64,000 nucleotides of DNA from Tridacna crocea (taxonomy: Eukaryota > Mollusca > Bivalvia > Cardiida > Cardiidae): positions 25,921,235-25,985,234 of the forward strand of contig OX031069.1 in NCBI GenBank assembly GCA_943736015.1. The letters are read 5' to 3'. Both the position numbers and the translations under genes were made by a program. Below the pieces are notes generated by a model, which was not told the DNA's origin, ran no database searches, and saw nothing but the letters and a program-made list of their open reading frames with translations. Shown in pieces: positions 1 through 64,000 of the stretch; position 1 is the stretch's first letter; each line of letters opens with the position of its first letter.

Positions 1-134
1 AAATTGGGAACGATATTGTAGGCTCCCTATCTCTGTTTTGCATTACAAGCCCTCTATAGCTTTTATCATGGGAAATAAAGTACAGTGTACTTCCCTCTTC
101 TTTCATTCCTGAATTATGAACGTTGTGGTGATCA

Positions 135-371
135 TTAACCCATTACGGTTTACCACACAATCCCTACTTTTGACGACCCTGAGAAAGAAGCCTATAGAAA
201 ACAGTGGAAAAAGGAGAAAATGCTGGTACCCAGCATTTTCTCCTTTTCCCACTGTGTTTTCTACCCTTCACAAAACAAATTTCAAAATTTAGTTTTCAGT
301 CACTTTTGTTTTGTCTGCAAATGCTGTCGAATTTGACATGCCTAAAATATTGTCGATTGATAATAAGTTAA
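135..371 (+). mobile_element. THP element, complete
   Basis: TTAA at both ends (135-138, 368-371). The hairpin is centred near 232 with loop GGTACCCAGC. Its left arm has CAGTGG and its right arm the matching CCCACTG, both differing from the usual CATTGTGG/CCACAATG. This is the first of about 80 related copies in the window. Confidence 0.88.
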
Positions 372-2369
372 ACAGGTACATGAAACAAAATTGTAGACTT
401 GTCCTTAATTTAAAACATTTGCAAAACTTCAAAATAGATTTGGCTTAGTTGATGATATTATTTGTGGGTAATGGGATCTAGAAATTATTAAGGGGAATAA
501 AGAAATTGCTGTATACCAGCTTTTTCTCCTTAAAAAATTCTTCCATTGGCTCAGTAAAACATGGGATGGTAGAGGCTTCCAATAGCTGGACGATAAAATA
601 CTGGTCAGTCATTGCACTTTAGCTGTCCTTAAGCAAGACCTATTTTTGCAACTGGTTGCTGGTTGCTCAGTCCCAAGGACTGAAGAACGATCTTTTAAAA
701 CTTCAACCCTTTCCCACGACCTTGAAAAACGAGCCTCTTCAGGCCTCTGCCAACTATCAGAAATTGGGGAGAAGTGACTTCTCCTTAGTCTGAGAATTGG
801 GAGAAGTTTTTCAAAATGGGGAGAAGTGGTCAGACTTTGGGGAGAAGTTCGGACGGACATCAAAAAATTGATTGGCCGAAATAGAGGGAATTCACAACAC
901 CTTAACAATATAACAAATTAATAAAATTACAAATCATGTGAATCTAAATGGAATGAAATTATTTTATGCTTTTTATCTTTTTTCATGATCAGTGTACTTA
1001 ATCAAAACATACTTACTCATAGTTTGCCATGCCAAATTCATGTATATTTACCTTTAGGATTAAATAAAATATCATGGAAAGAAATGATAATGGAAAGAGA
1101 AAGTAGTGCTAGTTGAGTATTAAATAGTTTCTCCTTGCACATTTTTCTTTTCAAAATTTTTTGAACACTAGACTATTTGTTTCCAGTCCTGAAAATAGTT
1201 TTTTGCTAAAAATCATTCTCATTCCCAAATTTAATATACATTGTAATACAAATGTAACATGTATACCTATCAAATTGACAGCATTTGCAGCTGGCAAATA
1301 CCGGTAGATAACCGCTCAAAGGCTGTAACTAATGTTTGATATAGTCTGTCAAATGTAGAAAGCTAGCTTACTTCCAACATATTCTCATATTGCCACGATG
1401 TTTTTAACTTTCTCTTGGTAAGTTAGACCCAGTTTCAGCGTGCGAGAGACATCAAAAATATAGCTGTCTGATTACCGTTTGTAAATTGTAAATAAAACCA
1501 TCGTTCAACAACTAACACCCAATTTACTTTCAAAGCCTTGTAGATCGGTGGTTCGCGGCCCAATCAAGGAAATATTATAAAATCAACGGAATACCTAGAT
1601 GTATCTAGAATAACATTTTTTTTTAGGTAGCATCATAGAATATGTTCGATTTTATCTAAATGCTGTTGCAGTGACGAGCTACCATTTTGAAGTTGAATCA
1701 TGTGACTTAGCTAAAATTCTCCGAAAGCCTTATAACGTGATACTATATTGGCGCCAAATTATAGTCACATGATTTGAAAATATTGCCACATGATGTAGGA
1801 GATGTCCTAAATACGTTATCATATTTGTTCGTTTGGAAAACTGCGAGTAATAACAAATTTTAATGGATGGAGTAAATGGTGATAAGCAAGTAGGTACCGA
1901 TTCCATCGTTTTCAAAACTGGAATATTTCAATCCATTTAAAACTTTGGGAATAAAAGTTGACGAAGAAAGACCAATATCCGGGGTAGGACTTTCACAGTC
2001 ATATCGTTACTAAATTTAGAAAAGCATGTTTCAAAAATAGAGGTCCGACAAACACCGGTAGGCGGCACTGATATTTGTCAATAATAGGGGATTATCCCAT
2101 GGTGTCGTAAAGTTAATTAACAATGACTTGTCAATCAGACTCTCGGTATGTTGTAAACTAATTAAACTTGCTGATTGGGCACTAATTGTTAATCGGGTAT
2201 GGCACATGCTAACTTGGTAGATTAGACACAGGGAGCTTTGTCAATATACGCGAGGCGACTTCCCGATTTTTTCAGGTGACTTGGACTTCGCTTTTCTTGG
2301 CGAAATGAGCAAAGTTTTTTTAAATCGGGCGACTTCTTTGCCCAAGTCGCCCACTCGGCAGAGGCCTGC
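372..2369. other. Unassigned non-coding stretch
   Basis: No gene recognised. A degenerate THP-like core lies at about 499-530. Bases 757-848 hold imperfect iterations of TTGGGGAGAAGT, and 2250-2370 hold iterated GGCGACTT/AAGTCGCC words in both orientations, suggesting remnants of one or more DNA transposons. The rest shows no clear structure. Confidence 0.5.
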
Positions 2370-2817
2370 TCTTAAAAGCATTGTAGGAAAAGGAGGGAAT
2401 GCTGGTGACCAGTATTTTCTCCTTTTCCCACAATATTTTCTACATAATCAGTCAGAAATCATCATATTAACAAGGTTTGATTTTTTGTCTGCAGATATTT
2501 TGAATTTGGTTCAGTCCAAAAATTTGTTGCCTGCCCGGGTGGCTCAGTGGTGAGCGTGTCGTGTCAGACTCATGACCTGGAGGTTGTGAGTTCGATACCC
2601 TGTTGAGGCGAACTTTCTTTGTGGCGTATTTTTGCCTCTCATCTCTGCTGAAGCATGTGAGAAAAGTAGTGGCTTTGGAAAGAAAGTTGTGATAGTACTG
2701 GTACATGTATGAGAAACACCTGTGCATCATCGATCGCCATGATATGACCTTAGCTGTTAAAGTGGTGTTAGACCCCAATACAACCAACCAACCAACCAAC
2801 CAAAGATTTATTGTTAA
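2370..2817 (+). mobile_element. THP element with SINE in its long arm
   Basis: The left end is truncated. The hairpin (GCATTGTAGGAAAAGGAGG...CCTTTTCCCACAAT) and the start of the L arm are present, then a tRNA-derived SINE (2531-2803) interrupts the L arm just before the terminal TTAA at 2814-2817. Confidence 0.75.
2531..2803 (+). mobile_element. tRNA-derived SINE, CCAA-tailed family, copy 1
   Basis: The tRNA-like head has an A box (TGGCTCAGTGGTGAGCG) and a B box (GAGTTCGATACC). The conserved body includes GCGAACTTTCTTT and ATGATATGACC, with a CAACCAACC tail. It shares head, body and tail with 56941-57203 and 62883-63141. It is a SINE head rather than a functional tRNA because no acceptor stem closes. 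Confidence 0.8.
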
Positions 2818-3100
2818 CTCTTTACCAAACAACAATTCTAGACTAGTCCAAACTGGAAGTAATACTTGCAGACGACAAAACTAATGTGACTCAAAAACTG
2901 AAAATTGTTTAGGGAAGGAAGAAAAACGTTGTGGGAAAAGGAGAAAATGCTGGTAAACTGCATTTTGTCCTCTTCTCACAATGTTTTCTACCCTTCCCAA
3001 ACCAAATTTCAATTTTTCAGTCACATGTATAATGTATTTGGTCGTCTGCAAATGCTTTCAAATTGGACTGGTCTAAAATTTCTTGGTGGTAAAGAGTTAA
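2814..3100. mobile_element. THP element with two long arms (L-L)
   Basis: Both sides of the hairpin carry the long arm (TTGCAGACGACAAAA on the left, GGTCGTCTGCAAATGC on the right), so this 287 bp copy is palindromic almost end to end instead of the usual S-L form. TTAA flanks both sides, and the left one is shared with the preceding element. Confidence 0.85.
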
Positions 3101-3164
3101 AGCCTGAAGTGGATCTCTTGCCTTTTGTACTTGCATAAAAAGTGTGAGAAACAAAAGTAATAAG

Positions 3165-3394
3165 CTCGTTACCATGTGACCAAATTTTAGACTCAGCCAA
3201 AGTTGAAAGACTGCACACAGTGATGAGGTGAATCATCGTTTAGATGATGGGATTTATTTTTGAAGAATAAAAATCATTGTTGGAACATGAGAAAATGCTG
3301 GTAATTAAATTATCAAGATGATTCCTTTTCCCAAAATATTTACAAAAGTCCTTTTTTCCTTGGCTGTATAGCTGCAGGATTATCAGAGGGTTAA
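3165..3394 (-). mobile_element. THP element, degraded
   Basis: Only the L-arm start (TTACCATGTGACCAAATTTTAG), GAGAAAATGCTGGTAA and the S-arm end AGAGGG-TTAA are recognisable. The right half of the hairpin is heavily mutated. Confidence 0.55.
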
Positions 3395-3733
3395 CTTTTG
3401 CCAAACATTAAAGTTTTAGGTCGGTAGACCTTGCCTTGTCTGGATGATAATTAGACACAGAATTGGCCTATGTGTGTCAAATTTAACACAAACATTCCTC
3501 TTGAAGTGTAGATGATCTCTATTGATTTTGAGGTCAATCAGTCAAAGGTCAAGGTCACAGTGACCGTCAACATGTTGATATAAAAACCAAACCTTGTCCA
3601 GATTATATCTAGACACAGAATTGAATTAGGTTCGTCAAATTTGGCACAGACGTGTGTCTTGGAGTGTAGATGATCCCTATCGAATTTCAGGTCAATCGGT
3701 CAAATGTCAAGGTCACAGTGATTGTCAATATAT

Positions 3734-6700
3734 TAGGGATGGCAATGAGTATTGATTTTATTACTGGAGTACTGGGTCATTCTTCTGATCGAGTACTCGG
3801 TTACTCGGACGATTTTTACTACATTTTTATACTAAAATTTCAGAGCAAGATCAGTATTTTTTGTGTCCCAAAGAATTGGAAACAGTGAAAATCTATTCAA
3901 CAAAAAATCTTGATCCGTTTGACACCCTTTGTTTACAAGCATTTATTTCACGTTCTACACACATAACATCATAAGCATGCTTCCCAACCCACCACGATTT
4001 CAAAGGGAGTTTCCTGATTCAAGACCTAAAAATCTAATCACCTGACAGACTATTTAAACCCCAATTCAAAAAAATTTCTGATATAAGTGTATAAAGGGTG
4101 TGATAAAGCTTGTATCTCAAATACATCTGAGGTTGCCATGGAGTTGACAAGCATGTATTTCATGGTCAATCGGGTTCATTCTTTATAAATAGAAATCAAC
4201 ATTCAGTAATCTAACCGAGTTTTATCGATCGAAGATCGACGAACCAATCAAATTTGAGAACGAGTCGAGCAGGTCCTTGTCAGTGGAATTTACATCATTC
4301 ACCCCACGTAAGCAGGTAAATTATATTATGATTTTACCAAAAAACGCAAAATAACAATCTTCATCGTTGTCCCAGGATATAGACAATAATGAGTTACAAG
4401 TTAATCATCAATGAAAACAATGGAAAAAAGCCAAGTTTGGGACTGTTTAATGCACAAATTGACCACTGGAATTCCAATCCGTCTAAAAATAGACCAACCT
4501 GCATATGAACGTATGTTTTATGAAATCAATGGCATGCTTTTTAATGTCGGCATTGTTTGACTTGTTAGCGGTCAGTGACCTAGAGTTCGCGAGTGTGTCT
4601 TGTCTGATCATAAGTTTTGGGACTGCTTATAAAATAATTATTTTTTATAGACCTTAGTATTGGAATGCGAAAAAAAAAATATACAGTATATATTTTACTA
4701 TCCCAAAAATTAAAGCAAAATAAGGTAGGTATACAACAGCACGTTGGCGATCACAAGGTACGCACGATCCCTAAATAAGTTTCACAGTCAAACTGTGAAG
4801 ATTAAGGATAATTACTTTCTCCTCCCTAATTAGACCATAGTAGCCGGCCTCTGATTTACTGAAATTACGAAAACTTTAATGATTAGCGATTAACGTGAAC
4901 GGTTTATCGTTATAATTGACACGTTTGTTGTTTATTACAAACACATGTCAAATTGAGAATTGTTTGACTATCTTTTGGTAACTTTCGCACTTATGCAACG
5001 ATGTTTTGATTATGTTTAATCGGCTGCAGTGTTTGTTTTGCAAAGAAATTTTTCCTCGGGATGCAAAATGGTACATTTTTAGCTCCACTGGCCGAAGGCC
5101 AGCGGGCTTATGTCATGGCCCGTTGTCCGTCGTGCGTGCGTGCGTGCGTCCATCCGTCCGTCCGTCCGTGCGTTAACTTTTTCTTTAAACATCTTCTTCT
5201 CTGAAACTACCCATCCAATTTTGATGAAACTTCACAGAAATGATCCTGCCATGGTCCTCTTCAGAATTTCTTGAAAGAATTTAATTCCTTCAAAAACTCT
5301 GGTTGCCATGGCAACAAAACTGAAAAATTTTGAAAATCTTTGAAAATCTTCTTGTCTGAAACCGTAAGGCCTAGAGCTACCAAATTTGGCATGTAGCTTT
5401 ATCTAGTGGCCCTCTACCAAGTTTCTTCAAATTATAGCCCTGGGGTCAAAATTGGCCCCGCCCCGGGGGTCACAAGTTTTACATGGGCTTATTTAGGGAG
5501 AACTTTTAAAAGTCCTCTTCTACCTAGGTATAAGGCCTAGGGCTATCATATTTTGGATGTTGTTTTATTTAGTGAACCTCTACCAAGAGTGTTTAAATTA
5601 TAGCCCTAGGGTCAAAATTGGCCCTGCCCCGGGGGTCACAAGTTTTACATGGGCTTACATAGGGAGAACTTCAGAATTCTTCTTCCATCTAGGCATAGGG
5701 CCTAGGGCTACCAAATTTGGCATGTAGCTTTATCTAGTGGACCTTTACCAACAGTTTCCAACTTATAGCCCAGGGGTCAAATTTGGCCCCGCCCCGGGGG
5801 TAACAAATTTTACATGGGCTTACATAGGGAAAAACTTTCAAAATCTTGTCGCATCTAGCTATAAGGACTAGGGCTGTCAAATTTTGCATGTAGCTTTATC
5901 TAGGGGGTCTCTACCAAGGGTGCCCAAAAGTATAGCCCTGGGGTCAAATTTAGCCCCCGTCACAGGGGATCACAAGTTTTGCATTGGCTTATATAGGGAA
6001 ACTTTAATAATCTACTTGTACATAGCCATAAGGCCTAGGGCTACCAAATTTTGCATGTAGCTTTATCTAATGGGTTTCTATCAAGAGGGCCATAATTTTA
6101 ACTTTGGGGGTCAAGTTTGACCCCATCCCAGGGGTCACAAGTTGTACATTGGCTTTATAAACCTGTCTCATGGGTCACATATATTTACAGGGCCTTTTAT
6201 TGAGCAAACTTGTTGTACAGGGCTTTTTATTGGGCAAGATTCAAAAATCTCTGTGTTTATAACCACACATTCTAGTTTCATATTGTAGGTCTGGGGTCAA
6301 AATTGGCTCCATCCAGGGATCACAAGTTTAACATGGGCCTCAAGATATAGTCACTTTAATTTATACATTAATCAAGGGAAATAACTCTTTTTATGAAAGA
6401 TAAAGTTTGGTACTATTTACCTCCCTTGATTATCAAACTGCATTGATACATGATTGGTGCTAGACATTAAGTTTTTTGATAGAAAATATTCTGTTTTCAA
6501 GTGTTATTCATTTTTTTGATGCTAATATTTATGCTTACATGAGGTGAATAATAAATTCAGAGTAAGGTTTCTATCATTCAGCTTATTTTTCCAAGGATTT
6601 TACCTTTCATGCTAATGAATTAACCTGCTTGTACTGCCTGACAGCGTTCATTGTTTTTGAAAGCCCTCTTTTTCATGGTCATGAACACTTCAATTTGTGT

Positions 6701-6851
6701 GGTAAAGGGTTAAAAAGCCAGTGGAGCGATACAGGGCCATCATGGCCCTCTTGTTGTAAAAAATACCGAGTACTTGATTATCAAATCCCGTAATCGATAC
6801 TCGGACGTTCGATCGAGTACCCGGTTAACCGGTTACTTGTTGCCATCCCTA
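3734..6851. mobile_element. hAT-type non-autonomous element with nested insertion
   Basis: The terminal inverted repeats TAGGGATGGCAA / TTGCCATCCCTA are flanked by the perfect 8 bp duplication CAATATAT (3726-3733 and 6852-6859), the hAT target-site size. Subterminal regions are rich in GAGTACTCGGTTAC-like palindromic words. No transposase is visible. A Helentron-like element (about 5078-6755) is inserted inside, so the unit itself is about 1.44 kb. Confidence 0.88.
5078..6755 (+). mobile_element. Helentron/HINE-like (pearl-type) element, GCTCCACTGG ends
   Basis: It begins TTTTTAGCTCCACTGGCC with hairpin CTGGCCGAAGGCCAG. Near the 3' end CCAGTGGAGC repeats the 5' motif in inverse, followed by the hairpin AGGGCCATCATGGCCCT and the end CTCTTGTT. 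In between are a CGTCCGTC/GTGCGTGC microsatellite (5128-5173) and about five units of about 175 bp (GGGGTCAAAATTGGCCCC, CCGGGGGTCACAAGTTTTAC). It encodes no protein and sits in a T-rich site, as Helentron derivatives do. Confidence 0.82.
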
Positions 6852-7460
6852 CAATATATTGATATGTATAGACCAAACCTTGTCCAGATGACAACTAGAC
6901 ACAGAAAAGACCTAGGTTCTTCGAATTTGGCACAGACATTTGTCTCTGATTATAGATTGGAGTGTGGATGATCCCTATTGATTTTTGGGTCGATCAGTCA
7001 AAGGTCAAGGTCATAGTGGCCTTCAACAAATAACGAAGGTTTGTCAAATTTGGCACAAACATTTTTCTCGGAGTATAGATGATACCTATCAATTTTGAGG
7101 TCAATCAGTCAAAGATCAAGGTCACTGTTAAGTGGACTTCAACATGTTGATATATAGACCAAACCTTGTCTGGATGATAACTAGACACAGAAATGACTTA
7201 TTTATATTCTGTACAGATATTCATCTCAGAGTGTAAATGATCCCAATTGATTTTGAGACTAATACATGTAAGGTAAAGGTCACAGTGGCCTTTAACTTAA
7301 TGATATATAGACTAAACCTTGTCCAGATGATAACTTGACACAGAGTTGACCTAGGTCTGTCAGATGTGGCACAGACATTCGTTTTGGAGTGTAGATGAAC
7401 CTTATTGATTTGAGGTCAATTGGTCAAAGGTCAAGGTCACAGTGACTGTCAGCATTTTAA

Positions 7461-8551
7461 TACCGTATAAGTACTTTTTTCTGCGGGGTCCAAAATCTAC
7501 GGATTTTCAAAAAAACAAGGGGTTTAAAATTCTGCGTACCTTTTTTCTGCGGTAATGAACCTGATTAAAAAAAGGATTAAATTATTGCGCTTTATTTTGA
7601 TGAAGTACCGGTACCAGCGTCCATTTTGGACAGGTATAGATCTACTCCATAAAATGTATTTCGGTTGTTATCGTCTTCAATGAAAAGGATGATATTCATG
7701 TATATGTATAACACACACACATTTTTTTTTTAATATGAATTAATAACTATTTCATTCATTGCAATGCCATATCTATTTCTGTATCAGATCCAGAGAACAC
7801 GTTCTTCTATTGCTTCCAAGATCCGTGCCGATCTGAATCCGTTGGAGTTTAACCCATTTTAATTCGACACTTCTTGGTGCATTTTGACCCCCCATTTTGA
7901 GACAAGCTCTTTCAAAATAGTTATGGATAAGTGAACTGGGTCAATTGGTACCTCATCGGACCCATTTTCCCTAATCTGGGCCACAATCTTTTCCGAATAT
8001 CAATTATCAAAGGAAGATTTCAGCTTGGCTTTAACTGTCTCAAAATAATATTGGGGGAAAGGGTATAAATGGTTGGATGTGTGAAACTAACAATAGTATA
8101 ACCTTTGTTTTCTACCCGTAGGCGATGTCATAACGCCATGCATATACCGTAAAGCGCGAATAATAGATCGCACCTACCAAACTGTAAATTAACTGTACAG
8201 TTATCATTAAGACTGGTTTAAAATGTATGCAGGAGAGCTCTAGTATTTTGAAAACAGTGTGGGAAGGCAGAAAATTTATTGCGATAATCATATTGTTTTA
8301 ATACAGTATACAGGTAGTCAAAGCCATTAAATATAGAGAGTAGGAAACAGTAAAAAGACGAGTTTGATAATACACATGTAATTTACACATGTCCCAACAA
8401 AACAACAACAACAAGTAAAAGAACGACGACGACGATGGAATCCTTCTTTTTATTTGGACTAAATTTTTGCGTCTTTTAAATCTGCGCTCCTGCATGGTCC
8501 CGCAGATAAAGCAGAAATAAAGTCACCGCAGAAAAAAGTGCTTATACGGTA
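7461..8551. mobile_element. Tc1/mariner-like non-autonomous element
   Basis: Inverted ends TACCGTATAAGTACTTTTTT and AAAAAAGTGCTTATACGGTA border 1.09 kb, flanked by TA. Secondary inverted words TTCTGCGG / CCGCAGAA follow. It splits the tandem array, whose unit resumes at TATAGACCAAACC. No transposase frame is visible, so it is called on its ends and TA target only. Confidence 0.78.
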
Positions 8552-9235
8552 TATAGACCAAACCTTGTTCTGATGATAACTAGACACAGAATAGACCTAG
8601 GTTCTTCAAATTTAGCACAGACATTTGTGCGGATGATAACTAGACCCAGAATTGACTTAGGATCTTCAAATTCTGTACAGATATTCATCTCAGGTGTGTA
8701 AATGATCCCTCTTGATTTTGAGACTAATCCATTTAAGGTCAAGGTCACATTGGCCTTCAACTTAATGATATATAGGCCAAACCTTGTCCAGATGACAACT
8801 AGACACAGACTTGAGCTAGGTCTGTCAGATTTGGCAGACTTTATGTTGGAATGTATATGATCCTTTATTGATTTTGAGGTCAATTGGTCAAAGGTCAAGG
8901 TCACAGTGACAGTCAATATGTTGATATATAGACTAAACCTTGTTCTGATGATAACTAGACACAGAATTGACCTAGGTTCTTCAAATTTAGTACAGACATT
9001 TGTCTCGTAGTGTAGATTATCCCTATCGATTTTGAGATTAATCCATCAAAGGTCAAGGTCACAGTAGCCTTCAACTTAATGATAAAGCTTGCCTAGATAA
9101 CTACATGTGCACACAGAATTGACATGGGTCCTTCAAATTCTGTACATAAGTATACTTCTTGGAGTGTATGTGATCCCTATCGATTTTAAGGTTAATACGG
9201 AAGGTCAAGTTCAGAGTGACCACCAGATGATTCAG

Positions 9236-9489
9236 GGCCCACCCTGCTGTTTGTCACTTGAGCCATTTGCTGAAAAAAAAATAAAGTGTATCAAAAATTA
9301 CCATATGTCGCTCAACTTGTGGCTCCAATTATTTACTCGGGTATTATCGGGACGTAGTAAGCATTGAAGTCGACATCGAACACATGTTTTGATATCAGTT
9401 AATGAACTGTGCCACTTCCTTTATTAATGTAGTAGTAAGGTGGGGGGGGGGGGGGGGAGACATGACTGTTTTACAAACAGACATCTTAT
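9236..9489. other. Unassigned spacer with poly-G tract
   Basis: No gene. A G-run of about 17 lies at 9440-9458 (GGTGGGGGG...). Confidence 0.5.
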
Positions 9490-9601
9490 TTTTATTTAAA
9501 GGGTAGTAAAGGTTGCAGAAAAGGAGAAAATGCTTGTAACCAGCATTTTCTCCTTATCCCCTACAATATTTTAAAAAGCCTGCCTCCCAAAGGTTGGTAA
9601 A

Positions 9602-10866
9602 CAGTGCTCTCAATAAGGGACCATTTCAGGAATTTTTGTAATTCCATGTTCAAATTTCAGGAATTTTTTTTTAAAAATCAGGAAATTTTTTTCCACCTCG
9701 GTCAATGTGGTCTTGAGCTTAGATTTATTTAGATTGTGTTGCGGAATGGCCAACCTTATGTTGTGGTTACTGTAAATTTTTATCCAGGAAGACATGTCTT
9801 AGAATAACCATACAATGGGGGTTAAAAAAAAAAAAGGAAATCAGAATTACCTCCCTTTTCTGAAAAAAGAACAAAATATCAACAAATATCTTCAAGATGG
9901 ACATCAAATAAATTTCTGGTTGATCAGAAATGTGCAAAAATATTATACCAGTATAAATCCTTATTTATCAATTAATAAGAAATTCCATTCCATTTTGCGC
10001 TAGAAGTGTTAGGATGGTAATAATTGAAGAATTATAACCATATCCATGTTTCATAATTGTTAAAATGACGTGTTGCACAACAGCCTGTTTCTTTCGTCAT
10101 TTGTTTCAAACCAAGTGAACATGCGAAACCATCCATCTTGCATTTTGATGTGTATGAATTTCTTTCAGTTTCCTAGTGGATTATGGAAGACGCGTATTTC
10201 AGACAGACGTGAATTCCTTCGTAACGACGATCAAGTCGCACAATGATTCTTTCAAAAAAAAAAAAAACTCCTTTAGTACGCTGCATAATTCCCGAAAGAA
10301 ATGCGTAACGAAACTACAAGCTGCTGATTTTTTAAAGAGTCGGACAAATAATTAGTAGATCTATTAGATCTACTCGATTATTTGAATTTCTTTCATGTTG
10401 CATTTTTGCAAACAAACAACATTCCCCGATCTTCGATTGCATGCCTCTATTAATTGCATTTGTCCATTAATTTCTATCGCTGCAGTCAAATTAAAGACGA
10501 TTGATTACTAAGCGATCTTAAATTGATGGACCAATTAAACATGTACCATAATCCGGTCATAAATTGGATAAACAATCGCATATGTGTATTTGTCATCTGT
10601 ACACCGTAATCTGGATCACCAAAACGCTTTAACATGGCTATAGAGGCTCTTTGTAAAGCGCCTTCCTTACATTGAATGGACGTTATCGAAGTTTTCCACA
10701 CGCGTCAAACCCTTTGTGCATTACAAAACAAAACGTCCGGGTTGAAATTCTCGGACTTTTTTGTCATAATATGTACGTTAAAAAAACGTCCGACTTTGAA
10801 AATGCCGACGTTTTTTCTAAAAATTTGGACGTAATGTACGTCGACGTCCGCTTATTGAGAGCACTG
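9602..10866. mobile_element. DNA transposon, CAGTGCTCTCAATAAG inverted ends
   Basis: Perfect 16 bp terminal inverted repeats CAGTGCTCTCAATAAG / CTTATTGAGAGCACTG. The CAGTG start suggests hAT, but the visible flanking duplication is only GTAAA (5 bp), so the superfamily is uncertain. It contains one copy of the 210 bp dispersed repeat (9806-10017) and subterminal iterations of ACGTCCG / CGGACGT words on the right and CAGGAATTTT words on the left. No transposase is seen. Confidence 0.75.
9806..10017 (+). repeat. 210 bp dispersed repeat, copy 1
   Basis: Shares TTACCTCCCTTTTCTGAAAA, GACATCAAATAAATTTCTGG, AATGTGCAAAA and GCGCTAGAAGTG words with 15735-15945 (reverse) and 55226-55430. Not classified. 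Confidence 0.75.
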
Positions 10867-10887
10867 GTAAAACTGGGGATTATATGG

Positions 10888-11117
10888 TTAACCCTTTCCC
10901 AAACAAATTCCTGGTTTTTACGGGTCAGGAATAGAAGCCTTTTGAAAACATTGTGGGAAAAGGAGAAAATGCTGGTAACCAGCATTTTCTCCTTTTACCA
11001 CAATGTTTTCTACTCTACCATATAGAAAAATCATCTTTTTAGCAACTGTTAATTTCTCATTTGCAAAATGTTTTCAATTTGGTCTTGTCCAAAATTTGCT
11101 GTTTGGGAAAGGGTTAA
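10888..11117 (+). mobile_element. THP element, CCCAAACAA subtype
   Basis: TTAACCCTTTCCCAAACAA at the left and TTTGGGAAAGGGTTAA at the right. The hairpin is complete except one C-to-A change in the right arm (CCTTTTACCACAATG). The subtype has GGGTCAGGAATAGAAGCC in the S arm. Confidence 0.9.
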
Positions 11118-11239
11118 TGGCTGTACCCAATGAAAAGACTGTATAATGATGAACAATCTGTCATATAAAACCAAGAGGTGGGGTCCATGTCAAAAACCAC
11201 AATAATTTTGTTATTTTCTTTGTCATTATTTTTGACAAA

Positions 11240-11469
11240 TTAACCCATTACCACACAATCTCTACTTTTGACGCCCCTGAGAAAGAAGCCTTTTGAAAAC
11301 ACTGTGGGAAAAGGAGAAAATGCTGGTAACCAGCATTTTCTCCTTTTCCCACAGTGTTTTCTACCCTTCCCAGAACAAATTTCAATTTTTCAGTCACCAT
11401 TATTTTGTCGTCTGCAAATGCTTTCAATTTGGACCAGTCTAAAATTTTCTCATGTGGTAAAGAGTTTAA
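11240..11469 (+). mobile_element. THP element, complete, perfect 67-nt palindrome
   Basis: The hairpin arms are perfectly complementary over 33 nt with a single central base. Both arms carry a paired change from consensus (CACTGTGGG / CCCACAGTG instead of CATTGTGGG / CCCACAATG). TTAA is present at both ends. Confidence 0.92.
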
Positions 11470-11719
11470 GTCTACCTCAGTAGTACTGTGTGAGATACAC
11501 AGGATTCTTTATTATTCGTTACTGGCTGTATAATCACTCATTATCGCCCGAGAGAAATTTGCAGGAAAGGAAATTGGAAAAATATTGCTGAAGAGAACAT
11601 TCAAATAAAATATAGATGGAAAAGAAATATGAACCAACACTATAATAGGCAACAAATACCAAACTGAATGGATGTAAATGATCAGTAAAACCTGACATAG
11701 TGGAGACTTTTTTTACCTC

Positions 11720-11825
11720 TTAAGTCTTTACCACACAATCCCGATTTTAACGACCCTGAGAAAGAAGCCTATCGCAAACATTGTACCCACCATTTTCTCC
11801 TTTTCCCACATCATTTTCTAAGGGG
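11720..11825 (+). mobile_element. THP element, truncated
   Basis: The S arm and right half of the hairpin remain (CCATTTTCTCCTTTTCCCACATCATTTTCTA). The L arm is lost. Confidence 0.65.
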
Positions 11826-11830
11826 ATCAT

Positions 11831-11915
11831 CAATGAAATCCCTGATTTTGAATCACAAAGTTGGGGGAGCGTCTTATAAGCAAAAGAGTCCTATAGTCGA
11901 GCATAATACGGTAAT
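11831..11915 (-). mobile_element. Terminal fragment of a Tc1/mariner-like element
   Basis: Read in reverse it begins TACCGTATTATGCTCGACT and continues with CTTATAAGACGCTCCCCC, the wording typical of ACCGTAT-ended mariner-type elements. No partner end was found. Confidence 0.45.
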
Positions 11916-11918
11916 TGA

Positions 11919-13533
11919 TTGACCCATCACCACAGAGTTGCCAGTTTTGCTGAGGAAGAAATTTCATGAAATTAATGTGGATGAAAGGGAAAAGGCTGGT
12001 AAACAACATTTTCTCCTCTTCCCACAATGATTTTTACTAGGGATGGCAACGGTTAGTAAATTTGCTAACCAGTTAACCGTTCAATCTTTCGATCGGTTAA
12101 CAGGTTAACCGAACAACCATATAAAATCATGCAAGATGAAGGTACCTGGTCAATATGTCAACATTGACAACCGGTGCGTGAGTAATGCATTCCTGTGATT
12201 TTTACTATTTCTGTACTTTGGTGCAAAAGACGGCCAATCTATCGACGATCTCTCTCCCTCTCAGCAATGAAATCAATTTTCCACAATGTTTTCCATAGAG
12301 GACGAGAAATCTTCAGGCCATTTCAGTGTTTCCACTATGCAAATTATTGCGTAAATCACCTTATAGAACTGAAATCCAGGTAAAAAAGTTTGGTTTCACG
12401 TGACACCTCACGTTAGAAAGAACAAAAAAAAAACATTATCTGCTTAACTTGTGTAAAATACCAGGATTTGAAGTTACTTGCTACCCCTTTTGATAAGTTA
12501 TTGTCAAATCAGGCGGAAATACCTATCCATAAATTAAAACACATAAAAAAATGCTCGATGCAAAAAACACGGAAACCCATGCCAGAACAAAATGTTCTTT
12601 TCGACATTGTCCGATCAGAGTCACTTCAGATTGTCTTTTCAGCTTTTTAATGATTGAAAGCAGTTAATTCCCATAGATATATTAATAACAGACTTTTGTG
12701 CTGCTTCGAAAGAAAAAAACTAGTGGGATCATTGCTATTTACAAGTTCACAAAATCTACAAACTGAATCATACAGATGATGGTATGGCTATTGATCGTCA
12801 AATGAAGCGGCCTTCCTTAAGTGATCGCGTGTTTAAGCCATTGCCCAAACGACAGGTTTCAATCTTAGACTCTCCCAAATTCAAGCCTCTTCACTATACT
12901 ATGATTTTCGAAGATACTTATCGAAGTGATAATGAACGAACGAAAAGAAATCGCTGTGCCTGCTCGAACACAGATTGATTGACTTATAAATTTCAATCCT
13001 TCTTACGCTGATTGGTCAATCCATGCATATATTTGATTGGGGGGGCGGGTACTTAATGAAATAATCCAAGCAAATCAATTAGATAAGCCAGTGCCTTTGA
13101 TGTGAAGACGACACGTGTTTGATTGTTTATTATCGGAGACTGGGGACTAATTAGTGAATTAACAATGTTCAATATTGCACAGACATGTCAAACTGTATCA
13201 CACCTTCGCCGCGTCTCGGCGACATTGGATGTGCGTATGATGCAGTTTTTGTTTTCAGAACCGGCAAAGTTAACTTTGTATTTTTTTTTTTTATAATAAT
13301 GATTATTTTGGTAAACTTTTAACAATATAGGCCTATATTTGTTTCTGGTTAACCGGTTTCCAATTTCCTAAATGGTTAATCGGTCATTCAATCGGTTAAC
13401 CGGTTAACCGATGCCATACCTAATTTTTACCCAATAAAAGACTAGTTCCATCATTTGAGCCTGATTTAAATGTCATCTGCAAATGCCTCCAATTCTGAAA
13501 AGTCTACATGTATGTGGTGTGCTTAAGAGTTAA
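11919..13533 (+). mobile_element. THP element split by a hAT element
   Basis: A degraded S arm and the hairpin precede the hAT insertion at 12038. The L arm (ATGTCATCTGCAAATGCC) resumes after 13430 and ends in GAGTTAA, shared with the next copy. Confidence 0.75.
12038..13422. mobile_element. hAT-type non-autonomous element, 1385 bp
   Basis: Inverted ends TAGGGATGGCA / TGCCATACCTA are flanked by the perfect 8 bp duplication ATTTTTAC (12030-12037 and 13423-13430). Subterminal zones are packed with the palindromic word GGTTAACC on both sides. The interior has only short chance frames and no transposase. It belongs with the element at 3734 by its termini but differs in subterminal words. Confidence 0.92.
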
Positions 13534-13758
13534 CCCATGACCACAACAAGTGGACTTTTAACGACCCTAGGCAAGCAGCCTTCTGCAAACATTGTGGGAA
13601 AAGGGGAGGATGCTGGTAACTAGCATTTTCTCCTTTTCTCACAATATTTTCTACCCTATCATAGAAAATTTGCACTATTTGAGCTACACTAATATTGTCA
13701 TCTGCAAATTATTTTAATTTGGACAAGGCTAAAATTTTGTCGTCTGGTAAAGGCCTAA
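13530..13758 (+). mobile_element. THP element abutting the previous copy
   Basis: Shares its left TTAA with the preceding copy. The right TTAA has decayed to CTAA. The hairpin reads AAAAGGGGAGGATGC on the left. Confidence 0.82.
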
Positions 13759-13892
13759 CAAATATTTTGAAACATTTGATTGGTCAATGATATGGGTCAA
13801 AAGTTTGGAATGACACCATGGAAAAATGTCCATATTTATCACAGTGAAAGCTGGGTCATCCATTGTTTGACCTCAAGTGACGGCCACTATCT

Positions 13893-13966
13893 CTCTACCA
13901 GGTGACAAAATTTTGGCTTTTCACAAGTTGAAAGAATGTGCAGAGGACAAAATCAATCTAAATCCT
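13893..13966 (-). mobile_element. THP long-arm fragment
   Basis: TCTCTACCAGGTGACAAAAT and TTGAAAGAATGTGCAGAGGA match the L arm. The hairpin and S arm are absent. Confidence 0.5.
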
Positions 13967-13983
13967 TTGCAGATGACATAGAT

Positions 13984-14022
13984 CAAGATCAGACTGCACA
14001 GAATTTGCAGTCTGATCTTTGA
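13984..14022. repeat. Short palindrome, GATCAG-CTGCA family
   Basis: AGATCAGACTGCA and TGCAGTCTGATCT form a 13 bp stem. Related palindromes occur at 47954-47988 and, more loosely, 57834-57895. Confidence 0.7.
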
Positions 14023-14089
14023 TCTATACCTTCTGTTGGTGTATACAATCAAAGCCTATACTATCAATATCCTAGTAAGTTTCAGCGGA

Positions 14090-14320
14090 TTAACCCTTTC
14101 CCAAACAATCTCTGGTTTTTTTTCGGGTCCAGAATAGTAGCCTTTTGAAAACATTGTGGGAAAAGGAGAAAATGCTGGTAACCAGCATTTTCTTCTTTTC
14201 CCACAATGTTTTCTACCCTATCATAGACAGAAATCATCTTTCCAGCAAGGGTTGAATTGTCGTCTGCAAATGCTTTTAATTTGGTCTAGTCCAAAAGTTT
14301 GTCATTTGGGAAAGGGTTAA
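14090..14320 (+). mobile_element. THP element, CCCAAACAA subtype, complete
   Basis: Ends TTAACCCTTTCCCAAACAA and GGGAAAGGGTTAA. The arms pair almost fully (one CTCC to TTCC change). A further short THP end fragment (GGTAAAGGGTTAA) follows at 14351-14363. Confidence 0.9.
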
Positions 14321-14363
14321 AGCCATGGATAGAGATCAACTTTATTTGTTCGGTAAAGGGTTA

Positions 14364-14756
14364 AAAGTTTATTGAATTTGTTCTTTTCCCTAAAATCTAT
14401 TTTGTAGCTACTGATTGGAATTGCCATTTAAAAAGTTCTCATAATTACTCAGATAAGGTTGTAAACAGGGTGGTTTTCTTTGGAATTACTTATTTGGTAG
14501 TGTTTCTAGATTTTCACCCCATAGATACAAAGGAAAAAAAGCAAGCATTTAGATTTTAGTGTAACATTGAAAAGGTTCAGGGATACAGATTCATTAAGGA
14601 ATGAGTCAGGAAAAACCCTATTTGAAGGAGGTATTTGTAAGAAATACCCTCAATATTGGTCTTGGTTATGAAAAATATTTCTATTCTCGTGTTCCAGATT
14701 GCATTTAATGCTTCCGAATCTGGTGATTTTATTTTAGATGAGGATGACAAGTTGTA
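14364..14756. other. Unassigned spacer
   Basis: No gene, repeat or palindrome recognised. Confidence 0.4.
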
Positions 14757-14985
14757 TTAACTCTTTACCAAACAACAAAATTGTAGAATAGTCCAAATTG
14801 AAAGCCCTTGCTGTCTACAAAATAAACAAAACTCAAAAATGGGAATTTGTTTCTAGCAGGGTAAAAAACATTGTGGAAAAAGAAGAAAATGCTGGTTACA
14901 AGCATTTTCTCCTTTTCCAACAATGCTTTCAAAAGGCTTCTAGCTCAGGGCAGTAAAATTCAGGGATTGTTTGATAAATGGTTAA
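14757..14985 (-). mobile_element. THP element, complete
   Basis: L arm first, S arm last. TTAA at both ends. The hairpin loop GCTGGTTACAAGC has one mismatch. Confidence 0.88.
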
Positions 14986-15164
14986 GTGGTACATAAATTA
15001 GTAAACAATCTATGTGTTTAACATAATACCACAGGTAAAACCTTTTTAAAGACTATGTGAGAACAAGAGAAAACAATTTTCTAAAATTTAAATGTTTGAC
15101 TTGCTTTCTTGATAATTATGAACCAAGTATGAGGAAGTCTGGGAAAACCCCATGATGGTATCAG

Positions 15165-15352
15165 GCCTTATTTACCAACCAGTTTTAGTCTGTTCTTAAA
15201 ATTGTTTTGTTTGTCAAAATAAAACTGCCTTTGATTGGCTAAACAACTTTGAATAGCAGAACTTTTTTTGTTGTAGCCAATCAGAGAGAATTACATTTTG
15301 AATGCAGAATTAGACCAAAATGCAATGTAGAATGGTTGGCAATATCTGAATC
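15165..15352. repeat. Degraded GTATTCACC-type palindromic element
   Basis: GGCCTTATTTACCAACC and GAATGGTTGGCAATA are degraded versions of the ends of the element at 20562-20758. The interior contains inverted TGATTGGCTAAA / TAGCCAATCAGA. Confidence 0.6.
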
Positions 15353-15734
15353 GATAAGGGTCTAAATATTTTATATGAGGTAGAAAATACTGATTTTAGA
15401 GAGAGTACATGATTGTACGTACGGTACATGTACTCGCGAAAATAAATGACATGTCATGACTGTTGTATCTATATCTTTTCAGTGGCAGGCCTATACGGTA
15501 ACAATCAAATAACAAGATTCCTTGTTATATCTCTTCTGCTCATAACCAAATCCTTTGCAATGATGCATCATCCATCCTTAACCCATTAAGTACTGTGACC
15601 AATTTAAGTTGCTTTTGCGGACATGACGCTGTCTGATCTTGGATCTACACTGTCTGCAACTGTGTTACATATTCTCGCCATAAGAACAATGAAAATTTGG
15701 TGTTTCGGCTGCTTTTCATGATTGAAATGGTCCA
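15353..15734. other. Unassigned spacer with small palindrome
   Basis: GAGTACATG...CATGTACTC brackets GTACGTAC at 15403-15436. A degenerate GATCTTGGATCTACACTG word at 15635-15652 is of the type found beside the GATCAG palindromes. No gene. Confidence 0.4.
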
Positions 15735-15945
15735 TCATATTAAGGTACTACCATCGTAATACTTTTAGTGCAAAATGGAATGAAATTTCTTATTAGTTGA
15801 TAAATAAGGATTTATACTGATATAACATTTTTGCACATTTTAAAAATTCCTTTGATGTCCAGCTTGAAATTATTTAGTTGCTATTTTTGTTTTAGTTTTC
15901 AGAAAAGGGAGATAATCATTATCTTCCTTTGTAATGAGAATAGAG
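15735..15945 (-). repeat. 210 bp dispersed repeat, copy 2 (reverse)
   Basis: Reverse complement of the repeat at 9806-10017: TTTTAGTGCAAAATGGAATG and TTCAGAAAAGGGAGATAAT are the matching ends. Confidence 0.72.
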
Positions 15946-16090
15946 TGGCCCTAGATTTATAATTGATATGAAGGACAAAAAGGAAAAGGTGGCTGGTCAA
16001 AGTAATACAGCAATAGTCATTTTCAATCATTGCAACTTATTTAGGACAATGTTATAGTGGAAATAGCTGTTTTCCATTAGAATGCTACCA

Positions 16091-16280
16091 GGGAATAGTA
16101 GCCTTTTGAAAACATTATGGGAAGAGGAGAAAATGCTGGTACCAGCATTTTCTCCTTTTCCCACAATGTTTTCTATCCTATCATAGACAGAAATCATCTT
16201 TTCAGCAAGAGGTGAATTGTCGTCTGCAAATGCTTTCAATTTGGTCTAGTCCAGAAGTTTGTCGTCTGGGAAAGGGTTAA
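16091..16280 (+). mobile_element. THP element, left end truncated
   Basis: Starts inside the S arm (CCAGGGAATAGTAGCC). The hairpin and L arm are complete, ending GGGAAAGGGTTAA. CCCAAACAA subtype. Confidence 0.82.
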
Positions 16281-16896
16281 TTCAGCTCTGAAATACTACT
16301 CTGGGCCTTTTATAATTAAGAAAACAGTTGTAATATTGCTATTTCAAGGTCATTTTGGCCAGTGTATGTAATAAAGAAATGGACTGTCTCTCTACAATCC
16401 ACTAGAATGTTTTGCCCAGAATAAGTAACAAGATTGTAGACAGTGTAGATTAAGATCAGGGAGCATGCTCTTTGTAGTCTGAAGGACTGTCAGCAGAAGC
16501 ATCTTAAATTGGCTCAAGTGCTTTAAGGGTGAATATAATGCAATGCACTTTATATCCTTTCAGCTTGTAACAATTTGATTTGGCTTATCCTACAATTTTT
16601 TTTCAAAATTCTTTTTTCTTCAGGGTCATTTAAAAACATGGGTTGTCTAGTAAAGGGTTAAATATCTGTAAATTGTAACAACATCATATGGCTTGCAACA
16701 TGGGAAAAAGAACATTCGGACATTTGCGTAAAGTGTTGTCTTGGATTAGCCTGTGCAGGCTAATCTGAGATGGAACTTTAAGACTACATAAGATTACATA
16801 AGACGAGTTTATGCATAATTATGTCTAAATGCCCCTCTTTATTTGTTGCAAGTCTTTTGTATGGCATTGGTTAAAAATGGAAAACTTAAATCTGTG
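16281..16896. other. Spacer with S-arm remnant and GATTAGCCTG palindrome
   Basis: 16744-16765 is the perfect 10 bp-stem palindrome GATTAGCCTG/CAGGCTAATC, a word common in heterodont bivalve repeats. A THP S-arm remnant ending AGTAAAGGGTTAA lies at 16619-16661. No gene. Confidence 0.5.
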
Positions 16897-17122
16897 TTAA
16901 CTCTTTACCATTCAAAATTTGTGCAACATGCAAAGGTATGGCATTTGCAGATTACAGCTAACTAAATATTACTCAGAAATGAAATTTGTCTTTCAGGGCA
17001 GAAAATATTATATGTCAAGGAAGAAATGCTAAGGACCAGCATTTCCTCCTTTTCCTGCAACATTTTCAGAAGACTTTTTCACCAGGATTGTTGAAACTGT
17101 GGATTATTTGGGAAGGAGTTAA
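16897..17122 (-). mobile_element. THP element, diverged
   Basis: TTAA ends retained. The hairpin is degraded on its left (CAAGGAAGAAATGCTAAGG) against a better preserved right arm. Confidence 0.78.
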
Positions 17123-17270
17123 CTCAATTATGCTAAGGCCTTTACTTACTAACACATTGATTAACCCTTTACCAAACAATCCCTGGTTTTTATGACCCTG
17201 AGATAGAACCCTTTTGAAAGCATTGTAGGAAAAAGAGAAAATGCTAGAAACCAGCATTTTCCCCTTTTTT

Positions 17271-19969
17271 ATACGCCCGAAGGGTCGTATTATGTTATAC
17301 CCCCGGCCGTCCGTCCGTCCGTTAGCAATTTCTTGTGTGCGCAACTCCTCCTACAGTTTTCATCGGAATTATTTGAAACTTGCCACAATGAATCTCCATG
17401 ATGTCTAGTTGTGCACCTGGGTCTTAGAATTTTGATCGCTGTTTGCGTTCCAAAATTATCTGCCCTTGATTTCTGAAAAAAAAAACTTTTCACTTCGAAT
17501 TTTTTGTTCCAGCTATAACTTCCATACTATGAAAGTTATCAACTTGAAACTACACACAGTGATAGGACACATTATGGAGAAGTGCAGTGCTTATGAACCA
17601 TAACTCTGCCAACGTTATTTTTTGAGTTACTGCCCTTTGTTAATTTTCAGTTTGAATTTCTATAACTTCTAAACTATAAAAGGTATTAACTTGGAACTTC
17701 ATACACTGATAGAACCCATTATGGAGAAGTGCACTGCTTATGAACCATAACTCTGTCAACTTTATTATTTGAGTTATTGCCCTTTGTTAATTTTCATTTT
17801 GAATTTTTGTCCAGGCCATAACTTCCAAACTATGAAAGATATCAACTTGAAACTACATACACTGATAGAACATGTTATGGAAAAGTACAGTGCACATGAA
17901 CCATGACTCTGCCAAAGTTATTTTTAGCTCACCTGAGCACAACGTGCTCAAGGGGAGCTTTTAGGATCACCCGGTGTCTGTCGTCCGTCGTGCGTCGTCC
18001 GTCGTGCGTCAGTGCGTCGTGCGTCGTCAACAATTCTTTAAACATCAACTCCTCCTAAACCGCTGGGCGGATTTGGACCAAACTTGGCTGGAATGTTCCT
18101 TGGGAGGTCCTCTTTAAAAATTGTTCACAGAATTTGATTCCGTCAAAAACTCTGGTTGCCATGGCAACGAAATGGAATTTTTTAGCAAATTCTTTAAAAA
18201 TCTTCTTCTCTGAAACCGCTGGCCAGATTTTAAAATAATTTCACACAGATGTTCCTTAGGTGACCCTTTTCAAAAATTGTTCGTGAAATTTTGATCCGTC
18301 AAGAAACATGGCTCTGGTGAATGGGGGCTTCTTGCACTGTACAGAAATGAAGAAAATCTTAAAAATTCTTCTTCTCTGTAACTGCTGGTCAGATTTTAAA
18401 ATAATTTCACAGAGATGTTCCTTGGATGACCCTTTTCAAAAATTGTTCGCGAAATTTTGATCTGTCGAGAAACATGGCTCTGGTGAATGGGGGCTTCTTG
18501 CACTATACAGAAATGAAGAAATTCTTAAAAATTCTTCTTCTCAGAAACCGCTGGTTAGATTTTGAAATAATTTCACAGACTTGTTCCTTGGGTTACCCTT
18601 TTCAAAAATTGTTCGCGAAATTTTGATTGGTCAAGAAACATGGCTCTGGTGAATGGGGGCTACTTGCACTATATAGAAATGAAGAAATTCTTGAAAATTC
18701 TTCTTCTCTGAAATGGCTGGACAGATTTTGAAATAATTTCACAGAGATGTTCCTTGGGTGACCCTTTTCTAAAATTGTTCACAAAATTTTGATTGGCCAA
18801 GAAACATGGCTCTAGTGAATGGGGGCTACTTGCACTATATGGAAATGAAGAAATTCTTGAAAATTCTTCTTCTCTGAAACCTGTGGTCAGATTTTAAAAT
18901 AATCTGACAGAGATGTTCCTTGGGGGACCCTTTCCAAAAGCTGTACATATAATTTTGATCCATCAAGAAACATGGCTCTTGTGAATGGGGGCTACTTGCA
19001 CTATATGGACATGATGAAATTCTTTAAAATTCTCTTTCTCTGAAACCCCTGGTCAGATTCTGAAATTATTTCAGAGAGATGTTCCTTGGGTGACCCTTTT
19101 CAAAACTTGTTCGTAAATTTTGATCCATCAAGAAACATGGCTCTCATGGATGGGGGCTACTTGCTCCTATACAGAAATGAAGAATTCTTAAAAATTCTTC
19201 TTTTTGAAACTGATGGTCAGATTTCGAAATGACTTTTACAGGTGACCTTTTGAAAATTGCTTGGCAAAATTATAAATTTGGTTCCAATGTTTCAATACCT
19301 AAAAAAAAAAAAAATAGACTATGGTCATCTCAAAAATTCAGGTGAGCGATCCAGGGCCATCTTGGCCCTCTTGTTTGAGTTACTGCCCTTTGTTAATTTT
19401 CAGTTTGAACTTTTGTCCAGGCCATAACTTCTAAACTATAAAAGCTATTATCTTGAAACTTCAAAGACTAATAGAACACATTATGGAGAAGTGCATTGCA
19501 CATGAAACATAACTCTGCCACTTTTATTTTTTGAGTTATTGCCCTTTGTTAATTTTCAGTTTGAATTTTTGTCCCGGCCATAACTTCCAAATTATAAAAG
19601 CTATTAATTTGGAACTTCATACACTGATAGAACCCATTATGAAGAAGGGCATTGCACAAGAACCATAACTCTGCCCTCCCTCCTTCTGAGTTATTTCCCT
19701 TTTCACTTTGAATTTTTGTCTGGACCATAATTTCTAAAATATAAAAGGTATGATCTGGGACCTTCAAAGACTGATCGAACACCTTGTGGATAAAAGCAAT
19801 TCACAAAATTTGTAACTTTGCCACCCTTATTTTTTTAGTTATTGCCCTTTAATATTTTTCATATATCATGGAGAATAACTACTCTTCATTCATGGCCCAT
19901 CCGTCAATGCAAGTCATTTCACTGACAAGCCCCTTCGGGCGTATATGCGCCGCTCTGCGAAGCTCTTGT
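17271..19969 (+). mobile_element. Helentron/HINE-like element, ATACGCCC ends
   Basis: The 5' end is ATACGCCCGAAGGG and near the 3' end stands the inverse CCCTTCGGGCGTAT, then a GCGCC...GCGAAGC region and CTCTTGT. After a CCGTCCGTCC run come about 155 bp units (TTGAGTTATTGCCCTTTG, GGCCATAACTTCCAAACTAT, GAACCATAACTCTGCC). One unit is split by the TAGCTCACC element at 17925-19374. No protein is encoded. Confidence 0.85.
17925..19374 (+). mobile_element. Helentron/HINE-like element, GCTCACCTG ends, innermost of the nest
   Basis: It starts TAGCTCACCTGAGC with an ACAACGTG-centred hairpin (GAGCACAACGTGCTC). The inverse CAGGTGAGCGATCC precedes hairpin AGGGCCATCTTGGCCCT and CTCTTGT. A GTCGTGCGTCGTCC run is followed by about seven units of about 175 bp (GAAACATGGCTCTGGTGAAT, GGGGGCTACTTGCACTATA). 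The flanking host reads as one array unit once it is removed. Confidence 0.88.
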
Positions 19970-20112
19970 CCACAATGTTTTACACTCTTCTGAACTCAAG
20001 GTCCTATTTTTGGGCCATATTTATTTTGTCGTCTGCAGATGCTTTCAAATTGGACAACATTAAAATTTTGTTGTTTGGTTAAGGAGTTAACCAAGGCTGC
20101 AGGTAAAGCAAT

Positions 20113-20318
20113 GTAATGGGAGCCTGTATTCACTAATCGTTCTAATTATAGATTTTAAATTGATACAATTTCCTGATAGGCTTGTCCATTTGGTTGGTTA
20201 AACCAATCAGGAATTGTGTTTCTTTCAAATTAAGAATTGTGTTTCTTTCAAATTAAGATCATTTTTGAGAATTAGACTCGTAGTGTTGTTTAGAAAGATG
20301 GGTGAATACAGGCTGTGG
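20113..20318. repeat. GTATTCACC palindromic element, degraded copy
   Basis: GCCTGTATTCACTAATCG at the left and GGTGAATACAGGC at the right. The interior is inverted around AACCAATCAGGAATTGTGTT. Confidence 0.65.
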
Positions 20319-20321
20319 GTC

Positions 20322-20541
20322 CGTATTAACTAAACATTCTAAAGAATGTTCTTTGTCCAATGTTGCAAGATTTTCTTCATTTGAAAGTAATACAACTTCT
20401 GATTGGCTAAAATATTTCTGATTGGCTATACCATTCTGATTGGCTAATCATTTATCAGGAATTGTTTTACTTCCAGATTTTGAAAATTATGGAGAATATA
20501 GACCAGGAATGTTCATGGGAATGACAAATACAAACCCAGGT
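20322..20541. repeat. GTATTCACC-related element with TGATTGGCTA iterations
   Basis: Starts GGGTCCGTATTAAC and carries three TGATTGGCTA words at about 20400-20450. The right end is uncertain. Confidence 0.5.
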
Positions 20542-20561
20542 CGATCAGATAAAGGGGATCT

Positions 20562-20758
20562 GGGCCCGTATTCACCAACCATTCTTAAAAACGGTCTATG
20601 TTTTATTCTCCAGAATTTTCTACTTTTGTAAGTAACACAACTTCTGATGGCTAAACCATTTGGTTTAGCCAATCAGAGGTTGTGTTACTTATAAATTTAG
20701 AAAACTTTGAAAAAAAAGACTAAGAATATTCTCAGGAATGGTTGGTGAATACAGGCCC
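20562..20758. mobile_element. Palindromic MITE, GTATTCACC ends
   Basis: Inverted ends GGGCCCGTATTCACCAACCA and TGGTTGGTGAATACAGGCCC. The arms meet at CTAAACCATTTGGTTTAG near 20660, so the whole of about 197 bp can fold on itself. Neighbouring degraded copies lie at 20113 and 15165. Confidence 0.82.
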
Positions 20759-20774
20759 TGTTGTAATAACTTAT

Positions 20775-21008
20775 TAATAACTCTGTACCAAACAATCTCA
20801 TGCCTTCACCAATCTGAAGAAAAAAGGCCTTTGAAAAAAATTGTGGGGAAAAAAGAGGAAACATTTGGTCTGCTATGCAAGCATGTTCTCTTTCTGACAT
20901 ATTTTCTCTTGCAGTGACAACCTCCTACATTTTTTGCCACATTTTACTTTTCTTTTACAGATGCTTTCATTTCCGAAAAGTCTAAAAAATTTTGTTCTTA
21001 AAAAGAGA
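20775..21008 (+). mobile_element. THP element, degraded
   Basis: CTCTGTACCAAACAATC and AGATGCTTTCAT mark the two arms. The hairpin is largely decayed and the TTAA ends are not intact. Confidence 0.55.
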
Positions 21009-21079
21009 TCCATCTAATCAGAAAACAAAGGACTCACTAACACAGTCATGTTTAAGCAAGGCTGCAGATATTATACAAC

Positions 21080-21300
21080 TTAACTTTTTGCCACACAACT
21101 CAGAGTTTGAACGACCCTGAGGAAATAGGCTTTGGAAAACCTTGCCTGAAAAGGAGAAAATGCTGGTCACCAGCTTTTTCCCGCAAGATTTGCTACACTT
21201 TCAAAGACAAATGCAATCATGTCAGCTTAATCTTATGTGTCATCTGCAAATGCTTTGAATTTGGCCCAGTCTAAAATTTTGCTGTTTGGTAAAGAGTTAA
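21080..21300 (+). mobile_element. THP element with deletion in right hairpin arm
   Basis: TTAA at both ends. The left arm AAAAGGAGAAAATGCTGGTC is followed by a shortened right arm (ACCAGCTTTTTCCCGCAAG). Confidence 0.85.
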
Positions 21301-21309
21301 CAAAAAAAG

Positions 21310-21514
21310 TTAACCCTTTTACACATAATCCTGCCATATGAAAATATTTTTGGGAAAGGAGAAAATGCTGGTCACCAGCATTTTCTCCTTTCCGTAAAAG
21401 GTTTTCTTACCTTTGAATGACAAATATCAGGCTTTAAATAACAATTACTTTGTCGTCTGGAAATGCTTTGATTTTGGAGTAGGCTAAAATTTTGTGGTTT
21501 AATAAAGGATTTAG
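21310..21514 (+). mobile_element. THP element, diverged subtype
   Basis: TTAACCCTTTTACACATAATC start. The hairpin is GGAAAGGAGAAAATGCTGGT with loop base C and a perfect inner stem. The right end has decayed to TTAG. Confidence 0.8.
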
Positions 21515-22411
21515 CCATTTAGGAAAAAATCTTACTGTGAGAGGCTTTTTTCAAGCTTAGTAAATTAATTTTTGATGAGCTATTTAAATTCTATCTAAAA
21601 TGACTGGGAATGCAAGATTCCTTATCACTGAAATGTATCTGAAGGATTAATTGAAAAAATCATGAGATCTTTATCAAAAACCTATGTATTTATAAATGGG
21701 ATAAAAATGGTGCTGAAACATAATTACCTGGTATACAACTTTAAAGTTGTGAATAGTTATTCGATAGTTCCAAGAAAGCTGACCAATTAATAATAATGGA
21801 TCCTAGATCTGAAAATGATTTTCGAAGTCATCAGTTCCACAGTTAAATGAACAGGTAATGTGTTTTTGGACATTGGTTTTTAGTTCAGATGACCGAGGGC
21901 TAGCAAGCTTATGTTATGACCCAGTGTCAGTTATGCTTCTGTCAGTGCGTACCTGTGTGTATGTGCTATTACTTCAATTGTGATATTTTTTCTCAAAAAC
22001 AACTTGCCCAATTTTCACACGTCTTTGCAGATATGTACCTTGGATGGCTGTCCTCAACATTTCAAAATAGCTATATTACGCTGGTAACAAGGGAGGTTTG
22101 TGTGATAGAAGGCAATGAAAAAAGGTCAAATAGATAAATAGAGTAATTAGGTGTTTATAATTAGAGAACCATATTTACCAGTAGACTTAAGATTTTTGTA
22201 AAAGGTACTGACATTATCAAATTATTATGTTGCTCAAATGATGGAATTTGGTTTTGAAAGGATAGAAAACATTGTGTACTTTGCATTTTGTTTTCTTGTC
22301 CATAATTATCATGATAATGCAATTTGATAGCTTTTGCTATTCTCTAATCCTTTTAGGGCAGAATCGCTGAGTAACTGAGAGCATGAATGGGGATTTATGC
22401 CTGCTTTTACA
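21515..22411. other. Spacer with degraded Helentron-like head
   Basis: 21880-22125 carries degraded words of the GCTCCACTGG family head (GCAAGCTTATGTTATGACCC; compare the element at 5078). The rest is unassigned, and no gene is seen. Confidence 0.45.
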
Positions 22412-22593
22412 CTACTCTTTACCGAATGACAGAATTTCAGGCAAGCATTTTCCAATCACTTGTGCACTTGTCTCTGAAGGTCTAAAACATGGTGGGAAAA
22501 GGAGTAAGTGATGGTTACCAGCATTTTCTCCTTTTCCCATAGTCTTTTCGAAAGCTTTTTCCTTGGATTAAAACTAGGGAGATGTGGGGTTAA
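22412..22593 (-). mobile_element. THP element, degraded
   Basis: The hairpin GGTGGGAAAAGGAG...CTCCTTTTCCCA is present. The L arm is shortened. It ends TTAA. Confidence 0.7.
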
Positions 22594-23192
22594 TGATTTG
22601 GTCAAGAATGTCAGTGTGGTAGCTCTTTTATTTAGAGTAATAGGCTAGGGCTCTAAAGTGCCTCACCTCTTGCATCCTCAGATCCCAGGTTTAAGCATTA
22701 CGCTACTCTCCATGCATTACCCCTGGGAAAATTGACCGGCAAATCTTTGTTTCCTATGAATTCATATAGTCACAAAGTACCCTAATGGCCAATCGAAAGA
22801 TCGATAACATATTCATTCTCTCTTGTAGGGAGGACAATTTCATTGCGTCGGTTACTAAAAATAGAAATGATGGCATATTTGTGATAAGAATAGTTTAAAT
22901 TTTCTAAAAAAAAAAATTGAGATTAGCAATCAAAATGCTTCATAAATAATTCATGGGAACAACGAAATTCCAGCCAAATAACCCAGGGTCCACTACAGCA
23001 TTACCTGGTAATCGAAACTGGGTCAACAAGGATGCACCTCTGGAGGCTTTCATAGAGAAATAATCAAGTGCTTCAGGTGACAGTGAAATGAGGGTCTCCT
23101 CAGGTCTGGTTTTAAAGTCGCAGTCAAGCCCAACCAAACCAAATACATGTATAACATAAACCTGTATATAAATTAAGAGTAAACTTCATTTT
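22594..23192. other. Unassigned, possible SINE-like segment
   Basis: 22650-23155 ends in CAACCAAACCAAA, reminiscent of a SINE tail. A 66-codon open stretch on the reverse strand (about 22940-23137) has unusually protein-like composition but no start, splice context or recognised family. Confidence 0.35.
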
Positions 23193-24754
23193 TATACGCC
23201 CGTCGAAGGCGGGACGTATTATGGGATCACCCGTGGCGTCCGGGCGGGCTGGCGGGCGGGCGGGCGGCGTCCAGTTCTTTGTCCGGAGCATATCTCCAAA
23301 ACTATTCTAGCTAGGGTTATGAAATTTCATGGGTGGATAGATCTCATCAAGGGGGAGTGCAGTGTGCAGGAATCATAACTCTTGCTTGCTTAATTTTTGA
23401 GTTATTGCCCTTTGTTGTTTTTCATACTTAAATTTTGTCCGGAGCATATCTCCAAAACTATACTAGCTAGGGTTATGAAATTTCATGGGTGGATAGATCT
23501 CATCAAGGGGGAGTGCAGTGCGCAGGAATCATAACTCTTGCTTGCTTAATTTTTGAGTTATTGCCCTTTGTTGTTTTTCATACTTGAATTTTGTCCGGAG
23601 CATATCTCCACAACTATACAAGCTAGGGTTATGAAATTTCATGGGTGGATAGATCTCATCAAGGGGGAGTGCAGTGTGCAGGAATCATAACTCTTGCTTG
23701 CTTAATTTTTGAGTTATTGCCCTTTGTCGTTTTTCATACTTGAATTTTGTCTGGAGGTATCTCCAAAACTATACTAGCTAGGCTTATGAAATTTCATGGG
23801 TGGATAGATCACATCAAGGGGGAGTGCAGTGCACAGGAATCATAACTCTTGTTTGCTTAATTTTTGAGTTATTGCCCTTTGTTGTTTTTCATACTTGAAT
23901 TTTGTCCGGAGCGTATCTCCAAAACTATACTAGCTAGGGTTATGAAATTTCATGGCTGGATAGATCTCATCAAGGGGGAGTGCAGTGCGCAGGAATCATA
24001 ACTCTTGCTTGCTTAATTTTTGAGTTATTGCCCTTTGTTTTTTTTCATACTTGATTTTTGTCCAGGGCATATCTCCAAATTTATACTACCTAGGGTTATG
24101 AAATTTCATGGATGGATAGATCTCATCAAGCGGGAGTGGAGTGCTCAGGAACCATAACTCTTGCTTTCTTAATTTTTGAGTTATTGCCCTTTGTTTTTTT
24201 CATACTTGAACTTTGTCTGGAGCATATCTCCAAAACTATACTAGCTAGGGTTATGAAATTTCATGGGTGGATGAATCTCACTGAGGGGCAGTGCAGTGCA
24301 CAGGAATCATAACTCTTGCTTGCCTTATTTTTCAGTTAGTGTTCTTTGTTGTTTTTCATACTTTAATTTTGTCCAGTGAATATCTCCAAAACTATTCTAG
24401 CTAGGCTTATGAAATTTCATGGGTGGATAGATCTCATCAAGGGGGAGTGCAGTGCACAGGAATCATAACTCTTGTTTGCTTAATTTTTGAGTTAGTGCCC
24501 TTTGTCGTTTTTCATACTTGAATTTTGTCCGGAGCATATCTCCAAAACTATACTAGTTAGGGTTATGAAATTTCATGGGTGGATAGATCTCATTAAGGGG
24601 GAGTGCAGTGCCCAGGAATCATAACTCTTGCTCGCTTAATTTTTCAGTTTTTGCCCTTTGTTTTTTTTTTATACTTGAATTTTGTCTGGTGCATGCCCCA
24701 GCTTTACAACTTGGGGTAAGACGGGCGTATCTTGCGACAATTTGCCGCTCTTGT
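23193..24754 (+). mobile_element. Helentron/HINE-like element with about nine homogeneous 156 bp units
   Basis: The 5' end is ATACGCCCGTCGAAGGCGGG, with the inverse GACGGGCGTAT before the 3' hairpin region and CTCTTGTT. GGCGGGCGGGCGGGCGG follows the head. Units start near 23281 and repeat GGAGCATATCTCCAAAACTA, GGTTATGAAATTTCATGGG and GTTATTGCCCTTTG. Adjacent units are very similar, so the array is young or kept uniform. No protein is encoded. Confidence 0.88.
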
Positions 24755-26028
24755 TACCATTTAGAGATATGGTGATTAATATGACTTGCATGATAATATT
24801 ATGTAAAGGTGCAGGTTGTAAAAGTTCCTGTCAATTGCAGAAAAAAGAATTTTGAAACTAGAACAATTCCTACCATGCAATTTTATCTGTTTGTTTACAT
24901 TGATGATCGCTGATGGTTTGCGGATTTTTTGTCATAACTCTCTGCACTGATGTGATAGTGGCTGACTTAAACACCACGTGATTAGTCAAGTTGTTGAAAC
25001 AAAATTTTCGTTCACTTGATTGTTTTGTCCCCATTCTAGGTTTGAAAACCTTAGTTTTCAATATTGTAAACAAAACAAAGACAAAGGCTGATAATTGCTT
25101 ATTTATTTATCATCAATACAGGAAGAGTTTAGATCATCTGTATCTAAATAAGAAAACATGTTTTGGCTGATTACATACTATTGGAAGTGTAAACAGTCCT
25201 GTGTAAGCACTAATGAGATCCAGTGGTAACAGGAGACCTTCTTGAAGGCCATATAGGTAGCTCGTGTTCAGAAAGTTGGACAGTTTAGGTCAAAGATCAC
25301 ATTTTTATGCAGTTTCATCTTGATTCACAAAAGCCACTTAGGCAACTTAACATGTATAAGGTGTGTTATGGGTTTTCACATGCAGACTACCTTTTTTGTC
25401 TTGCAGTAAACTTGTTAACTGAAAAAAAATATGGAAAGATGATGATGTGAGTTTGTACATAACCAGGGATTTAGGAATGAGATATGGGACATTGCCTCGC
25501 ATTAGAACATGAGGTACAAACTGATATACACAAGGTCTAAAATATTTTTGCTAAAAGGATTTACACTTTGTATTTCCCTAAACTTTTAGTGGTCACTTTA
25601 CACCTCCCACATTTCAAATGAATGATGGAAGGCAGAGGCATATAAATTTTGGGGGACAGTGTTAAAAGCGAGGGGGTCCTAGTTCAAAGAAACGTGGGCA
25701 TATCATACAAATCACTTCATTGGTCACTAGTTAGTTTGAACTAAAACTTGCTGCTTCTTCTGCACAACTTGTTCAGTGAAGGCAGGCAAGCAACAAGTTC
25801 ATCTTGGTTTTGCTGTTTTGAAAGAAGACTTAAGCTGGTAAGTTATTGTCATAATTATACACTTGCCATTGCCTATTTCTTTGTGGTCATACAAAAACTG
25901 AAACATTTTCTCATGTATTTGTTATACTGAATATATTTCAAATTTGTGGGTTAATTTCACCTATCTAGGGAACCTGATCAACAACTGCAGATATTAATCG
26001 CAGGTATAGTTTTGACACAGTTTTATCC
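24755..26028. other. Unassigned spacer, 1.27 kb
   Basis: No gene, recognised repeat or splice-flanked open frame seen. It is one of the few long stretches without THP copies. Confidence 0.4.
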
Positions 26029-26257
26029 TTAACTCTTTACCAAACGACAAAATTTCAGACTGGTCCAAATTGAAAGCACTTGCAGACGACAAAATGAAAG
26101 TAACTCAAAAACTGAAATTTGTTTCCAGCAGGATAGAAAACATATTGGGAAAAGGAGAAAATGCTGATTATCAGCATTTTTTCCTTTTCCCACAATGTTT
26201 TCCAAAGGCTCCTATCTCAGGGTCATTAAAACCAGGGATTGCTTGGAAAAGGGTTAA
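26029..26257 (-). mobile_element. THP element, complete
   Basis: L arm GTCCAAATTGAAAGCACTTG first. The S arm ends GGAAAAGGGTTAA. The hairpin is CATATTGGGAAAAGGAG against CCTTTTCCCACAATG. Confidence 0.88.
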
Positions 26258-26849
26258 ACTGAAGGTTTTCGGTAAAAAAGGCAGCCATGAAAGTGAGAGT
26301 GGCACCTGCATGTATTGGTCTAAAGACATGTTTATGCAGTTACTCCTTTCAGCTCTATAGCCCTGACATGCACATTGCTTGATTCTTCCTCTCTAATATC
26401 ATTGTGGTCATATATATATGAATTCCTTTCCCATGTAATAATGCATTTAATTCCTGATATGATTTAGGTATGTACGGAATTTGCTGAAGTTTTAACACCT
26501 GTGTGCAGTCCTGTATGTTTATGGATGAGCAAGCAAGCCAACAACTGAGCTGATGAGTTTCAAATTTTTACCTACTGTTTTTAACTCATTACAACGACAA
26601 AATTTTGGACCAGTCCATATTGAAAGCATTTGCAGGTCTACGACAAAATAATGTGTTCTATTTGGAAATTACAGTTCTGATCAGGTAATAGTATTAGTAA
26701 ATGTAAAAAACTATGTTATTCTCATTATTGGACAGGACTCTCGATTTGCACCCGGGTAATAGTTCAAAATCCATGATGGTTGGATTTAGTTTGGATGAGA
26801 ACAAAAAGAAGTTCAACGAAGTAGGTTAAGATTGAACCAGTTACTATTT
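26258..26849. other. Unassigned spacer with THP L-arm fragment
   Basis: AACTCATTACAACGACAAAA and TTGAAAGCATTTGCAGG at 26582-26650 are L-arm remnants. Nothing else is recognised. Confidence 0.45.
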
Positions 26850-27042
26850 TTAACCCTTTTCCAAATAATCCCTTGTTTTAATGACCCTGAGATAGAAGCC
26901 TTTTGAAAACACTGTGGGAAAAGGAGAAAATGTTGGTAATCAGTCTCTTCTCCTTTTCCTACAATGTTTTCTACCCTTGGGTTATATGCAAGTGGTTTCT
27001 ATTTGGACGAGTCAAAAATTTTGTCGTTTAATAAAGAGTTCA
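26850..27042 (+). mobile_element. THP element, L arm shortened
   Basis: S arm and hairpin complete (AAAACACTGTGGGAAAAGG on the left). About 40 nt are missing from the L arm. Confidence 0.78.
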
Positions 27043-27162
27043 GATTGAAGTAGTTACTACTTTGAAGCATTACGTAGCATGTTATGCAATTTACAGAACA
27101 AGTTGCACTTTCTGCCTAGCTTTTATTTTGCATCGTTTCACAGAGAGAACGACACACATTTT

Positions 27163-27383
27163 AGATCAAACAACAAAAATTTAGACTATGTCCAGATTGA
27201 AAGCATACATGTAATTATATGACAAAACTTTAATGAGGCTCATATGGTGGGATTTGTCGTGAAAAAGAAAAAAAAAAACATAGAAGGAAAAGGATGGATA
27301 GCTGTAAACTAGCACTTTGTCCTTGTCCTACAATGTGCTCTCAAAAGCCTATTTTCTGAACATTGTTAAAACTGGTTTAAAGA
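27163..27383 (-). mobile_element. THP element, degraded
   Basis: L-arm words AACAACAAAAATTTAGAC and TTGAAAGCATAC, and a decayed hairpin (GGAAAAGGATGGATAGCTG). Confidence 0.55.
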
Positions 27384-27559
27384 TGTGCAGAACTATGACA
27401 GAGCATGTTTTCACTACATTTTGTTATGTATTGTTTCACATGGCGGAAAATATGTAATAGCTAGAAAGCTATGTGAAATGATATTTTTATAAATTGTTCA
27501 TACTCTAATTTCTAAACTATGAATTTAACTCTTATTATCTGTAAATGATTACCTAGAAT

Positions 27560-27757
27560 GCAGAGCTCAAGATAGAGGGAGTGATTCTGAATTAAAAATT
27601 GAAAATATTGATACCGGTTATTCTCCACTAAACCCTATGTTATGGGTACTCATTAGAATCGTCTCAATGAAACGATTCTAATAAGTACCCACAACATAGG
27701 GTTTGGAAGAAAAATAATGGATTTAGAATATCATCACTCCCTCTTATCTGGAGCTGC
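27560..27757. mobile_element. Palindromic MITE, GAGGGAGTGAT ends
   Basis: CAGAGCTCAAGATAGAGGGA at the left pairs with TCCCTCTTATCTGGAGCTG at the right. The centre has a strong stem, AAACCCTATGTTATGGGTAC against GTACCCACAACATAGGGTTT, with ATTAGAATCGT / ACGATTCTAAT inside. No other copy was noticed. Confidence 0.8.
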
Positions 27758-28019
27758 GAGAATGTATCCCAAAATGCTTGTAAATTAAGGATGATCAGTA
27801 GGATTTATTGCTTGATACATGAAACGGTATAAAATTGCTGTGTTGAGCTACTTCTTCTTTTTTCAGCAATGTTTTTTATGCAACAAGTTTGCTGCAAGAT
27901 GAAAACATTTTGTCTGCATTCTGAGAGTATTTTAGCTATTGATAGTTGTTTTACATGGTGTACTTTGATTTCTTTGTTCTGAACTTTGAAAATGTCACAA
28001 TGGTCATGGGAAAAGTAAT

Positions 28020-28062
28020 ATAACCCTTTACCAGACAATCCCAGGTTTAAATGTCGCATTAT
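28020..28062 (+). mobile_element. THP short-arm fragment
   Basis: ATAACCCTTTACCAGACAAT is followed abruptly by unrelated sequence (GTTGCCGGTTTTGG). Confidence 0.5.
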
Positions 28063-28376
28063 GGTTGCCGGTTTTGGAAAGTAGTAAAGCCTCTGATGTT
28101 TCTGGAGAGGGGACAGGATGGGTCCAGGGCAAGTTGGTCCCTCGTCATGTGGCAAGTTTGGACTTCTCAGATTAAATTGCACAATTCAAGATGTCTCTAG
28201 AAGTGATCCTAATACACTTTGAAACCATCTTTTGTTTTCAAGACTAGCTGGAAGATAAATATCCCTGGACGGACAAGACAACGAAGAACTCCAGTACATG
28301 TTACGGTGAAACCTTGGACAAACATGAATGTGTGAGCTGTTACTGTAATAGGACTGAAGTAAAGTTAAAAGTGGCC

Positions 28377-28605
28377 TCAGCCCTTTACCAGACAATCCCT
28401 GGTTTTTACGACCCAGAGATAGAAGCCTTTTGAAAACATTGTGGGAAAAGGAGAAAATGCTGGTAACCAGCATTTTCTCCTTTTCCCACAATGTTTTCTA
28501 CCCTGCTGGAAACAAATTTTAATTTTTGAGTAATGTTTATTCTGTAGTCAGCAAATGCTTTCAATTTGGACAGATCTACAATTTTGTCGTTTCGTAAAAA
28601 GTTAA
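28377..28605 (+). mobile_element. THP element, complete hairpin
   Basis: The left TTAA has decayed to TCAG. The 67-nt palindrome CATTGTGGGAAAAGG... matches consensus exactly in both arms. The right TTAA is at 28602-28605. Confidence 0.88.
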
Positions 28606-28730
28606 GCACCATCCAGTTGTTATCGAAGGATTTATCCTTCATCAATGCTGAACATTGTATGAATAATAGTTGATGTTTATGAAGGAAAGTATTGCACCCT
28701 GGCAGAAGCCATAACACTGCACTAAATGAA

Positions 28731-28811
28731 AAAAATTTAGACTTGTCCAACTGGACAGGTTTGAAGACAAAATTTGTGACTCAAATGAAAGCACTTGATT
28801 GTAATAGTGTA
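28731..28811 (-). mobile_element. THP long-arm fragment
   Basis: TTTAGACTTGTCCAACTGG and GTGACTCAAATGAAAGC are followed by the 0.65 kb repeat at 28815. Confidence 0.5.
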
Positions 28812-28814
28812 GAA

Positions 28815-29475
28815 AACACTGTAGAATCAAAGTGTTGAGAACACTGAAGTGGTATTTGTCAAGGAAACCCATTGTGTGGAATTAATAGTTTGAAAGAAAC
28901 AGACATATTGTTCAAATATTGGCTTAAAAGTCAACCTACTAAGCAGATGAATACCTTTCGATTGAAGGGAGAGTACTCATGACAAAGTTTTGTTTATTTT
29001 TGTATAAGTGGTCTCCTGTTGATCATTAGGGGGAAGCAGGAGTAACGCCCCTTGACAGTAGGATGCATGACGAATAGAGAGAAAAATGCTGCTGATTTAT
29101 CAAACAAAATTGAGTTTGTTCTTAAAAACTATAATTTTAAAATATCTCTAGCCTTTTACAATTTCCAACATTACAATCAATTACCTGGATTTATAAATAT
29201 TCCTGAGCAATTAAATGGAGTAGCGCCCAATCATAGGACGAACAAGCCATGGAACAATTGGTTTTGGAACGAAGAAGCCCAGGGTCAGTTGGCAAATTTG
29301 TATCATTGCGCCAATAAAAGGCTATGAGTGAGAGAAGCTATTTTCAATAAAAAAAAAAGTATCTCAGTGATCGATGGCCTCACCCAATGTATTTTAATTT
29401 ACCATTTCAAATTACATATCTGAGTGCCATGGTAGAACTCATTTGCCTTAGGAAAAATGAGTTTAACTGGGTTTA
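28815..29475 (+). repeat. 0.65 kb dispersed repeat, copy 1
   Basis: Matches 60911-61415 in reverse over nearly its whole length (AATCAAAGTGTTGAGAAC ... GAGTTTAACTGGGTTTATT). It includes a residual open stretch (about 29052-29327) containing HRTNKPWNNW, whose counterpart in the other copy (HRTNKPW) is frame-disrupted, so any coding origin is old. It ends exactly where a tandem-array element begins. Confidence 0.78.
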
Positions 29476-30537
29476 TTATCCCCTGCCAAAAAGGCGAAGG
29501 GAGATAGGGTAATAGTCTCCGTCCGTCCCTCCGTCATTCCGTCCATCTGTCCTTCCGTCCCACTTTTTTGTCTGGAGCATATCTCCAAAAGTATTTGAGA
29601 TATCAACTTCAAACTTCACAAGTGGATAGATCTCATTAAGGAGGTGTGCAGCGTACAAGAACCATTACTCTATCTTCAGTAATTTTGGAGTTATTGCCCT
29701 TTGTACATTTTTTTTCTGGAATTTTTGTCCGGAGCATATCTCCAAAAGTATTAAAGCTAGGAACTTGAAACTTCACACACATATAGAACTCATTGAGGAG
29801 GCATGCAGTGCATAAGATCCATTACTCTGTCTTAAGTATTTTTGGAGTTATTGCCCTTCGTACATTTTTACTTTGAATTTTTGTCCAGAGCATATCTCCA
29901 AAAGTATAAAACCTAGGATCTTGAAACTTCACACATATATAGAACTCATTGAGGAGAAGTGCAATGCATAATAACCATAACTCTGTCCTCAGTATTTTTG
30001 GAGTTATTGCCCTTTGTACATTTTTACTTTTAATTTTTGTCCGGGGCATATCTCCAAAAGTATAAAAGCTAGGATCTTGAAACTTCACACGCATATAGAA
30101 CTAATTAAGGAGAAGTGCAATGCTAAAGAATCATAACTCTATCTTCAGTAATTGTTGAGTTATTGCTCTTTGTAAATTCTCACTTTGGAATTTTGTCCGG
30201 AGCATATCTCCAAAAGTACAAAGGCTAGGAACTTCAAACTGTATACGCTTATGGAATTCATTAAGGAGAAGTGCAGTTCACAAAAACAAAAACTTTGTCT
30301 TCAGTAATTTTTGAGTTATTGCCCTTTGTTAATTTTTTTTACTTTGGATTTCTGTCTGGCGTATATCTCCAAAAGTATAAAAGCTAGGAACTGGAAACTT
30401 CACATACATATAGAACTAATTGAGGAGAGGTGCAGTGCACAAGAACCATAACTCTAATCTTCAGTATTTTTGGAGTTATTACCCTTTGTAAATTTTTACT
30501 TTGGATTTTTGTTCGCACATTTCCATGATTACCCTTT
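29476..30537 (+). mobile_element. Helentron/HINE-like element, TATCCCCTGCC head
   Basis: The head TTATCCCCTGCCAAAAAGGC is followed by a CCGTCCGTCC run and six to seven units of about 153 bp (GGAGCATATCTCCAAAAGTA, GAACTTGAAACTTCACACAC, GGAGTTATTGCCCTTTGTA). The unit resembles that of 23193-24754 at reduced identity. No 3' hairpin or CTCTTGTT was found, so the 3' end is missing or lies beyond the next array. Confidence 0.75.
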
Positions 30538-31960
30538 AATGAATTTATCCTGTTCTTTGCCCTTGTTTTTGTAATAAGGTGTCATGGAAAAAGGGGGTTT
30601 CATGTTATATTTCATTCCATTTCTTGTGAAGGCAACTCCTTCCACATTTCTTGACAGAATTGAATAGAATTTTGACAGAATATTTCTTGTCATGTGACCT
30701 ATTGCATATTGTCAACATTTTGCAATTTGTAGCTGCATCATGAAAAAAGGGGCGTCATGTTTTATTTCATTTTATTTCTTGTTAATGCAACTTGTCCCAT
30801 ATTTCTTGACAGATTTGAATGGAATTTTCACATTTTCATGTTTTGCCCTTGTTTTTGTAATAAGGTGTCATGGAAAAAGGGGGTTTCATGTTATAATTCA
30901 TTCCATTTCTTGTGAAGGCAACTCCTTCCACATTTCTTGACAGAATTGAATAGAATTTTGACAGAATATTTCTTGTCATGTGACCTATTGCATATTATCA
31001 ACATTTCGCGATTTGTAGCTGCATCATGAAAAAAGGGGGCTTCATGTTTTATTTCATTTTATTTCTTGTGAATGCAACTTGTCCCATATTTCTTGACAGA
31101 TTTGAATGGAATTTTCACATTATCATGTGACCTAACACAATGCCTCCCACATATCTTGGCAGATTTGGATGGAATTTTCACATGATCATGTGACCTAACA
31201 CAATGCCTCCCACATATCTTGGCAGATTTGGATGGAATTTTCACATGATCATGTGACCTACGGCTTATTGTCAAGGTTTTGGGATTTGTAGCTGCATCAT
31301 GGAATAAGGGGGCTTCATGTTATAATTTCATTTTTCACCAGAATCTCTTCAATTACTGGACATATCTCAATAGATTTGGATGAGATTTTCAAAGATCATG
31401 CGACCTAGTACATGTTGTCAGGGTTTTACAATTCATTACTGTATCATGGAAAAGGGGGATTTCATGTCAAATTTAATTTTTTATCAGTGTATCTCCAACT
31501 TTTGCACATATTTTCATAGAACTTCATATTTTTATTGCTTGATCAAATCCAGTGACCAATGAGTCAATTATTGTGCATTTGTCTCGCCATGCATCAGTCT
31601 GTTCCTAAACTTTATAGATCACAAGTAATACAATATATCCATTCAGCTACCCAGGCAGGTGCTACAAATTTCAACACTTTAGTCTCTGGCTACCTGCTTG
31701 AAATGGCAGCAGTGTGAAAGCTTATATTGTGAAAGGGATATCTTCTAAAGTCCTTGACAAAAATTGATGAAACTTCATGCATGTTTTCCATTGGATAGTC
31801 CCTAGATACATATTTTTTTTCACCACATATATGAAATCCTGAAATGGGTACTTAATATACAATTCTGTTATGGACCTCTTTTATATTTTTTTATGTAATG
31901 AAATCCTGTGCCATGGAACAAGGGAGCTTAATGTATAATTTCATCATAGACCAGTAACAA
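30538..31960 (+). repeat. Second tandem array, ATGGAAAAAGGGGG unit
   Basis: Units contain TCATGGAAAAAGGGGGTTTC, ATTTCTTGACAG, GATTTGAATGGAATTTTCAC and ATGTGACCTA. A longer block is duplicated (30590-30720 against 30870-31010), and a 67 bp piece repeats at 31132 and 31199. Order is irregular, with degraded units to about 31960. It may be a second core of the preceding element. Confidence 0.7.
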
Positions 31961-32516
31961 AAAGGCCACATGTACATGCAAAACACAATACCTCTTTTAC
32001 GTTTGTATCAAAAAAGGTCTTTTTCGGGGGCGGGGGGGGGGAGATATCATTTCAACGAAATTGCATGTTTCCTTAGCCTTTGCACAAAATAAGATACATG
32101 GTTATCAAAATTCAATCTTGAACTCAAAAGTGGTATTGTCTTCGACAAATACCAAAAAAAGGAGAAGATGCTTGTTGCCAGCAGGCATTATTTTTTATGT
32201 ATGACTCATCTGACTGCATTTATCTGTATTTTGCAGATAGAAATTGTGGAAAACGAATATAGTGCTCTTTGCTCCACAGCGTTTTCAAATGGCCCTATTT
32301 TTACGGTCATGAAAGCAAAGAATTATTGTGTTGTGAAGGCTTAAAATTTAAACCTTTTGTATTTATAAACAAGTGCAGACTACTAATTGGAAATGTGTAC
32401 ATAAATGAGTCTGTATTCTCGGCTGCTAATATTGAAAATATTGCGATGAAAGGAGAAAATCTCTCGATTGTTTTGGTAAAGACTTTAAAGGAAAGCCAAC
32501 AAACTAATTACTGCCC
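31961..32516. other. Degraded repeat remnants
   Basis: AAAGGAGAAGATGCTTGTTG (32157-32176) and ATTGCGATGAAAGGAGAAAA (32440-32459) are THP hairpin remnants. GGGGGCGGGGGGGGGGAG is at 32025-32042. The open stretch 32269-32520 ends in these remnants and is not credible as a gene. Confidence 0.45.
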
Positions 32517-32744
32517 TTAACCCTTTCCCAAATGACAAACTTTTGGACTAGACCAAATTCAAAGCATTTGCAGACGACAATTCAACTGTTGCTAAAAAGA
32601 TGATTTCTGTCTATGATAGGTTAGAAAACATTGTGGTAAAGGAGAAAATGCTGGTAACCAGCATTTCCTCCTTTCCCCACAATGTTTTCAAAAGGCTTCT
32701 TTTCCTGACCAGTAAAAGCCAGGAATTGTTTGGGAAAGGGTTAA
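32517..32744 (-). mobile_element. THP element, CCCAAACAA subtype
   Basis: Begins TTAACCCTTTCCCAAATGAC with the L arm and ends TTTGGGAAAGGGTTAA. The right TTAA is shared with the next copy. Confidence 0.88.
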
Positions 32745-32967
32745 CTCTTTACCAAGTGATAAAATTTTAGACTTTGCAAAATTGAAAGCATTTGCAGACA
32801 ACAAAATAGAATTTGATTAAGTACTTGAAATTATTTTTTGAAGGGTAGAAAACATTGGGGGAAAAGTAGAAAATGCTGATTACTAGCATTTTCTCCAATC
32901 CTCCTGATGTTCAAACACCTTCTTCTTCAGGGTTGTTTGAAATCTGGATTGCATGGTAAAGGGTTAA
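32741..32967 (-). mobile_element. THP element, tandem with previous
   Basis: Starts on the shared TTAA. The right hairpin arm is diverged (TTTTCTCCAATCCTCCTGATG). Confidence 0.85.
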
Positions 32968-33066
32968 ATGATTAGGACAGGTGAGCACAAGTAAATAATA
33001 TTTGGGGTCCAGACTTGGGGAAATAAAGGATGATTGAGGGAATACCCTTCACTATGATTAAAAAGA

Positions 33067-33229
33067 TTAACCCATTACCACACAATCCCTACTTTTGACG
33101 CCCCGGAGAAAGAAGCCTTTACCTTTTCTACCCTTTACAAAACAAAATTTTCACTTACTTTTATTTTGTCGTCTGCAAATGCTTTTGATTTGGACAAACC
33201 TAAAATTTTGTCGTTTGGTAATGAGTTAA
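33067..33229 (+). mobile_element. THP element lacking the whole hairpin
   Basis: The S arm runs directly from GAAGCCTTTACC into TTTTCTACCC of the L arm. The 67-nt palindrome is precisely missing while both TTAA ends and both arms are kept (163 bp). Confidence 0.88.
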
Positions 33230-33470
33230 GTATTTCCCCATTTATTATATGAGCTGAGTCAATACAAAGGTTATTCATTATAGCAAAAAACTATTTTTGG
33301 AATTGTACCTCTCTTATGTCAGCCAGCAAGCCATGAAGCTGTTGAATGCCCTGAGCAGCTGTACCCAATATATTGATTATTTGATTTACCAAAGTTTTCC
33401 TATTAACTCCCACTCCACCTCCTATTTATGCTCTTGGTTTTTTTTTCCAGCTGAAAATGGGCCGAACCCT

Positions 33471-33784
33471 GATAGCTCAGTCAGCAGCATGCAGGAATTG
33501 AGAATATGAGGTCCAGGGTTCGATCCCTGACTTGGCCGATTTCTGTCCGAGGATTAGTAATAGTCACTACAACAGAATTCATTCCTCTCCTACTGCTGAC
33601 CATCATTTCGATGATGATCATATGGGAAAGCAGCCAGTGGCTTGGAAAGAAAATTGTGTGAAGTACTGGTCAAAGAAACTCCAGGAATGTATGGATGGGT
33701 GCACTGGCTGCCACGACATCATTGAAATAATGTTGAAAATGGCGTTTAACACCACCATACAATCATTAAATCAATCAACCCACT
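33471..33784 (+). mobile_element. tRNA-derived SINE, second family, copy 1
   Basis: Head GATAGCTCAGTCAGCAGC (A box) and GGGTTCGATCCCTGA (B box), body GAAAGCAGCCAGTGGCTTGG and a tail of AATC repeats. Shares head and body with 56554-56845. Not a working tRNA: no 3' acceptor half follows. Confidence 0.82.
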
Positions 33785-34862
33785 AAAAATGGGCTTACTC
33801 CACCTTAAAGTAAAGGAGCCTGAATAGAGCAATAACACTATTGAACATATTTACATAATATATTTCATAAATTGATGTTTTTATCATAATTATGTTACTT
33901 TTTGAAGATGCTTTCACGATACATAGCATAAAACTCATGGACCAGTTAATTAGATTAATCTCGAATACCATTTTATGCCCCAAAAAAATAATGATCACAG
34001 GTTAAATTGATGAAATTGCTATATATTTATATAATACATTTGGTTTCACTTGGAGATCTCTTTGCTGTTGGTATTCATAAAATCTTGAGTAATGTTGCAG
34101 ATGTCCTTTGACAGTTCTGTGTTGTTTTTCCCTTTTCTGTACCCCACTTTGTTTATGTAACACCCAAGGGGTATTGAACAGAGGAGATTAAAAGCGTATT
34201 CCTTTTGCTACTCCAAACACTCTGAACATGTTTTATGTCAATGGAGTATTTTGGAACACTGTGCTGTGTTCTTGAGAACATGTTCTGACTTCTAATTCAA
34301 TTGAGGTGCAGCACACCTGCTGAATGGTTGCTAGGTAATACAAGATGGCTGAAAGACAGACAATCCTTCATTGCCAAATTTGCAATTGTCCTTTTTACAA
34401 TATGAATGCCATAAATAGGGCCATTGTAGACTGGGCGGCTACTCCCTCTGGCTACTCCCTCTCTGCAGTAAATTTTATCTTCAACTAACACAGCTAAGAC
34501 AGTAGCTCTTGCAACAACCATCGTGGCAATGTACTTTCATTTCGATATGGTTTAGAAAATGTTCCGAGCATGTTCCATTCAGAACATACATGTACTTCCA
34601 GAACAGTGTATTGTGTTTGGGTATATTTCTTTCGCATATTCCAGAACAGCATTGCAGAACTTAAACATTGTGCCAGAGTAGGTGAAAGGAATATGCCCAA
34701 AGTATGTGGGATACAATGACATGGAGACCATAGAGCCTCTACTCTACCTTGCACATCAGAGGTTCTCAGTTTGAGTCCTAGCTGTGATGAAAGGGGTCAA
34801 CTTTTGGGATTATTGATATCAAAATCTGTCTCTCATAGGGGTGTTGTACACTTAACACTTTT
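33785..34862. other. Unassigned spacer
   Basis: No gene recognised. 34190-34670 is rich in GAACATG/CATGTTC words in both orientations. GGCTACTCCCTCT is tandemly repeated at 34436-34463. Confidence 0.4.
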
Positions 34863-35020
34863 TAAACTCTGTACCACACAATCCCGAGTTTTAAGTTTCT
34901 TCTTTGCCCACAATGTTTTTTACTCTATCACATACAGAAATCATCATTTTACCAACATTCAATAAGCCGTCTGCTAATGCTTTGAATTTGGTCTTGTTCA
35001 GAATCTTGTCGTTTGGTATT
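34863..35020 (+). mobile_element. THP element with left hairpin arm deleted
   Basis: The S arm (TGTACCACACAATCCCGAG) is followed by TTTGCCCACAATG and the L arm. The left half of the palindrome is absent. Confidence 0.75.
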
Positions 35021-35222
35021 TAGACTAGTTCAAGTTGAAAGCATTTGCAGATGCCAAAATAAAGGTGACTGAAAAATTGAAATCTGTTCTGGGAAGGGTA
35101 GAAAACAATGTTGGAAAAGGAGAAAATGCTGGTTACCAGCATTTTCTCTTTTTCCCACATTGTTTTCAAAAGGCTTCTTTCTCAGGGGCATCAAAAGTAG
35201 GGATTGTGTAGTAATGGGTTAA
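35020..35222 (-). mobile_element. THP element
   Basis: The left end is trimmed (begins TTTAGACTAGTTCAAG). The hairpin is complete around GCTGGTTACCAGC and the right TTAA is intact. Confidence 0.82.
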
Positions 35223-35579
35223 TTAGTACTAAGGGTTAAAATCTAAATGAAATGTTTTTTTTGTCCTGTTGCTATTCTGCATATGAAATGAGCTGTAGTT
35301 ACAAGTCATTACTCCTGAAATTACAGAAACAAATTAGATCTAATACCATTATGACAATCTGAGCTCTTGGCAATTTTCTGTTTTACTATTGTGTCACACT
35401 GGATAATTGGTGTTTTATTACTAATCAAATTCCAAATGAAACAACCATAGTGCCTCTGATAAAAATAGTCCATGCTAGATAACTGAAAACATGGAGGCTT
35501 GGAAGCTTAGTCAGCAGAGGGCAGGGGTTGTGGTTGTGTGGTAGTCTGGGTTGAATGCTTGCTTGAACAGAATAATTAT

Positions 35580-36676
35580 TACCTCTTTACCAAACTACAA
35601 ATTTACAGTCTGGTGCAAATTGAAAACATTTGCAAATGACAAAGTAAATGTGACTGCAGAATTGAAATTTGATTTGGGGAGGGTGGAAAGCATAGTTGGT
35701 AAGGGAGAAAATGCTGGTTACCACAGTGTTGCATCCAGGCCACACGATTGCGGGATTCACGGTTTATTTTTTGCCATCACGTAATTCTGTGAATGTGATG
35801 GGGGAGCAATTGCGCAATATCGGTGTGACCTGCACAAAAAGAACACACAGCTGCGTGCATAAAAGAGAAATTAAAAAAGTCGGGTCCGGTTTCAAAACAT
35901 TTCAATAAAATAATCGGAAGTCTGACCATGCTTCATTACATGTAGATTGTTCCAGGTGGTTTCCGATTTCGTAGTGAAGTTTCTATTGAAGCGGGGAAAT
36001 AATATATCTATGCATGCGCATTGAATGTTTACTTTCATAATGCTGACGAAGAACCCGGCGATTTTAAACTTGCGATTTGTCATGTATTCTGCGGAAAGGA
36101 AACATGTCAAAGACTTTCATTGGTTCTGTTCCCAACGCAGATGGTTCATATGATGATATTATGGAAAGAACTGAGTGAAAACAGCGAGGAATAAACTTAA
36201 GTTTGTTCGGCCCCAGATTCTGACTTACTAAAAAGGATGTATCGTAATCATGAACAAAAATTGATGTGTACATCTATAGATGCACATTATCAATCAAGAA
36301 TGAGAATCTATAATGTTTTGTGTTAGAATAAGGTAAGATTAACCCAGTGGGCATTGATCAGCCCTCCCCTGTTGGCCGTGAAAATATAGATCTAGCAAAT
36401 ATCCGATCAGCCCTTGAAAGACAGTATTCATTTCCATTCAAAAAAGGAAATTGACCAGATAAATACATATTTTGTGTATACTTATTTTTTTTTCACCCAC
36501 CCCTGAAACTTTTTACTCCCCCACCACCATTCTAAAAATTCCATGGGGGATCTTCCCCTCTTGGCAGAATTCCTGGATGCAACACTGTTACCAGCATTTT
36601 CTCCTATTCCCACAATGTTTTCTAAAGGTGTCTTTTTCAGGACGTTAAATTCTAGGAATTGTGTTGTAATGGGTTA
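35580..36676 (-). mobile_element. THP element interrupted at its hairpin loop
   Basis: The L arm and left hairpin arm (GAGAAAATGCTGG) are at 35580-35717. The right arm and S arm resume at 36588 (TTACCAGCATTTTCTCC) and end in a decayed TTAC. Confidence 0.85.
35724..36587. mobile_element. DNA transposon, CAGTGTTGCATCC inverted ends, in the THP loop
   Basis: Inverted ends CAGTGTTGCATCCAGG / CCTGGATGCAACACTG, 864 bp, flanked by TTACCA on both sides (35718-35723 and 36588-36593). CAGTG ends suggest hAT, but the duplication is 6 bp instead of 8. No transposase is visible. Confidence 0.82.
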
Positions 36677-36714
36677 CACAAATGGGCAGCACTCTGAAAA
36701 ACGGAGGGGTCTGA

Positions 36715-36898
36715 TACATAGAGGATATTTTGTTTTTTTTCGGTGAAAGATCGAAATTTAATTCATTGAGTGGACACCATCGGTAATATTTTCATGAGTG
36801 GCTGCACCACTCATGAAAAAATTTCCGAGGGTCTTCACGAGATGAAATAAATTTCGATCTTTCACCAAAAAACCCCCAAATATTCTATTTATATATTA
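36715..36898. repeat. Palindromic element, GAAAGATCGAAATTTA arms
   Basis: ATAGAGGATATTTTG and CAAATATTCTAT are outer arms, GGTGAAAGATCGAAATTTA and TAAATTTCGATCTTTCACC inner arms, with CATGAGTGGCTGCACCACTCATG at the centre. Confidence 0.78.
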
Positions 36899-37304
36899 AC
36901 CCTTTCTGGGAGGAGCTTTATCAAAATCCAGTACAGTTCTTTCCATCATTCCCCGTGGTGTACCCCTCCTGCATAGCAACACATTACGATTTTATGTCGA
37001 GTGTGAGAAATGTAAGGTAAATGACATCATATTTCCGTCTGGTTGTGAGGCACGGGCATTTAACCTAGGTAACATTTGAACATGAAAATCGGTATTTATT
37101 TTCACTGGTTGTACCAGTGTAAGATTGGAAAATATTTTCACTGCTATTTCTTATGTCCTACCAGAAAGGATGAAATAAATCTCTGTGATGCAATTATTTT
37201 ACCAAGCCATGGATCAGTAAGTTTTGCTGACGCATTGAACCCATTTTACATGGAACGTGATTTAAAGTTTGTAACATATTACTTGAGAATCAATGCATGA
37301 ATGG
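36899..37304. other. Unassigned spacer with a 74-codon open stretch
   Basis: 37076-37300 is open on + but has no splice context, family match or conserved motif. It also holds an ATTTTCACTGG palindromic word like the centre of the preceding element, so a repeat origin is likelier than a gene. Confidence 0.35.
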
Positions 37305-37534
37305 TTTGACCCTTTACCACACAATCCCGATTTTTAACAACCCTGAGAAAGAAAACTTTTAAAAACATTGTTGGAAAAGGAGAAAATGCTGGTAACCAGC
37401 ATTTTCTCCTTTTCCCACGATGTTTTCTACCCTTTCCAAATCAAGTTTCAATTTTTGATTCATATTTATTTTGTCGTCTGCAATTGCTTTCAATTTGGGC
37501 TAGTCCAAAAGTTTGTCGTTTGGGAAAGGGTTAA
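37305..37534 (+). mobile_element. THP element
   Basis: The left TTAA is mutated. The hairpin is complete with single mismatches (CATTGTTGG, CCCACGATG). The right TTAA is shared with the next copy. Confidence 0.87.
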
Positions 37535-37759
37535 CTCTCTACCAAACAACAAAATTTTAGACTGGTCCAAATTTTAAAAGCATTTGCAGATGACAATTGA
37601 CTTGACTAAAGAATTGAAATTTGTTTTAGGAAGAGGAGAAAACATTGTGGGAAAAGGAGAAAATGCTGGTTACCAGCATTTTCTCCTTTTCCCACAGTGT
37701 TTTCAAAAGGCCTCTTTCACAGGGGTGTTAAAAGTCAGGATTGTGTGGTAAAGGGTTAA
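37531..37759 (-). mobile_element. THP element, inverted neighbour of the previous
   Basis: Head-to-head with 37305-37534 (S-L then L-S) across a single TTAA. TTAA is also at the right end. Confidence 0.9.
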
Positions 37760-38401
37760 ATTTTGTAATTTGTCTGTTCTTGAAAAGTATCATAGCCTCT
37801 GTTACTGTCCACAAATAGAACTTTCTTCGAACTTGAGATGAAGTTCAATAGGGTAAATATCTTCTGGAAACAATACCACTTTCCTGTTAAAAGTTTACAT
37901 GCATTATCTCCCGCTAGATGGCATTCTATAAATACTCATCTGTCTGATATGGGCATCTTGGGTACAGAGCCGAATCACTTTCTTACGCGACAACTGTTAC
38001 TTTGAATTTAAAACTAAAATAAAGGTTTACTCAATAAAACGCTACCTCGTGCAATTCACTCAGCTATGATCAGCAGTTCAGAGAAATCTGGAGCTAAAGC
38101 AGGTCTCATTTCTTCTCAAACGAATTGATAAAAGCTACTTTCAGCATTGCTATTTTATAGAGCGTAATATTGCAGTCAGCCCGCTTTCCGGGCTAGTGAT
38201 GTGTCATATAAGACAGTCGAATCTTCGAAGAATATGACATGCGCAGACAACGAGTTTACAGGGAATTTTCCTCCGTCCCAGGACTGGGCTCTAATGTATT
38301 TTACATGTTTTGTGGAGTCTTTTTGACCACCAAAGATCAATATAGCTTCAGTGTATTCTTTTGAAATTCCACATAGTCCATTTTATGCTCTTGATTTTCT
38401 T
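37760..38401. other. Unassigned spacer
   Basis: No gene, palindrome or repeat recognised in about 640 bases. Confidence 0.4.
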
Positions 38402-38488
38402 CAACTCTTTACCAAGTGTCCAAAGTTTACACCAAGTCCTGTCCCACTTCCGTAGAAAGAAATGGGATTGCTAATGGTAAAGGGTTAA
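38402..38488. mobile_element. THP-related miniature, about 87 bp
   Basis: CTCTTTACCAAGTG at the left and GGTAAAGGGTTAA at the right with only about 60 nt between. The hairpin and most of both arms are missing. Confidence 0.55.
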
Positions 38489-38751
38489 TAGGATGAAATT
38501 GGATGAAAGGTGTAATAAAAAAAATATTGGGTGTCCTTGGAATAGATATTGATCTCTGCAATGTTTATACCTGATGTAATCCAAAAGGAATCCTCTTTCC
38601 ATTGATTTAGTTATTTTTAGCTCGGCTCTGTTAGAAGAAAACCCAAAGTACTGTCATAATTATCCTTATTGTCATCTGTATCTTGTGTTTTTGCAGTTGT
38701 AGAGGAAAAACTGTACAATTTCTTATTTCTCTGTCATTACTAGAAAATCTA

Positions 38752-39082
38752 AATTATTAGTCTTTACCAAAATGACAATTTTAGACTTGTCCAAATCGAA
38801 AACATTGTAGTCAACAAGTTTTATGTTACTCAAGACATGAATTTTGTCTTTCAAAGGATTGAAAAAAGCGTGGGGAAAGGAGAGATTTATTTCGCTCAGG
38901 GTCGTTAGAACAACTCTGCGAAAGAAGTCTTTCTGAAAACATTCTAGGGGGAAAAAAAGAAAATGTTGGTAATCAGCATTTTCTCCCTCTTCCCACTATG
39001 TTTCCTATCCTATTAATTTGTCTGCAAAATTAATGCTTTCAATTTGGACTTTTTCGAAATTTTGTTGTTTGCTGAACGGTTG
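38752..39082. mobile_element. Two merged, degraded THP copies
   Basis: An L-arm-first copy (TTACCAAAATGACAATTTTAG) loses its right half and runs into an S-first copy (GGGTCGTTAG, TTGGTAATCAGCATTTTCTCC). Confidence 0.6.
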
Positions 39083-39117
39083 GTATTACCATTTAGGCCA
39101 AAATCTTTCTGAGTTTT

Positions 39118-40061
39118 TAGCTCACCTCAGCACGAAGTGCTCATGGTGAGCTTTTGTGATCCCCAATGTCCGTGGTCCGTCGTCCACAATTTCTTTAAAC
39201 ATCCTCTCCTTGTAAACCACTGGGCCAATCTTGATGAAACTTGGCAGGGATGTTCCTTGGGTGAAGCTCTACCAGAGTTGTTCAAAAGATTAGCATCTTC
39301 TAGTGGACCTCTACCAAGAGTGTTCATAAAATGTCCTTTGGGTCAAAACTGGCCCCGCCCTGGGAGTCACAAGTTTAAAACATAGAAATAAAAAGGAAAA
39401 CTTTAAAATTCTTCTTCTCTGAAATTAGAAGGTGCAGAGCTTTGATATTTAATACATAGCATCTCCTAATAAACCTCTACTAAGATTGTTCATATGATAC
39501 CCCTGGGGTCAAAACTGGTCTCGCCCTGGGAGTCACAAGTTTGAAACATAGGAACAAAGAAGGAAAACTTTAAAATTCTTCTTCTCTGAAACTAGAGGGT
39601 GTAGAGCTTTGATATTTGGTATGTAGCATCGCCTAGTGGACCTTTACCAAGATTGCTCATTTAATGCCCCTGGGGTCAAAACTGGCCCAGCCCCGGGGGT
39701 CACAAGTTTGAAACATAGGAACAAAGAAGGAAAACTTTAAAATTCTTCTCTGAAACTAGGTGATGCAGAGTTTTTGATATTTGGTATGTAGCATCTCTTA
39801 GTGGATCTCTACTAAGAATGTTCATATGATACCCCTGGGGTCAAAACTGGCCCGGCCCCTGGGGTCACAAGTTTGAAACATAGGAACAAAGAATGAAAAC
39901 TTTAAAAATCTTCTTCTCTAAAAGTAGAAGATGCATTTTGCACAGTCACCCTGTCAGAATTATTTGACCTTGAACTTTGATATTTGGTATTTATCTTCAT
40001 TGTAGACCCTTTACTGCTTAGTACTCAGGTGAGCGATATAGGACCATCATGGTCCTCTTGT
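39118..40061 (+). mobile_element. Helentron/HINE-like element, GCTCACCT ends
   Basis: TAGCTCACCTCAGCACGAAG opens it with hairpin GAGCTTTTGTG nearby. The inverse CAGGTGAGCGATATAGG precedes hairpin AGGACCATCATGGTCCT and CTCTTGT. Four units of about 170 bp (CTCTGAAACTAGAGGGTG, GGGGTCAAAACTGGCCC). It ends against a THP half, 150 bases upstream of the first recognised CerS exon. Confidence 0.85.
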
Positions 40062-40182
40062 TTCACAATGTTTTCTATGCTTTCAAAAGATGTCATATAC
40101 ACATAAGAAATGGCTTCATCCATGCTATTATTTAGGGTCAATTAGAGATACCATGGAAATGCCTTATGAGGTAAAGGGTTAA
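40062..40182 (-). mobile_element. THP subfamily B, half copy
   Basis: CACAATGTTTTCTATGC and GACCCTAAAT-type arm (seen as ATTTAGGGTCAATTAG), ending GGTAAAGGGTTAA. The arm matches, in reverse, the left arm of 56041-56270 and no standard S or L arm. The other half is missing at the junction with the Helentron-like element. Confidence 0.75.
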
Positions 40183-40209
40183 AGACATACAATTTTTATT
40201 TTGTTTCAG

Positions 40210-40316
40210 ATCATGGCTAAACAAACAGATATGGAAGTGCGACAGATAGAGCGATGGTTCAGATTACGTAGAAATCAGGACAGAGCAACACTAATGAAAA
40301 AATTCACAGAAACAGG
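40210..40316 (+). CDS. CERS: Ceramide synthase exon: C-terminal part of Hox-like domain
   Basis: The acceptor TTTGTTTCAG precedes 40210 and the donor GTGAGC begins at 40317. The exon starts in phase 0 and ends after two bases of a Gly codon. It encodes a run containing RQIERWFRLRRNQDRATL, the third helix and basic tail of the Hox-like domain found in most animal CerS proteins. This region is thought to face the cytosol or ER membrane surface rather than act as a classic DNA-binding homeodomain. An ATG at 40213 is in frame, but the upstream polypyrimidine tract plus AG, and the fact that the domain is cut mid-way, make this an internal exon rather than a start. Confidence 0.93.
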
Positions 40317-40435
40317 GTGAGCCTAAAGTATTCTTCCTCTTATAATTGACCAAAACATCTAAGGTAAAAGTGGATGTTTTTTCGGGTATAGAATTTCACA
40401 AATTACCAAGTACTGATCTTACACAATGCTTTAAT

Positions 40436-40576
40436 TTCCAGCATTTTCTCCTTTTCCCACAATGTTTTCTTCCCTTCACAAAACAAATTTCCAATTTTCA
40501 GTCACTTTATTTTGTCGTCTGCAAATGTTATTCAGTTTGGACAAACCTAAAATTTTGTTGTCTGGTAAAGAGTTAA
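40436..40576 (+). mobile_element. THP element, left half truncated
   Basis: Begins at the right hairpin arm (CCAGCATTTTCTCC) and has a complete L arm to TTAA. It lies in the first CerS intron. Confidence 0.8.
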
Positions 40577-40653
40577 GAGGTATTTTTCCATTAGCTACTA
40601 TATTTCAAAGAGATCTGTAGGAGGAAAAATGTCGTCTGCAGTTGGTATTGTTT

Positions 40654-40878
40654 TTAAGCCTACCAAATGACAAAGTTTAGACTAGTCCAAATGGAAAGCA
40701 TTTACAGACAACATAAGAAATGTCGCTCAAAAACTAAAATTTGATATGGCATGGTTAGAAAATATTGTGGGAAAAGGAGAAAATGCTGGTTACTAGCATT
40801 ATCTCCTTTTCCCACAATGTTTTCAAAAGGATTTTGCTCAGGATCGTTAAAAGTCGGGATTGTATGGTAAAGATTTAA
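40654..40878 (-). mobile_element. THP element, complete
   Basis: TTAA at both ends. The hairpin has one change (GCATTATCTCC). The right TTAA is shared with the next copy. Confidence 0.87.
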
Positions 40879-41106
40879 CCCTTTACCACACAGCAAAATT
40901 CTAGACCGTTACAAATCGAAAGTATTTGCAGACGACAATTTATAAGTCAGGCTCAAATGGTGTAATTTTGCTTTGATAGGGTAGAAAACTTGGTGGGAAA
41001 AGGAGAAAATGCTGGTAACCAGCATTTTCTCCTTTTCCCACAATGTTTTCAAAAGGCTTCTTCCACAGGGTCGTTAAAAGTCGTCATTGTGTGGTAAAGG
41101 GTTTAA
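40875..41106 (-). mobile_element. THP element, L' subtype
   Basis: The L arm has GGCTCAAATGG...TTTGCTTTGATAGGGTAG in place of the common CTCAAAAATTGAAATTTG. The same L' arm occurs at 44796, 59710, 60372 and 62152. Confidence 0.87.
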
Positions 41107-41239
41107 GGATACTTATAAGTTTTTTCCCTGAGTAAGATTACGTTACTATATTTAGATGTCAGATTTTGTTTTTCCTTGAAAGGCCATCAGGATGTTACAG
41201 GGCATATTCTATTCTATACCACACAATCTCTAGCTTTTT

Positions 41240-41468
41240 TTAACCCATTACCACACAATCCCTACTTTTGACGCCCCTGAGAAAGAAGCCATTAGAAAAC
41301 ATTGTGGGAAAAGGAGAAAATGCTGGTAACCAGCATTTTCTCCTTTTCCCACTATGTTTTCTACCTTTCACAAAACAAATTTTAAATTTTCAACCACTTT
41401 TATTTTGTCGTCTGCAAATGCTTTCGATTTGGACAAGCCTAAAATATTGTCGTTTGGTTATGGGTTAA
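41240..41468 (+). mobile_element. THP element, complete
   Basis: TTAA at both ends. The right hairpin arm has CCCACTATG against CATTGTGGG. An orphan end (CCACACAATCTCTAGC) precedes it at 41219. Confidence 0.9.
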
Positions 41469-41484
41469 ACCTTTTTAGAAGAGG

Positions 41485-41681
41485 AAGATTTTAGAAAACG
41501 TAGTGGGAATTAGTGACAAAATGCTCGTGACTAGCATTTTCTCCTTTTCGCACCGAGTTTTCAAGCAATCCAGTCACAAGTTTTGAACAATATTTGAGTT
41601 CCAGTTAATCTTCTTGTTTACGTCTACAAATGCTTGCGGTTTTGTCATGTCTTAAATTTTGTCGGTATGGTAAAGAGTTAA
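41485..41681 (+). mobile_element. THP element, degraded
   Basis: The S arm is missing. The hairpin inner stem AAAATGCTCGTGACTAGCATTTT has a changed loop. The L arm is diverged and TTAA at the right is shared. Confidence 0.7.
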
Positions 41682-41889
41682 CTCTTTACAAGTTGATATT
41701 TTATGGTAAACTGAAAGCACAAACAGGTGACTTATCAATTTCGGTTCAAGTGATTGAATTAGTTTTTTAACAGGAGAGAAAATATTGTTGGAAAGGGGGG
41801 AAATGCTGGTGAACAGCATTTTCTGCATTTCAAGCAATGGTTTCAAGTGGTCTATTTTAGGGTAGTTAAAACCCTACATAGTTTGTTAG
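41678..41889 (-). mobile_element. THP element, degraded
   Basis: The L arm is shortened. The hairpin is GGGGGGAAATGCTGGTGAAC. The S-arm end has decayed to TTAG. Confidence 0.7.
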
Positions 41890-41897
41890 CCCTATAC

Positions 41898-42112
41898 TTA
41901 ACCATCCCTTGTTTTAATGACCCCAGGGAAGAGAGCTTTTGAAAACATGGTTGGAAAAGGAGAAAACGCTGGTAACCAGCATTTTCTCCCTTTCCCACAA
42001 TGTTTTATACCTTTTCAAAGAAATACAATTATGTTTTACCACTTTTGGATTTATCATCAGTAGATTCTGTCAATTTGGAAGACTCTAAAATTTGCAGTTT
42101 TGGAAAGGGTTA
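41898..42112 (+). mobile_element. THP element
   Basis: Starts TTAACCATCCCTTG and has a full hairpin with one arm change (AAAACGCTGGTAACC). The right end is GGGTTAG. Confidence 0.78.
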
Positions 42113-42349
42113 GAGGTTACAAACTGTAGTAGATTTTAAAAATGATGTTTCAAATGAGGCTATTTTATTTGTTATTATACAATTCATACGGAAATGACCA
42201 GTAATACTAATCCGCCCAAACAACGTCATCATCTGTTCATCTCTCCCGCCAACATCTCGTCGTTCCCGCCAAAGTCATGCTCGCTGTTCCTGCCGACGTC
42301 CGCACGACACAACCATTCTGGATGACATACTCTCCAGCAAGTACATTTT
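42113..42349. other. Intron spacer with a small GC-rich island
   Basis: 42207-42315 is unusually C-rich with CCCGCC iterated (CTCCCGCCAACATC, TTCCCGCCAAAGTC, TTCCTGCCGACGTC), an imperfect 18-19 bp period. A 43-codon open stretch from an ATG at 42194 crosses it. No family match is recognised. Confidence 0.45.
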
Positions 42350-42542
42350 AAAAGCATTTTGGGACAAATCATAGAACTTGTTTTTGGAATGGTAGGAAAC
42401 TTACAGAAAAAATTAGGAAGTGTTTGTTAATTGGAAAAAACAGAGTTTGCTCGGTACCAACATTTTCTCAGTTGCAGGTCCTTGTGTGTTTTAAAAAGCC
42501 CACTTTGCCTGGGACACGAAATCATCACTTGTAAAGAATCAA
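42350..42542 (-). mobile_element. THP element, degraded
   Basis: AAAGCATTTTGGGAC and TTTTAAAAAGCCCACTTTG mark the arms. The hairpin is almost lost. Confidence 0.5.
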
Positions 42543-42764
42543 CTCTTTACCACACAATCCTGACTTTTAACGACCCTGAGAAAAAAGCCTTTTGAAAATA
42601 TAGTGGGAAAAGGAGAAAATGCTGGTAACCGGCATTTTCTCCTTTTCCCACAATGTTTTCTACCCTTCCCAAAACAAATTTCAATGATTCAGTCAGATCT
42701 TGTCATCTGCAAAGGCATTCAATTTTGATCAGTCTATAATCTTGTCGTTTGGTAAGGAGTTTTA
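42539..42764 (+). mobile_element. THP element
   Basis: The left TTAA is changed to TCAA. The hairpin is intact apart from CCGGC in the loop side. The L arm is slightly shortened. Confidence 0.85.
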
Positions 42765-43055
42765 AACTGTAGATTTTGATTTTTTTTCCCATTGAAAGGA
42801 TTTGCATATATTAACCTCATCTCTGGGAAAGACAAACTAAATCCTCCCCTTTCACAAGATATTCAGTGCAAACTAATGAAAAATACAGTTTAGGTCTGTC
42901 ACCTCCTGTCAATTTAGGGCTCCCCTTACAAAACTCTATACCAGATGGAAAAATAAAAAAAAAACAAGTCATCATGAAACTACTGTATCTAGTTTTAACC
43001 TACCAGATTGAGGAAGCTTTGAAAACTTTGTGGGAAAAGGAGAAAATCCTTGTAA
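42765..43055. other. Intron spacer ending in a THP half-hairpin
   Basis: 43018-43055 carries GAAAACTTTGTGGGAAAAGG and AGAAAATCCTTGTAAC, a left hairpin arm into which the next copy appears to be inserted or joined. Confidence 0.5.
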
Positions 43056-43289
43056 CTAAACCCTTTCCCAAACAATCCCTGGTTTTTACGACCCTGAGAT
43101 AGAAGCCTTTTGAAAACATTGTAACATTGTAGGAAGAGGAGAAAATGCTGGTAACCAGCATTTTCTCTTTTTCCCACATTCTACCCTTCTCGAAACAAAT
43201 TTCAATTTTTTAGTTGTGTTTATTTTGTTGTGTGCAAGTGCTTTCAATTTTAGACCAATCTAAAATTTTGTTGTTTGGTAAAGAGTTAA
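43056..43289 (+). mobile_element. THP element, CCCAAACAA S arm
   Basis: The left TTAA has decayed to CTAA-like sequence. CATTGTAACATTGTAGG is a local 7-8 bp duplication in the left arm, and the right arm is shortened (CCCACATTCTACCC). Confidence 0.82.
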
Positions 43290-43329
43290 CCATTTTCCAT
43301 TTTCCTCTCTGTGTTTTCTTGTTGCAATG

Positions 43330-43470
43330 AAAAGCACATGCAGACCACGAATTAAGTGTTGCTTAATCATGGAATTTGTCTCTGATATGGTAGAAATCAT
43401 TGTGGGGAAAGAAGAAAGTGTTGGTTTCCAGCGTTTTCCCCTTTTCACAGCATCTTTTCAAAAGGCCCTT
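43330..43470 (-). mobile_element. THP element, degraded
   Basis: The hairpin is GAAGAAAGTGTTGGTTTCCAG against GCGTTTTCCCC. S-arm start only. Confidence 0.6.
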
Positions 43471-43471
43471 T

Positions 43472-43702
43472 TTTACTCTTTAGCAGGCAATCCTGACTTT
43501 TAACAACCCTCACAGAGAAGGCTTGCAAAAATATTGTGGGAAAAGGGAAAAATGCTGGTAACCAGCATTTTCTCTTTTCCTACAGTGTTTTGTACCATAT
43601 CAAGGACAGATATTGTAAGTTTAGTTACATTTATCTTTTTTGGCTTCAGATTCCTACAACTTTATCTAGTCCAAAATTTTGTCATTAGGTCAAGAGGTTT
43701 AA
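43472..43702 (+). mobile_element. THP element
   Basis: The left TTAA is lost (TTTACTC). The hairpin is AAAAGGGAAAAATGC with a shortened right arm, and the right TTAA is intact. A partial copy with only S arm and left hairpin half follows (43699-43760). Confidence 0.8.
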
Positions 43703-43798
43703 TAACTCTGAAGAAGAAGGCTTTGAAAACATTATGAGAAAAGGAGAAAATGCTGATTAAACCAGTATAGATGAAAAGGGTCGGTTTAGGAAGATATT

Positions 43799-44027
43799 TT
43801 AACCCATTACCACACAATCCCTACTTTTGATACCTCTGAGAAAGAAACCATTAGAAAACATTGTGGGAAAAGGAGAAAATGCTGGTAACCAGCATTTTCT
43901 CCTTTTCCCACAATGTTTTCTACCCTGCTAGAAACTAACTTCAATTTTTGAGTTACGCTTATTTTTGTTGTCTGCAAGTGCTTTCAATTTGGACCAGTCT
44001 CAAATTGGACGTTTGGTAAAGGGTTAA
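43799..44027 (+). mobile_element. THP element, complete, consensus palindrome
   Basis: TTAA at both ends. The 67-nt palindrome is perfect and consensus in both arms. Confidence 0.92.
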
Positions 44028-44354
44028 CAAAATGAGATATAGGAGGGGGGATGTGTATGTAAAAGCCCAGTCTTTTTTGTGCTAATGAGATGGACCATTA
44101 GTGCGTAGACTATTTTTGAAGTAATTAAAATACCCTCAAGATGTTCTTCTTTTACGTGAACAAATATTTGCACTAAATAGAAATGTTAGGTGAAAAGGAG
44201 CAGTTGCTTGTTGCAATTTTTCATTGCTTTCGAGCATAGCCTGCTTTGAGCAGTTGAACTTTGAGCATAGTTGACACAGTGAAGCTTTAGTGTAATGTGT
44301 ATGTGTGTCCGTCTGTCCAAACTAGAACTTCTTCATCTATGGATGGCTTTTATT
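44028..44354. other. Intron spacer
   Basis: 44240-44345 resembles a Helentron-like head fragment (GTGTGTCCGTCTGTCC). Otherwise unassigned. Confidence 0.4.
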
Positions 44355-44593
44355 TCCTTACCAATTGACAGAATTTTTATTTCTTTATCAAATGACAGAC
44401 TTGTTCAAATTGAAAACATTTGCAGATGACAAAATAAATATGAATCAAAAGTTGCAATTTGATTTGGAAAGGGTTGAAACCATTATGGGAAAAGAAAATG
44501 CTGGTTACCAGCATTTTCTCCATTTCCCACAATGTTTCCAAAAGGCTTTCTTTTTCAGGGTGGTTGAAAGTTGGTACTGTGTGGTAGAGTTAA
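44355..44593 (-). mobile_element. THP element with duplicated end
   Basis: Two end-like starts (TTACCAATTGACAG and TTATCAAATGACAG) stand 30 nt apart. The left hairpin arm lacks GGAG (GGGAAAAGAAAATGC). Confidence 0.78.
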
Positions 44594-44656
44594 AACAATT
44601 TTGACAGGTTGTTCTCCTTTTATGAGAAGAGGTTCTATTTGAAAAAATTGTTAAGT

Positions 44657-44790
44657 TAGGTCCAAGGTCAAGGTCACACTTTAAGGTCAGTTGATAAAAG
44701 TGTCATAAATAGGGCTTGTCTGAGCTACAGCTTGTATACTTATCAGAGGTCAGGTAGGTCAAGGTCATACTTACAGGTCAAATGATAATG
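44657..44790 (+). repeat. AAGGTCAAGGTCA repeat fragment
   Basis: CCAAGGTCAAGGTCACAC, AAGGTCAGTTGATAA and GTCAAGGTCATAC are words shared with the array at 3418-9235. Confidence 0.55.
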
Positions 44791-44795
44791 TTGTC

Positions 44796-45011
44796 TTAAC
44801 CTGTTACCACATGGCAAAAATTTAAGAGTTATCCAAATTTAAAGCATTTGCAGACGGCAAATAGTGCAAATTTGCTTTGATTGGGAAGAAAACTTTGTGG
44901 GAAAAGGAGAAAATGCTGGTAACCAGCATTTTCTCCTTTTCCCACAATGTTTTCAAAAGACTCCCTCCTCAGGGTCTTTAAAAGTTGTTATATTATTTGG
45001 TAAAGGGTTAG
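44796..45011 (-). mobile_element. THP element, L' subtype
   Basis: L' arm (TTGCTTTGATTGGGAAG). The hairpin is complete, with CTTTGTGGG in the left arm. The right end is TTAG. Confidence 0.85.
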
Positions 45012-45214
45012 ATAGTGCTTGTCCAGCAACAGATTCTGCATTCTATTGTTGGATTTAAAATTGATTTTACACAAGTGTTCTCCTAATCCATAAACCTAAA
45101 CCAGTAGAAGTGCCATGAAATTGTGAATTGGCTGTAAATTTGATAAAATCAGTAGAGCATACAAGAGCCATAAATTCCTCATTTTGGATAGATTTCAATT
45201 TAGTTTGGTACAAT

Positions 45215-45716
45215 TATGTGATCCCCGTGGGGTCCCGGGGGTTTTTTACTTTATAGAATAGGACCTCGGCCTTTCTCTATGGCATGTCGTAGAAGGCGAC
45301 TAAAATTAGAGACAAACGGCTGCTTTCCTCGTAATTCGTAGGATTGCAGCAGGCTGGGTAGTTCTTATTCCAAATCCTAAATTTTTTTTCTTGATGTAAA
45401 TAGGGTTTGGAATGGGAATCAGTTGGCCTGTGGGACCCCGTGTGGTTTAATCGGGGGTATAAGAATAAACCACTGCAGTCCCGCGATCGTCACATCTGCC
45501 ATTTCATCTGGCGGAACAAAAGTGACAGCATGCATGTCGTAAAAGGCGACAAAAAGGGCATCATTTTGTGTTTCATCCATTCCTCATTTATCATGTTTGT
45601 CTTATGTTGTTGCACATGTGTGTTATTTTCACCTCGCATTATTGTTTACTAAGTAAGTGCGCCCAATATGACCTAAGTTGTCGACGGGCCATAAAACACT
45701 ATTCATTCATTCATTA
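45215..45716 (+). mobile_element. Dimeric SINE-like repeat, GGCATGTCGTAGAAGGCGAC
   Basis: Two related halves each hold a G/C-rich head (CCGTGGGGTCCCGGGGG; GGGACCCCGTGTGG) and CATGTCGTAGAAGGCGAC / CATGTCGTAAAAGGCGAC. The 3' end is GACCTAAGTTGTCGACGGGC with an ATTC-repeat tail. A fragment of the same 3' end is at 62036-62092. No A/B boxes were clear. Confidence 0.7.
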
Positions 45717-45752
45717 CAATTATGTGAATTCTTGCATGAATATATCTGCCAT

Positions 45753-45960
45753 TTAACTCTGTACCAAAGGACAAAATTTTAGACTCGTCCAAATTGAAGG
45801 CGACAAGATAAACATAACTCAAAAATTGAAATTTGTTCCAAGCAGGGTAGAAAGCATTGTAGGAAAAGGAGAAAATACTGGTAACCAGCATTTTCTCCTT
45901 TTCCCACAATGTTTTCAAAAGGGTCGTTAAAAGGTGGGATTGTGTATGGTAATGGGTTAA
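45753..45960 (-). mobile_element. THP element, both arms slightly shortened
   Basis: The L arm lacks about 12 nt (ATTGAAGGCGACAAG) and the S arm lacks the GCTTCTTTCTCA segment. TTAA at both ends. Confidence 0.87.
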
Positions 45961-46095
45961 ATTCCCCTCTTTGTAATCTTCTAGTTGTCCTAAGCTGGTA
46001 TCACCAGATAGTCTATTAAATGTTGAATTTGTACCAAAATACTGGTAGATTGTTGCAAAACTATAATTGTTCTGAGCTTTATGTACTCCTCAAAG

Positions 46096-46290
46096 TTAAC
46101 TTTTTACCAAATGACAAAAAATTGCCTGGTTCTGTTTCAAAGAATTTGAATATGACAAATTCATTGTGGCTTAGAAAATATTTAGCTTTTAGCTTTTATC
46201 TGGTTACCAGCATTTTCTTCTTTTTCTACGTTGTTTTCAAAACCCCTTTTTAACATTGTAAAAGCTTGGAATTTTGTTGTAAAGTGTTAA
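46096..46290 (-). mobile_element. THP element with left hairpin arm lost
   Basis: L' arm words, then CTGGTTACCAGCATTTTC with no left partner. TTAA at both ends. Confidence 0.75.
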
Positions 46291-46544
46291 ATTCATCTCA
46301 GGGTTGCTAAACATGGCCTGATTGTGCAATTGGTAGAGCATGGGCACAGGTGGTGAGGGATTAAAGATTAGAGTCCTATTTGAGCGACTAACGGTTATCA
46401 GTGTCTCTATCTTTACCCACATTATTTTCAAAAGCTTTCTTTTACTGGGTCTTTGAAACTATGAATTTTGGTAAAATGCTGAAAAGTGATTCTTGTCTGC
46501 CTTTATGATAACTTTTGTATATGTACTTTTCCTTCTTTCTTCAG
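46291..46544. other. Intron end with tRNA-like fragment
   Basis: TGTGCAATTGGTAGAGCATGG at 46323-46343 resembles an A-box tRNA head, followed by THP S-arm words (TTTTCAAAAGCTTTC). The 3' part supplies the acceptor of the 46545 exon. Confidence 0.45.
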
Positions 46545-46602
46545 ATGGAGGTTCACCTATTACCTTGGGATATTCATATATGGCCTTACTATACTTTGGA
46601 AT
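46545..46602 (+). CDS. CERS: Ceramide synthase exon: WRFTYY membrane segment
   Basis: The acceptor CTTTCTTCAG ends at 46544 and the donor GTAAGT starts at 46603. The first A completes the split Gly codon from the previous exon. The remaining 19 codons read WRFTYYLGIFIYGLTILWN, a hydrophobic segment in the position of the WRFxFY helix that follows the Hox-like domain in CerS proteins. The exon ends in phase 0. It is a 58-base exon isolated between introns of about 6 kb on each side, so it would be easily lost by automatic annotation. Confidence 0.93.
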
Positions 46603-47385
46603 GTAAGTATTATAGTCTTTATTTAAAGCCCCAGTAACAGACAAAAGTACACAGTCCAGGTTTTAAAATGCACAGTTGGGTCACTTTTTAGCGGATTTGT
46701 ATAGCAAATCGGCTTACTGTGATAGTTTTTACCGGAACCAAATACATCAAGTGTAACAACGCATGCGTGCTCACTCCGCACTTTGTTATCAGTTTGACCT
46801 GAAGCAAATATATACTGTCATAATTATATGCTTATATCTATTCTACTTAAAGCTTTATCTAAAAGACACCTCAGCCTTGATTTTATCAATATATTGTAGC
46901 ATATAATAATTATGGTCCCACACATGAATACATTATAGTCCAAATCTTATATCAGCAAAAACTGACTGATTGAAAGATCAAATCACCACTTTTTAAAGGT
47001 GGCCGATTTTGGGATGAAAATTTTACAAAAATACAAAAAGTACATGCCTAAAAAAAAGAAAATAAGAATTACTGTGGGGCTCACATAGAACAATGATTTT
47101 CCTTGCCCTCACTAACTTCATTAATGATTATATTTATAAACACATGTTTTGCATTTGATGTTATTTTTTGTTTTAAAATCCATTGCACCTTTATGGTACT
47201 CCACAAATCTGCTTTCCGGGACTTTCAGTCCTTTGATTTCATCTCAAGTTACATTTGGCGTCAGTTTCAATGACCTGTGATGATTCAGGCTTAGCTTGTA
47301 TTGAAAAGTCAGTGACATATTAGGGGACAATTCATCTTGAAGTAAAGTACAAAAGTTTCAGGTTGTAATTTATAAGACAAAAATC
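46603..47385. other. Intron spacer, possible element head
   Basis: 46691-46722 (TAGCGGATTTGTATAGCAAATC) is a 5'-hairpin-like start similar in layout to the TAGCTCACC elements, but no array or 3' end follows. No exon seen. Confidence 0.4.
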
Positions 47386-47606
47386 AACTCATTACCAAAC
47401 AACAACATTTTAAGTTTGTCCAAATCGAAAGCATTTGCAGACGATAAAATTGATTGAAAATTTGAAATTTGTTTTGTGAAGGGTAGAAAGCATTTTTGGA
47501 AAAGGACAAAATGCTAGTTATTTGCATTTTCTCCTTTTATCACAGTGTTTTCTAAAGGCTTCTTTTTCAGGGTCGTCAAAAGTAGGGACTGTGTATTAAT
47601 GGGTTA
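47386..47606 (-). mobile_element. THP element
   Basis: The left end is TCAACTCATTACC. The hairpin is diverged (GGACAAAATGCTAGTTATTTGC). The right TTAA is shared. Confidence 0.8.
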
Positions 47607-47832
47607 ACTCTTTTCCACACTGTCCCGACTTTTTACGACCCTGATGTAGAAAGCTTTTGAAAACATTGTGGGAAAAGGAGAAAATGCTGGTAACAGGCAT
47701 TTTCTCCTTTTCCTACAGTGTTTTCTACCCTGTCACAGACAAATTTCAGCATTTGAGTCACATTTAATTTGTAGTCTGCAAAAACTTTCAATTTGGACAA
47801 GTGTAAAATTTTGTTGTTTGGTAGGGAGTTAA
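47603..47832 (+). mobile_element. THP element, inverted neighbour
   Basis: Tail-to-tail (L-S then S-L) with the previous copy over one TTAA. The loop is GGTAACAGGC. Confidence 0.87.
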
Positions 47833-47953
47833 CGCTTAGATCGCCAAATAAAAAACCCCTCATACATTTACGTCCTAGTATGTGAACCAAATAACTTTGA
47901 TTCCATTGTTGCTTTGGTCTTCAGCATTTCAGCAAACCGAGCAGTGTACATTT

Positions 47954-47988
47954 AAGATCAGGCTGCATATTTTGTGCAGCCTGATCTT
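47954..47988. repeat. Short palindrome, GATCAGGCTGC family
   Basis: AAGATCAGGCTGCA and TGCAGCCTGATCTT form a 14 bp perfect stem, followed by TATCTACACTGGCTTC. Compare 13984-14022. Confidence 0.75.
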
Positions 47989-48110
47989 TATCTACACTGG
48001 CTTCAAAGGCAACTATAGTTGTGGAAGGTGCTCTGATTGATAAAATGGGCATGTCCAGGATAGGGAAAAACAGCCTTATAATTCTGTATGAAGGTTTTGC
48101 CTAGAATAAT

Positions 48111-48343
48111 TTAACCCATTACCGCACAATCCCTACTTTTGACAACCCTGAGAAAGAAGCCTTTTGAAAACATTGTGGGGGAAAAGGAGAAAATGCTGGT
48201 AACCAGCATTTTCTCCTTTTTCCGCAGAATGTTTTCTAGCCTTCACATAACAAATTTCAAATTTTCAGTCACTTTTATTTTGTCATCTGCAAATGCTTCC
48301 GATTTGGACAAAATTAAAATTTTGTCATTTGGTAATGAGTTAA
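48111..48343 (+). mobile_element. THP element, complete
   Basis: TTAA at both ends. One extra G in the left arm (GTGGGGGAAAAGG), with TTTTTCCGCAGAATG in the right. Confidence 0.9.
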
Positions 48344-48873
48344 CATTGAGGTTGAAAACTGTAGACCATAGATCAGATAAAATGTTCTGTGCTGTCGGAT
48401 CTTGGTTTATATTGTTTGCAAAAGCACCTGAAGCTTGGCTCAGGGTGGTGAGGATTAAAATGTACAGTGACAGGAAGTGGTTTGAGGTGGCTGTTTTCCT
48501 TAGAGATATATTTTAATAACTTTATTTTTCTTTGTATCAAGTTACCAATGTAATATTATATTGTGTCAATGTATTCAGAGTTATAACTTTGTTTCAACCC
48601 ATGAACTGTTTTTGGTATCTTTAGCTTTTTTTACTGGGCAGCATAGATAGAGATCACACCTCACAAACTGTGCATTCTTATCTTGAATACTCTTGTCTTG
48701 CATGTACAGAAAATTGAATCATTCTTACCACCATCAGTCTTCAATTTAGCTTTGCTTTTAACGAAAAACATTTGGCCGACAGATAGAAGATACGGGGCTA
48801 TTTTGGAAAACTGGGGGCCACATTTAAAAGATCATAGTTTATTACTGAATTATTTATTTGTGAACATTATTAT
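48344..48873. other. Intron spacer
   Basis: No exon, repeat or palindrome recognised. Confidence 0.4.
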
Positions 48874-49104
48874 TTAACTCATTACCAAACGACAATATAT
48901 TAGGCTTGTCCAAATTGAAAGCATTTGCAGATGACAAAATAAAAGTGACTAAAAATTTGAAATATGTTTTGTGAATAGTAAAAAAACATTGTGGGAAAAG
49001 GAGAAAATGCTGGTTACCAGCATTTTCTCCTTTTCCCACAATATTTTCTACAGGCCTCTTTTTCATGGTTGAAAAAAAGTAGGGATTGTGTGGTAATGGG
49101 ATAA
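48874..49104 (-). mobile_element. THP element, near-perfect palindrome
   Basis: The hairpin is consensus in both arms around GCTGGTTACCAGC. The right TTAA has decayed to ATAA. Confidence 0.9.
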
Positions 49105-49612
49105 CAAGTGTTGCCTTTTCATTTAATAAGTATTTTGTCCTTCATGTATCAATGAAAACTATGCTTATAAAGCTGCAACACTGTAGAAATTATCATTGTT
49201 ATTGACGCAACCTATTTTTCATCATTAATTAAACCTAAATGAAAAATAAAAATAAGACGAAATATGTCTCTCAGTGGTAAACTTTCGAAAATTCTGATAG
49301 CCCATCACAGAGGGATTTAACTTTACCATCAATCATCTGAAAAGGGGTTTTGAACGATCGAGTGCAACAGATGGGCCTCAGGTTGGTTTAGAATTGCAGC
49401 ATCCTGGACTTTAGGGCGCAGAAGGAGCAATTGAACACTACCATACTTTCCAAGTCTTAGTCTATTTATATCTTAGTCTATCAAATGGGGTTTAGAGTTT
49501 TGTCGTTCGGTTAAGGATTAAAGCACGAGATTGTTTAGATGACTCCCTATCAAACAACAATGTTCTAGACTTGATCAAATTGAAAGCACTTGCAGACTAC
49601 GATAGAAATGAG
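49105..49612. other. Intron spacer with THP end fragments
   Basis: An L-arm end (TTTTGTCGTTCGGTTAAGG) at 49498-49517 and an L-arm start (CAAACAACAATGTTCTAG) at 49553-49612 without hairpins. Confidence 0.5.
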
Positions 49613-49841
49613 TTAACCCTTTCCCAAAAGACAAATTTATAGGCTGGTCTAAATTGAAACCATTTTGAGATGACAAAATAAATGTGACGGTAGAATCGAA
49701 ATTTGACTTGGGAAAGGTAGAAAAGATTGTGGAAAAAGGAAAAAATGCTTGTTACCATCATTTTCTCCTTTTACCACAATGTTTTCATAAGGCTTCTACA
49801 TCAGGGTCGTCAAAAGTCGTCATTGTGTGGTAAAGGGTTAA
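49613..49841 (-). mobile_element. THP element
   Basis: TTAA at both ends. The arms are diverged but paired (GGAAAAAGGAAAAAATGC; CCTTTTACCACAATG). Confidence 0.85.
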
Positions 49842-49854
49842 AAAGTGATACTTG

Positions 49855-49983
49855 ATTTTTGAAGGGAAGAAACTTGGTGGGAAAAGGAGAAAATGTTACC
49901 AGCATTTTCTCCTTTTCCACAATGTTTTCAGAAGGCTACTTCCTCTGGGTAGTTAAAATTAGGGATTGTTTAGGAAAGGGTTT
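49855..49983 (-). mobile_element. THP element, L arm truncated, loop shortened
   Basis: The hairpin reads GAGAAAATGTTACCAGCATTTTC, a 6-nt loss at the loop. The S arm ends AGGAAAGGGTTTGG. Confidence 0.72.
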
Positions 49984-50195
49984 GGGGTTGAGGATACTCT
50001 TGAAGTTTGACATTTGTTTTTGTTTCTCAACAATACATTGTCATAATTTATTATAACCTATCATTTAGGTTATTTTTAGACCAGCCTATACCACTTGCAT
50101 TTTTTTTTCCACTTGAAATGGGCTGGTTTCAAAAAAACATTGTAGGAAAAGGAGAAATTGCTCATATTTACAGAGCTTGCTTTTGCTATCATATT

Positions 50196-50420
50196 TTAAC
50201 CCTTTCCCAAACAATCCCTGGTTTTTACGATGCTAGGAAAGACTGCTTTTGAAAACACTGTAGGAAAAGGAGATAATGCTGGTAACGGGCATTTTCTTCT
50301 TCTCCCACGGTGTTTTCTGCCCCTTCGTAAACAAAAGTCATCATTGGCATTGCATTTGATTTATCGTATACAAACTCTTTCAATTTGGTCTGGTCCAAAA
50401 TTTGTTTGGGAAAGGGTTAA
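50196..50420 (+). mobile_element. THP element, first of a three-copy train
   Basis: CCCAAACAA subtype. The loop is GCTGGTAACGGGC. The right TTAA (50417-50420) starts the next copy. Confidence 0.88.
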
Positions 50421-50644
50421 CCCTTTACCAAACAATCCCTGCTTTTTACGACCCAGAGGAAGAAGCCTTCTGAAGACATTGTGGGAAAAGGATGAAAGCT
50501 GGTAATCAGCATTTTCTCCTTTTCCCACAATGTTTTCTACTCTTCTAAGTTCAAGTTCTAATTTTTGAGCCATGTTTATTTTGTCGTCTGCAAATGCTTT
50601 CAATTTGGAAGGGTTGAAAATCTTGTTGTTTGGTAAAAGGTTAA
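50417..50644 (+). mobile_element. THP element, second of train
   Basis: The left hairpin arm is damaged (GGAAAAGGATGAAAGCTGG). The right TTAA 50641-50644 is shared onward. Confidence 0.88.
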
Positions 50645-50872
50645 CTCTTTACCACACTATTCCGACTTTTAACAACCCTGAGAAAACAGTCTTTTGAATA
50701 CTTTGTGGGAAAAGGAGAAAATGCTGGTTACCAGCATTTTCTCCTTTTCCCACAATGTTTTCTACCCTCCCCCAAACCGAATTTCAATTTTTTAGTCACA
50801 TTTATTTTTGTCGTCTGCAAATGCTTTCAATTTGGACTGGTCTAAAATTTTTCTATGTGGTAATGAGTTTAA
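50641..50872 (+). mobile_element. THP element, third of train
   Basis: Consensus hairpin with loop GGTTACC. It ends GAGTTTAA. Confidence 0.88.
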
Positions 50873-51491
50873 GTATGCTAAAAGTACTTGGCAGTCCCTA
50901 TTGTAAACCATAAGGTGCTAGATAAACTAAATGAAAACTTTTAGTTTGCTCTTGTCTTGTTGACAGCAGGGTTGCTGTGTGGTTGGCATATTAGTACAGA
51001 TGACTGTCCCTAAAGGCGATGTTACTTTTCGACTGGTCGCCTCTGGGTACAGAGACAATCTGGACAAAATCAGTTGAAAGTTCCGCACAGATTTTGTGCG
51101 CAAGTTTGAACTCTTATTATTTAAATAGTGCACAAAACTAGGATTTAAACATATCTGTGGCTTGCGTATTCAATATTCTTTCATTTGAAATACAAATATT
51201 TTCAATTCAAACGCTGATCGTGGGAAAATACCGTGCATTTCATCAGTGACCCAAGCTGTTTACGTTCCCAAAAACATTCAAAACGTCCGTGATTTTTCCG
51301 AGATAAACATGTTGTAAACGACAATTTGTTTTTGGTCATGATTAGTACTAAAATTTATTTGCACTTCACTGTAATACAGATAAAACTGATGAAACCGAAA
51401 GTAGGTATAGTGCTCTATATTTGCTACTGGAAAATTTACGATGGACTTGAGACGGTACGGTGTACAGTAAATATCCAAATATGAAAAAGAT
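50873..51491. other. Intron spacer
   Basis: No exon or repeat recognised in about 620 bases. Confidence 0.4.
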
Positions 51492-51709
51492 CACCGGGGC
51501 GTCTCATTATTGAGACTAGTTGGCATATCTGACTCGTCATCTGGTGGGTGCAGCTTTGATACTTAGTTGTTGCAAAACTTTCTTTTGGTCAGTTTTCTCT
51601 TCCCCTCTGACACATGTAAGACAGTAGTCTGTGTCTCAGGTGCTTTGGCTGCAGTGATATGACCTTAACCATTAGAAGGGCATTGAATTCCTATACAAAC
51701 AAACAAAGT
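51492..51709 (+). mobile_element. Degraded tRNA-derived SINE, CCAA-tail type
   Basis: The 3' part GCAGTGATATGACCTTAACC...GGCATTGAATTCC and tail CAAACAAACAAA parallels ATGATATGACCTAAGC...GGCATTAAACCCC of the SINE at 56941. The head is weak. Confidence 0.55.
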
Positions 51710-52069
51710 CTTGTACTCTGAAATATGGATCTCATTGTGAAAGGAGCTCTAAGGAAATTGGAAAATGTATTCTGAAACAGTTCTTGAGGAGGGAGAAAGA
51801 CAAGTCACAAGACAGATCTTTTATACAGCCACTTATAGGCACAACAGTAACAAAACAGTGAAGGAAGTATGTTGTCTTTGCATGGAATGGAAAACATTGT
51901 TTGAAAAGAAGCTGTTGCTTGTAAGTGGCGATTGCTGCTTCTGATGTTTTCAAGCTCTCTTCTTGTGTTACTTGCATGGTCGTTATTTCTAGTTGCATAA
52001 TTATGGGAGTTTATTAATTAACTATTAGATATATAGAAGTTATACATGTAAACCGGTCCACACGATACA

Positions 52070-52277
52070 AGTCACATTTCTTACTTCGTATAGTATCGTG
52101 ACACCGGCTGAATAGGACTTGACCTCTGATCAATACAGTTGACCTCGTATCAATATTGATGACTCGCGACCAATACAGAAATCCTTGAACGTGATTGGAC
52201 AAAAGTTCAGTCACATGAGCATCTGCGCTTAGTATACGGGGTCACAATCTTTATACTATAAAGTAAGAAATGTGACT
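52070..52277. mobile_element. Small inverted-repeat element, 208 bp
   Basis: Perfect 17 bp ends AGTCACATTTCTTACTT / AAGTAAGAAATGTGACT, extended by CGTATAGTATCGTGAC / GTCACAATCTTTATACT. No coding content. Confidence 0.75.
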
Positions 52278-52310
52278 AGTAAACCCTATTTTCACTTCTC
52301 TTAGGTTGTC

Positions 52311-52368
52311 ATATTGATTCTGGGCCAACAGTTAATTAATATTGATTCTGGGCCAACAGTTAATTAAT
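52311..52368 (+). repeat. Perfect 29 bp tandem duplication
   Basis: ATTGATTCTGGGCCAACAGT followed by TAATTAAT occurs twice with no difference, back to back. Confidence 0.9.
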
Positions 52369-52379
52369 AAAAATTTCAT

Positions 52380-52503
52380 TGATCAAGTGGAATTGGTCCA
52401 GTTGCAAGTCCTCAGTCAGCCGTATTGGACCTCGGCCATCGGCCTTGGGGCAATTTGGCTGACCTCGGACCTGTATCTCGGCCAATATGAAATCACTTGA
52501 TTA
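52380..52503. repeat. Imperfect palindrome, TGATCAAGTG arms
   Basis: TGATCAAGTGGAATTGG and CACTTGATTA at the ends, with GGACCTCGGCC / GGCCAATAT and CTCGG words mirrored inside. It lies 190 bases upstream of the 52696 exon. Confidence 0.6.
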
Positions 52504-52695
52504 ATAGCATTATATTCCGTAGGCAAGATAGTGCAGAGCACCACCCTAATACTGGTAAAATTCCAGAATCACACAAAGAAGAGAGCTATAATTGCTGTGA
52601 TTATTTTAGCTAAATATCGTTCAGAGTTTTGTAAACACCATTTCAGCAAATCTTAGTGATTTATCAAATTTTATTAATATTTCTTAATCTTTCAG

Positions 52696-52746
52696 AAACC
52701 ATGGTTGTGGAACTCCAGATACTGTTGGATCAATTTTCCTCGTCAT
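52696..52746 (+). CDS. CERS: Ceramide synthase exon: KPWLW motif
   Basis: A 51-base phase 0/0 exon with acceptor ATCTTTCAG and donor GTAAGT. It encodes KPWLWNSRYCWINFPRH, matching the conserved lumenal KPW(L/F)W...CW...(Y/F)P segment between the first membrane helices of CerS5/6-type proteins. Like the previous exon it is very short and sits between large repeat-filled introns. Confidence 0.93.
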
Positions 52747-52980
52747 GTAAGTACAGATTTTTTCTTGACCCTATGTCATTGTATAGTAAAGGTTTAATTG
52801 AGTAATGTAAGAGTTTAACAATTTTAGATACGATGTATATAAGGATCTTGCTAATTTGCACATCGGTGTTATGCAGGAATGTGATATGGCTGTACCTTAG
52901 GGTTTTTCCAACATCTTTTGTTTCTACTCTTTACTGGTAAACAAAAATTTAAGATCTGCTCATGTTTAAAGCATGTTCAG

Positions 52981-53210
52981 AAAACCCTTTACCATACAGT
53001 CATGAGTTTTAACAACTGTGACTAAAACAGCTCGTGAAAACAGTGTGGGAAAAGGAGAAAATGCTGGTAACCAGCATTTTCTCCTTTTCCCACAATGTTT
53101 TCTATCCTCTCACAGACGAATTCCATCATTTGAGGTACACCAATTTTGTCGTCTCAAATGCTTTGAATTTTGAGCAAAGTCTAAAGTTTTGTCGTTGGGT
53201 AAAGAGATAA
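52981..53210 (+). mobile_element. THP element
   Basis: The left TTAA is lost (AAAACCC). The left arm has CAGTGTGGG against consensus CCCACAATG. It ends GAGATAA. L-arm scraps precede it at 52930-52980. Confidence 0.85.
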
Positions 53211-53390
53211 CGGCAGTAAATTTGGTTCAGTCGATAAGATTTGTCTTCAGAAAGATTAAAAGAAAAAATGTTTGAATAAGAGAAAATGCAGGTGACTAGT
53301 TTTTTCACCATTTCCCAGCATATTTGAAAAAAAGAAAGGATTGTTTTAGGAACGTTTTACTTTGTACAAAACAATCCTGTGTTTAAATCT

Positions 53391-53583
53391 TTAACTAGAC
53401 TGGTCCAAATTGAAAGCATTTTGCATCAAAATATAATTGACCGAAAATTCGAAATTTGTATCGAAGAGGAGAGAAAAAATTGTGGGAAAAGGAGAAAATG
53501 CTTTTTCTCCTTTTCCCACAATGTTTTCAAAATGCTTCTTTCTCAGGGTCGTCAAAAGTCGGCATTGTGTGGTGAAGGCTTAA
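53391..53583 (-). mobile_element. THP element with loop deletion
   Basis: GGGAAAAGGAGAAAATGC runs straight into TTTTTCTCCTTTTCCC, so the inner GGTAACCAGCA part is gone while the outer stem survives. Confidence 0.82.
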
Positions 53584-53810
53584 CACATTACCAGACAATC
53601 CGTACTTTTGACGACCCTGACAAAGAAGCCGATAGAAAATATTGGGGGAAAAGGAGAAAATTCTGGTAACCGGCATTTTCTCCTTTTCCCCCAAGGTTTT
53701 CTACCCTTCACAAAACAAATTATAAATTTTCAGTCTCTTTCATTTTGTCGTCTGCAAATGCTTTCTTTCGATTTGGACAGGCCTAAAATATTGTTTTTGG
53801 AAAGAGTTAA
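53580..53810 (+). mobile_element. THP element with paired arm substitutions
   Basis: Left TTGGGGGAAAAGG and right CCTTTTCCCCCAAGG both differ from consensus GTGGG/CCCAC in a complementary way. TTAA at both ends. Confidence 0.9.
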
Positions 53811-53878
53811 GGGTTGAATTATGATTTTCTTGTCTAGCTTTTTTTAAACTATGATATTTTTTTCTCTTTATTTTTCAG

Positions 53879-53971
53879 CATTTAGAAGATACTATGTATT
53901 GGTATTACATGATTGAGCTAGGCTTCTATTTATCCTTAATGTTTTCCCAGTTCTTAGATGTGAAAAGAAAG
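53879..53971 (+). CDS. CERS: Ceramide synthase exon: start of TLC domain
   Basis: A 93-base phase 0/0 exon with acceptor TTATTTTTCAG and donor GTAAGC. It encodes 31 residues including YWYYMIELGFYLSLMFSQF followed by LDVKRK. The YYxIELxFYxSLxFSQ pattern opens the TRAM-LAG1-CLN8 domain, and the DVKRK end continues directly into DF of the next exon, reproducing the conserved (D/S)xKRKDF element of ceramide synthases. Confidence 0.95.
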
Positions 53972-53996
53972 GTAAGCTTCTATTCCTGAAGTACTG

Positions 53997-54164
53997 AATC
54001 CTAAGTTTTAACGACCTTGGAGAAAAAGACCTTTTCCCGCAATGTTTTCTAACCATCCCAAAATGAATTTTAATTCTTCTTTCACAGTTATTGTGTTGTC
54101 TGCAGATGCTTTTAGTTTGAACAAGTTTTGACAACATTTGAATTGCGTCATTTGATGTAAAGTT
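53997..54164 (+). mobile_element. THP element with hairpin mostly deleted
   Basis: S arm (TTTTAACGACCTTGG) to CCTTTTCCCGCAATG and a diverged L arm. The left arm and loop are absent. Confidence 0.72.
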
Positions 54165-54184
54165 ATTGTACCGAATGGGAAAAT

Positions 54185-54394
54185 TTAACTCTTTACCACA
54201 TGCACAATCCCTACTTTTAACGACCCTGACAAAGAAGCCTTTAGAAAACATTTGGTAACCAGCATTTTCTCCTTTTCCCACAATGTTTTCTACTCTTCAC
54301 AAAACATATTTCAAATTTTCAGTCACTTTTATTTGTCGTCTGCAATAGCTTTCAATTTGGAGAAACCTAAAATTTTGTTGTTTGGTAATGAGTT
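54185..54394 (+). mobile_element. THP element with left hairpin arm deleted
   Basis: GAAAACATTTGGTAACCAGC joins the start of the left arm directly to the loop. The right arm and L arm are complete. Confidence 0.87.
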
Positions 54395-54448
54395 GAGACA
54401 TGACCGAACTGAAAGCGTAAGTTTGCAGCCAACAGAATAGATTTTATT

Positions 54449-54684
54449 TACCATATACTGTACAATGCCAAATTTTAACACCCCTTGGTAACAAGCCTCT
54501 TGAATGTATTGTTGAAGAAGGAGAAGATGCTGGTAAGCAGCATTTTCTCCTTTTCTCACAATATTTTCTACCCGTCACAAAACAAATTTGAAATTTTCAG
54601 TCACTTTTTTTTTTGGTCATCTACAAATGTTTTTAATTTGGACAAGCCAAAAATTAGTTCTTTTGTCGTTTGATAAGGAGTTAA
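54449..54684 (+). mobile_element. THP element, diverged
   Basis: S arm with ATACTGTACAATGCC, hairpin GAAGGAGAAGATGCTGGTAAGC. It ends GGAGTTAA. Confidence 0.82.
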
Positions 54685-55225
54685 TTAAACTTTTCATTTT
54701 CAGTCTCTAGGTTTGAACAAAGGGTCTAGGTACTGTTATCTTAATGTCATTGTTGTGGAAATAATATTGAATTTGATGACCATGTGGGCTGTATTCAAGA
54801 TCCATTCTTTATTAAATTCTTATTCTAATCCCCAAAGAAGTTCTTAATCTCAAAGTAATGTGACATTCTGATAGACTAAACTAGTTGGTTGGGTAAACAA
54901 AATTCTTTTTGGCTAGACCATTTGGTTAAAGCTAATTGTGTGTTGCAGTTTCAAAGCTGGTTTGTGTAGAACACCTCACGTAGTTGCAAACAGTATAGAT
55001 ATTAGTTCAGACTGTACAGAGTACATTTTTCAGTGTAGTTAGAACAGTGAAAGTCATTAAAAGTCCTCAAAAGCAGTCAGTTAGATCTCAATTTAATCTA
55101 GTGGACCCATAATACAAAACAGCTATTTCCACCATAATGTTATTCTACAAAATTTGCAAAGATTAACGATGAGTATTATTGTATTTCTTTCACCGAGCCA
55201 CTTTATCTAAAACCACTATATTCTC
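54685..55225. other. Intron spacer with half of a GTATTCACC-type element
   Basis: GGGCTGTATTCAAGATCC at 54788 and inverted TTGGTTGGGTAAACAA / GACCATTTGGTT words recall the element at 20562, but the right end is not found. No exon. Confidence 0.45.
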
Positions 55226-55430
55226 ATTACAAAGGGATATGATAATTACCTCCCTTTTCTGAAAACTAACAAAAGTATCAGCAAATAATTTCAAGATAGA
55301 CATCAAAGAAATTTCTGGTTGGTTGAAAATGTGCAAAAGTACTATTTCTGTATAAATCTGTGTTCATCAACTGTCTAAAAATTTATGCCATGTTGCACTA
55401 GAAGTACATGTATTGCGGGTCTACTACCGT
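55226..55430 (+). repeat. 210 bp dispersed repeat, copy 3
   Basis: TTACCTCCCTTTTCTGAAAA to TTGCACTAGAAGTAC, same order as at 9806-10017. Confidence 0.75.
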
Positions 55431-55441
55431 AAGACAGTATT

Positions 55442-55669
55442 TTAACTCTTCCCAAACGACAAACTTTTGGACTAGATCAAATTGAAAGGATTTTACAGAA
55501 GACCATTCAACTCTTGCTTAAAGATGATTTCTGTCTATGATAGGGTAGAAAACATTGCGGGAAATGGAGAAAATGCTGGTTACCAGCATTTTCTCCTTTT
55601 CCAACAATGTTTTCAAAAGGCTTCTATTCCAGACCTGTAAAAACCAGGGACTGTTTGGGAAAGGATTAA
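55442..55669 (-). mobile_element. THP element, CCCAAACGA subtype
   Basis: TTAA at both ends. The L arm carries AGATGATTTCTGTCTATGAT as in 32517. The hairpin has one change per arm. Confidence 0.88.
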
Positions 55670-55779
55670 AAGTTAACTCCCAGTGAGTCTTCAAGATGAG
55701 CGTGCATATATTAATCTTTGGTTACCCAATATCTCATAACAGACAACAATATTGTGTGATTCTAATAGCAGAATTCCCC

Positions 55780-55913
55780 TTGTGAAGGCTGCAAAACATT
55801 TTAAGAAAAGGAGAAAATACTGGTTACCAGCTGCTATTCACTTTTACTCAGAATGTTTTCAGAAGCCTTCCTCCATATGGTTGTCAAAATTTGTAATTGT
55901 GTGGTGAAGATAT
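55780..55913 (-). mobile_element. THP element, degraded
   Basis: AAAGGAGAAAATACTGGTTA is followed by a decayed right arm and S arm. Confidence 0.6.
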
Positions 55914-55914
55914 T

Positions 55915-56044
55915 ACAGAATAGAAAACTTTGTTGGAAAAGGAGAAAATGCTGGTTACCAATGTTTTCTCCTTTGCCCACAATGTTTTCAAAAGCTTTAG
56001 CTGTAGGGGTCAATAAAAGATGGAATTGTTTGGTTGAACCTTAA
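55915..56044 (-). mobile_element. THP element, L arm truncated
   Basis: Starts GAATAGAAAACTTTG. The hairpin has ACCAATGTTTTCTCC on the right. It ends at the TTAA shared with the next copy. Confidence 0.7.
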
Positions 56045-56270
56045 CCCTTTACCCCATAATGCATTTCTATGGTATCTCTAATTGACCCTAAATAACAGCA
56101 AGGATGAAGCCGTTTCTTATTGTGTATATGACACCTTTTGATAGCATAGAAAACATTGTGGTGAAAGGTGAAATTGCTCGTCACTAGCAATTTCACCTTT
56201 TGCCACAATGTTTTCCAAAGGCTCCTACAAGCAATGCGTAGAAATGAGTATCTATGGAGTTAAGGGTTAA
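56041..56270 (+). mobile_element. THP subfamily B, complete, with paired arm changes
   Basis: The ends are standard (TTAACCCTTTACC, AAGGGTTAA) but the arms are a different sequence (GGTATCTCTAATTGACCC on the left). The hairpin reads GGTGAAATTGCT / AGCAATTTCACC, with two substitutions from consensus mirrored in both arms. Confidence 0.88.
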
Positions 56271-56553
56271 AGTAAAAGGCTCTTGCAGGGGGATGAGTGG
56301 TTTTGTATTGATGTTTGCATTTTCTTCCCTTTTCTGTCAATATTGGTTACATAGAATACCTATATATCAACCCGAAACTCTTCCTGTTCGTCAATGCTGT
56401 CATCACATCATCCGTAATAGTGAAAAATAGGACAGGAAATGAGCATTGTTTTACTGTGTAAGATTGCAAAAGTTGCAAATGTTTGCTCCCCCCCTCTCTG
56501 CCAGTGTAGTTATTAATGACCTGCTTTCCCTTTCTATCCATTCTCGCTCAGCT
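56271..56553. other. Intron spacer
   Basis: Nothing recognised. Confidence 0.4.
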
Positions 56554-56845
56554 GCCGAGCCCTGGTAGCTCAGTCTGTAGCTTGCAGGACTTAAAAACAG
56601 GGGTCGTGGGTTAGATCCCAGGCTACAAGCCCTGGCCTGACAAATTTCTCTCCGAGGATTGATGATATTCACTGCGCCAGAATTCATTCCACTCCCACCA
56701 CTGACCATTTTTTTGGACAATGATTAATGATCATGTGGGAAAGCAGCCAGTGGCTTGAACAGAAGATTAGTTAGAGTACTGGTAAAAGAGATTCCAGGAA
56801 AGTATGGATAGGTGCAATAGTCGCTGAAATAAGGTTGAAAGACCA
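56554..56845 (+). mobile_element. tRNA-derived SINE, second family, copy 2
   Basis: Head CCTGGTAGCTCAGTCTGTAG, B-box region GTGGGTTAGATCCCAGG, body CTCTCCGAGGATTGATGATA and GAAAGCAGCCAGTGGCTTG, matching 33471-33784. The AATC tail is lost. Confidence 0.8.
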
Positions 56846-56940
56846 TGTAACCAATCTAACTTGGCTGTTTTCAAAGATTGTCATAGCACCTTTGTTGTTG
56901 TAACTGTGTTGTCAAGGTGTAAAATTTTTTATATTTTGTG

Positions 56941-57203
56941 CCTCCCCGTGTGACTCAGTGGTGAGCGTGTTGGACTAATGACCAGGTCGTTGTAAGTTCA
57001 ATACCTGGTTGTGGCGAACTTTCTTTCAGGCGTATTTTTGCCTCTCACCTCTGAAACATGTGAGAAAAGTAGTCGGTGGGTTTGGAAAGATAGTTGTGTT
57101 GGTACTGGTGTGAGAAAGCCAGGAAATACATGTGGGTCACCATCCACCATGATATGACCTAAGCTGTTAAAGTGGCATTAAACCCCAAATACAACCAACC
57201 AAC
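56941..57203 (+). mobile_element. tRNA-derived SINE, CCAA-tailed family, copy 2
   Basis: A box TGACTCAGTGGTGAGCG and B box GTAAGTTCAATACC, body GGCGAACTTTCTTTC and ATGATATGACCTAAGC, tail ACAACCAACCAAC. Closest to the copy at 2531. Confidence 0.82.
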
Positions 57204-57429
57204 TTTGATATTTTGTAGTACTTCTGTCATAATTACTGAAGATATTTTACTTTATACTTGGACTATTCAGTACAAATCAAATGGGGAAGCAATACAACAG
57301 GAGCAGGTAACAACAATAATATTTTTGACACAGTTATGCCCCATTTTTGACTTAAAATTTTAACTGAAAATCAAACTATCCCTAAAAGTGACCGAATCCA
57401 AGCCATGGCATCAGTATGTGGTGGTCATG

Positions 57430-57668
57430 TTAACCCATTACCACACAATCCCTACTTTTGATGCCCCTGAGAAAGAAGCCTTTAGAAAACAATAGAAAAC
57501 ATTGTGGGAAAAGGAGAAAATCCTGGTAACCAGCATTTTCTCCTTTTCCCACAATGTTTTCTACCCTTCACAAAACGAATTTCAAATTTTTAGTCACTTT
57601 TATTTTGTCATCTGCAAATGCTTTCGATTTGGACAACCCTAAAATATTGTCGTTTGGTAATGGGTTAA
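57430..57668 (+). mobile_element. THP element with short duplication beside hairpin
   Basis: TTAA at both ends. TAGAAAACAATAGAAAACATT shows a 9 bp tandem duplication at the foot of the hairpin, and AAAATCCTGG in the left arm breaks one pair. Confidence 0.9.
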
Positions 57669-57833
57669 CATACATCCAAAACCTGTCAGGCACAAAGGGA
57701 CCATCTGGAAATTCTGCTCATCAATTAAATGAAAACCACTCAAAGATTGTACGGGTCAGTTTAAGTTGATAGTTCAAAAATTATTGTATAGGTAAAATGA
57801 TCACTTTTCATACAGAAAATATCATAAAAGCAA

Positions 57834-57895
57834 AAAAGTGTCAACCCTGGTCAGCCTGCGCACTATGCGCAGTCTGACCAGGGTTGACACTTTTT
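57834..57895. repeat. Long-stem palindrome, CAACCCTGGTCAG
   Basis: A 30 bp stem with one mismatch: AAAAAGTGTCAACCCTGGTC pairs with GACCAGGGTTGACACTTTTT, and CTGCGCA / TGCGCAG closes the loop. A decayed relative may be at 61645-61720 (GACCGAGGTCAGCATG). Confidence 0.82.
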
Positions 57896-58214
57896 GGAGT
57901 TCCGAGAGGGATAGGTGCAATAGCAGCCAAGATACATCTGAAACACTATTAGAAATGGCATAACAAACAAACAAACAAACAAACAATAGGTTTTTGTGAG
58001 AATTCAACAAATGTCATCAATATCAATTTGCTTCTCAAGTGTCAGGTAAAGATAGGTTTGAACTGAAAATGCTATTTTTGGAATCCGTCTAACATTGCCA
58101 GTAGTGAAAGTTTTATGACTTCAACACCTATGTAGAACATGCAATTTCTTTTCCCTGACATCTTTTCAAAAAAACAGGAGACTTCATTCATAGATATTCT
58201 CTGAATCCTATTTA

Positions 58215-58325
58215 TCAACCCTTTACCAAGCAATACCTGGTTTTCAGGACTTTTGGAAGAATGGCTTTCGAAAACATAATGGGAAAAGGAGGAAATGCCG
58301 GTAACCAGCATTTTCTCCATTAGGG
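58215..58325 (+). mobile_element. THP element, right end truncated
   Basis: S arm (CCCTTTACCAAGCAATACC) and hairpin (GAGGAAATGCCGGTAACC) stop at CTCCATTAGGGG. Confidence 0.75.
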
Positions 58326-58440
58326 GATTAGTAAAATATTAATTGGAATGTGAATTTTGACTCTCAAAAGGGGAAAAGCAGAAAATCATGGTAACCAGTA
58401 TTTCCTGCTTTTCAATCATTCTGATGGAAAATCCCCTTAT
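58326..58440. mobile_element. Diverged THP-like hairpin with changed stem
   Basis: GAAAAGCAGAAAATCATGGT pairs with ACCAGTATTTCCTGCTTTTC. The GCAG/CTGC pair replaces the usual GGAG/CTCC in both arms. Its own outer words GGGGATTAG and AATCCCC are inverted, and neither S nor L arm is present. Confidence 0.65.
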
Positions 58441-58517
58441 TTGAATTATGAATTGTCTGTAATGAGATAATTGATCATCTTGGATTCATTTGTGCTGACT
58501 TAACTGTAGGCTATTTT

Positions 58518-58656
58518 CAACCTGTTACCATACAGTTCGGAGTTTATACAACCCAGAGGAAGAATCCTTTCGAAAGTTCTGTGGGAAAATGAAGAAAATA
58601 CAAATGTATTGGGAATCACCATTTTCTCTTGTACCATGATATTTGCTGCCTATTAA
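58518..58656 (+). mobile_element. THP element, degraded
   Basis: S arm CCTGTTACCATACAGTTC, a decayed hairpin, no L arm. It ends at the TTAA shared with the next copy. Confidence 0.6.
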
Positions 58657-58880
58657 CTCTTTATCACACGAAAATTTTTTAGGCTGGTCCAAATTCAAAG
58701 CATTTGCAGACAACAAAATGAATGTGCCTGAAAAATTGAAATTTGGTTTGTGAAGGGTAGAAAACATTGTGGGAAAAGGAGAAAATGCTGGTTACCATCA
58801 TTTATCCTTTTCCTTCAATGTTTTCTAAAGGCCTCTTTCTCAGGTTTGTCAAAAGTAGGGATTGTGTGGTAATGTGTTAA
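58653..58880 (-). mobile_element. THP element
   Basis: TTAA at both ends. The right hairpin arm is decayed (CATCATTTATCCTTTTCCTTC) against a consensus left arm. Confidence 0.87.
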
Positions 58881-59017
58881 AGCTCATTATTTAGACCAAC
58901 CAGAAATTACATGTATTTCACTTTCTAAATTTAGAATGGAATTTAGAATTCTATTCGGAATAGTTTGTGATCACATATCCTAACCTAATATTTGTTTCCA
59001 TTCTTTATTATTTTCAG

Positions 59018-59146
59018 GATTTCATTGAGATGTTCATTCACCATATCGCTACTATTTCCTTGTTAAGTTTTTCATATGTCGCCAATTTCACCCGAGTGGG
59101 AACTTTAGTCCTCTGCATACATGACTGTGCTGATATCTGGGTTGAG
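59018..59146 (+). CDS. CERS: Ceramide synthase exon: Lag1p catalytic motif
   Basis: A 129-base phase 0/0 exon with acceptor TTATTTTCAG and donor GTGAGT. It encodes 43 residues that include FIHHIATISLLSFSY and RVGTLVLCIHDCADIW. The adjacent His pair and the HDxxD pair of Asp residues are the invariant residues of the Lag1 motif required for acyltransferase activity, so the enzyme looks catalytically intact. This is the strongest single piece of evidence for the family assignment. Confidence 0.97.
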
Positions 59147-59196
59147 GTGAGTATTTTTGTTGTTTCTCATTGTATCCTAGATGTAATCAAATTTGT

Positions 59197-59424
59197 TTAA
59201 CCCTTTGCAAAACGATTCCATGTTTCAAGGACCTTTCAAAGAGGCCTGTTGAAAACATTGCAGAAAAAAGGAGAAAATGCTTGTAACCAGCATTTTCTCC
59301 TTTTCCTACAATGTTTTCTACCCTTTACATAACAAATTTCAAATTTTCATTCACTGTTATTTTGTCGTTGGCAAATGCTTTCAATTTGGACAAACCTAAA
59401 ATTGTGTCGTTTGGTAATGATTTA
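59197..59424 (+). mobile_element. THP element in the 405 bp CerS intron
   Basis: Starts 50 bases after the 59146 exon end. Hairpin GAAAACATTGCAGAAAAAAGG on the left. The right end has decayed to TTTAGG. It makes up more than half of this short intron. Confidence 0.87.
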
Positions 59425-59474
59425 GGTGAAAATAGGTAGAAAACAGCAACAAATACTATAAAAAGATCAATTAA

Positions 59475-59532
59475 TCCAACCAATTAATCCAACCAACCAA
59501 CCAACCACCCAACCAACCAACCAACCAACCAA
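59475..59532 (+). repeat. CCAA microsatellite before exon 59552
   Basis: CCAACCAACCAACCAACC-type run of about 55 bases ending about 20 bases before the exon's acceptor AG, followed directly by the T-rich tract. Confidence 0.9.
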
Positions 59533-59551
59533 TTTTTTTTTCTGTTTTCAG

Positions 59552-59658
59552 GGAGCAAAAATAGCAAAATATCTAAAGTGGGACAGACTCTGTGATGTAT
59601 TGTTTGCAATATTTGGTATTAGTTGGTTGGTAACCAGATTGATCTGTTATCCAGCTAA
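59552..59658 (+). CDS. CERS: Ceramide synthase exon: TLC membrane helix after Lag1 motif
   Basis: A 107-base exon that starts in phase 0 with GGA GCA AAA after acceptor TGTTTTCAG. It ends with two bases of a Lys codon before donor GTAAGT. It encodes GAKIAKYLKWDRLCD followed by the hydrophobic VLFAIFGISWLVTRLI and CYPAK. This corresponds to the E(A/S)AKMxxYxxxxxxC region and following helix of CerS proteins. Only 405 bases separate it from the previous exon. A CCAA-type microsatellite ends about 20 bases before its acceptor. Confidence 0.95.
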
Positions 59659-59709
59659 GTAAGTATATGTCTTTGTTTTAACACTTCACCACACTGCCCT
59701 GTGTATTTC

Positions 59710-59933
59710 ACCCTTTACCACACAACAAAATTTCAGACATGCAAGAATTGAAAGTGTTTACAGATGACAGTTCTCATTGTGGCTCATATCAAATGATTTT
59801 TCTTTGATAGGGTAGAAAAAATTATTGGAAAAGGCGATGCTGGTAACCAGCATTTTCTCCTTTTCCCACAATGTCTTCAAAAGCTTTCTCTTTCAGGGTC
59901 GTTAAAAGTCATCATTGTGTGGTAAAGGGTTAA
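59710..59933 (-). mobile_element. THP element, L' subtype, left hairpin arm shortened
   Basis: TTGGAAAAGGCGATGCTGG lacks AGAAA in the left arm. The right arm is consensus. TTAA at the right end. An orphan S-arm scrap (TTAACACTTCACCACACTGC) is at 59679. Confidence 0.82.
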
Positions 59934-59939
59934 AATCCT

Positions 59940-60070
59940 TAGAAAGAAAGTTTATGAAAACTTGAAAAATGGAGAAAATGTTGGTCACCAACCTTGTCTC
60001 TTTTTCCATAAATGCTTTCTAGTTTCTACCCTTCCAATCACAAAACACATTATTGGAATAAAATTGTCTT
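59940..60070 (+). mobile_element. THP element, degraded
   Basis: GGAGAAAATGTTGGTCACCAA is recognisable. The arms are decayed. Confidence 0.55.
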
Positions 60071-60079
60071 CAATTAAGA

Positions 60080-60272
60080 AAATCCAGACTTTTAGCAATC
60101 TTGAGTCAAATGTAGCCTTTACAAAACATTCTGTGTAAAGGAGAAAATGCTGATAAACAGCATTTTCTCATTCTCCTTCAATGATTTCTAACCTTTCACA
60201 GACAGATCCCATCATTCAGGTCACATTAGAAATGATGTCTCTGCAAATATGTTCAATTTAGACAGGTCTAAG
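60080..60272 (+). mobile_element. THP element, degraded
   Basis: Hairpin AAAGGAGAAAATGCTGATAA with GCATTTTCTCATTCTCC. L-arm words TCTCTGCAAATATG. TTAA ends lost. Confidence 0.65.
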
Positions 60273-60371
60273 TACAACTGTAATTAAGTACCACTGTCAG
60301 AAAGTATCATTGTTTGAAAATTATTTGTTGCATATCTGTTTCCTATAATTTATGATCCATGATACAGTAAG

Positions 60372-60610
60372 ACAAACCTTTACCACACATCAAAATTTTA
60401 GACCAGTCCGAATTGAAAGCATTTGCAAGTGACAGTTTCAATGTCGTTCATTGTGGCTCATATTAAATGGTTTTTCTTTGATAGGGTTAAAAACATTGTG
60501 GGAAAAGGAGAAAATGCTGGTAACCAGCATTTTCTCCATTTCCCAAAATGTTTTCAAAAGCTTTCACTTTCATGGGCCTTAAAAGTCGTCATTGTGTGGT
60601 AAAGGGTTAA
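60372..60610 (-). mobile_element. THP element, L' subtype, complete hairpin
   Basis: The left end has decayed (AAACCTTTACC). The palindrome is near consensus (CTCCATTTCCC in the right arm). It ends GGTAAAGGGTTAA. Confidence 0.88.
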
Positions 60611-60672
60611 TGCATCTCAATTATGCTTATAAAAAGCAACACATCACATAATTATGGAACCATAAAGTTCAT

Positions 60673-60910
60673 TATACCCCCGCAAAATGAATCTTTTTGG
60701 CGGTTTCCTGGAATCAGCCTATCTGTGCGTCTGTCCATCCATGCGTCCATCTGTGTGTCCGTCCATGTGTCTGTCTGTGAACAAAATACTAGTAATTTTG
60801 TGTCGTGAACTTCTCCTACTGTTTTTGTGGTATTTGTCGAAGACAATACCACTATGAGTTCAAGATTGAATTTTGATAACCATGTATCTTATTTTGTGCA
60901 AAGCCGAAGG
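60673..60910 (+). mobile_element. Helentron-like head fragment, ATACCCCCGCAAAATG
   Basis: TATACCCCCGCAAAATGAATC, a TCCATCCATGCGTCC run and GTGAACTTCTCCTACTG are typical of an array-element head. It ends at the 0.65 kb repeat with AAGCCGAAGG, with no array and no CTCTTGTT. Confidence 0.65.
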
Positions 60911-61415
60911 AAATAAACCCAGTTAAACTCATTCTTTCTCAGACAAATGAGTTTTTTGGTGGCACACAGATATGTAATTTGAAATGGCATTTTAAAATAC
61001 ATTGGGCAAGGCCATTGATCGTTGTTATATTTATTCATGAATGAAACTAGCTTCTCTCGCTCATACCGTTTTATTGGCGCAATGATACAAATTTGCCTAT
61101 TGACCCTGGGCTTTTTCGTTCCAAAACCAATTCGATCCATGGCTTGTTCGTCCTATGATTTCGCATTACTCCATTTGATTGCTCATGAATATTTATAGAT
61201 CGAAGTAATTGATTGTGATGTTGGAAATTAAATGTAAAAGGATAAAGATATTTCAAAATTATAGTTTTAAGGTACATGAGTACTCTCCCTTCAACTGAAA
61301 AGGTATTCACTAAGCCAATATATGAACAATATGTCTCTTTTTCTTTCAAACTATTGATTCCATGCAATGGGTTTCCTTGGCAAATACCACTTCCGCGTTC
61401 TCAACACTTTGATTC
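60911..61415 (-). repeat. 0.65 kb dispersed repeat, copy 2 (reverse)
   Basis: Reverse complement of 28815-29475 with small indels. Its edge AATAAACCCAGTTAAACTC abuts an array-element head just as in the other copy. Confidence 0.78.
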
Positions 61416-61768
61416 GTCAATTGTATTGAACCTTTACACATATACTGAGTATATATTAAAGATTTGCAAGACGCAATTTTCAAGTATCAACTCTTCCTGG
61501 TTGAGGAATTGCCTCTCCTTGAACTTGACACTTTTTTCTGCCGAAGCGCAGGTTTTAAGTCTCATTCAATGACAGCTTAGTTTTGTCAAACAAGTGAATG
61601 AGTCATGAGGTAGAATGGGTCCTTTTATGAAAAATGGACCATCTGCAAAAAGTTTTGACCGAGGTCAGCATGCCCAGATTGCATAGACTGACGCGAGTCA
61701 ATACTTTTTGCGGAGGCATTACACCCCCTTTCACAGATCATGGGTTATTTATGTTATATATTTTTCAG
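61416..61768. other. Intron spacer upstream of last visible exon
   Basis: 61645-61720 carries mirrored GACCGAGGTCAGCATG...CATAGACTGACGCGAGTC words, a decayed palindrome. Otherwise unassigned. Confidence 0.4.
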
Positions 61769-61928
61769 AATATTGTATACCACATGGTATGAAAGCAGTG
61801 AGATTATTGGCTACTTTCCTTCCCTGTATTTCTTTAATGGATGGCTATGTTTACTTCTTGTTCTCCACGTCTATTGGTTTTCACTGATCGTCCGTGTTGC
61901 ATATGGAGCCCTTACCAAATCGTCAGAG
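61769..61928 (+). CDS. CERS: Ceramide synthase exon: last loop and final membrane helices
   Basis: A 160-base exon with acceptor ATTTTTCAG and donor GTGAGT. Its first base completes the split Lys codon. It encodes 53 residues: ILYTTWYESSEIIGYFP, then SLYFFNGWLCLLLVLHVYW and FSLIVRVAYGALTKSSE. The stretch after ESSEIIG lies in the loop between the last two helices, reported to influence acyl-chain-length choice in mammalian CerS enzymes. It ends in phase 0. A further exon with the acidic, phosphorylatable tail (DxRSD type in vertebrates) is expected but was not recognised before base 64000. Confidence 0.95.
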
Positions 61929-62035
61929 GTGAGTGAATGTTCTCTGGTTTATCATATGTGTTGGACTGAATCAAAATATTGATACTTAACTGCTTACGAA
62001 AACAAACCCATGTCTTCGTGACCTTTAACACAGAC

Positions 62036-62092
62036 ATGAGGGCTGATTGACCGAAGTTGTCGATGTGCTATAAAACAGCATTCATTAATTCC
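62036..62092 (+). repeat. 3' fragment of the dimeric SINE-like repeat
   Basis: GACCGAAGTTGTCGATGTGC and AAAACAGCATTCATTAATTC match the 3' end at about 45670-45716. Confidence 0.6.
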
Positions 62093-62151
62093 CCATGACC
62101 AAAATGGAAAAATGCTGTTGAAAACAGTGATGCGAAGGAAATAAATGCTGT

Positions 62152-62369
62152 TTAACCCTTTACCACATGACAAATTTCTAGACTCTACCAACTTTGAACC
62201 AACTTCAAAGAATCGCAGACTACAGTTTCATTTGGCATAAATGATGGTTTTTTTCCTTTGACGGTAGAAAAAAATGTGGTAACCAGCATTTTCTCCTTTT
62301 CCCACAATGTTTTCAAAAGTCTTCTTCCTCAGAGTTGTTCAAAGTCAGCATTGTGTGGTAAAGGGTTAA
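62152..62369 (-). mobile_element. THP element, L' subtype, left hairpin arm deleted
   Basis: AGAAAAAAATGTGGTAACCAGC joins the foot of the hairpin to the loop. The right arm is consensus. TTAA at both ends. Confidence 0.87.
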
Positions 62370-62882
62370 CCAATATCAGGACTGTGATTTTTCTTGCTTT
62401 CAGAGGATTTCAGGCCTCTGAAGCCAGAGTTTGAAATAGTTCTAGCCCAAAAGGAGTTGCTCCAGAATGCTGTATTTGCTGATGTTTGTTGTGTGGGTGG
62501 TTGACATTGCAAAGATTTGCAGGATAACCTTTACAAATTTGTTTGTTACATGATATTAACCAACAGGTTAGAGGTCATAAATCTGAATTTGGATAGGCCT
62601 AAAATTTTGTCACTTGTTCAGGGCTAATCCAAGGTGGCCCAACTTCAGTAACTTTTTGTCATCGTTGCTGTTAAGGATCAGACTCTATGGATCAACAACA
62701 TCTTCTGAAATGTGAATTTTCTTGCTCAGGCAGCCCAAAAATTGAAACTTTTTGCAGCTTTTACCTTACACACAGGATATAGAAGGCTTTTGAAAACATT
62801 GTGGGAAACTGAATATGTTGTTGATAATTATTGCTTCCAAAATGAAAGAGTTACAAATTTTGTTCTCAGGTAAGTAATTACG
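62370..62882. other. Spacer with THP scraps
   Basis: An L-arm end (TTTGGATAGGCCTAAAATTT) at 62588-62607 and a hairpin foot (GGCTTTTGAAAACATTGTGG) at 62787-62806. No convincing CerS exon. Confidence 0.5.
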
Positions 62883-63141
62883 CCAGGCTGGGTAGCTCGG
62901 TGGTAAGGGTATTTGACTTATGATCTAGAAGTTGTGTGTTCAATATTGGGTTCTGGTGAACTTTCTTTTGGGTGATTTTTCGCCTCTTGTCTTTGATGCA
63001 CGTGAAGAAGTTAATGGTTTTGGAAAAGAAAGTTGTGTCGGTACTGGTATGAGAAACCCAGGAAACATGGGTGTGTCAACGACCGCCATGATATAACCTA
63101 AGCTGTTAAAATGGCTTTGAACTCCAATACAAACCAATTCA
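62883..63141 (+). mobile_element. tRNA-derived SINE, CCAA-tailed family, copy 3
   Basis: A box GGGTAGCTCGGTGGTAAGG, weak B box GTTGTGTGTTCAATATTG, body GGTGAACTTTCTTTTGGG and CATGATATAACCTAAGC, tail ATACAAACCAATTC. The most diverged of the three clear copies. Confidence 0.75.
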
Positions 63142-63202
63142 AGTCATTTGGCTGAAAACTGCTATGTCATATATTCATTATATGTCAGAAAATTGGTGTT
63201 TC

Positions 63203-63430
63203 AGCTCTTCAACAGATGGCAAGATTATAGACCAGACCAAATTGAAAACATTTGCAGACTACATATTATATTCAGCTCAAATAATGGCATTTGTCTTTTA
63301 TAGGATAGGAAATATTGTGACAATAGGAGAAAATGCTGGTTACCAGAATTTCTTATTTTTCAACTTCTATGTTTCAAAAAAAAAAAAATCCTCAGGTTCA
63401 TTATAAACCTTTATTGCTTGGTAAAGATTG
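63203..63430 (-). mobile_element. THP element, diverged
   Basis: L arm GACCAGACCAAATTGAAAAC, hairpin GGAGAAAATGCTGGTTACC with a decayed right arm, S arm GCTTGGTAAAG. TTAA ends lost. Confidence 0.7.
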
Positions 63431-64000
63431 AAAAACTGTTGAAAAGACTTTTGAATCAAGAACCTAAAAATAAACCCTGAAAATGAACAGAGATAAATTT
63501 GTAAAGTAATTAAATAGAGTTTATTTCATCAGCTTGTGGTTAATACGATGAAATATTTGCTGAAAAAGGGAAAGGTATGTGAAAATAACGAGTGTTGTAA
63601 GGCACAAGTTATTTTTGCGGACCTTCCCTTTTGCCTTCTGCTTTACTTTTCCATCTGCCCTTTTGCCTTCTGCCCTTTTCCCTTCTGATTATTTTGTCAA
63701 CGAATGCCACTTTTAAGACTAGTAATCTCAAGTCAATAAACCAGATTTTCGGTAGGAGGAAATTATTCACTGTGACGGGGAAATAATTCCCCCCCCCCCC
63801 CTCCCAGCTTAAATTATGTCATTTCTTTACCCATAAAATTTCTAAAAATAGACACATGAAATATAATTATTATTAATATTTCATTACCCAGAAAGTATCC
63901 TCAGAAACTAAACAGGTGAGTAGGTACACGCGTGTAAACTTAGAGAAAGTAACAATGCATTTGTATCTATTAATTTCACTGTAAAAATCTTTTATGTGTG
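63431..64000. other. Unassigned end with low-complexity tracts
   Basis: 63617-63690 is a pyrimidine-rich run of CCTTCTGCCCTTTTG-like repeats. A C-run of about 14 is near 63790. No exon recognised. Confidence 0.5.

Follow-up and report, generated by a model that had tools for sequence, protein, structure and literature searches.

MITEs of comparable build have been described from Acropora corals, where the CMITEs have piggyBac-type CC[C/T]T ends in TTAA (Wang et al. 2010, PMC2872659). In the available text of that paper the internal region of several CMITE families is more conserved than their inverted ends, copies lie next to one another in rows, and the ends of one family, together with a short adjoining stretch, link it to a piggyBac element, all of which finds a likeness in the MITE of the giant clam Tridacna crocea analysed here. 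CMITEs are ~100 bp long and their number in A. millepora is put at 1,600 copies (PMC2872659), as against 229 bp and an estimated ~1.2 million copies in the clam, and neither a palindrome nor a hairpin is mentioned in the available text; the comparison is by description.

piggyBac (T. ni, 6x67) and piggyBat (M. lucifugus, 9c0f) share with the clam system the transposase superfamily, the aligned aspartates and TTAA, and their ends likewise contain repeats and palindromes. According to the available passages of PMC11707139 these palindromes are bound by paired cysteine-rich domains and are 14 and 19 bp long, located in the ends, whereas that of the clam MITE is 67 bp long and lies mid-element. 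The T2/Kolobok MITEs of Xenopus, as far as the available part of PMC6004289 describes them, are also a TTAA-targeting and very long-lived family, but have AGGRR ends and a Kolobok transposase.

Structure and abundance of the MITE

The window, i.e. the whole 64-kb stretch of T. crocea DNA that was analysed, contains 72 matches to TTAACCNWTTACC with at most one mismatch where 1.07 were expected, a count reached in none of 100 shuffles. A profile built from 25 copies, and then from 106, found 101 non-overlapping matches, whole and partial, of at least 20 bits at 149-63426. They were divided between the strands (49 plus, 52 minus) and covered 27.8% of the window, while five first-order resamplings of the window gave no hits. 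At least 200 of the 227 model positions were spanned by 56 of the 101, so that the "about 80 copies" of the sequence-only reading falls between the near-full count and the total.

The consensus is 229 bp long, small and uniform, without room for a transposase. TTAA and inverted ends of 13-16 bp enclose unequal arms, between which lies a 67-bp palindrome centred on a single base. The left end is TTAA-C[T/C]C[A/T]TT[A/C]CCAAACGACAAAATTTTAG and the right end, read inwards, TTAA-C[C/T]C[A/T]TT[A/C]CCACACAATCCCTAC; the consensus from the profile alignments thus has the ends and unequal arms that had been described from the letters alone. The central palindrome, put at up to 67 nt with a one-base centre, likewise stands, with 33+1+33 nt in the consensus and a perfect example at 11295-11361. 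The copies annotated in the window, from the profile unless otherwise stated, are as follows.

149..63426, no strand: span of all 101 non-overlapping matches of at least 20 bits
135..371, minus: first copy, almost complete, with its TTAACCCATTACG end at 135 (matched by the profile over 137-371, model 1-227)
10888..11117, minus: full-length copy of the CTTTCCC-end type, both ends TTAA
11240..11468, minus: full-length copy, right end TTAACCCATTACCACACAATC, opposite end GTTTA
11295..11361, no strand: central palindrome, 67 nt, 33+1+33, 100% complementary (palindrome check)
14090..14320, minus: full-length copy, CTTTCCC ends on both sides
26029..26257, plus: full-length copy
32517..32744, plus: full-length copy, right TTAA common to the next copy
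32741..32967, plus: full-length copy, the shared TTAA being 32741-32744
37306..37534, minus: full-length copy, left end TTGA, TTAA common to the next copy
37531..37759, plus: full-length copy
40875..41105, plus: full-length copy
41240..41468, minus: full-length copy of the CATTACC type
43799..44027, minus: full-length copy
48111..48343, minus: full-length copy of the CATTACC type
49613..49841, plus: full-length copy, apparently nested in an older copy
50196..50420, minus: first of three consecutive copies with shared TTAA sites
50417..50644, minus: second of the three
50641..50871, minus: third of the three
56041..56270, plus: copy whose ends are those of family 2 (TTAACCCTTTACCCCATAA), with other arms and a mirrored palindrome variant (profile and family comparison)
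57430..57668, minus: full-length copy, CATTACC ends
58653..58880, plus: full-length copy

The density had been taken as extreme for this stretch. Six random 10-kb stretches of the genome average 17.5 copies (range 0-36) against 15.8 copies per 10 kb in the window; MITE density is a genome-wide trait and the window is not special. The exact palindrome core occurs 208,145 times in the 1.05-Gb genome, and sampled DNA contained 286 MITE copies per 48 exact cores. Scaled by this sampled ratio, the family would comprise about 1.2 million copies, or about 20% of the genome. The copies are mostly old, with a median terminal branch of 0.096 in the tree, plus a younger tail. No core was found on virus contigs. 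Literature searches of open-access papers found no description of the family in titles or abstract openings, and of six core or end strings a single one matched a paper, on zebrafish, which was taken as chance. What is new here is the scale of the family and its palindrome.

Target sites and autonomous partners

TTAA was tallied within 2 nt of the end in 126 end-to-end copies from all sampled DNA, and was found at both ends in 73, at one end in 43 and at neither in 10, compared with 0, 12 and 114 respectively in a control placed 12 nt outwards. One clean empty site was found, in which the joined flanks of L011:5942-6168 match L017:1641-1784 (89.6% over 144 nt) with a single TTAA and a gapless junction in non-MITE DNA; this site shows duplication of TTAA on insertion, in line with the tally. 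Against this, the subject has no TTAA in four of the six empty-site rows listed. At the insertion place of the nested copy at 49613..49841 the uninterrupted relative has TAAA, not TTAA. The idea that the MITE prefers to insert at its own TTAA ends found no support, as neighbours sharing a TTAA numbered 5 and 8 where 5.7 and 6.7 were expected. Rows of CMITEs are ascribed to slippage in the available text of PMC2872659, whereas the clam neighbours match random TTAA targeting.

No transposase-bearing relative had been seen in the window, and there is indeed no PF13843 match there among those listed (116 of 196 candidates scored). Elsewhere in the same genome nine of nine piggyBac elements with picked ends have TTAAC[C/T]C at both ends, most of the ends having been picked from candidate pairs and the pair of L020 preferred over another. 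Element B (L034+L015; 6,376 bp) starts TTAACTCTTTCCCACACAATCCCGACTTTTTACGACCC, and 34 of 38 end bases are identical to the MITE right end. The subterminal repeat CAATCCCGACTTTTWACGACC, or a close form, occurs in it at 17, 52, 87 and 122 (four in 35-bp steps), and one copy is kept in the MITE right end; in element A the matches, at 17 and 52, are weaker. Their stop-to-stop frames (508 aa in B, 492 aa in A) match PF13843 with E values of 4.4e-89 and 2.7e-88 respectively. The open DDE_Tnp_1_7 frame of B has the four piggyBac aspartates and aligns with piggyBat 9c0f (E 6.6e-40) and piggyBac 6x67 (E 3.6e-33). Its D178, D256, D366 and D369 align to aspartates in both proteins and are invariant in elements A, B and C; we take these positions, partly from PMC11707139, to be the catalytic set. 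Element A was compared at four loci (C3, C5, C9 and C15), which are 99.6-99.9% identical over ~6-6.9 kb. An autonomous partner had been proposed as the confirming check, and element B largely supplies it, at the right MITE end and subterminal repeat, with a PF13843 frame carrying the DDBD aspartates. Past the TIR, the left arm of the MITE found no counterpart in the ends of these elements, the right ends of A and B included, so neither is identified as the exact autonomous parent.

The end match, subterminal repeat and open DDBD frame of element B, along with the clean empty site, support the piggyBac-like reading, and on this sequence evidence the MITE is very probably a non-autonomous piggyBac transposon (probability about 0.9). 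Its terminal inverted repeats are of the CC[C/T] type and fall within the 12-19 bp of piggyBac MITEs, and its ends read CCC or CTC. Membership of the Kolobok superfamily, which likewise targets TTAA and is reported from bivalves (PMC10294476, as far as its available text goes), is very improbable, because T2/Kolobok MITEs have AGGRR after TTAA in the available part of PMC6004289 and the clam MITE does not; the sequence-only reading was right to find Kolobok less fitting by its termini. The autonomous elements with matching ends, moreover, encode a piggyBac transposase. Helitrons have no inverted ends, make no target duplication and insert between A and T, none of which describes a MITE with inverted ends, TTAA duplication and a piggyBac partner. 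A Helitron (rolling-circle) derivation, which a published giant-clam repeat table might suggest, is therefore hardly credible, even though the rolling-circle class is of a fitting size (22.48% for T. crocea, PMC11700175) and the genome has 32 Helitron Rep matches.

The central palindrome

By sequence comparison at least two MITE families carry the palindrome, which amends the single-family reading. Family 2 shares it with family 1 at 58 of 67 positions, against 10 of 16 in the left end and 11 of 16 in the right. The arms are no more alike than shuffles and are unrelated past ~10 bp adjoining the palindrome, so that between families, as in CMITEs, the internal region is conserved over arms and TIRs. 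All four arm changes within the palindrome are mirrored and none is unmirrored. A hybrid of families 1 and 2 occurs once genome-wide. In the tree count the palindrome had 0.70 internal-branch changes per site, 4.4-fold fewer than the arms (3.07), while the ends had 1.81. Terminal-branch changes per site and copy were 0.0595 in the palindrome vs 0.091, a lower rate that a source-only effect does not fully explain. A singleton count, dropped as an age test in favour of the tree count since many-change columns hide private changes, had not shown the palindrome to change less often (0.013-0.016 vs 0.008-0.011 elsewhere). Palindromes in elements A and B were rejected as native parts and are most simply nested MITE copies; C and H have weak palindrome matches. 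With only such apparent nested copies and weak matches, the autonomous elements show neither the origin of the palindrome nor a need for it in transposition.

How the palindrome has been kept admits several readings. Correction after insertion, by intra-element gene conversion or arm-to-arm template switching rather than by selection in transposition, would account for the 74 complementary changes in both arms among 201 family-1 copies, where 35.6 were expected under independence. It also fits the 122-copy tree (pairs 5-29), in which the true pairing couples 22 of 217 left-arm changes, 19 of these on terminal branches, and slid pairings couple 3-10. The remaining 195 left-arm changes were uncoupled, however, and the excess in the 201 copies was strong (p<0.005, uncorrected) in only 6 of the 33 pairs (3, 8, 23, 24, 26 and 27), weak (0.02-0.05) in four and absent in 23. 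This patchiness fits subfamilies better than pervasive correction, which we consider unlikely. That the palindrome is kept for a hairpin-RNA transcript, with small RNAs favouring the element or used by the host, is slightly less likely again. The consensus is predicted to fold at -86.7 kcal/mol (z -8.8 vs shuffles) with a 32-bp stem, and the stem is preserved by mirrored changes, but folding is expected of any palindrome and a DNA palindrome predicts identical covariation. No better prospect is a functionless relic of a common ancestor whose arms were swapped by recombination; the unrelated arms of the two families suit it, whereas the exclusively mirrored substitutions and the scarcity of internal-branch changes speak against it.

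The spread of the family is probably the work of transposases of the A/B clade, unseen relatives included, which would bind the MITE TIR and subterminal repeat in trans, excise the element and insert it into other TTAA sites. Repetition over a long time would have led to about a million copies, mostly old, with the younger tail. For the palindrome, at somewhat under even odds, we tentatively favour a transposition module kept in source lineages, in its simplest form a docking site, or a cruciform or hairpin. After insertion the copies would decay, new sources arising from palindromic copies only. In the docking version the cysteine-rich domains of the transposase, acting as a pair, would sit on the palindrome as a symmetric site, and in the alternative a DNA cruciform or hairpin would aid the pairing of ends. 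Slightly more doubtful is that the palindromic module is common to MITEs of different piggyBac lineages, evolving by mirrored change and acting as a built-in transposition enhancer through symmetric docking or a cruciform. The length of 67 bp, far in excess of the 14 and 19 bp of the piggyBac and piggyBat palindromes, is an observation that tells against a module.

Implications

Should this count stand, a single non-autonomous family of 229 bp accounts for about one fifth of an animal genome of 1.05 Gb. By comparison, the available text of a survey covering 207 plant genomes gives rice as a monocot outlier, in which all MITEs combined amount to 6.04% of the genome (PMC12550479). Part of the repeat richness of giant clams would then be explained by this family. 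The count also bears on the conflicting published repeat tables for T. crocea, since beside the rolling-circle share in PMC11700175 another assembly has 1.03% rolling-circle and 34.9% 'unknown DNA' (PMC10858879). If the enhancer reading is true, much of the family may stand under other class names in such tables, and the palindrome would explain how a single MITE family could reach about a million copies and a fifth of an animal genome. A palindrome that is conserved while ends and arms change would allow one to test directly which internal sequences of a MITE drive its amplification, a question of long standing.

Structure and number of the MITE

The 229-bp element is bounded by TTAA on both sides and has inverted ends of 13-16 bp. 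Its left arm measures ~80 bp and its right arm is short; between them lies a 67-nt palindrome whose centre is a single base. A profile search of the window (model of 227 positions, threshold of at least 20 bits) gave 101 non-overlapping matches, 49 on the forward and 52 on the reverse strand, which jointly make up 27.8% of its bases; 56 of the 101 span 200 or more model positions. Five first-order resamplings of the window gave 0 profile matches, and the end pattern alone matched 72 times in the window against 1.07 expected. TTAA was found within 2 nt of both ends in 73 of 126 end-to-end copies, of one end in 43 and of neither in 10, whereas at control positions 12 nt outwards in the same copies the corresponding numbers were 0, 12 and 114. 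Neighbouring copies with one common TTAA are as frequent as a random choice among TTAA sites predicts, with 5 in the window against 5.7 and 8 in random stretches against 6.7. Three copies lie in a row in this way:
50196-50871 of the window, three MITE copies with common TTAA

piggyBac elements of the same genome

At least 118 matches to PF13843 (piggyBac) were found in the genome, many in open frames, and 20 of these loci were taken for an analysis of ends. Nine elements had ends that could be picked out, both starting with TTAAC[C/T]C, and at other loci no end pair was found; at one locus (L020) this pair was preferred over another inverted pair. Ends like those of the MITE were found in the clade of L015, L016, L029, L030 and L031, which includes two full-size elements:
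Element A, 7,203 bp (L032 and L030), ends TTAACCCATTACC and TTAACTCATTACCAC
Element B, 6,376 bp (L034 and L015, one locus seen), ends TTAACTCTTTCCCACACAATCCCGACTTTTTACGACCC and TTAACTCTTTCCCACACA

The right end of the MITE agrees with the start of element B at 34 of 38 places. At 17, 52, 87 and 122 of its left end element B has the motif CAATCCCGACTTTTWACGACC or a near variant, in exact 35-bp steps like those of subterminal transposase sites; the MITE retains the first of the four, and in the left end of element A the motif was found at 17 and 52. In elements A and B and their sister element C, the frames match the whole length of PF13843, and in alignments D178, D256, D366 and D369 of the element B frame, which are invariant in all three, fall on aspartates of both piggyBat and piggyBac. 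The C-terminus of the element B frame is cysteine-rich. Copies of element A at four loci, on contigs C3, C5, C9 and C15 (L029, L030, L031 and L016), are 99.6-99.9% identical over ~6-6.9 kb, and from this near identity a transposase of this clade has moved recently. The C5 copy contains several nested MITE remains and the right junction of the L031 copy is without TTAA. Transposase pieces, many with stops, are also clustered at C13:4.48-4.61 Mb (within ~130 kb) and C8:56.71-56.76 Mb (within ~50 kb).

Empty sites and subfamilies

When the joined flanks of the 126 copies were compared with sampled DNA, 11 had a match that passed the filters. Among the six listed, a clean empty site is that of L011:5942-6168, matched by L017:1641-1784 (89.6% of 144 nt) with a single TTAA in non-MITE DNA. 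The copy at L035:5528-5755 is a MITE within a MITE, where the relative has the TTAA and the insert has lost its own right TTAA. In four of the six the subject was without TTAA. A table of end pairing, covering 36 of 37 copies with readable ends, showed that CTTTCCC-type ends go together at the two ends of a copy (7/9 vs 1/27, p 3e-5); the CATT/CTTT difference among these copies was not significant (p 0.18), so that it is suggestive only that MITE subfamilies correspond to A-like and B-like elements in end type.

Scale in the genome

The assembly searched has 1,048,827,098 bases in 31 contigs, with the window on contig C14. The 29-base core of the palindrome, GAGAAAATGCTGGTNACCAGCATTTTCTC, has 208,145 exact matches in it and its reversed control none. 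A scaling sample of 280,298 bases combined the window with random stretches and the surroundings of piggyBac loci, leaving out ten loci that were duplicates or had been refetched (L001, L002, L004, L006, L008, L016, L027, L029, L031 and L033). It held 286 copies for 48 exact cores, which extrapolates to 1.24 million copies, 217 Mb or 20.7% of the genome. A second, non-palindromic pattern from the right end occurs 37,242 times per strand in the genome and 16 times in the sample and scales to 1.33 million copies, or half that if the exactly equal strand counts are an artefact; this identity is odd and may also be coincidence. Among 60 random 10-kb stretches drawn, the first six held 105 copies, 17.5 per 10 kb with a standard error of 5.2, covering 31.8% of bases, and the piggyBac surroundings, transposons themselves included, held 80 in 156,298 bases (8.4% of bases). 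We would put the number at about a million, from 0.7 to 1.8 million. Across the window and the random stretches, 124 kb together, the commonest dispersed 14-mer within the family occurred 138 times and the commonest one outside it 16 times.

A description of the family was not found in the titles and abstract beginnings turned up by searches of open-access papers, and the nearest described system found was the coral CMITE group, likened by description only. In the parts of PMC11700175 and PMC10858879 considered here, the T. crocea repeat tables name no class of piggyBac MITEs. Table 2 of the former gives rolling-circle elements 22.48%, SINEs 16.01%, DNA elements 14.19% and unclassified 9.87% (for T. 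maxima its DNA and rolling-circle figures differ between text and table), while table 4 of the latter gives, for a 1.30-Gb assembly, 34.9% 'unknown DNA' in 2,578,864 pieces and 1.03% rolling-circle. If the family makes up ~20%, rolling-circle would be the sole class in that table 2 able to hold all of it. Helitron Rep genes do exist in the genome (32 matches, all 42 candidates scored), so the rolling-circle class is not empty.

Conservation of the palindrome

On a tree of 108 of the 127 full copies, changes per non-CpG site on internal branches were 0.70 in the palindrome, 3.07 in the arms and 1.81 in the ends, and on terminal branches, per site and copy, 0.0595, 0.091 and 0.0736. Its conservation thus lies mostly in source lineages and less in dead copies. 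Complementary changes in both arms of the palindrome numbered 74 against 35.6 expected in 201 family-1 copies, and of the 33 pairs 6 show a strong excess, 4 a weak one and 23 none. A further tree, of 122 copies, was built with the palindrome left out (pairs 5-29 scored). On it 22 of 217 left-arm changes were mirrored on the same branch, compared with 3-10 when the pairing was slid by 1-4, and 19 of the 22 were on terminal branches; for family 1 alone it was 17 of 167 against 2-6. The predicted RNA fold of the consensus is far better than shuffles (z -8.8), as would be expected of any such palindrome.

Nine of the 127 full copies belong to a second family, whose ends are TTAACCCTTTACCCCATAAGG and TTAACCCTTTACTCCATAGAT and whose arms are no more like those of family 1 than shuffles are (83 and 72 of 200 as good). 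Of the 67 palindrome positions, 58 are identical between the two families. The other nine comprise the centre base and four pairs in which both arms have changed with pairing kept. All four pair changes are flips (G-C to C-G, A-T to T-A), with no other pair changes. A family-2 31-mer occurs 15,594 times genome-wide against 208,145 for the family-1 29-mer, and a hybrid 31-mer once, both strands together. Two further palindromes with common GCCATTGCT...AGCAATGGC (L028:432 and L020:2518) may be a third core relative, with TGCTC/GAGCA as in family 2. Different palindromes at 57864 of the window and L039:812, both with GCCTGCGCA near the centre, are another hairpin repeat family. An imperfect palindrome with 39-bp arms lies at 27667 of the window, outside all copies of the MITE family, and the stretch at 2533-2800, in which a body comes after a tRNA-like head (GCCCGGGTGGCTCAGTGGT...), resembles a SINE, by eye only.

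Mechanism and age

In the piggyBac and piggyBat structures, according to the part of PMC11707139 drawn on here, an end palindrome is read by paired cysteine-rich domains, and the MITE palindrome may be a symmetric site for such domains. A symmetric site must change both arms together, and the families show such changes. Alternatively, a cruciform at the palindrome might bring the ends of so short an element close to each other; it would predict the same two-arm changes and would account better for the great length of the palindrome. Sequence comparison gives good support to the reading that A/B-type piggyBac transposases mobilise the MITE in trans, using TTAA sites. Copies of the MITE are mostly old with a young tail, since terminal branches in the copy tree have a median length of 0.096, with 15% under 0.05 and a minimum of 0.01.
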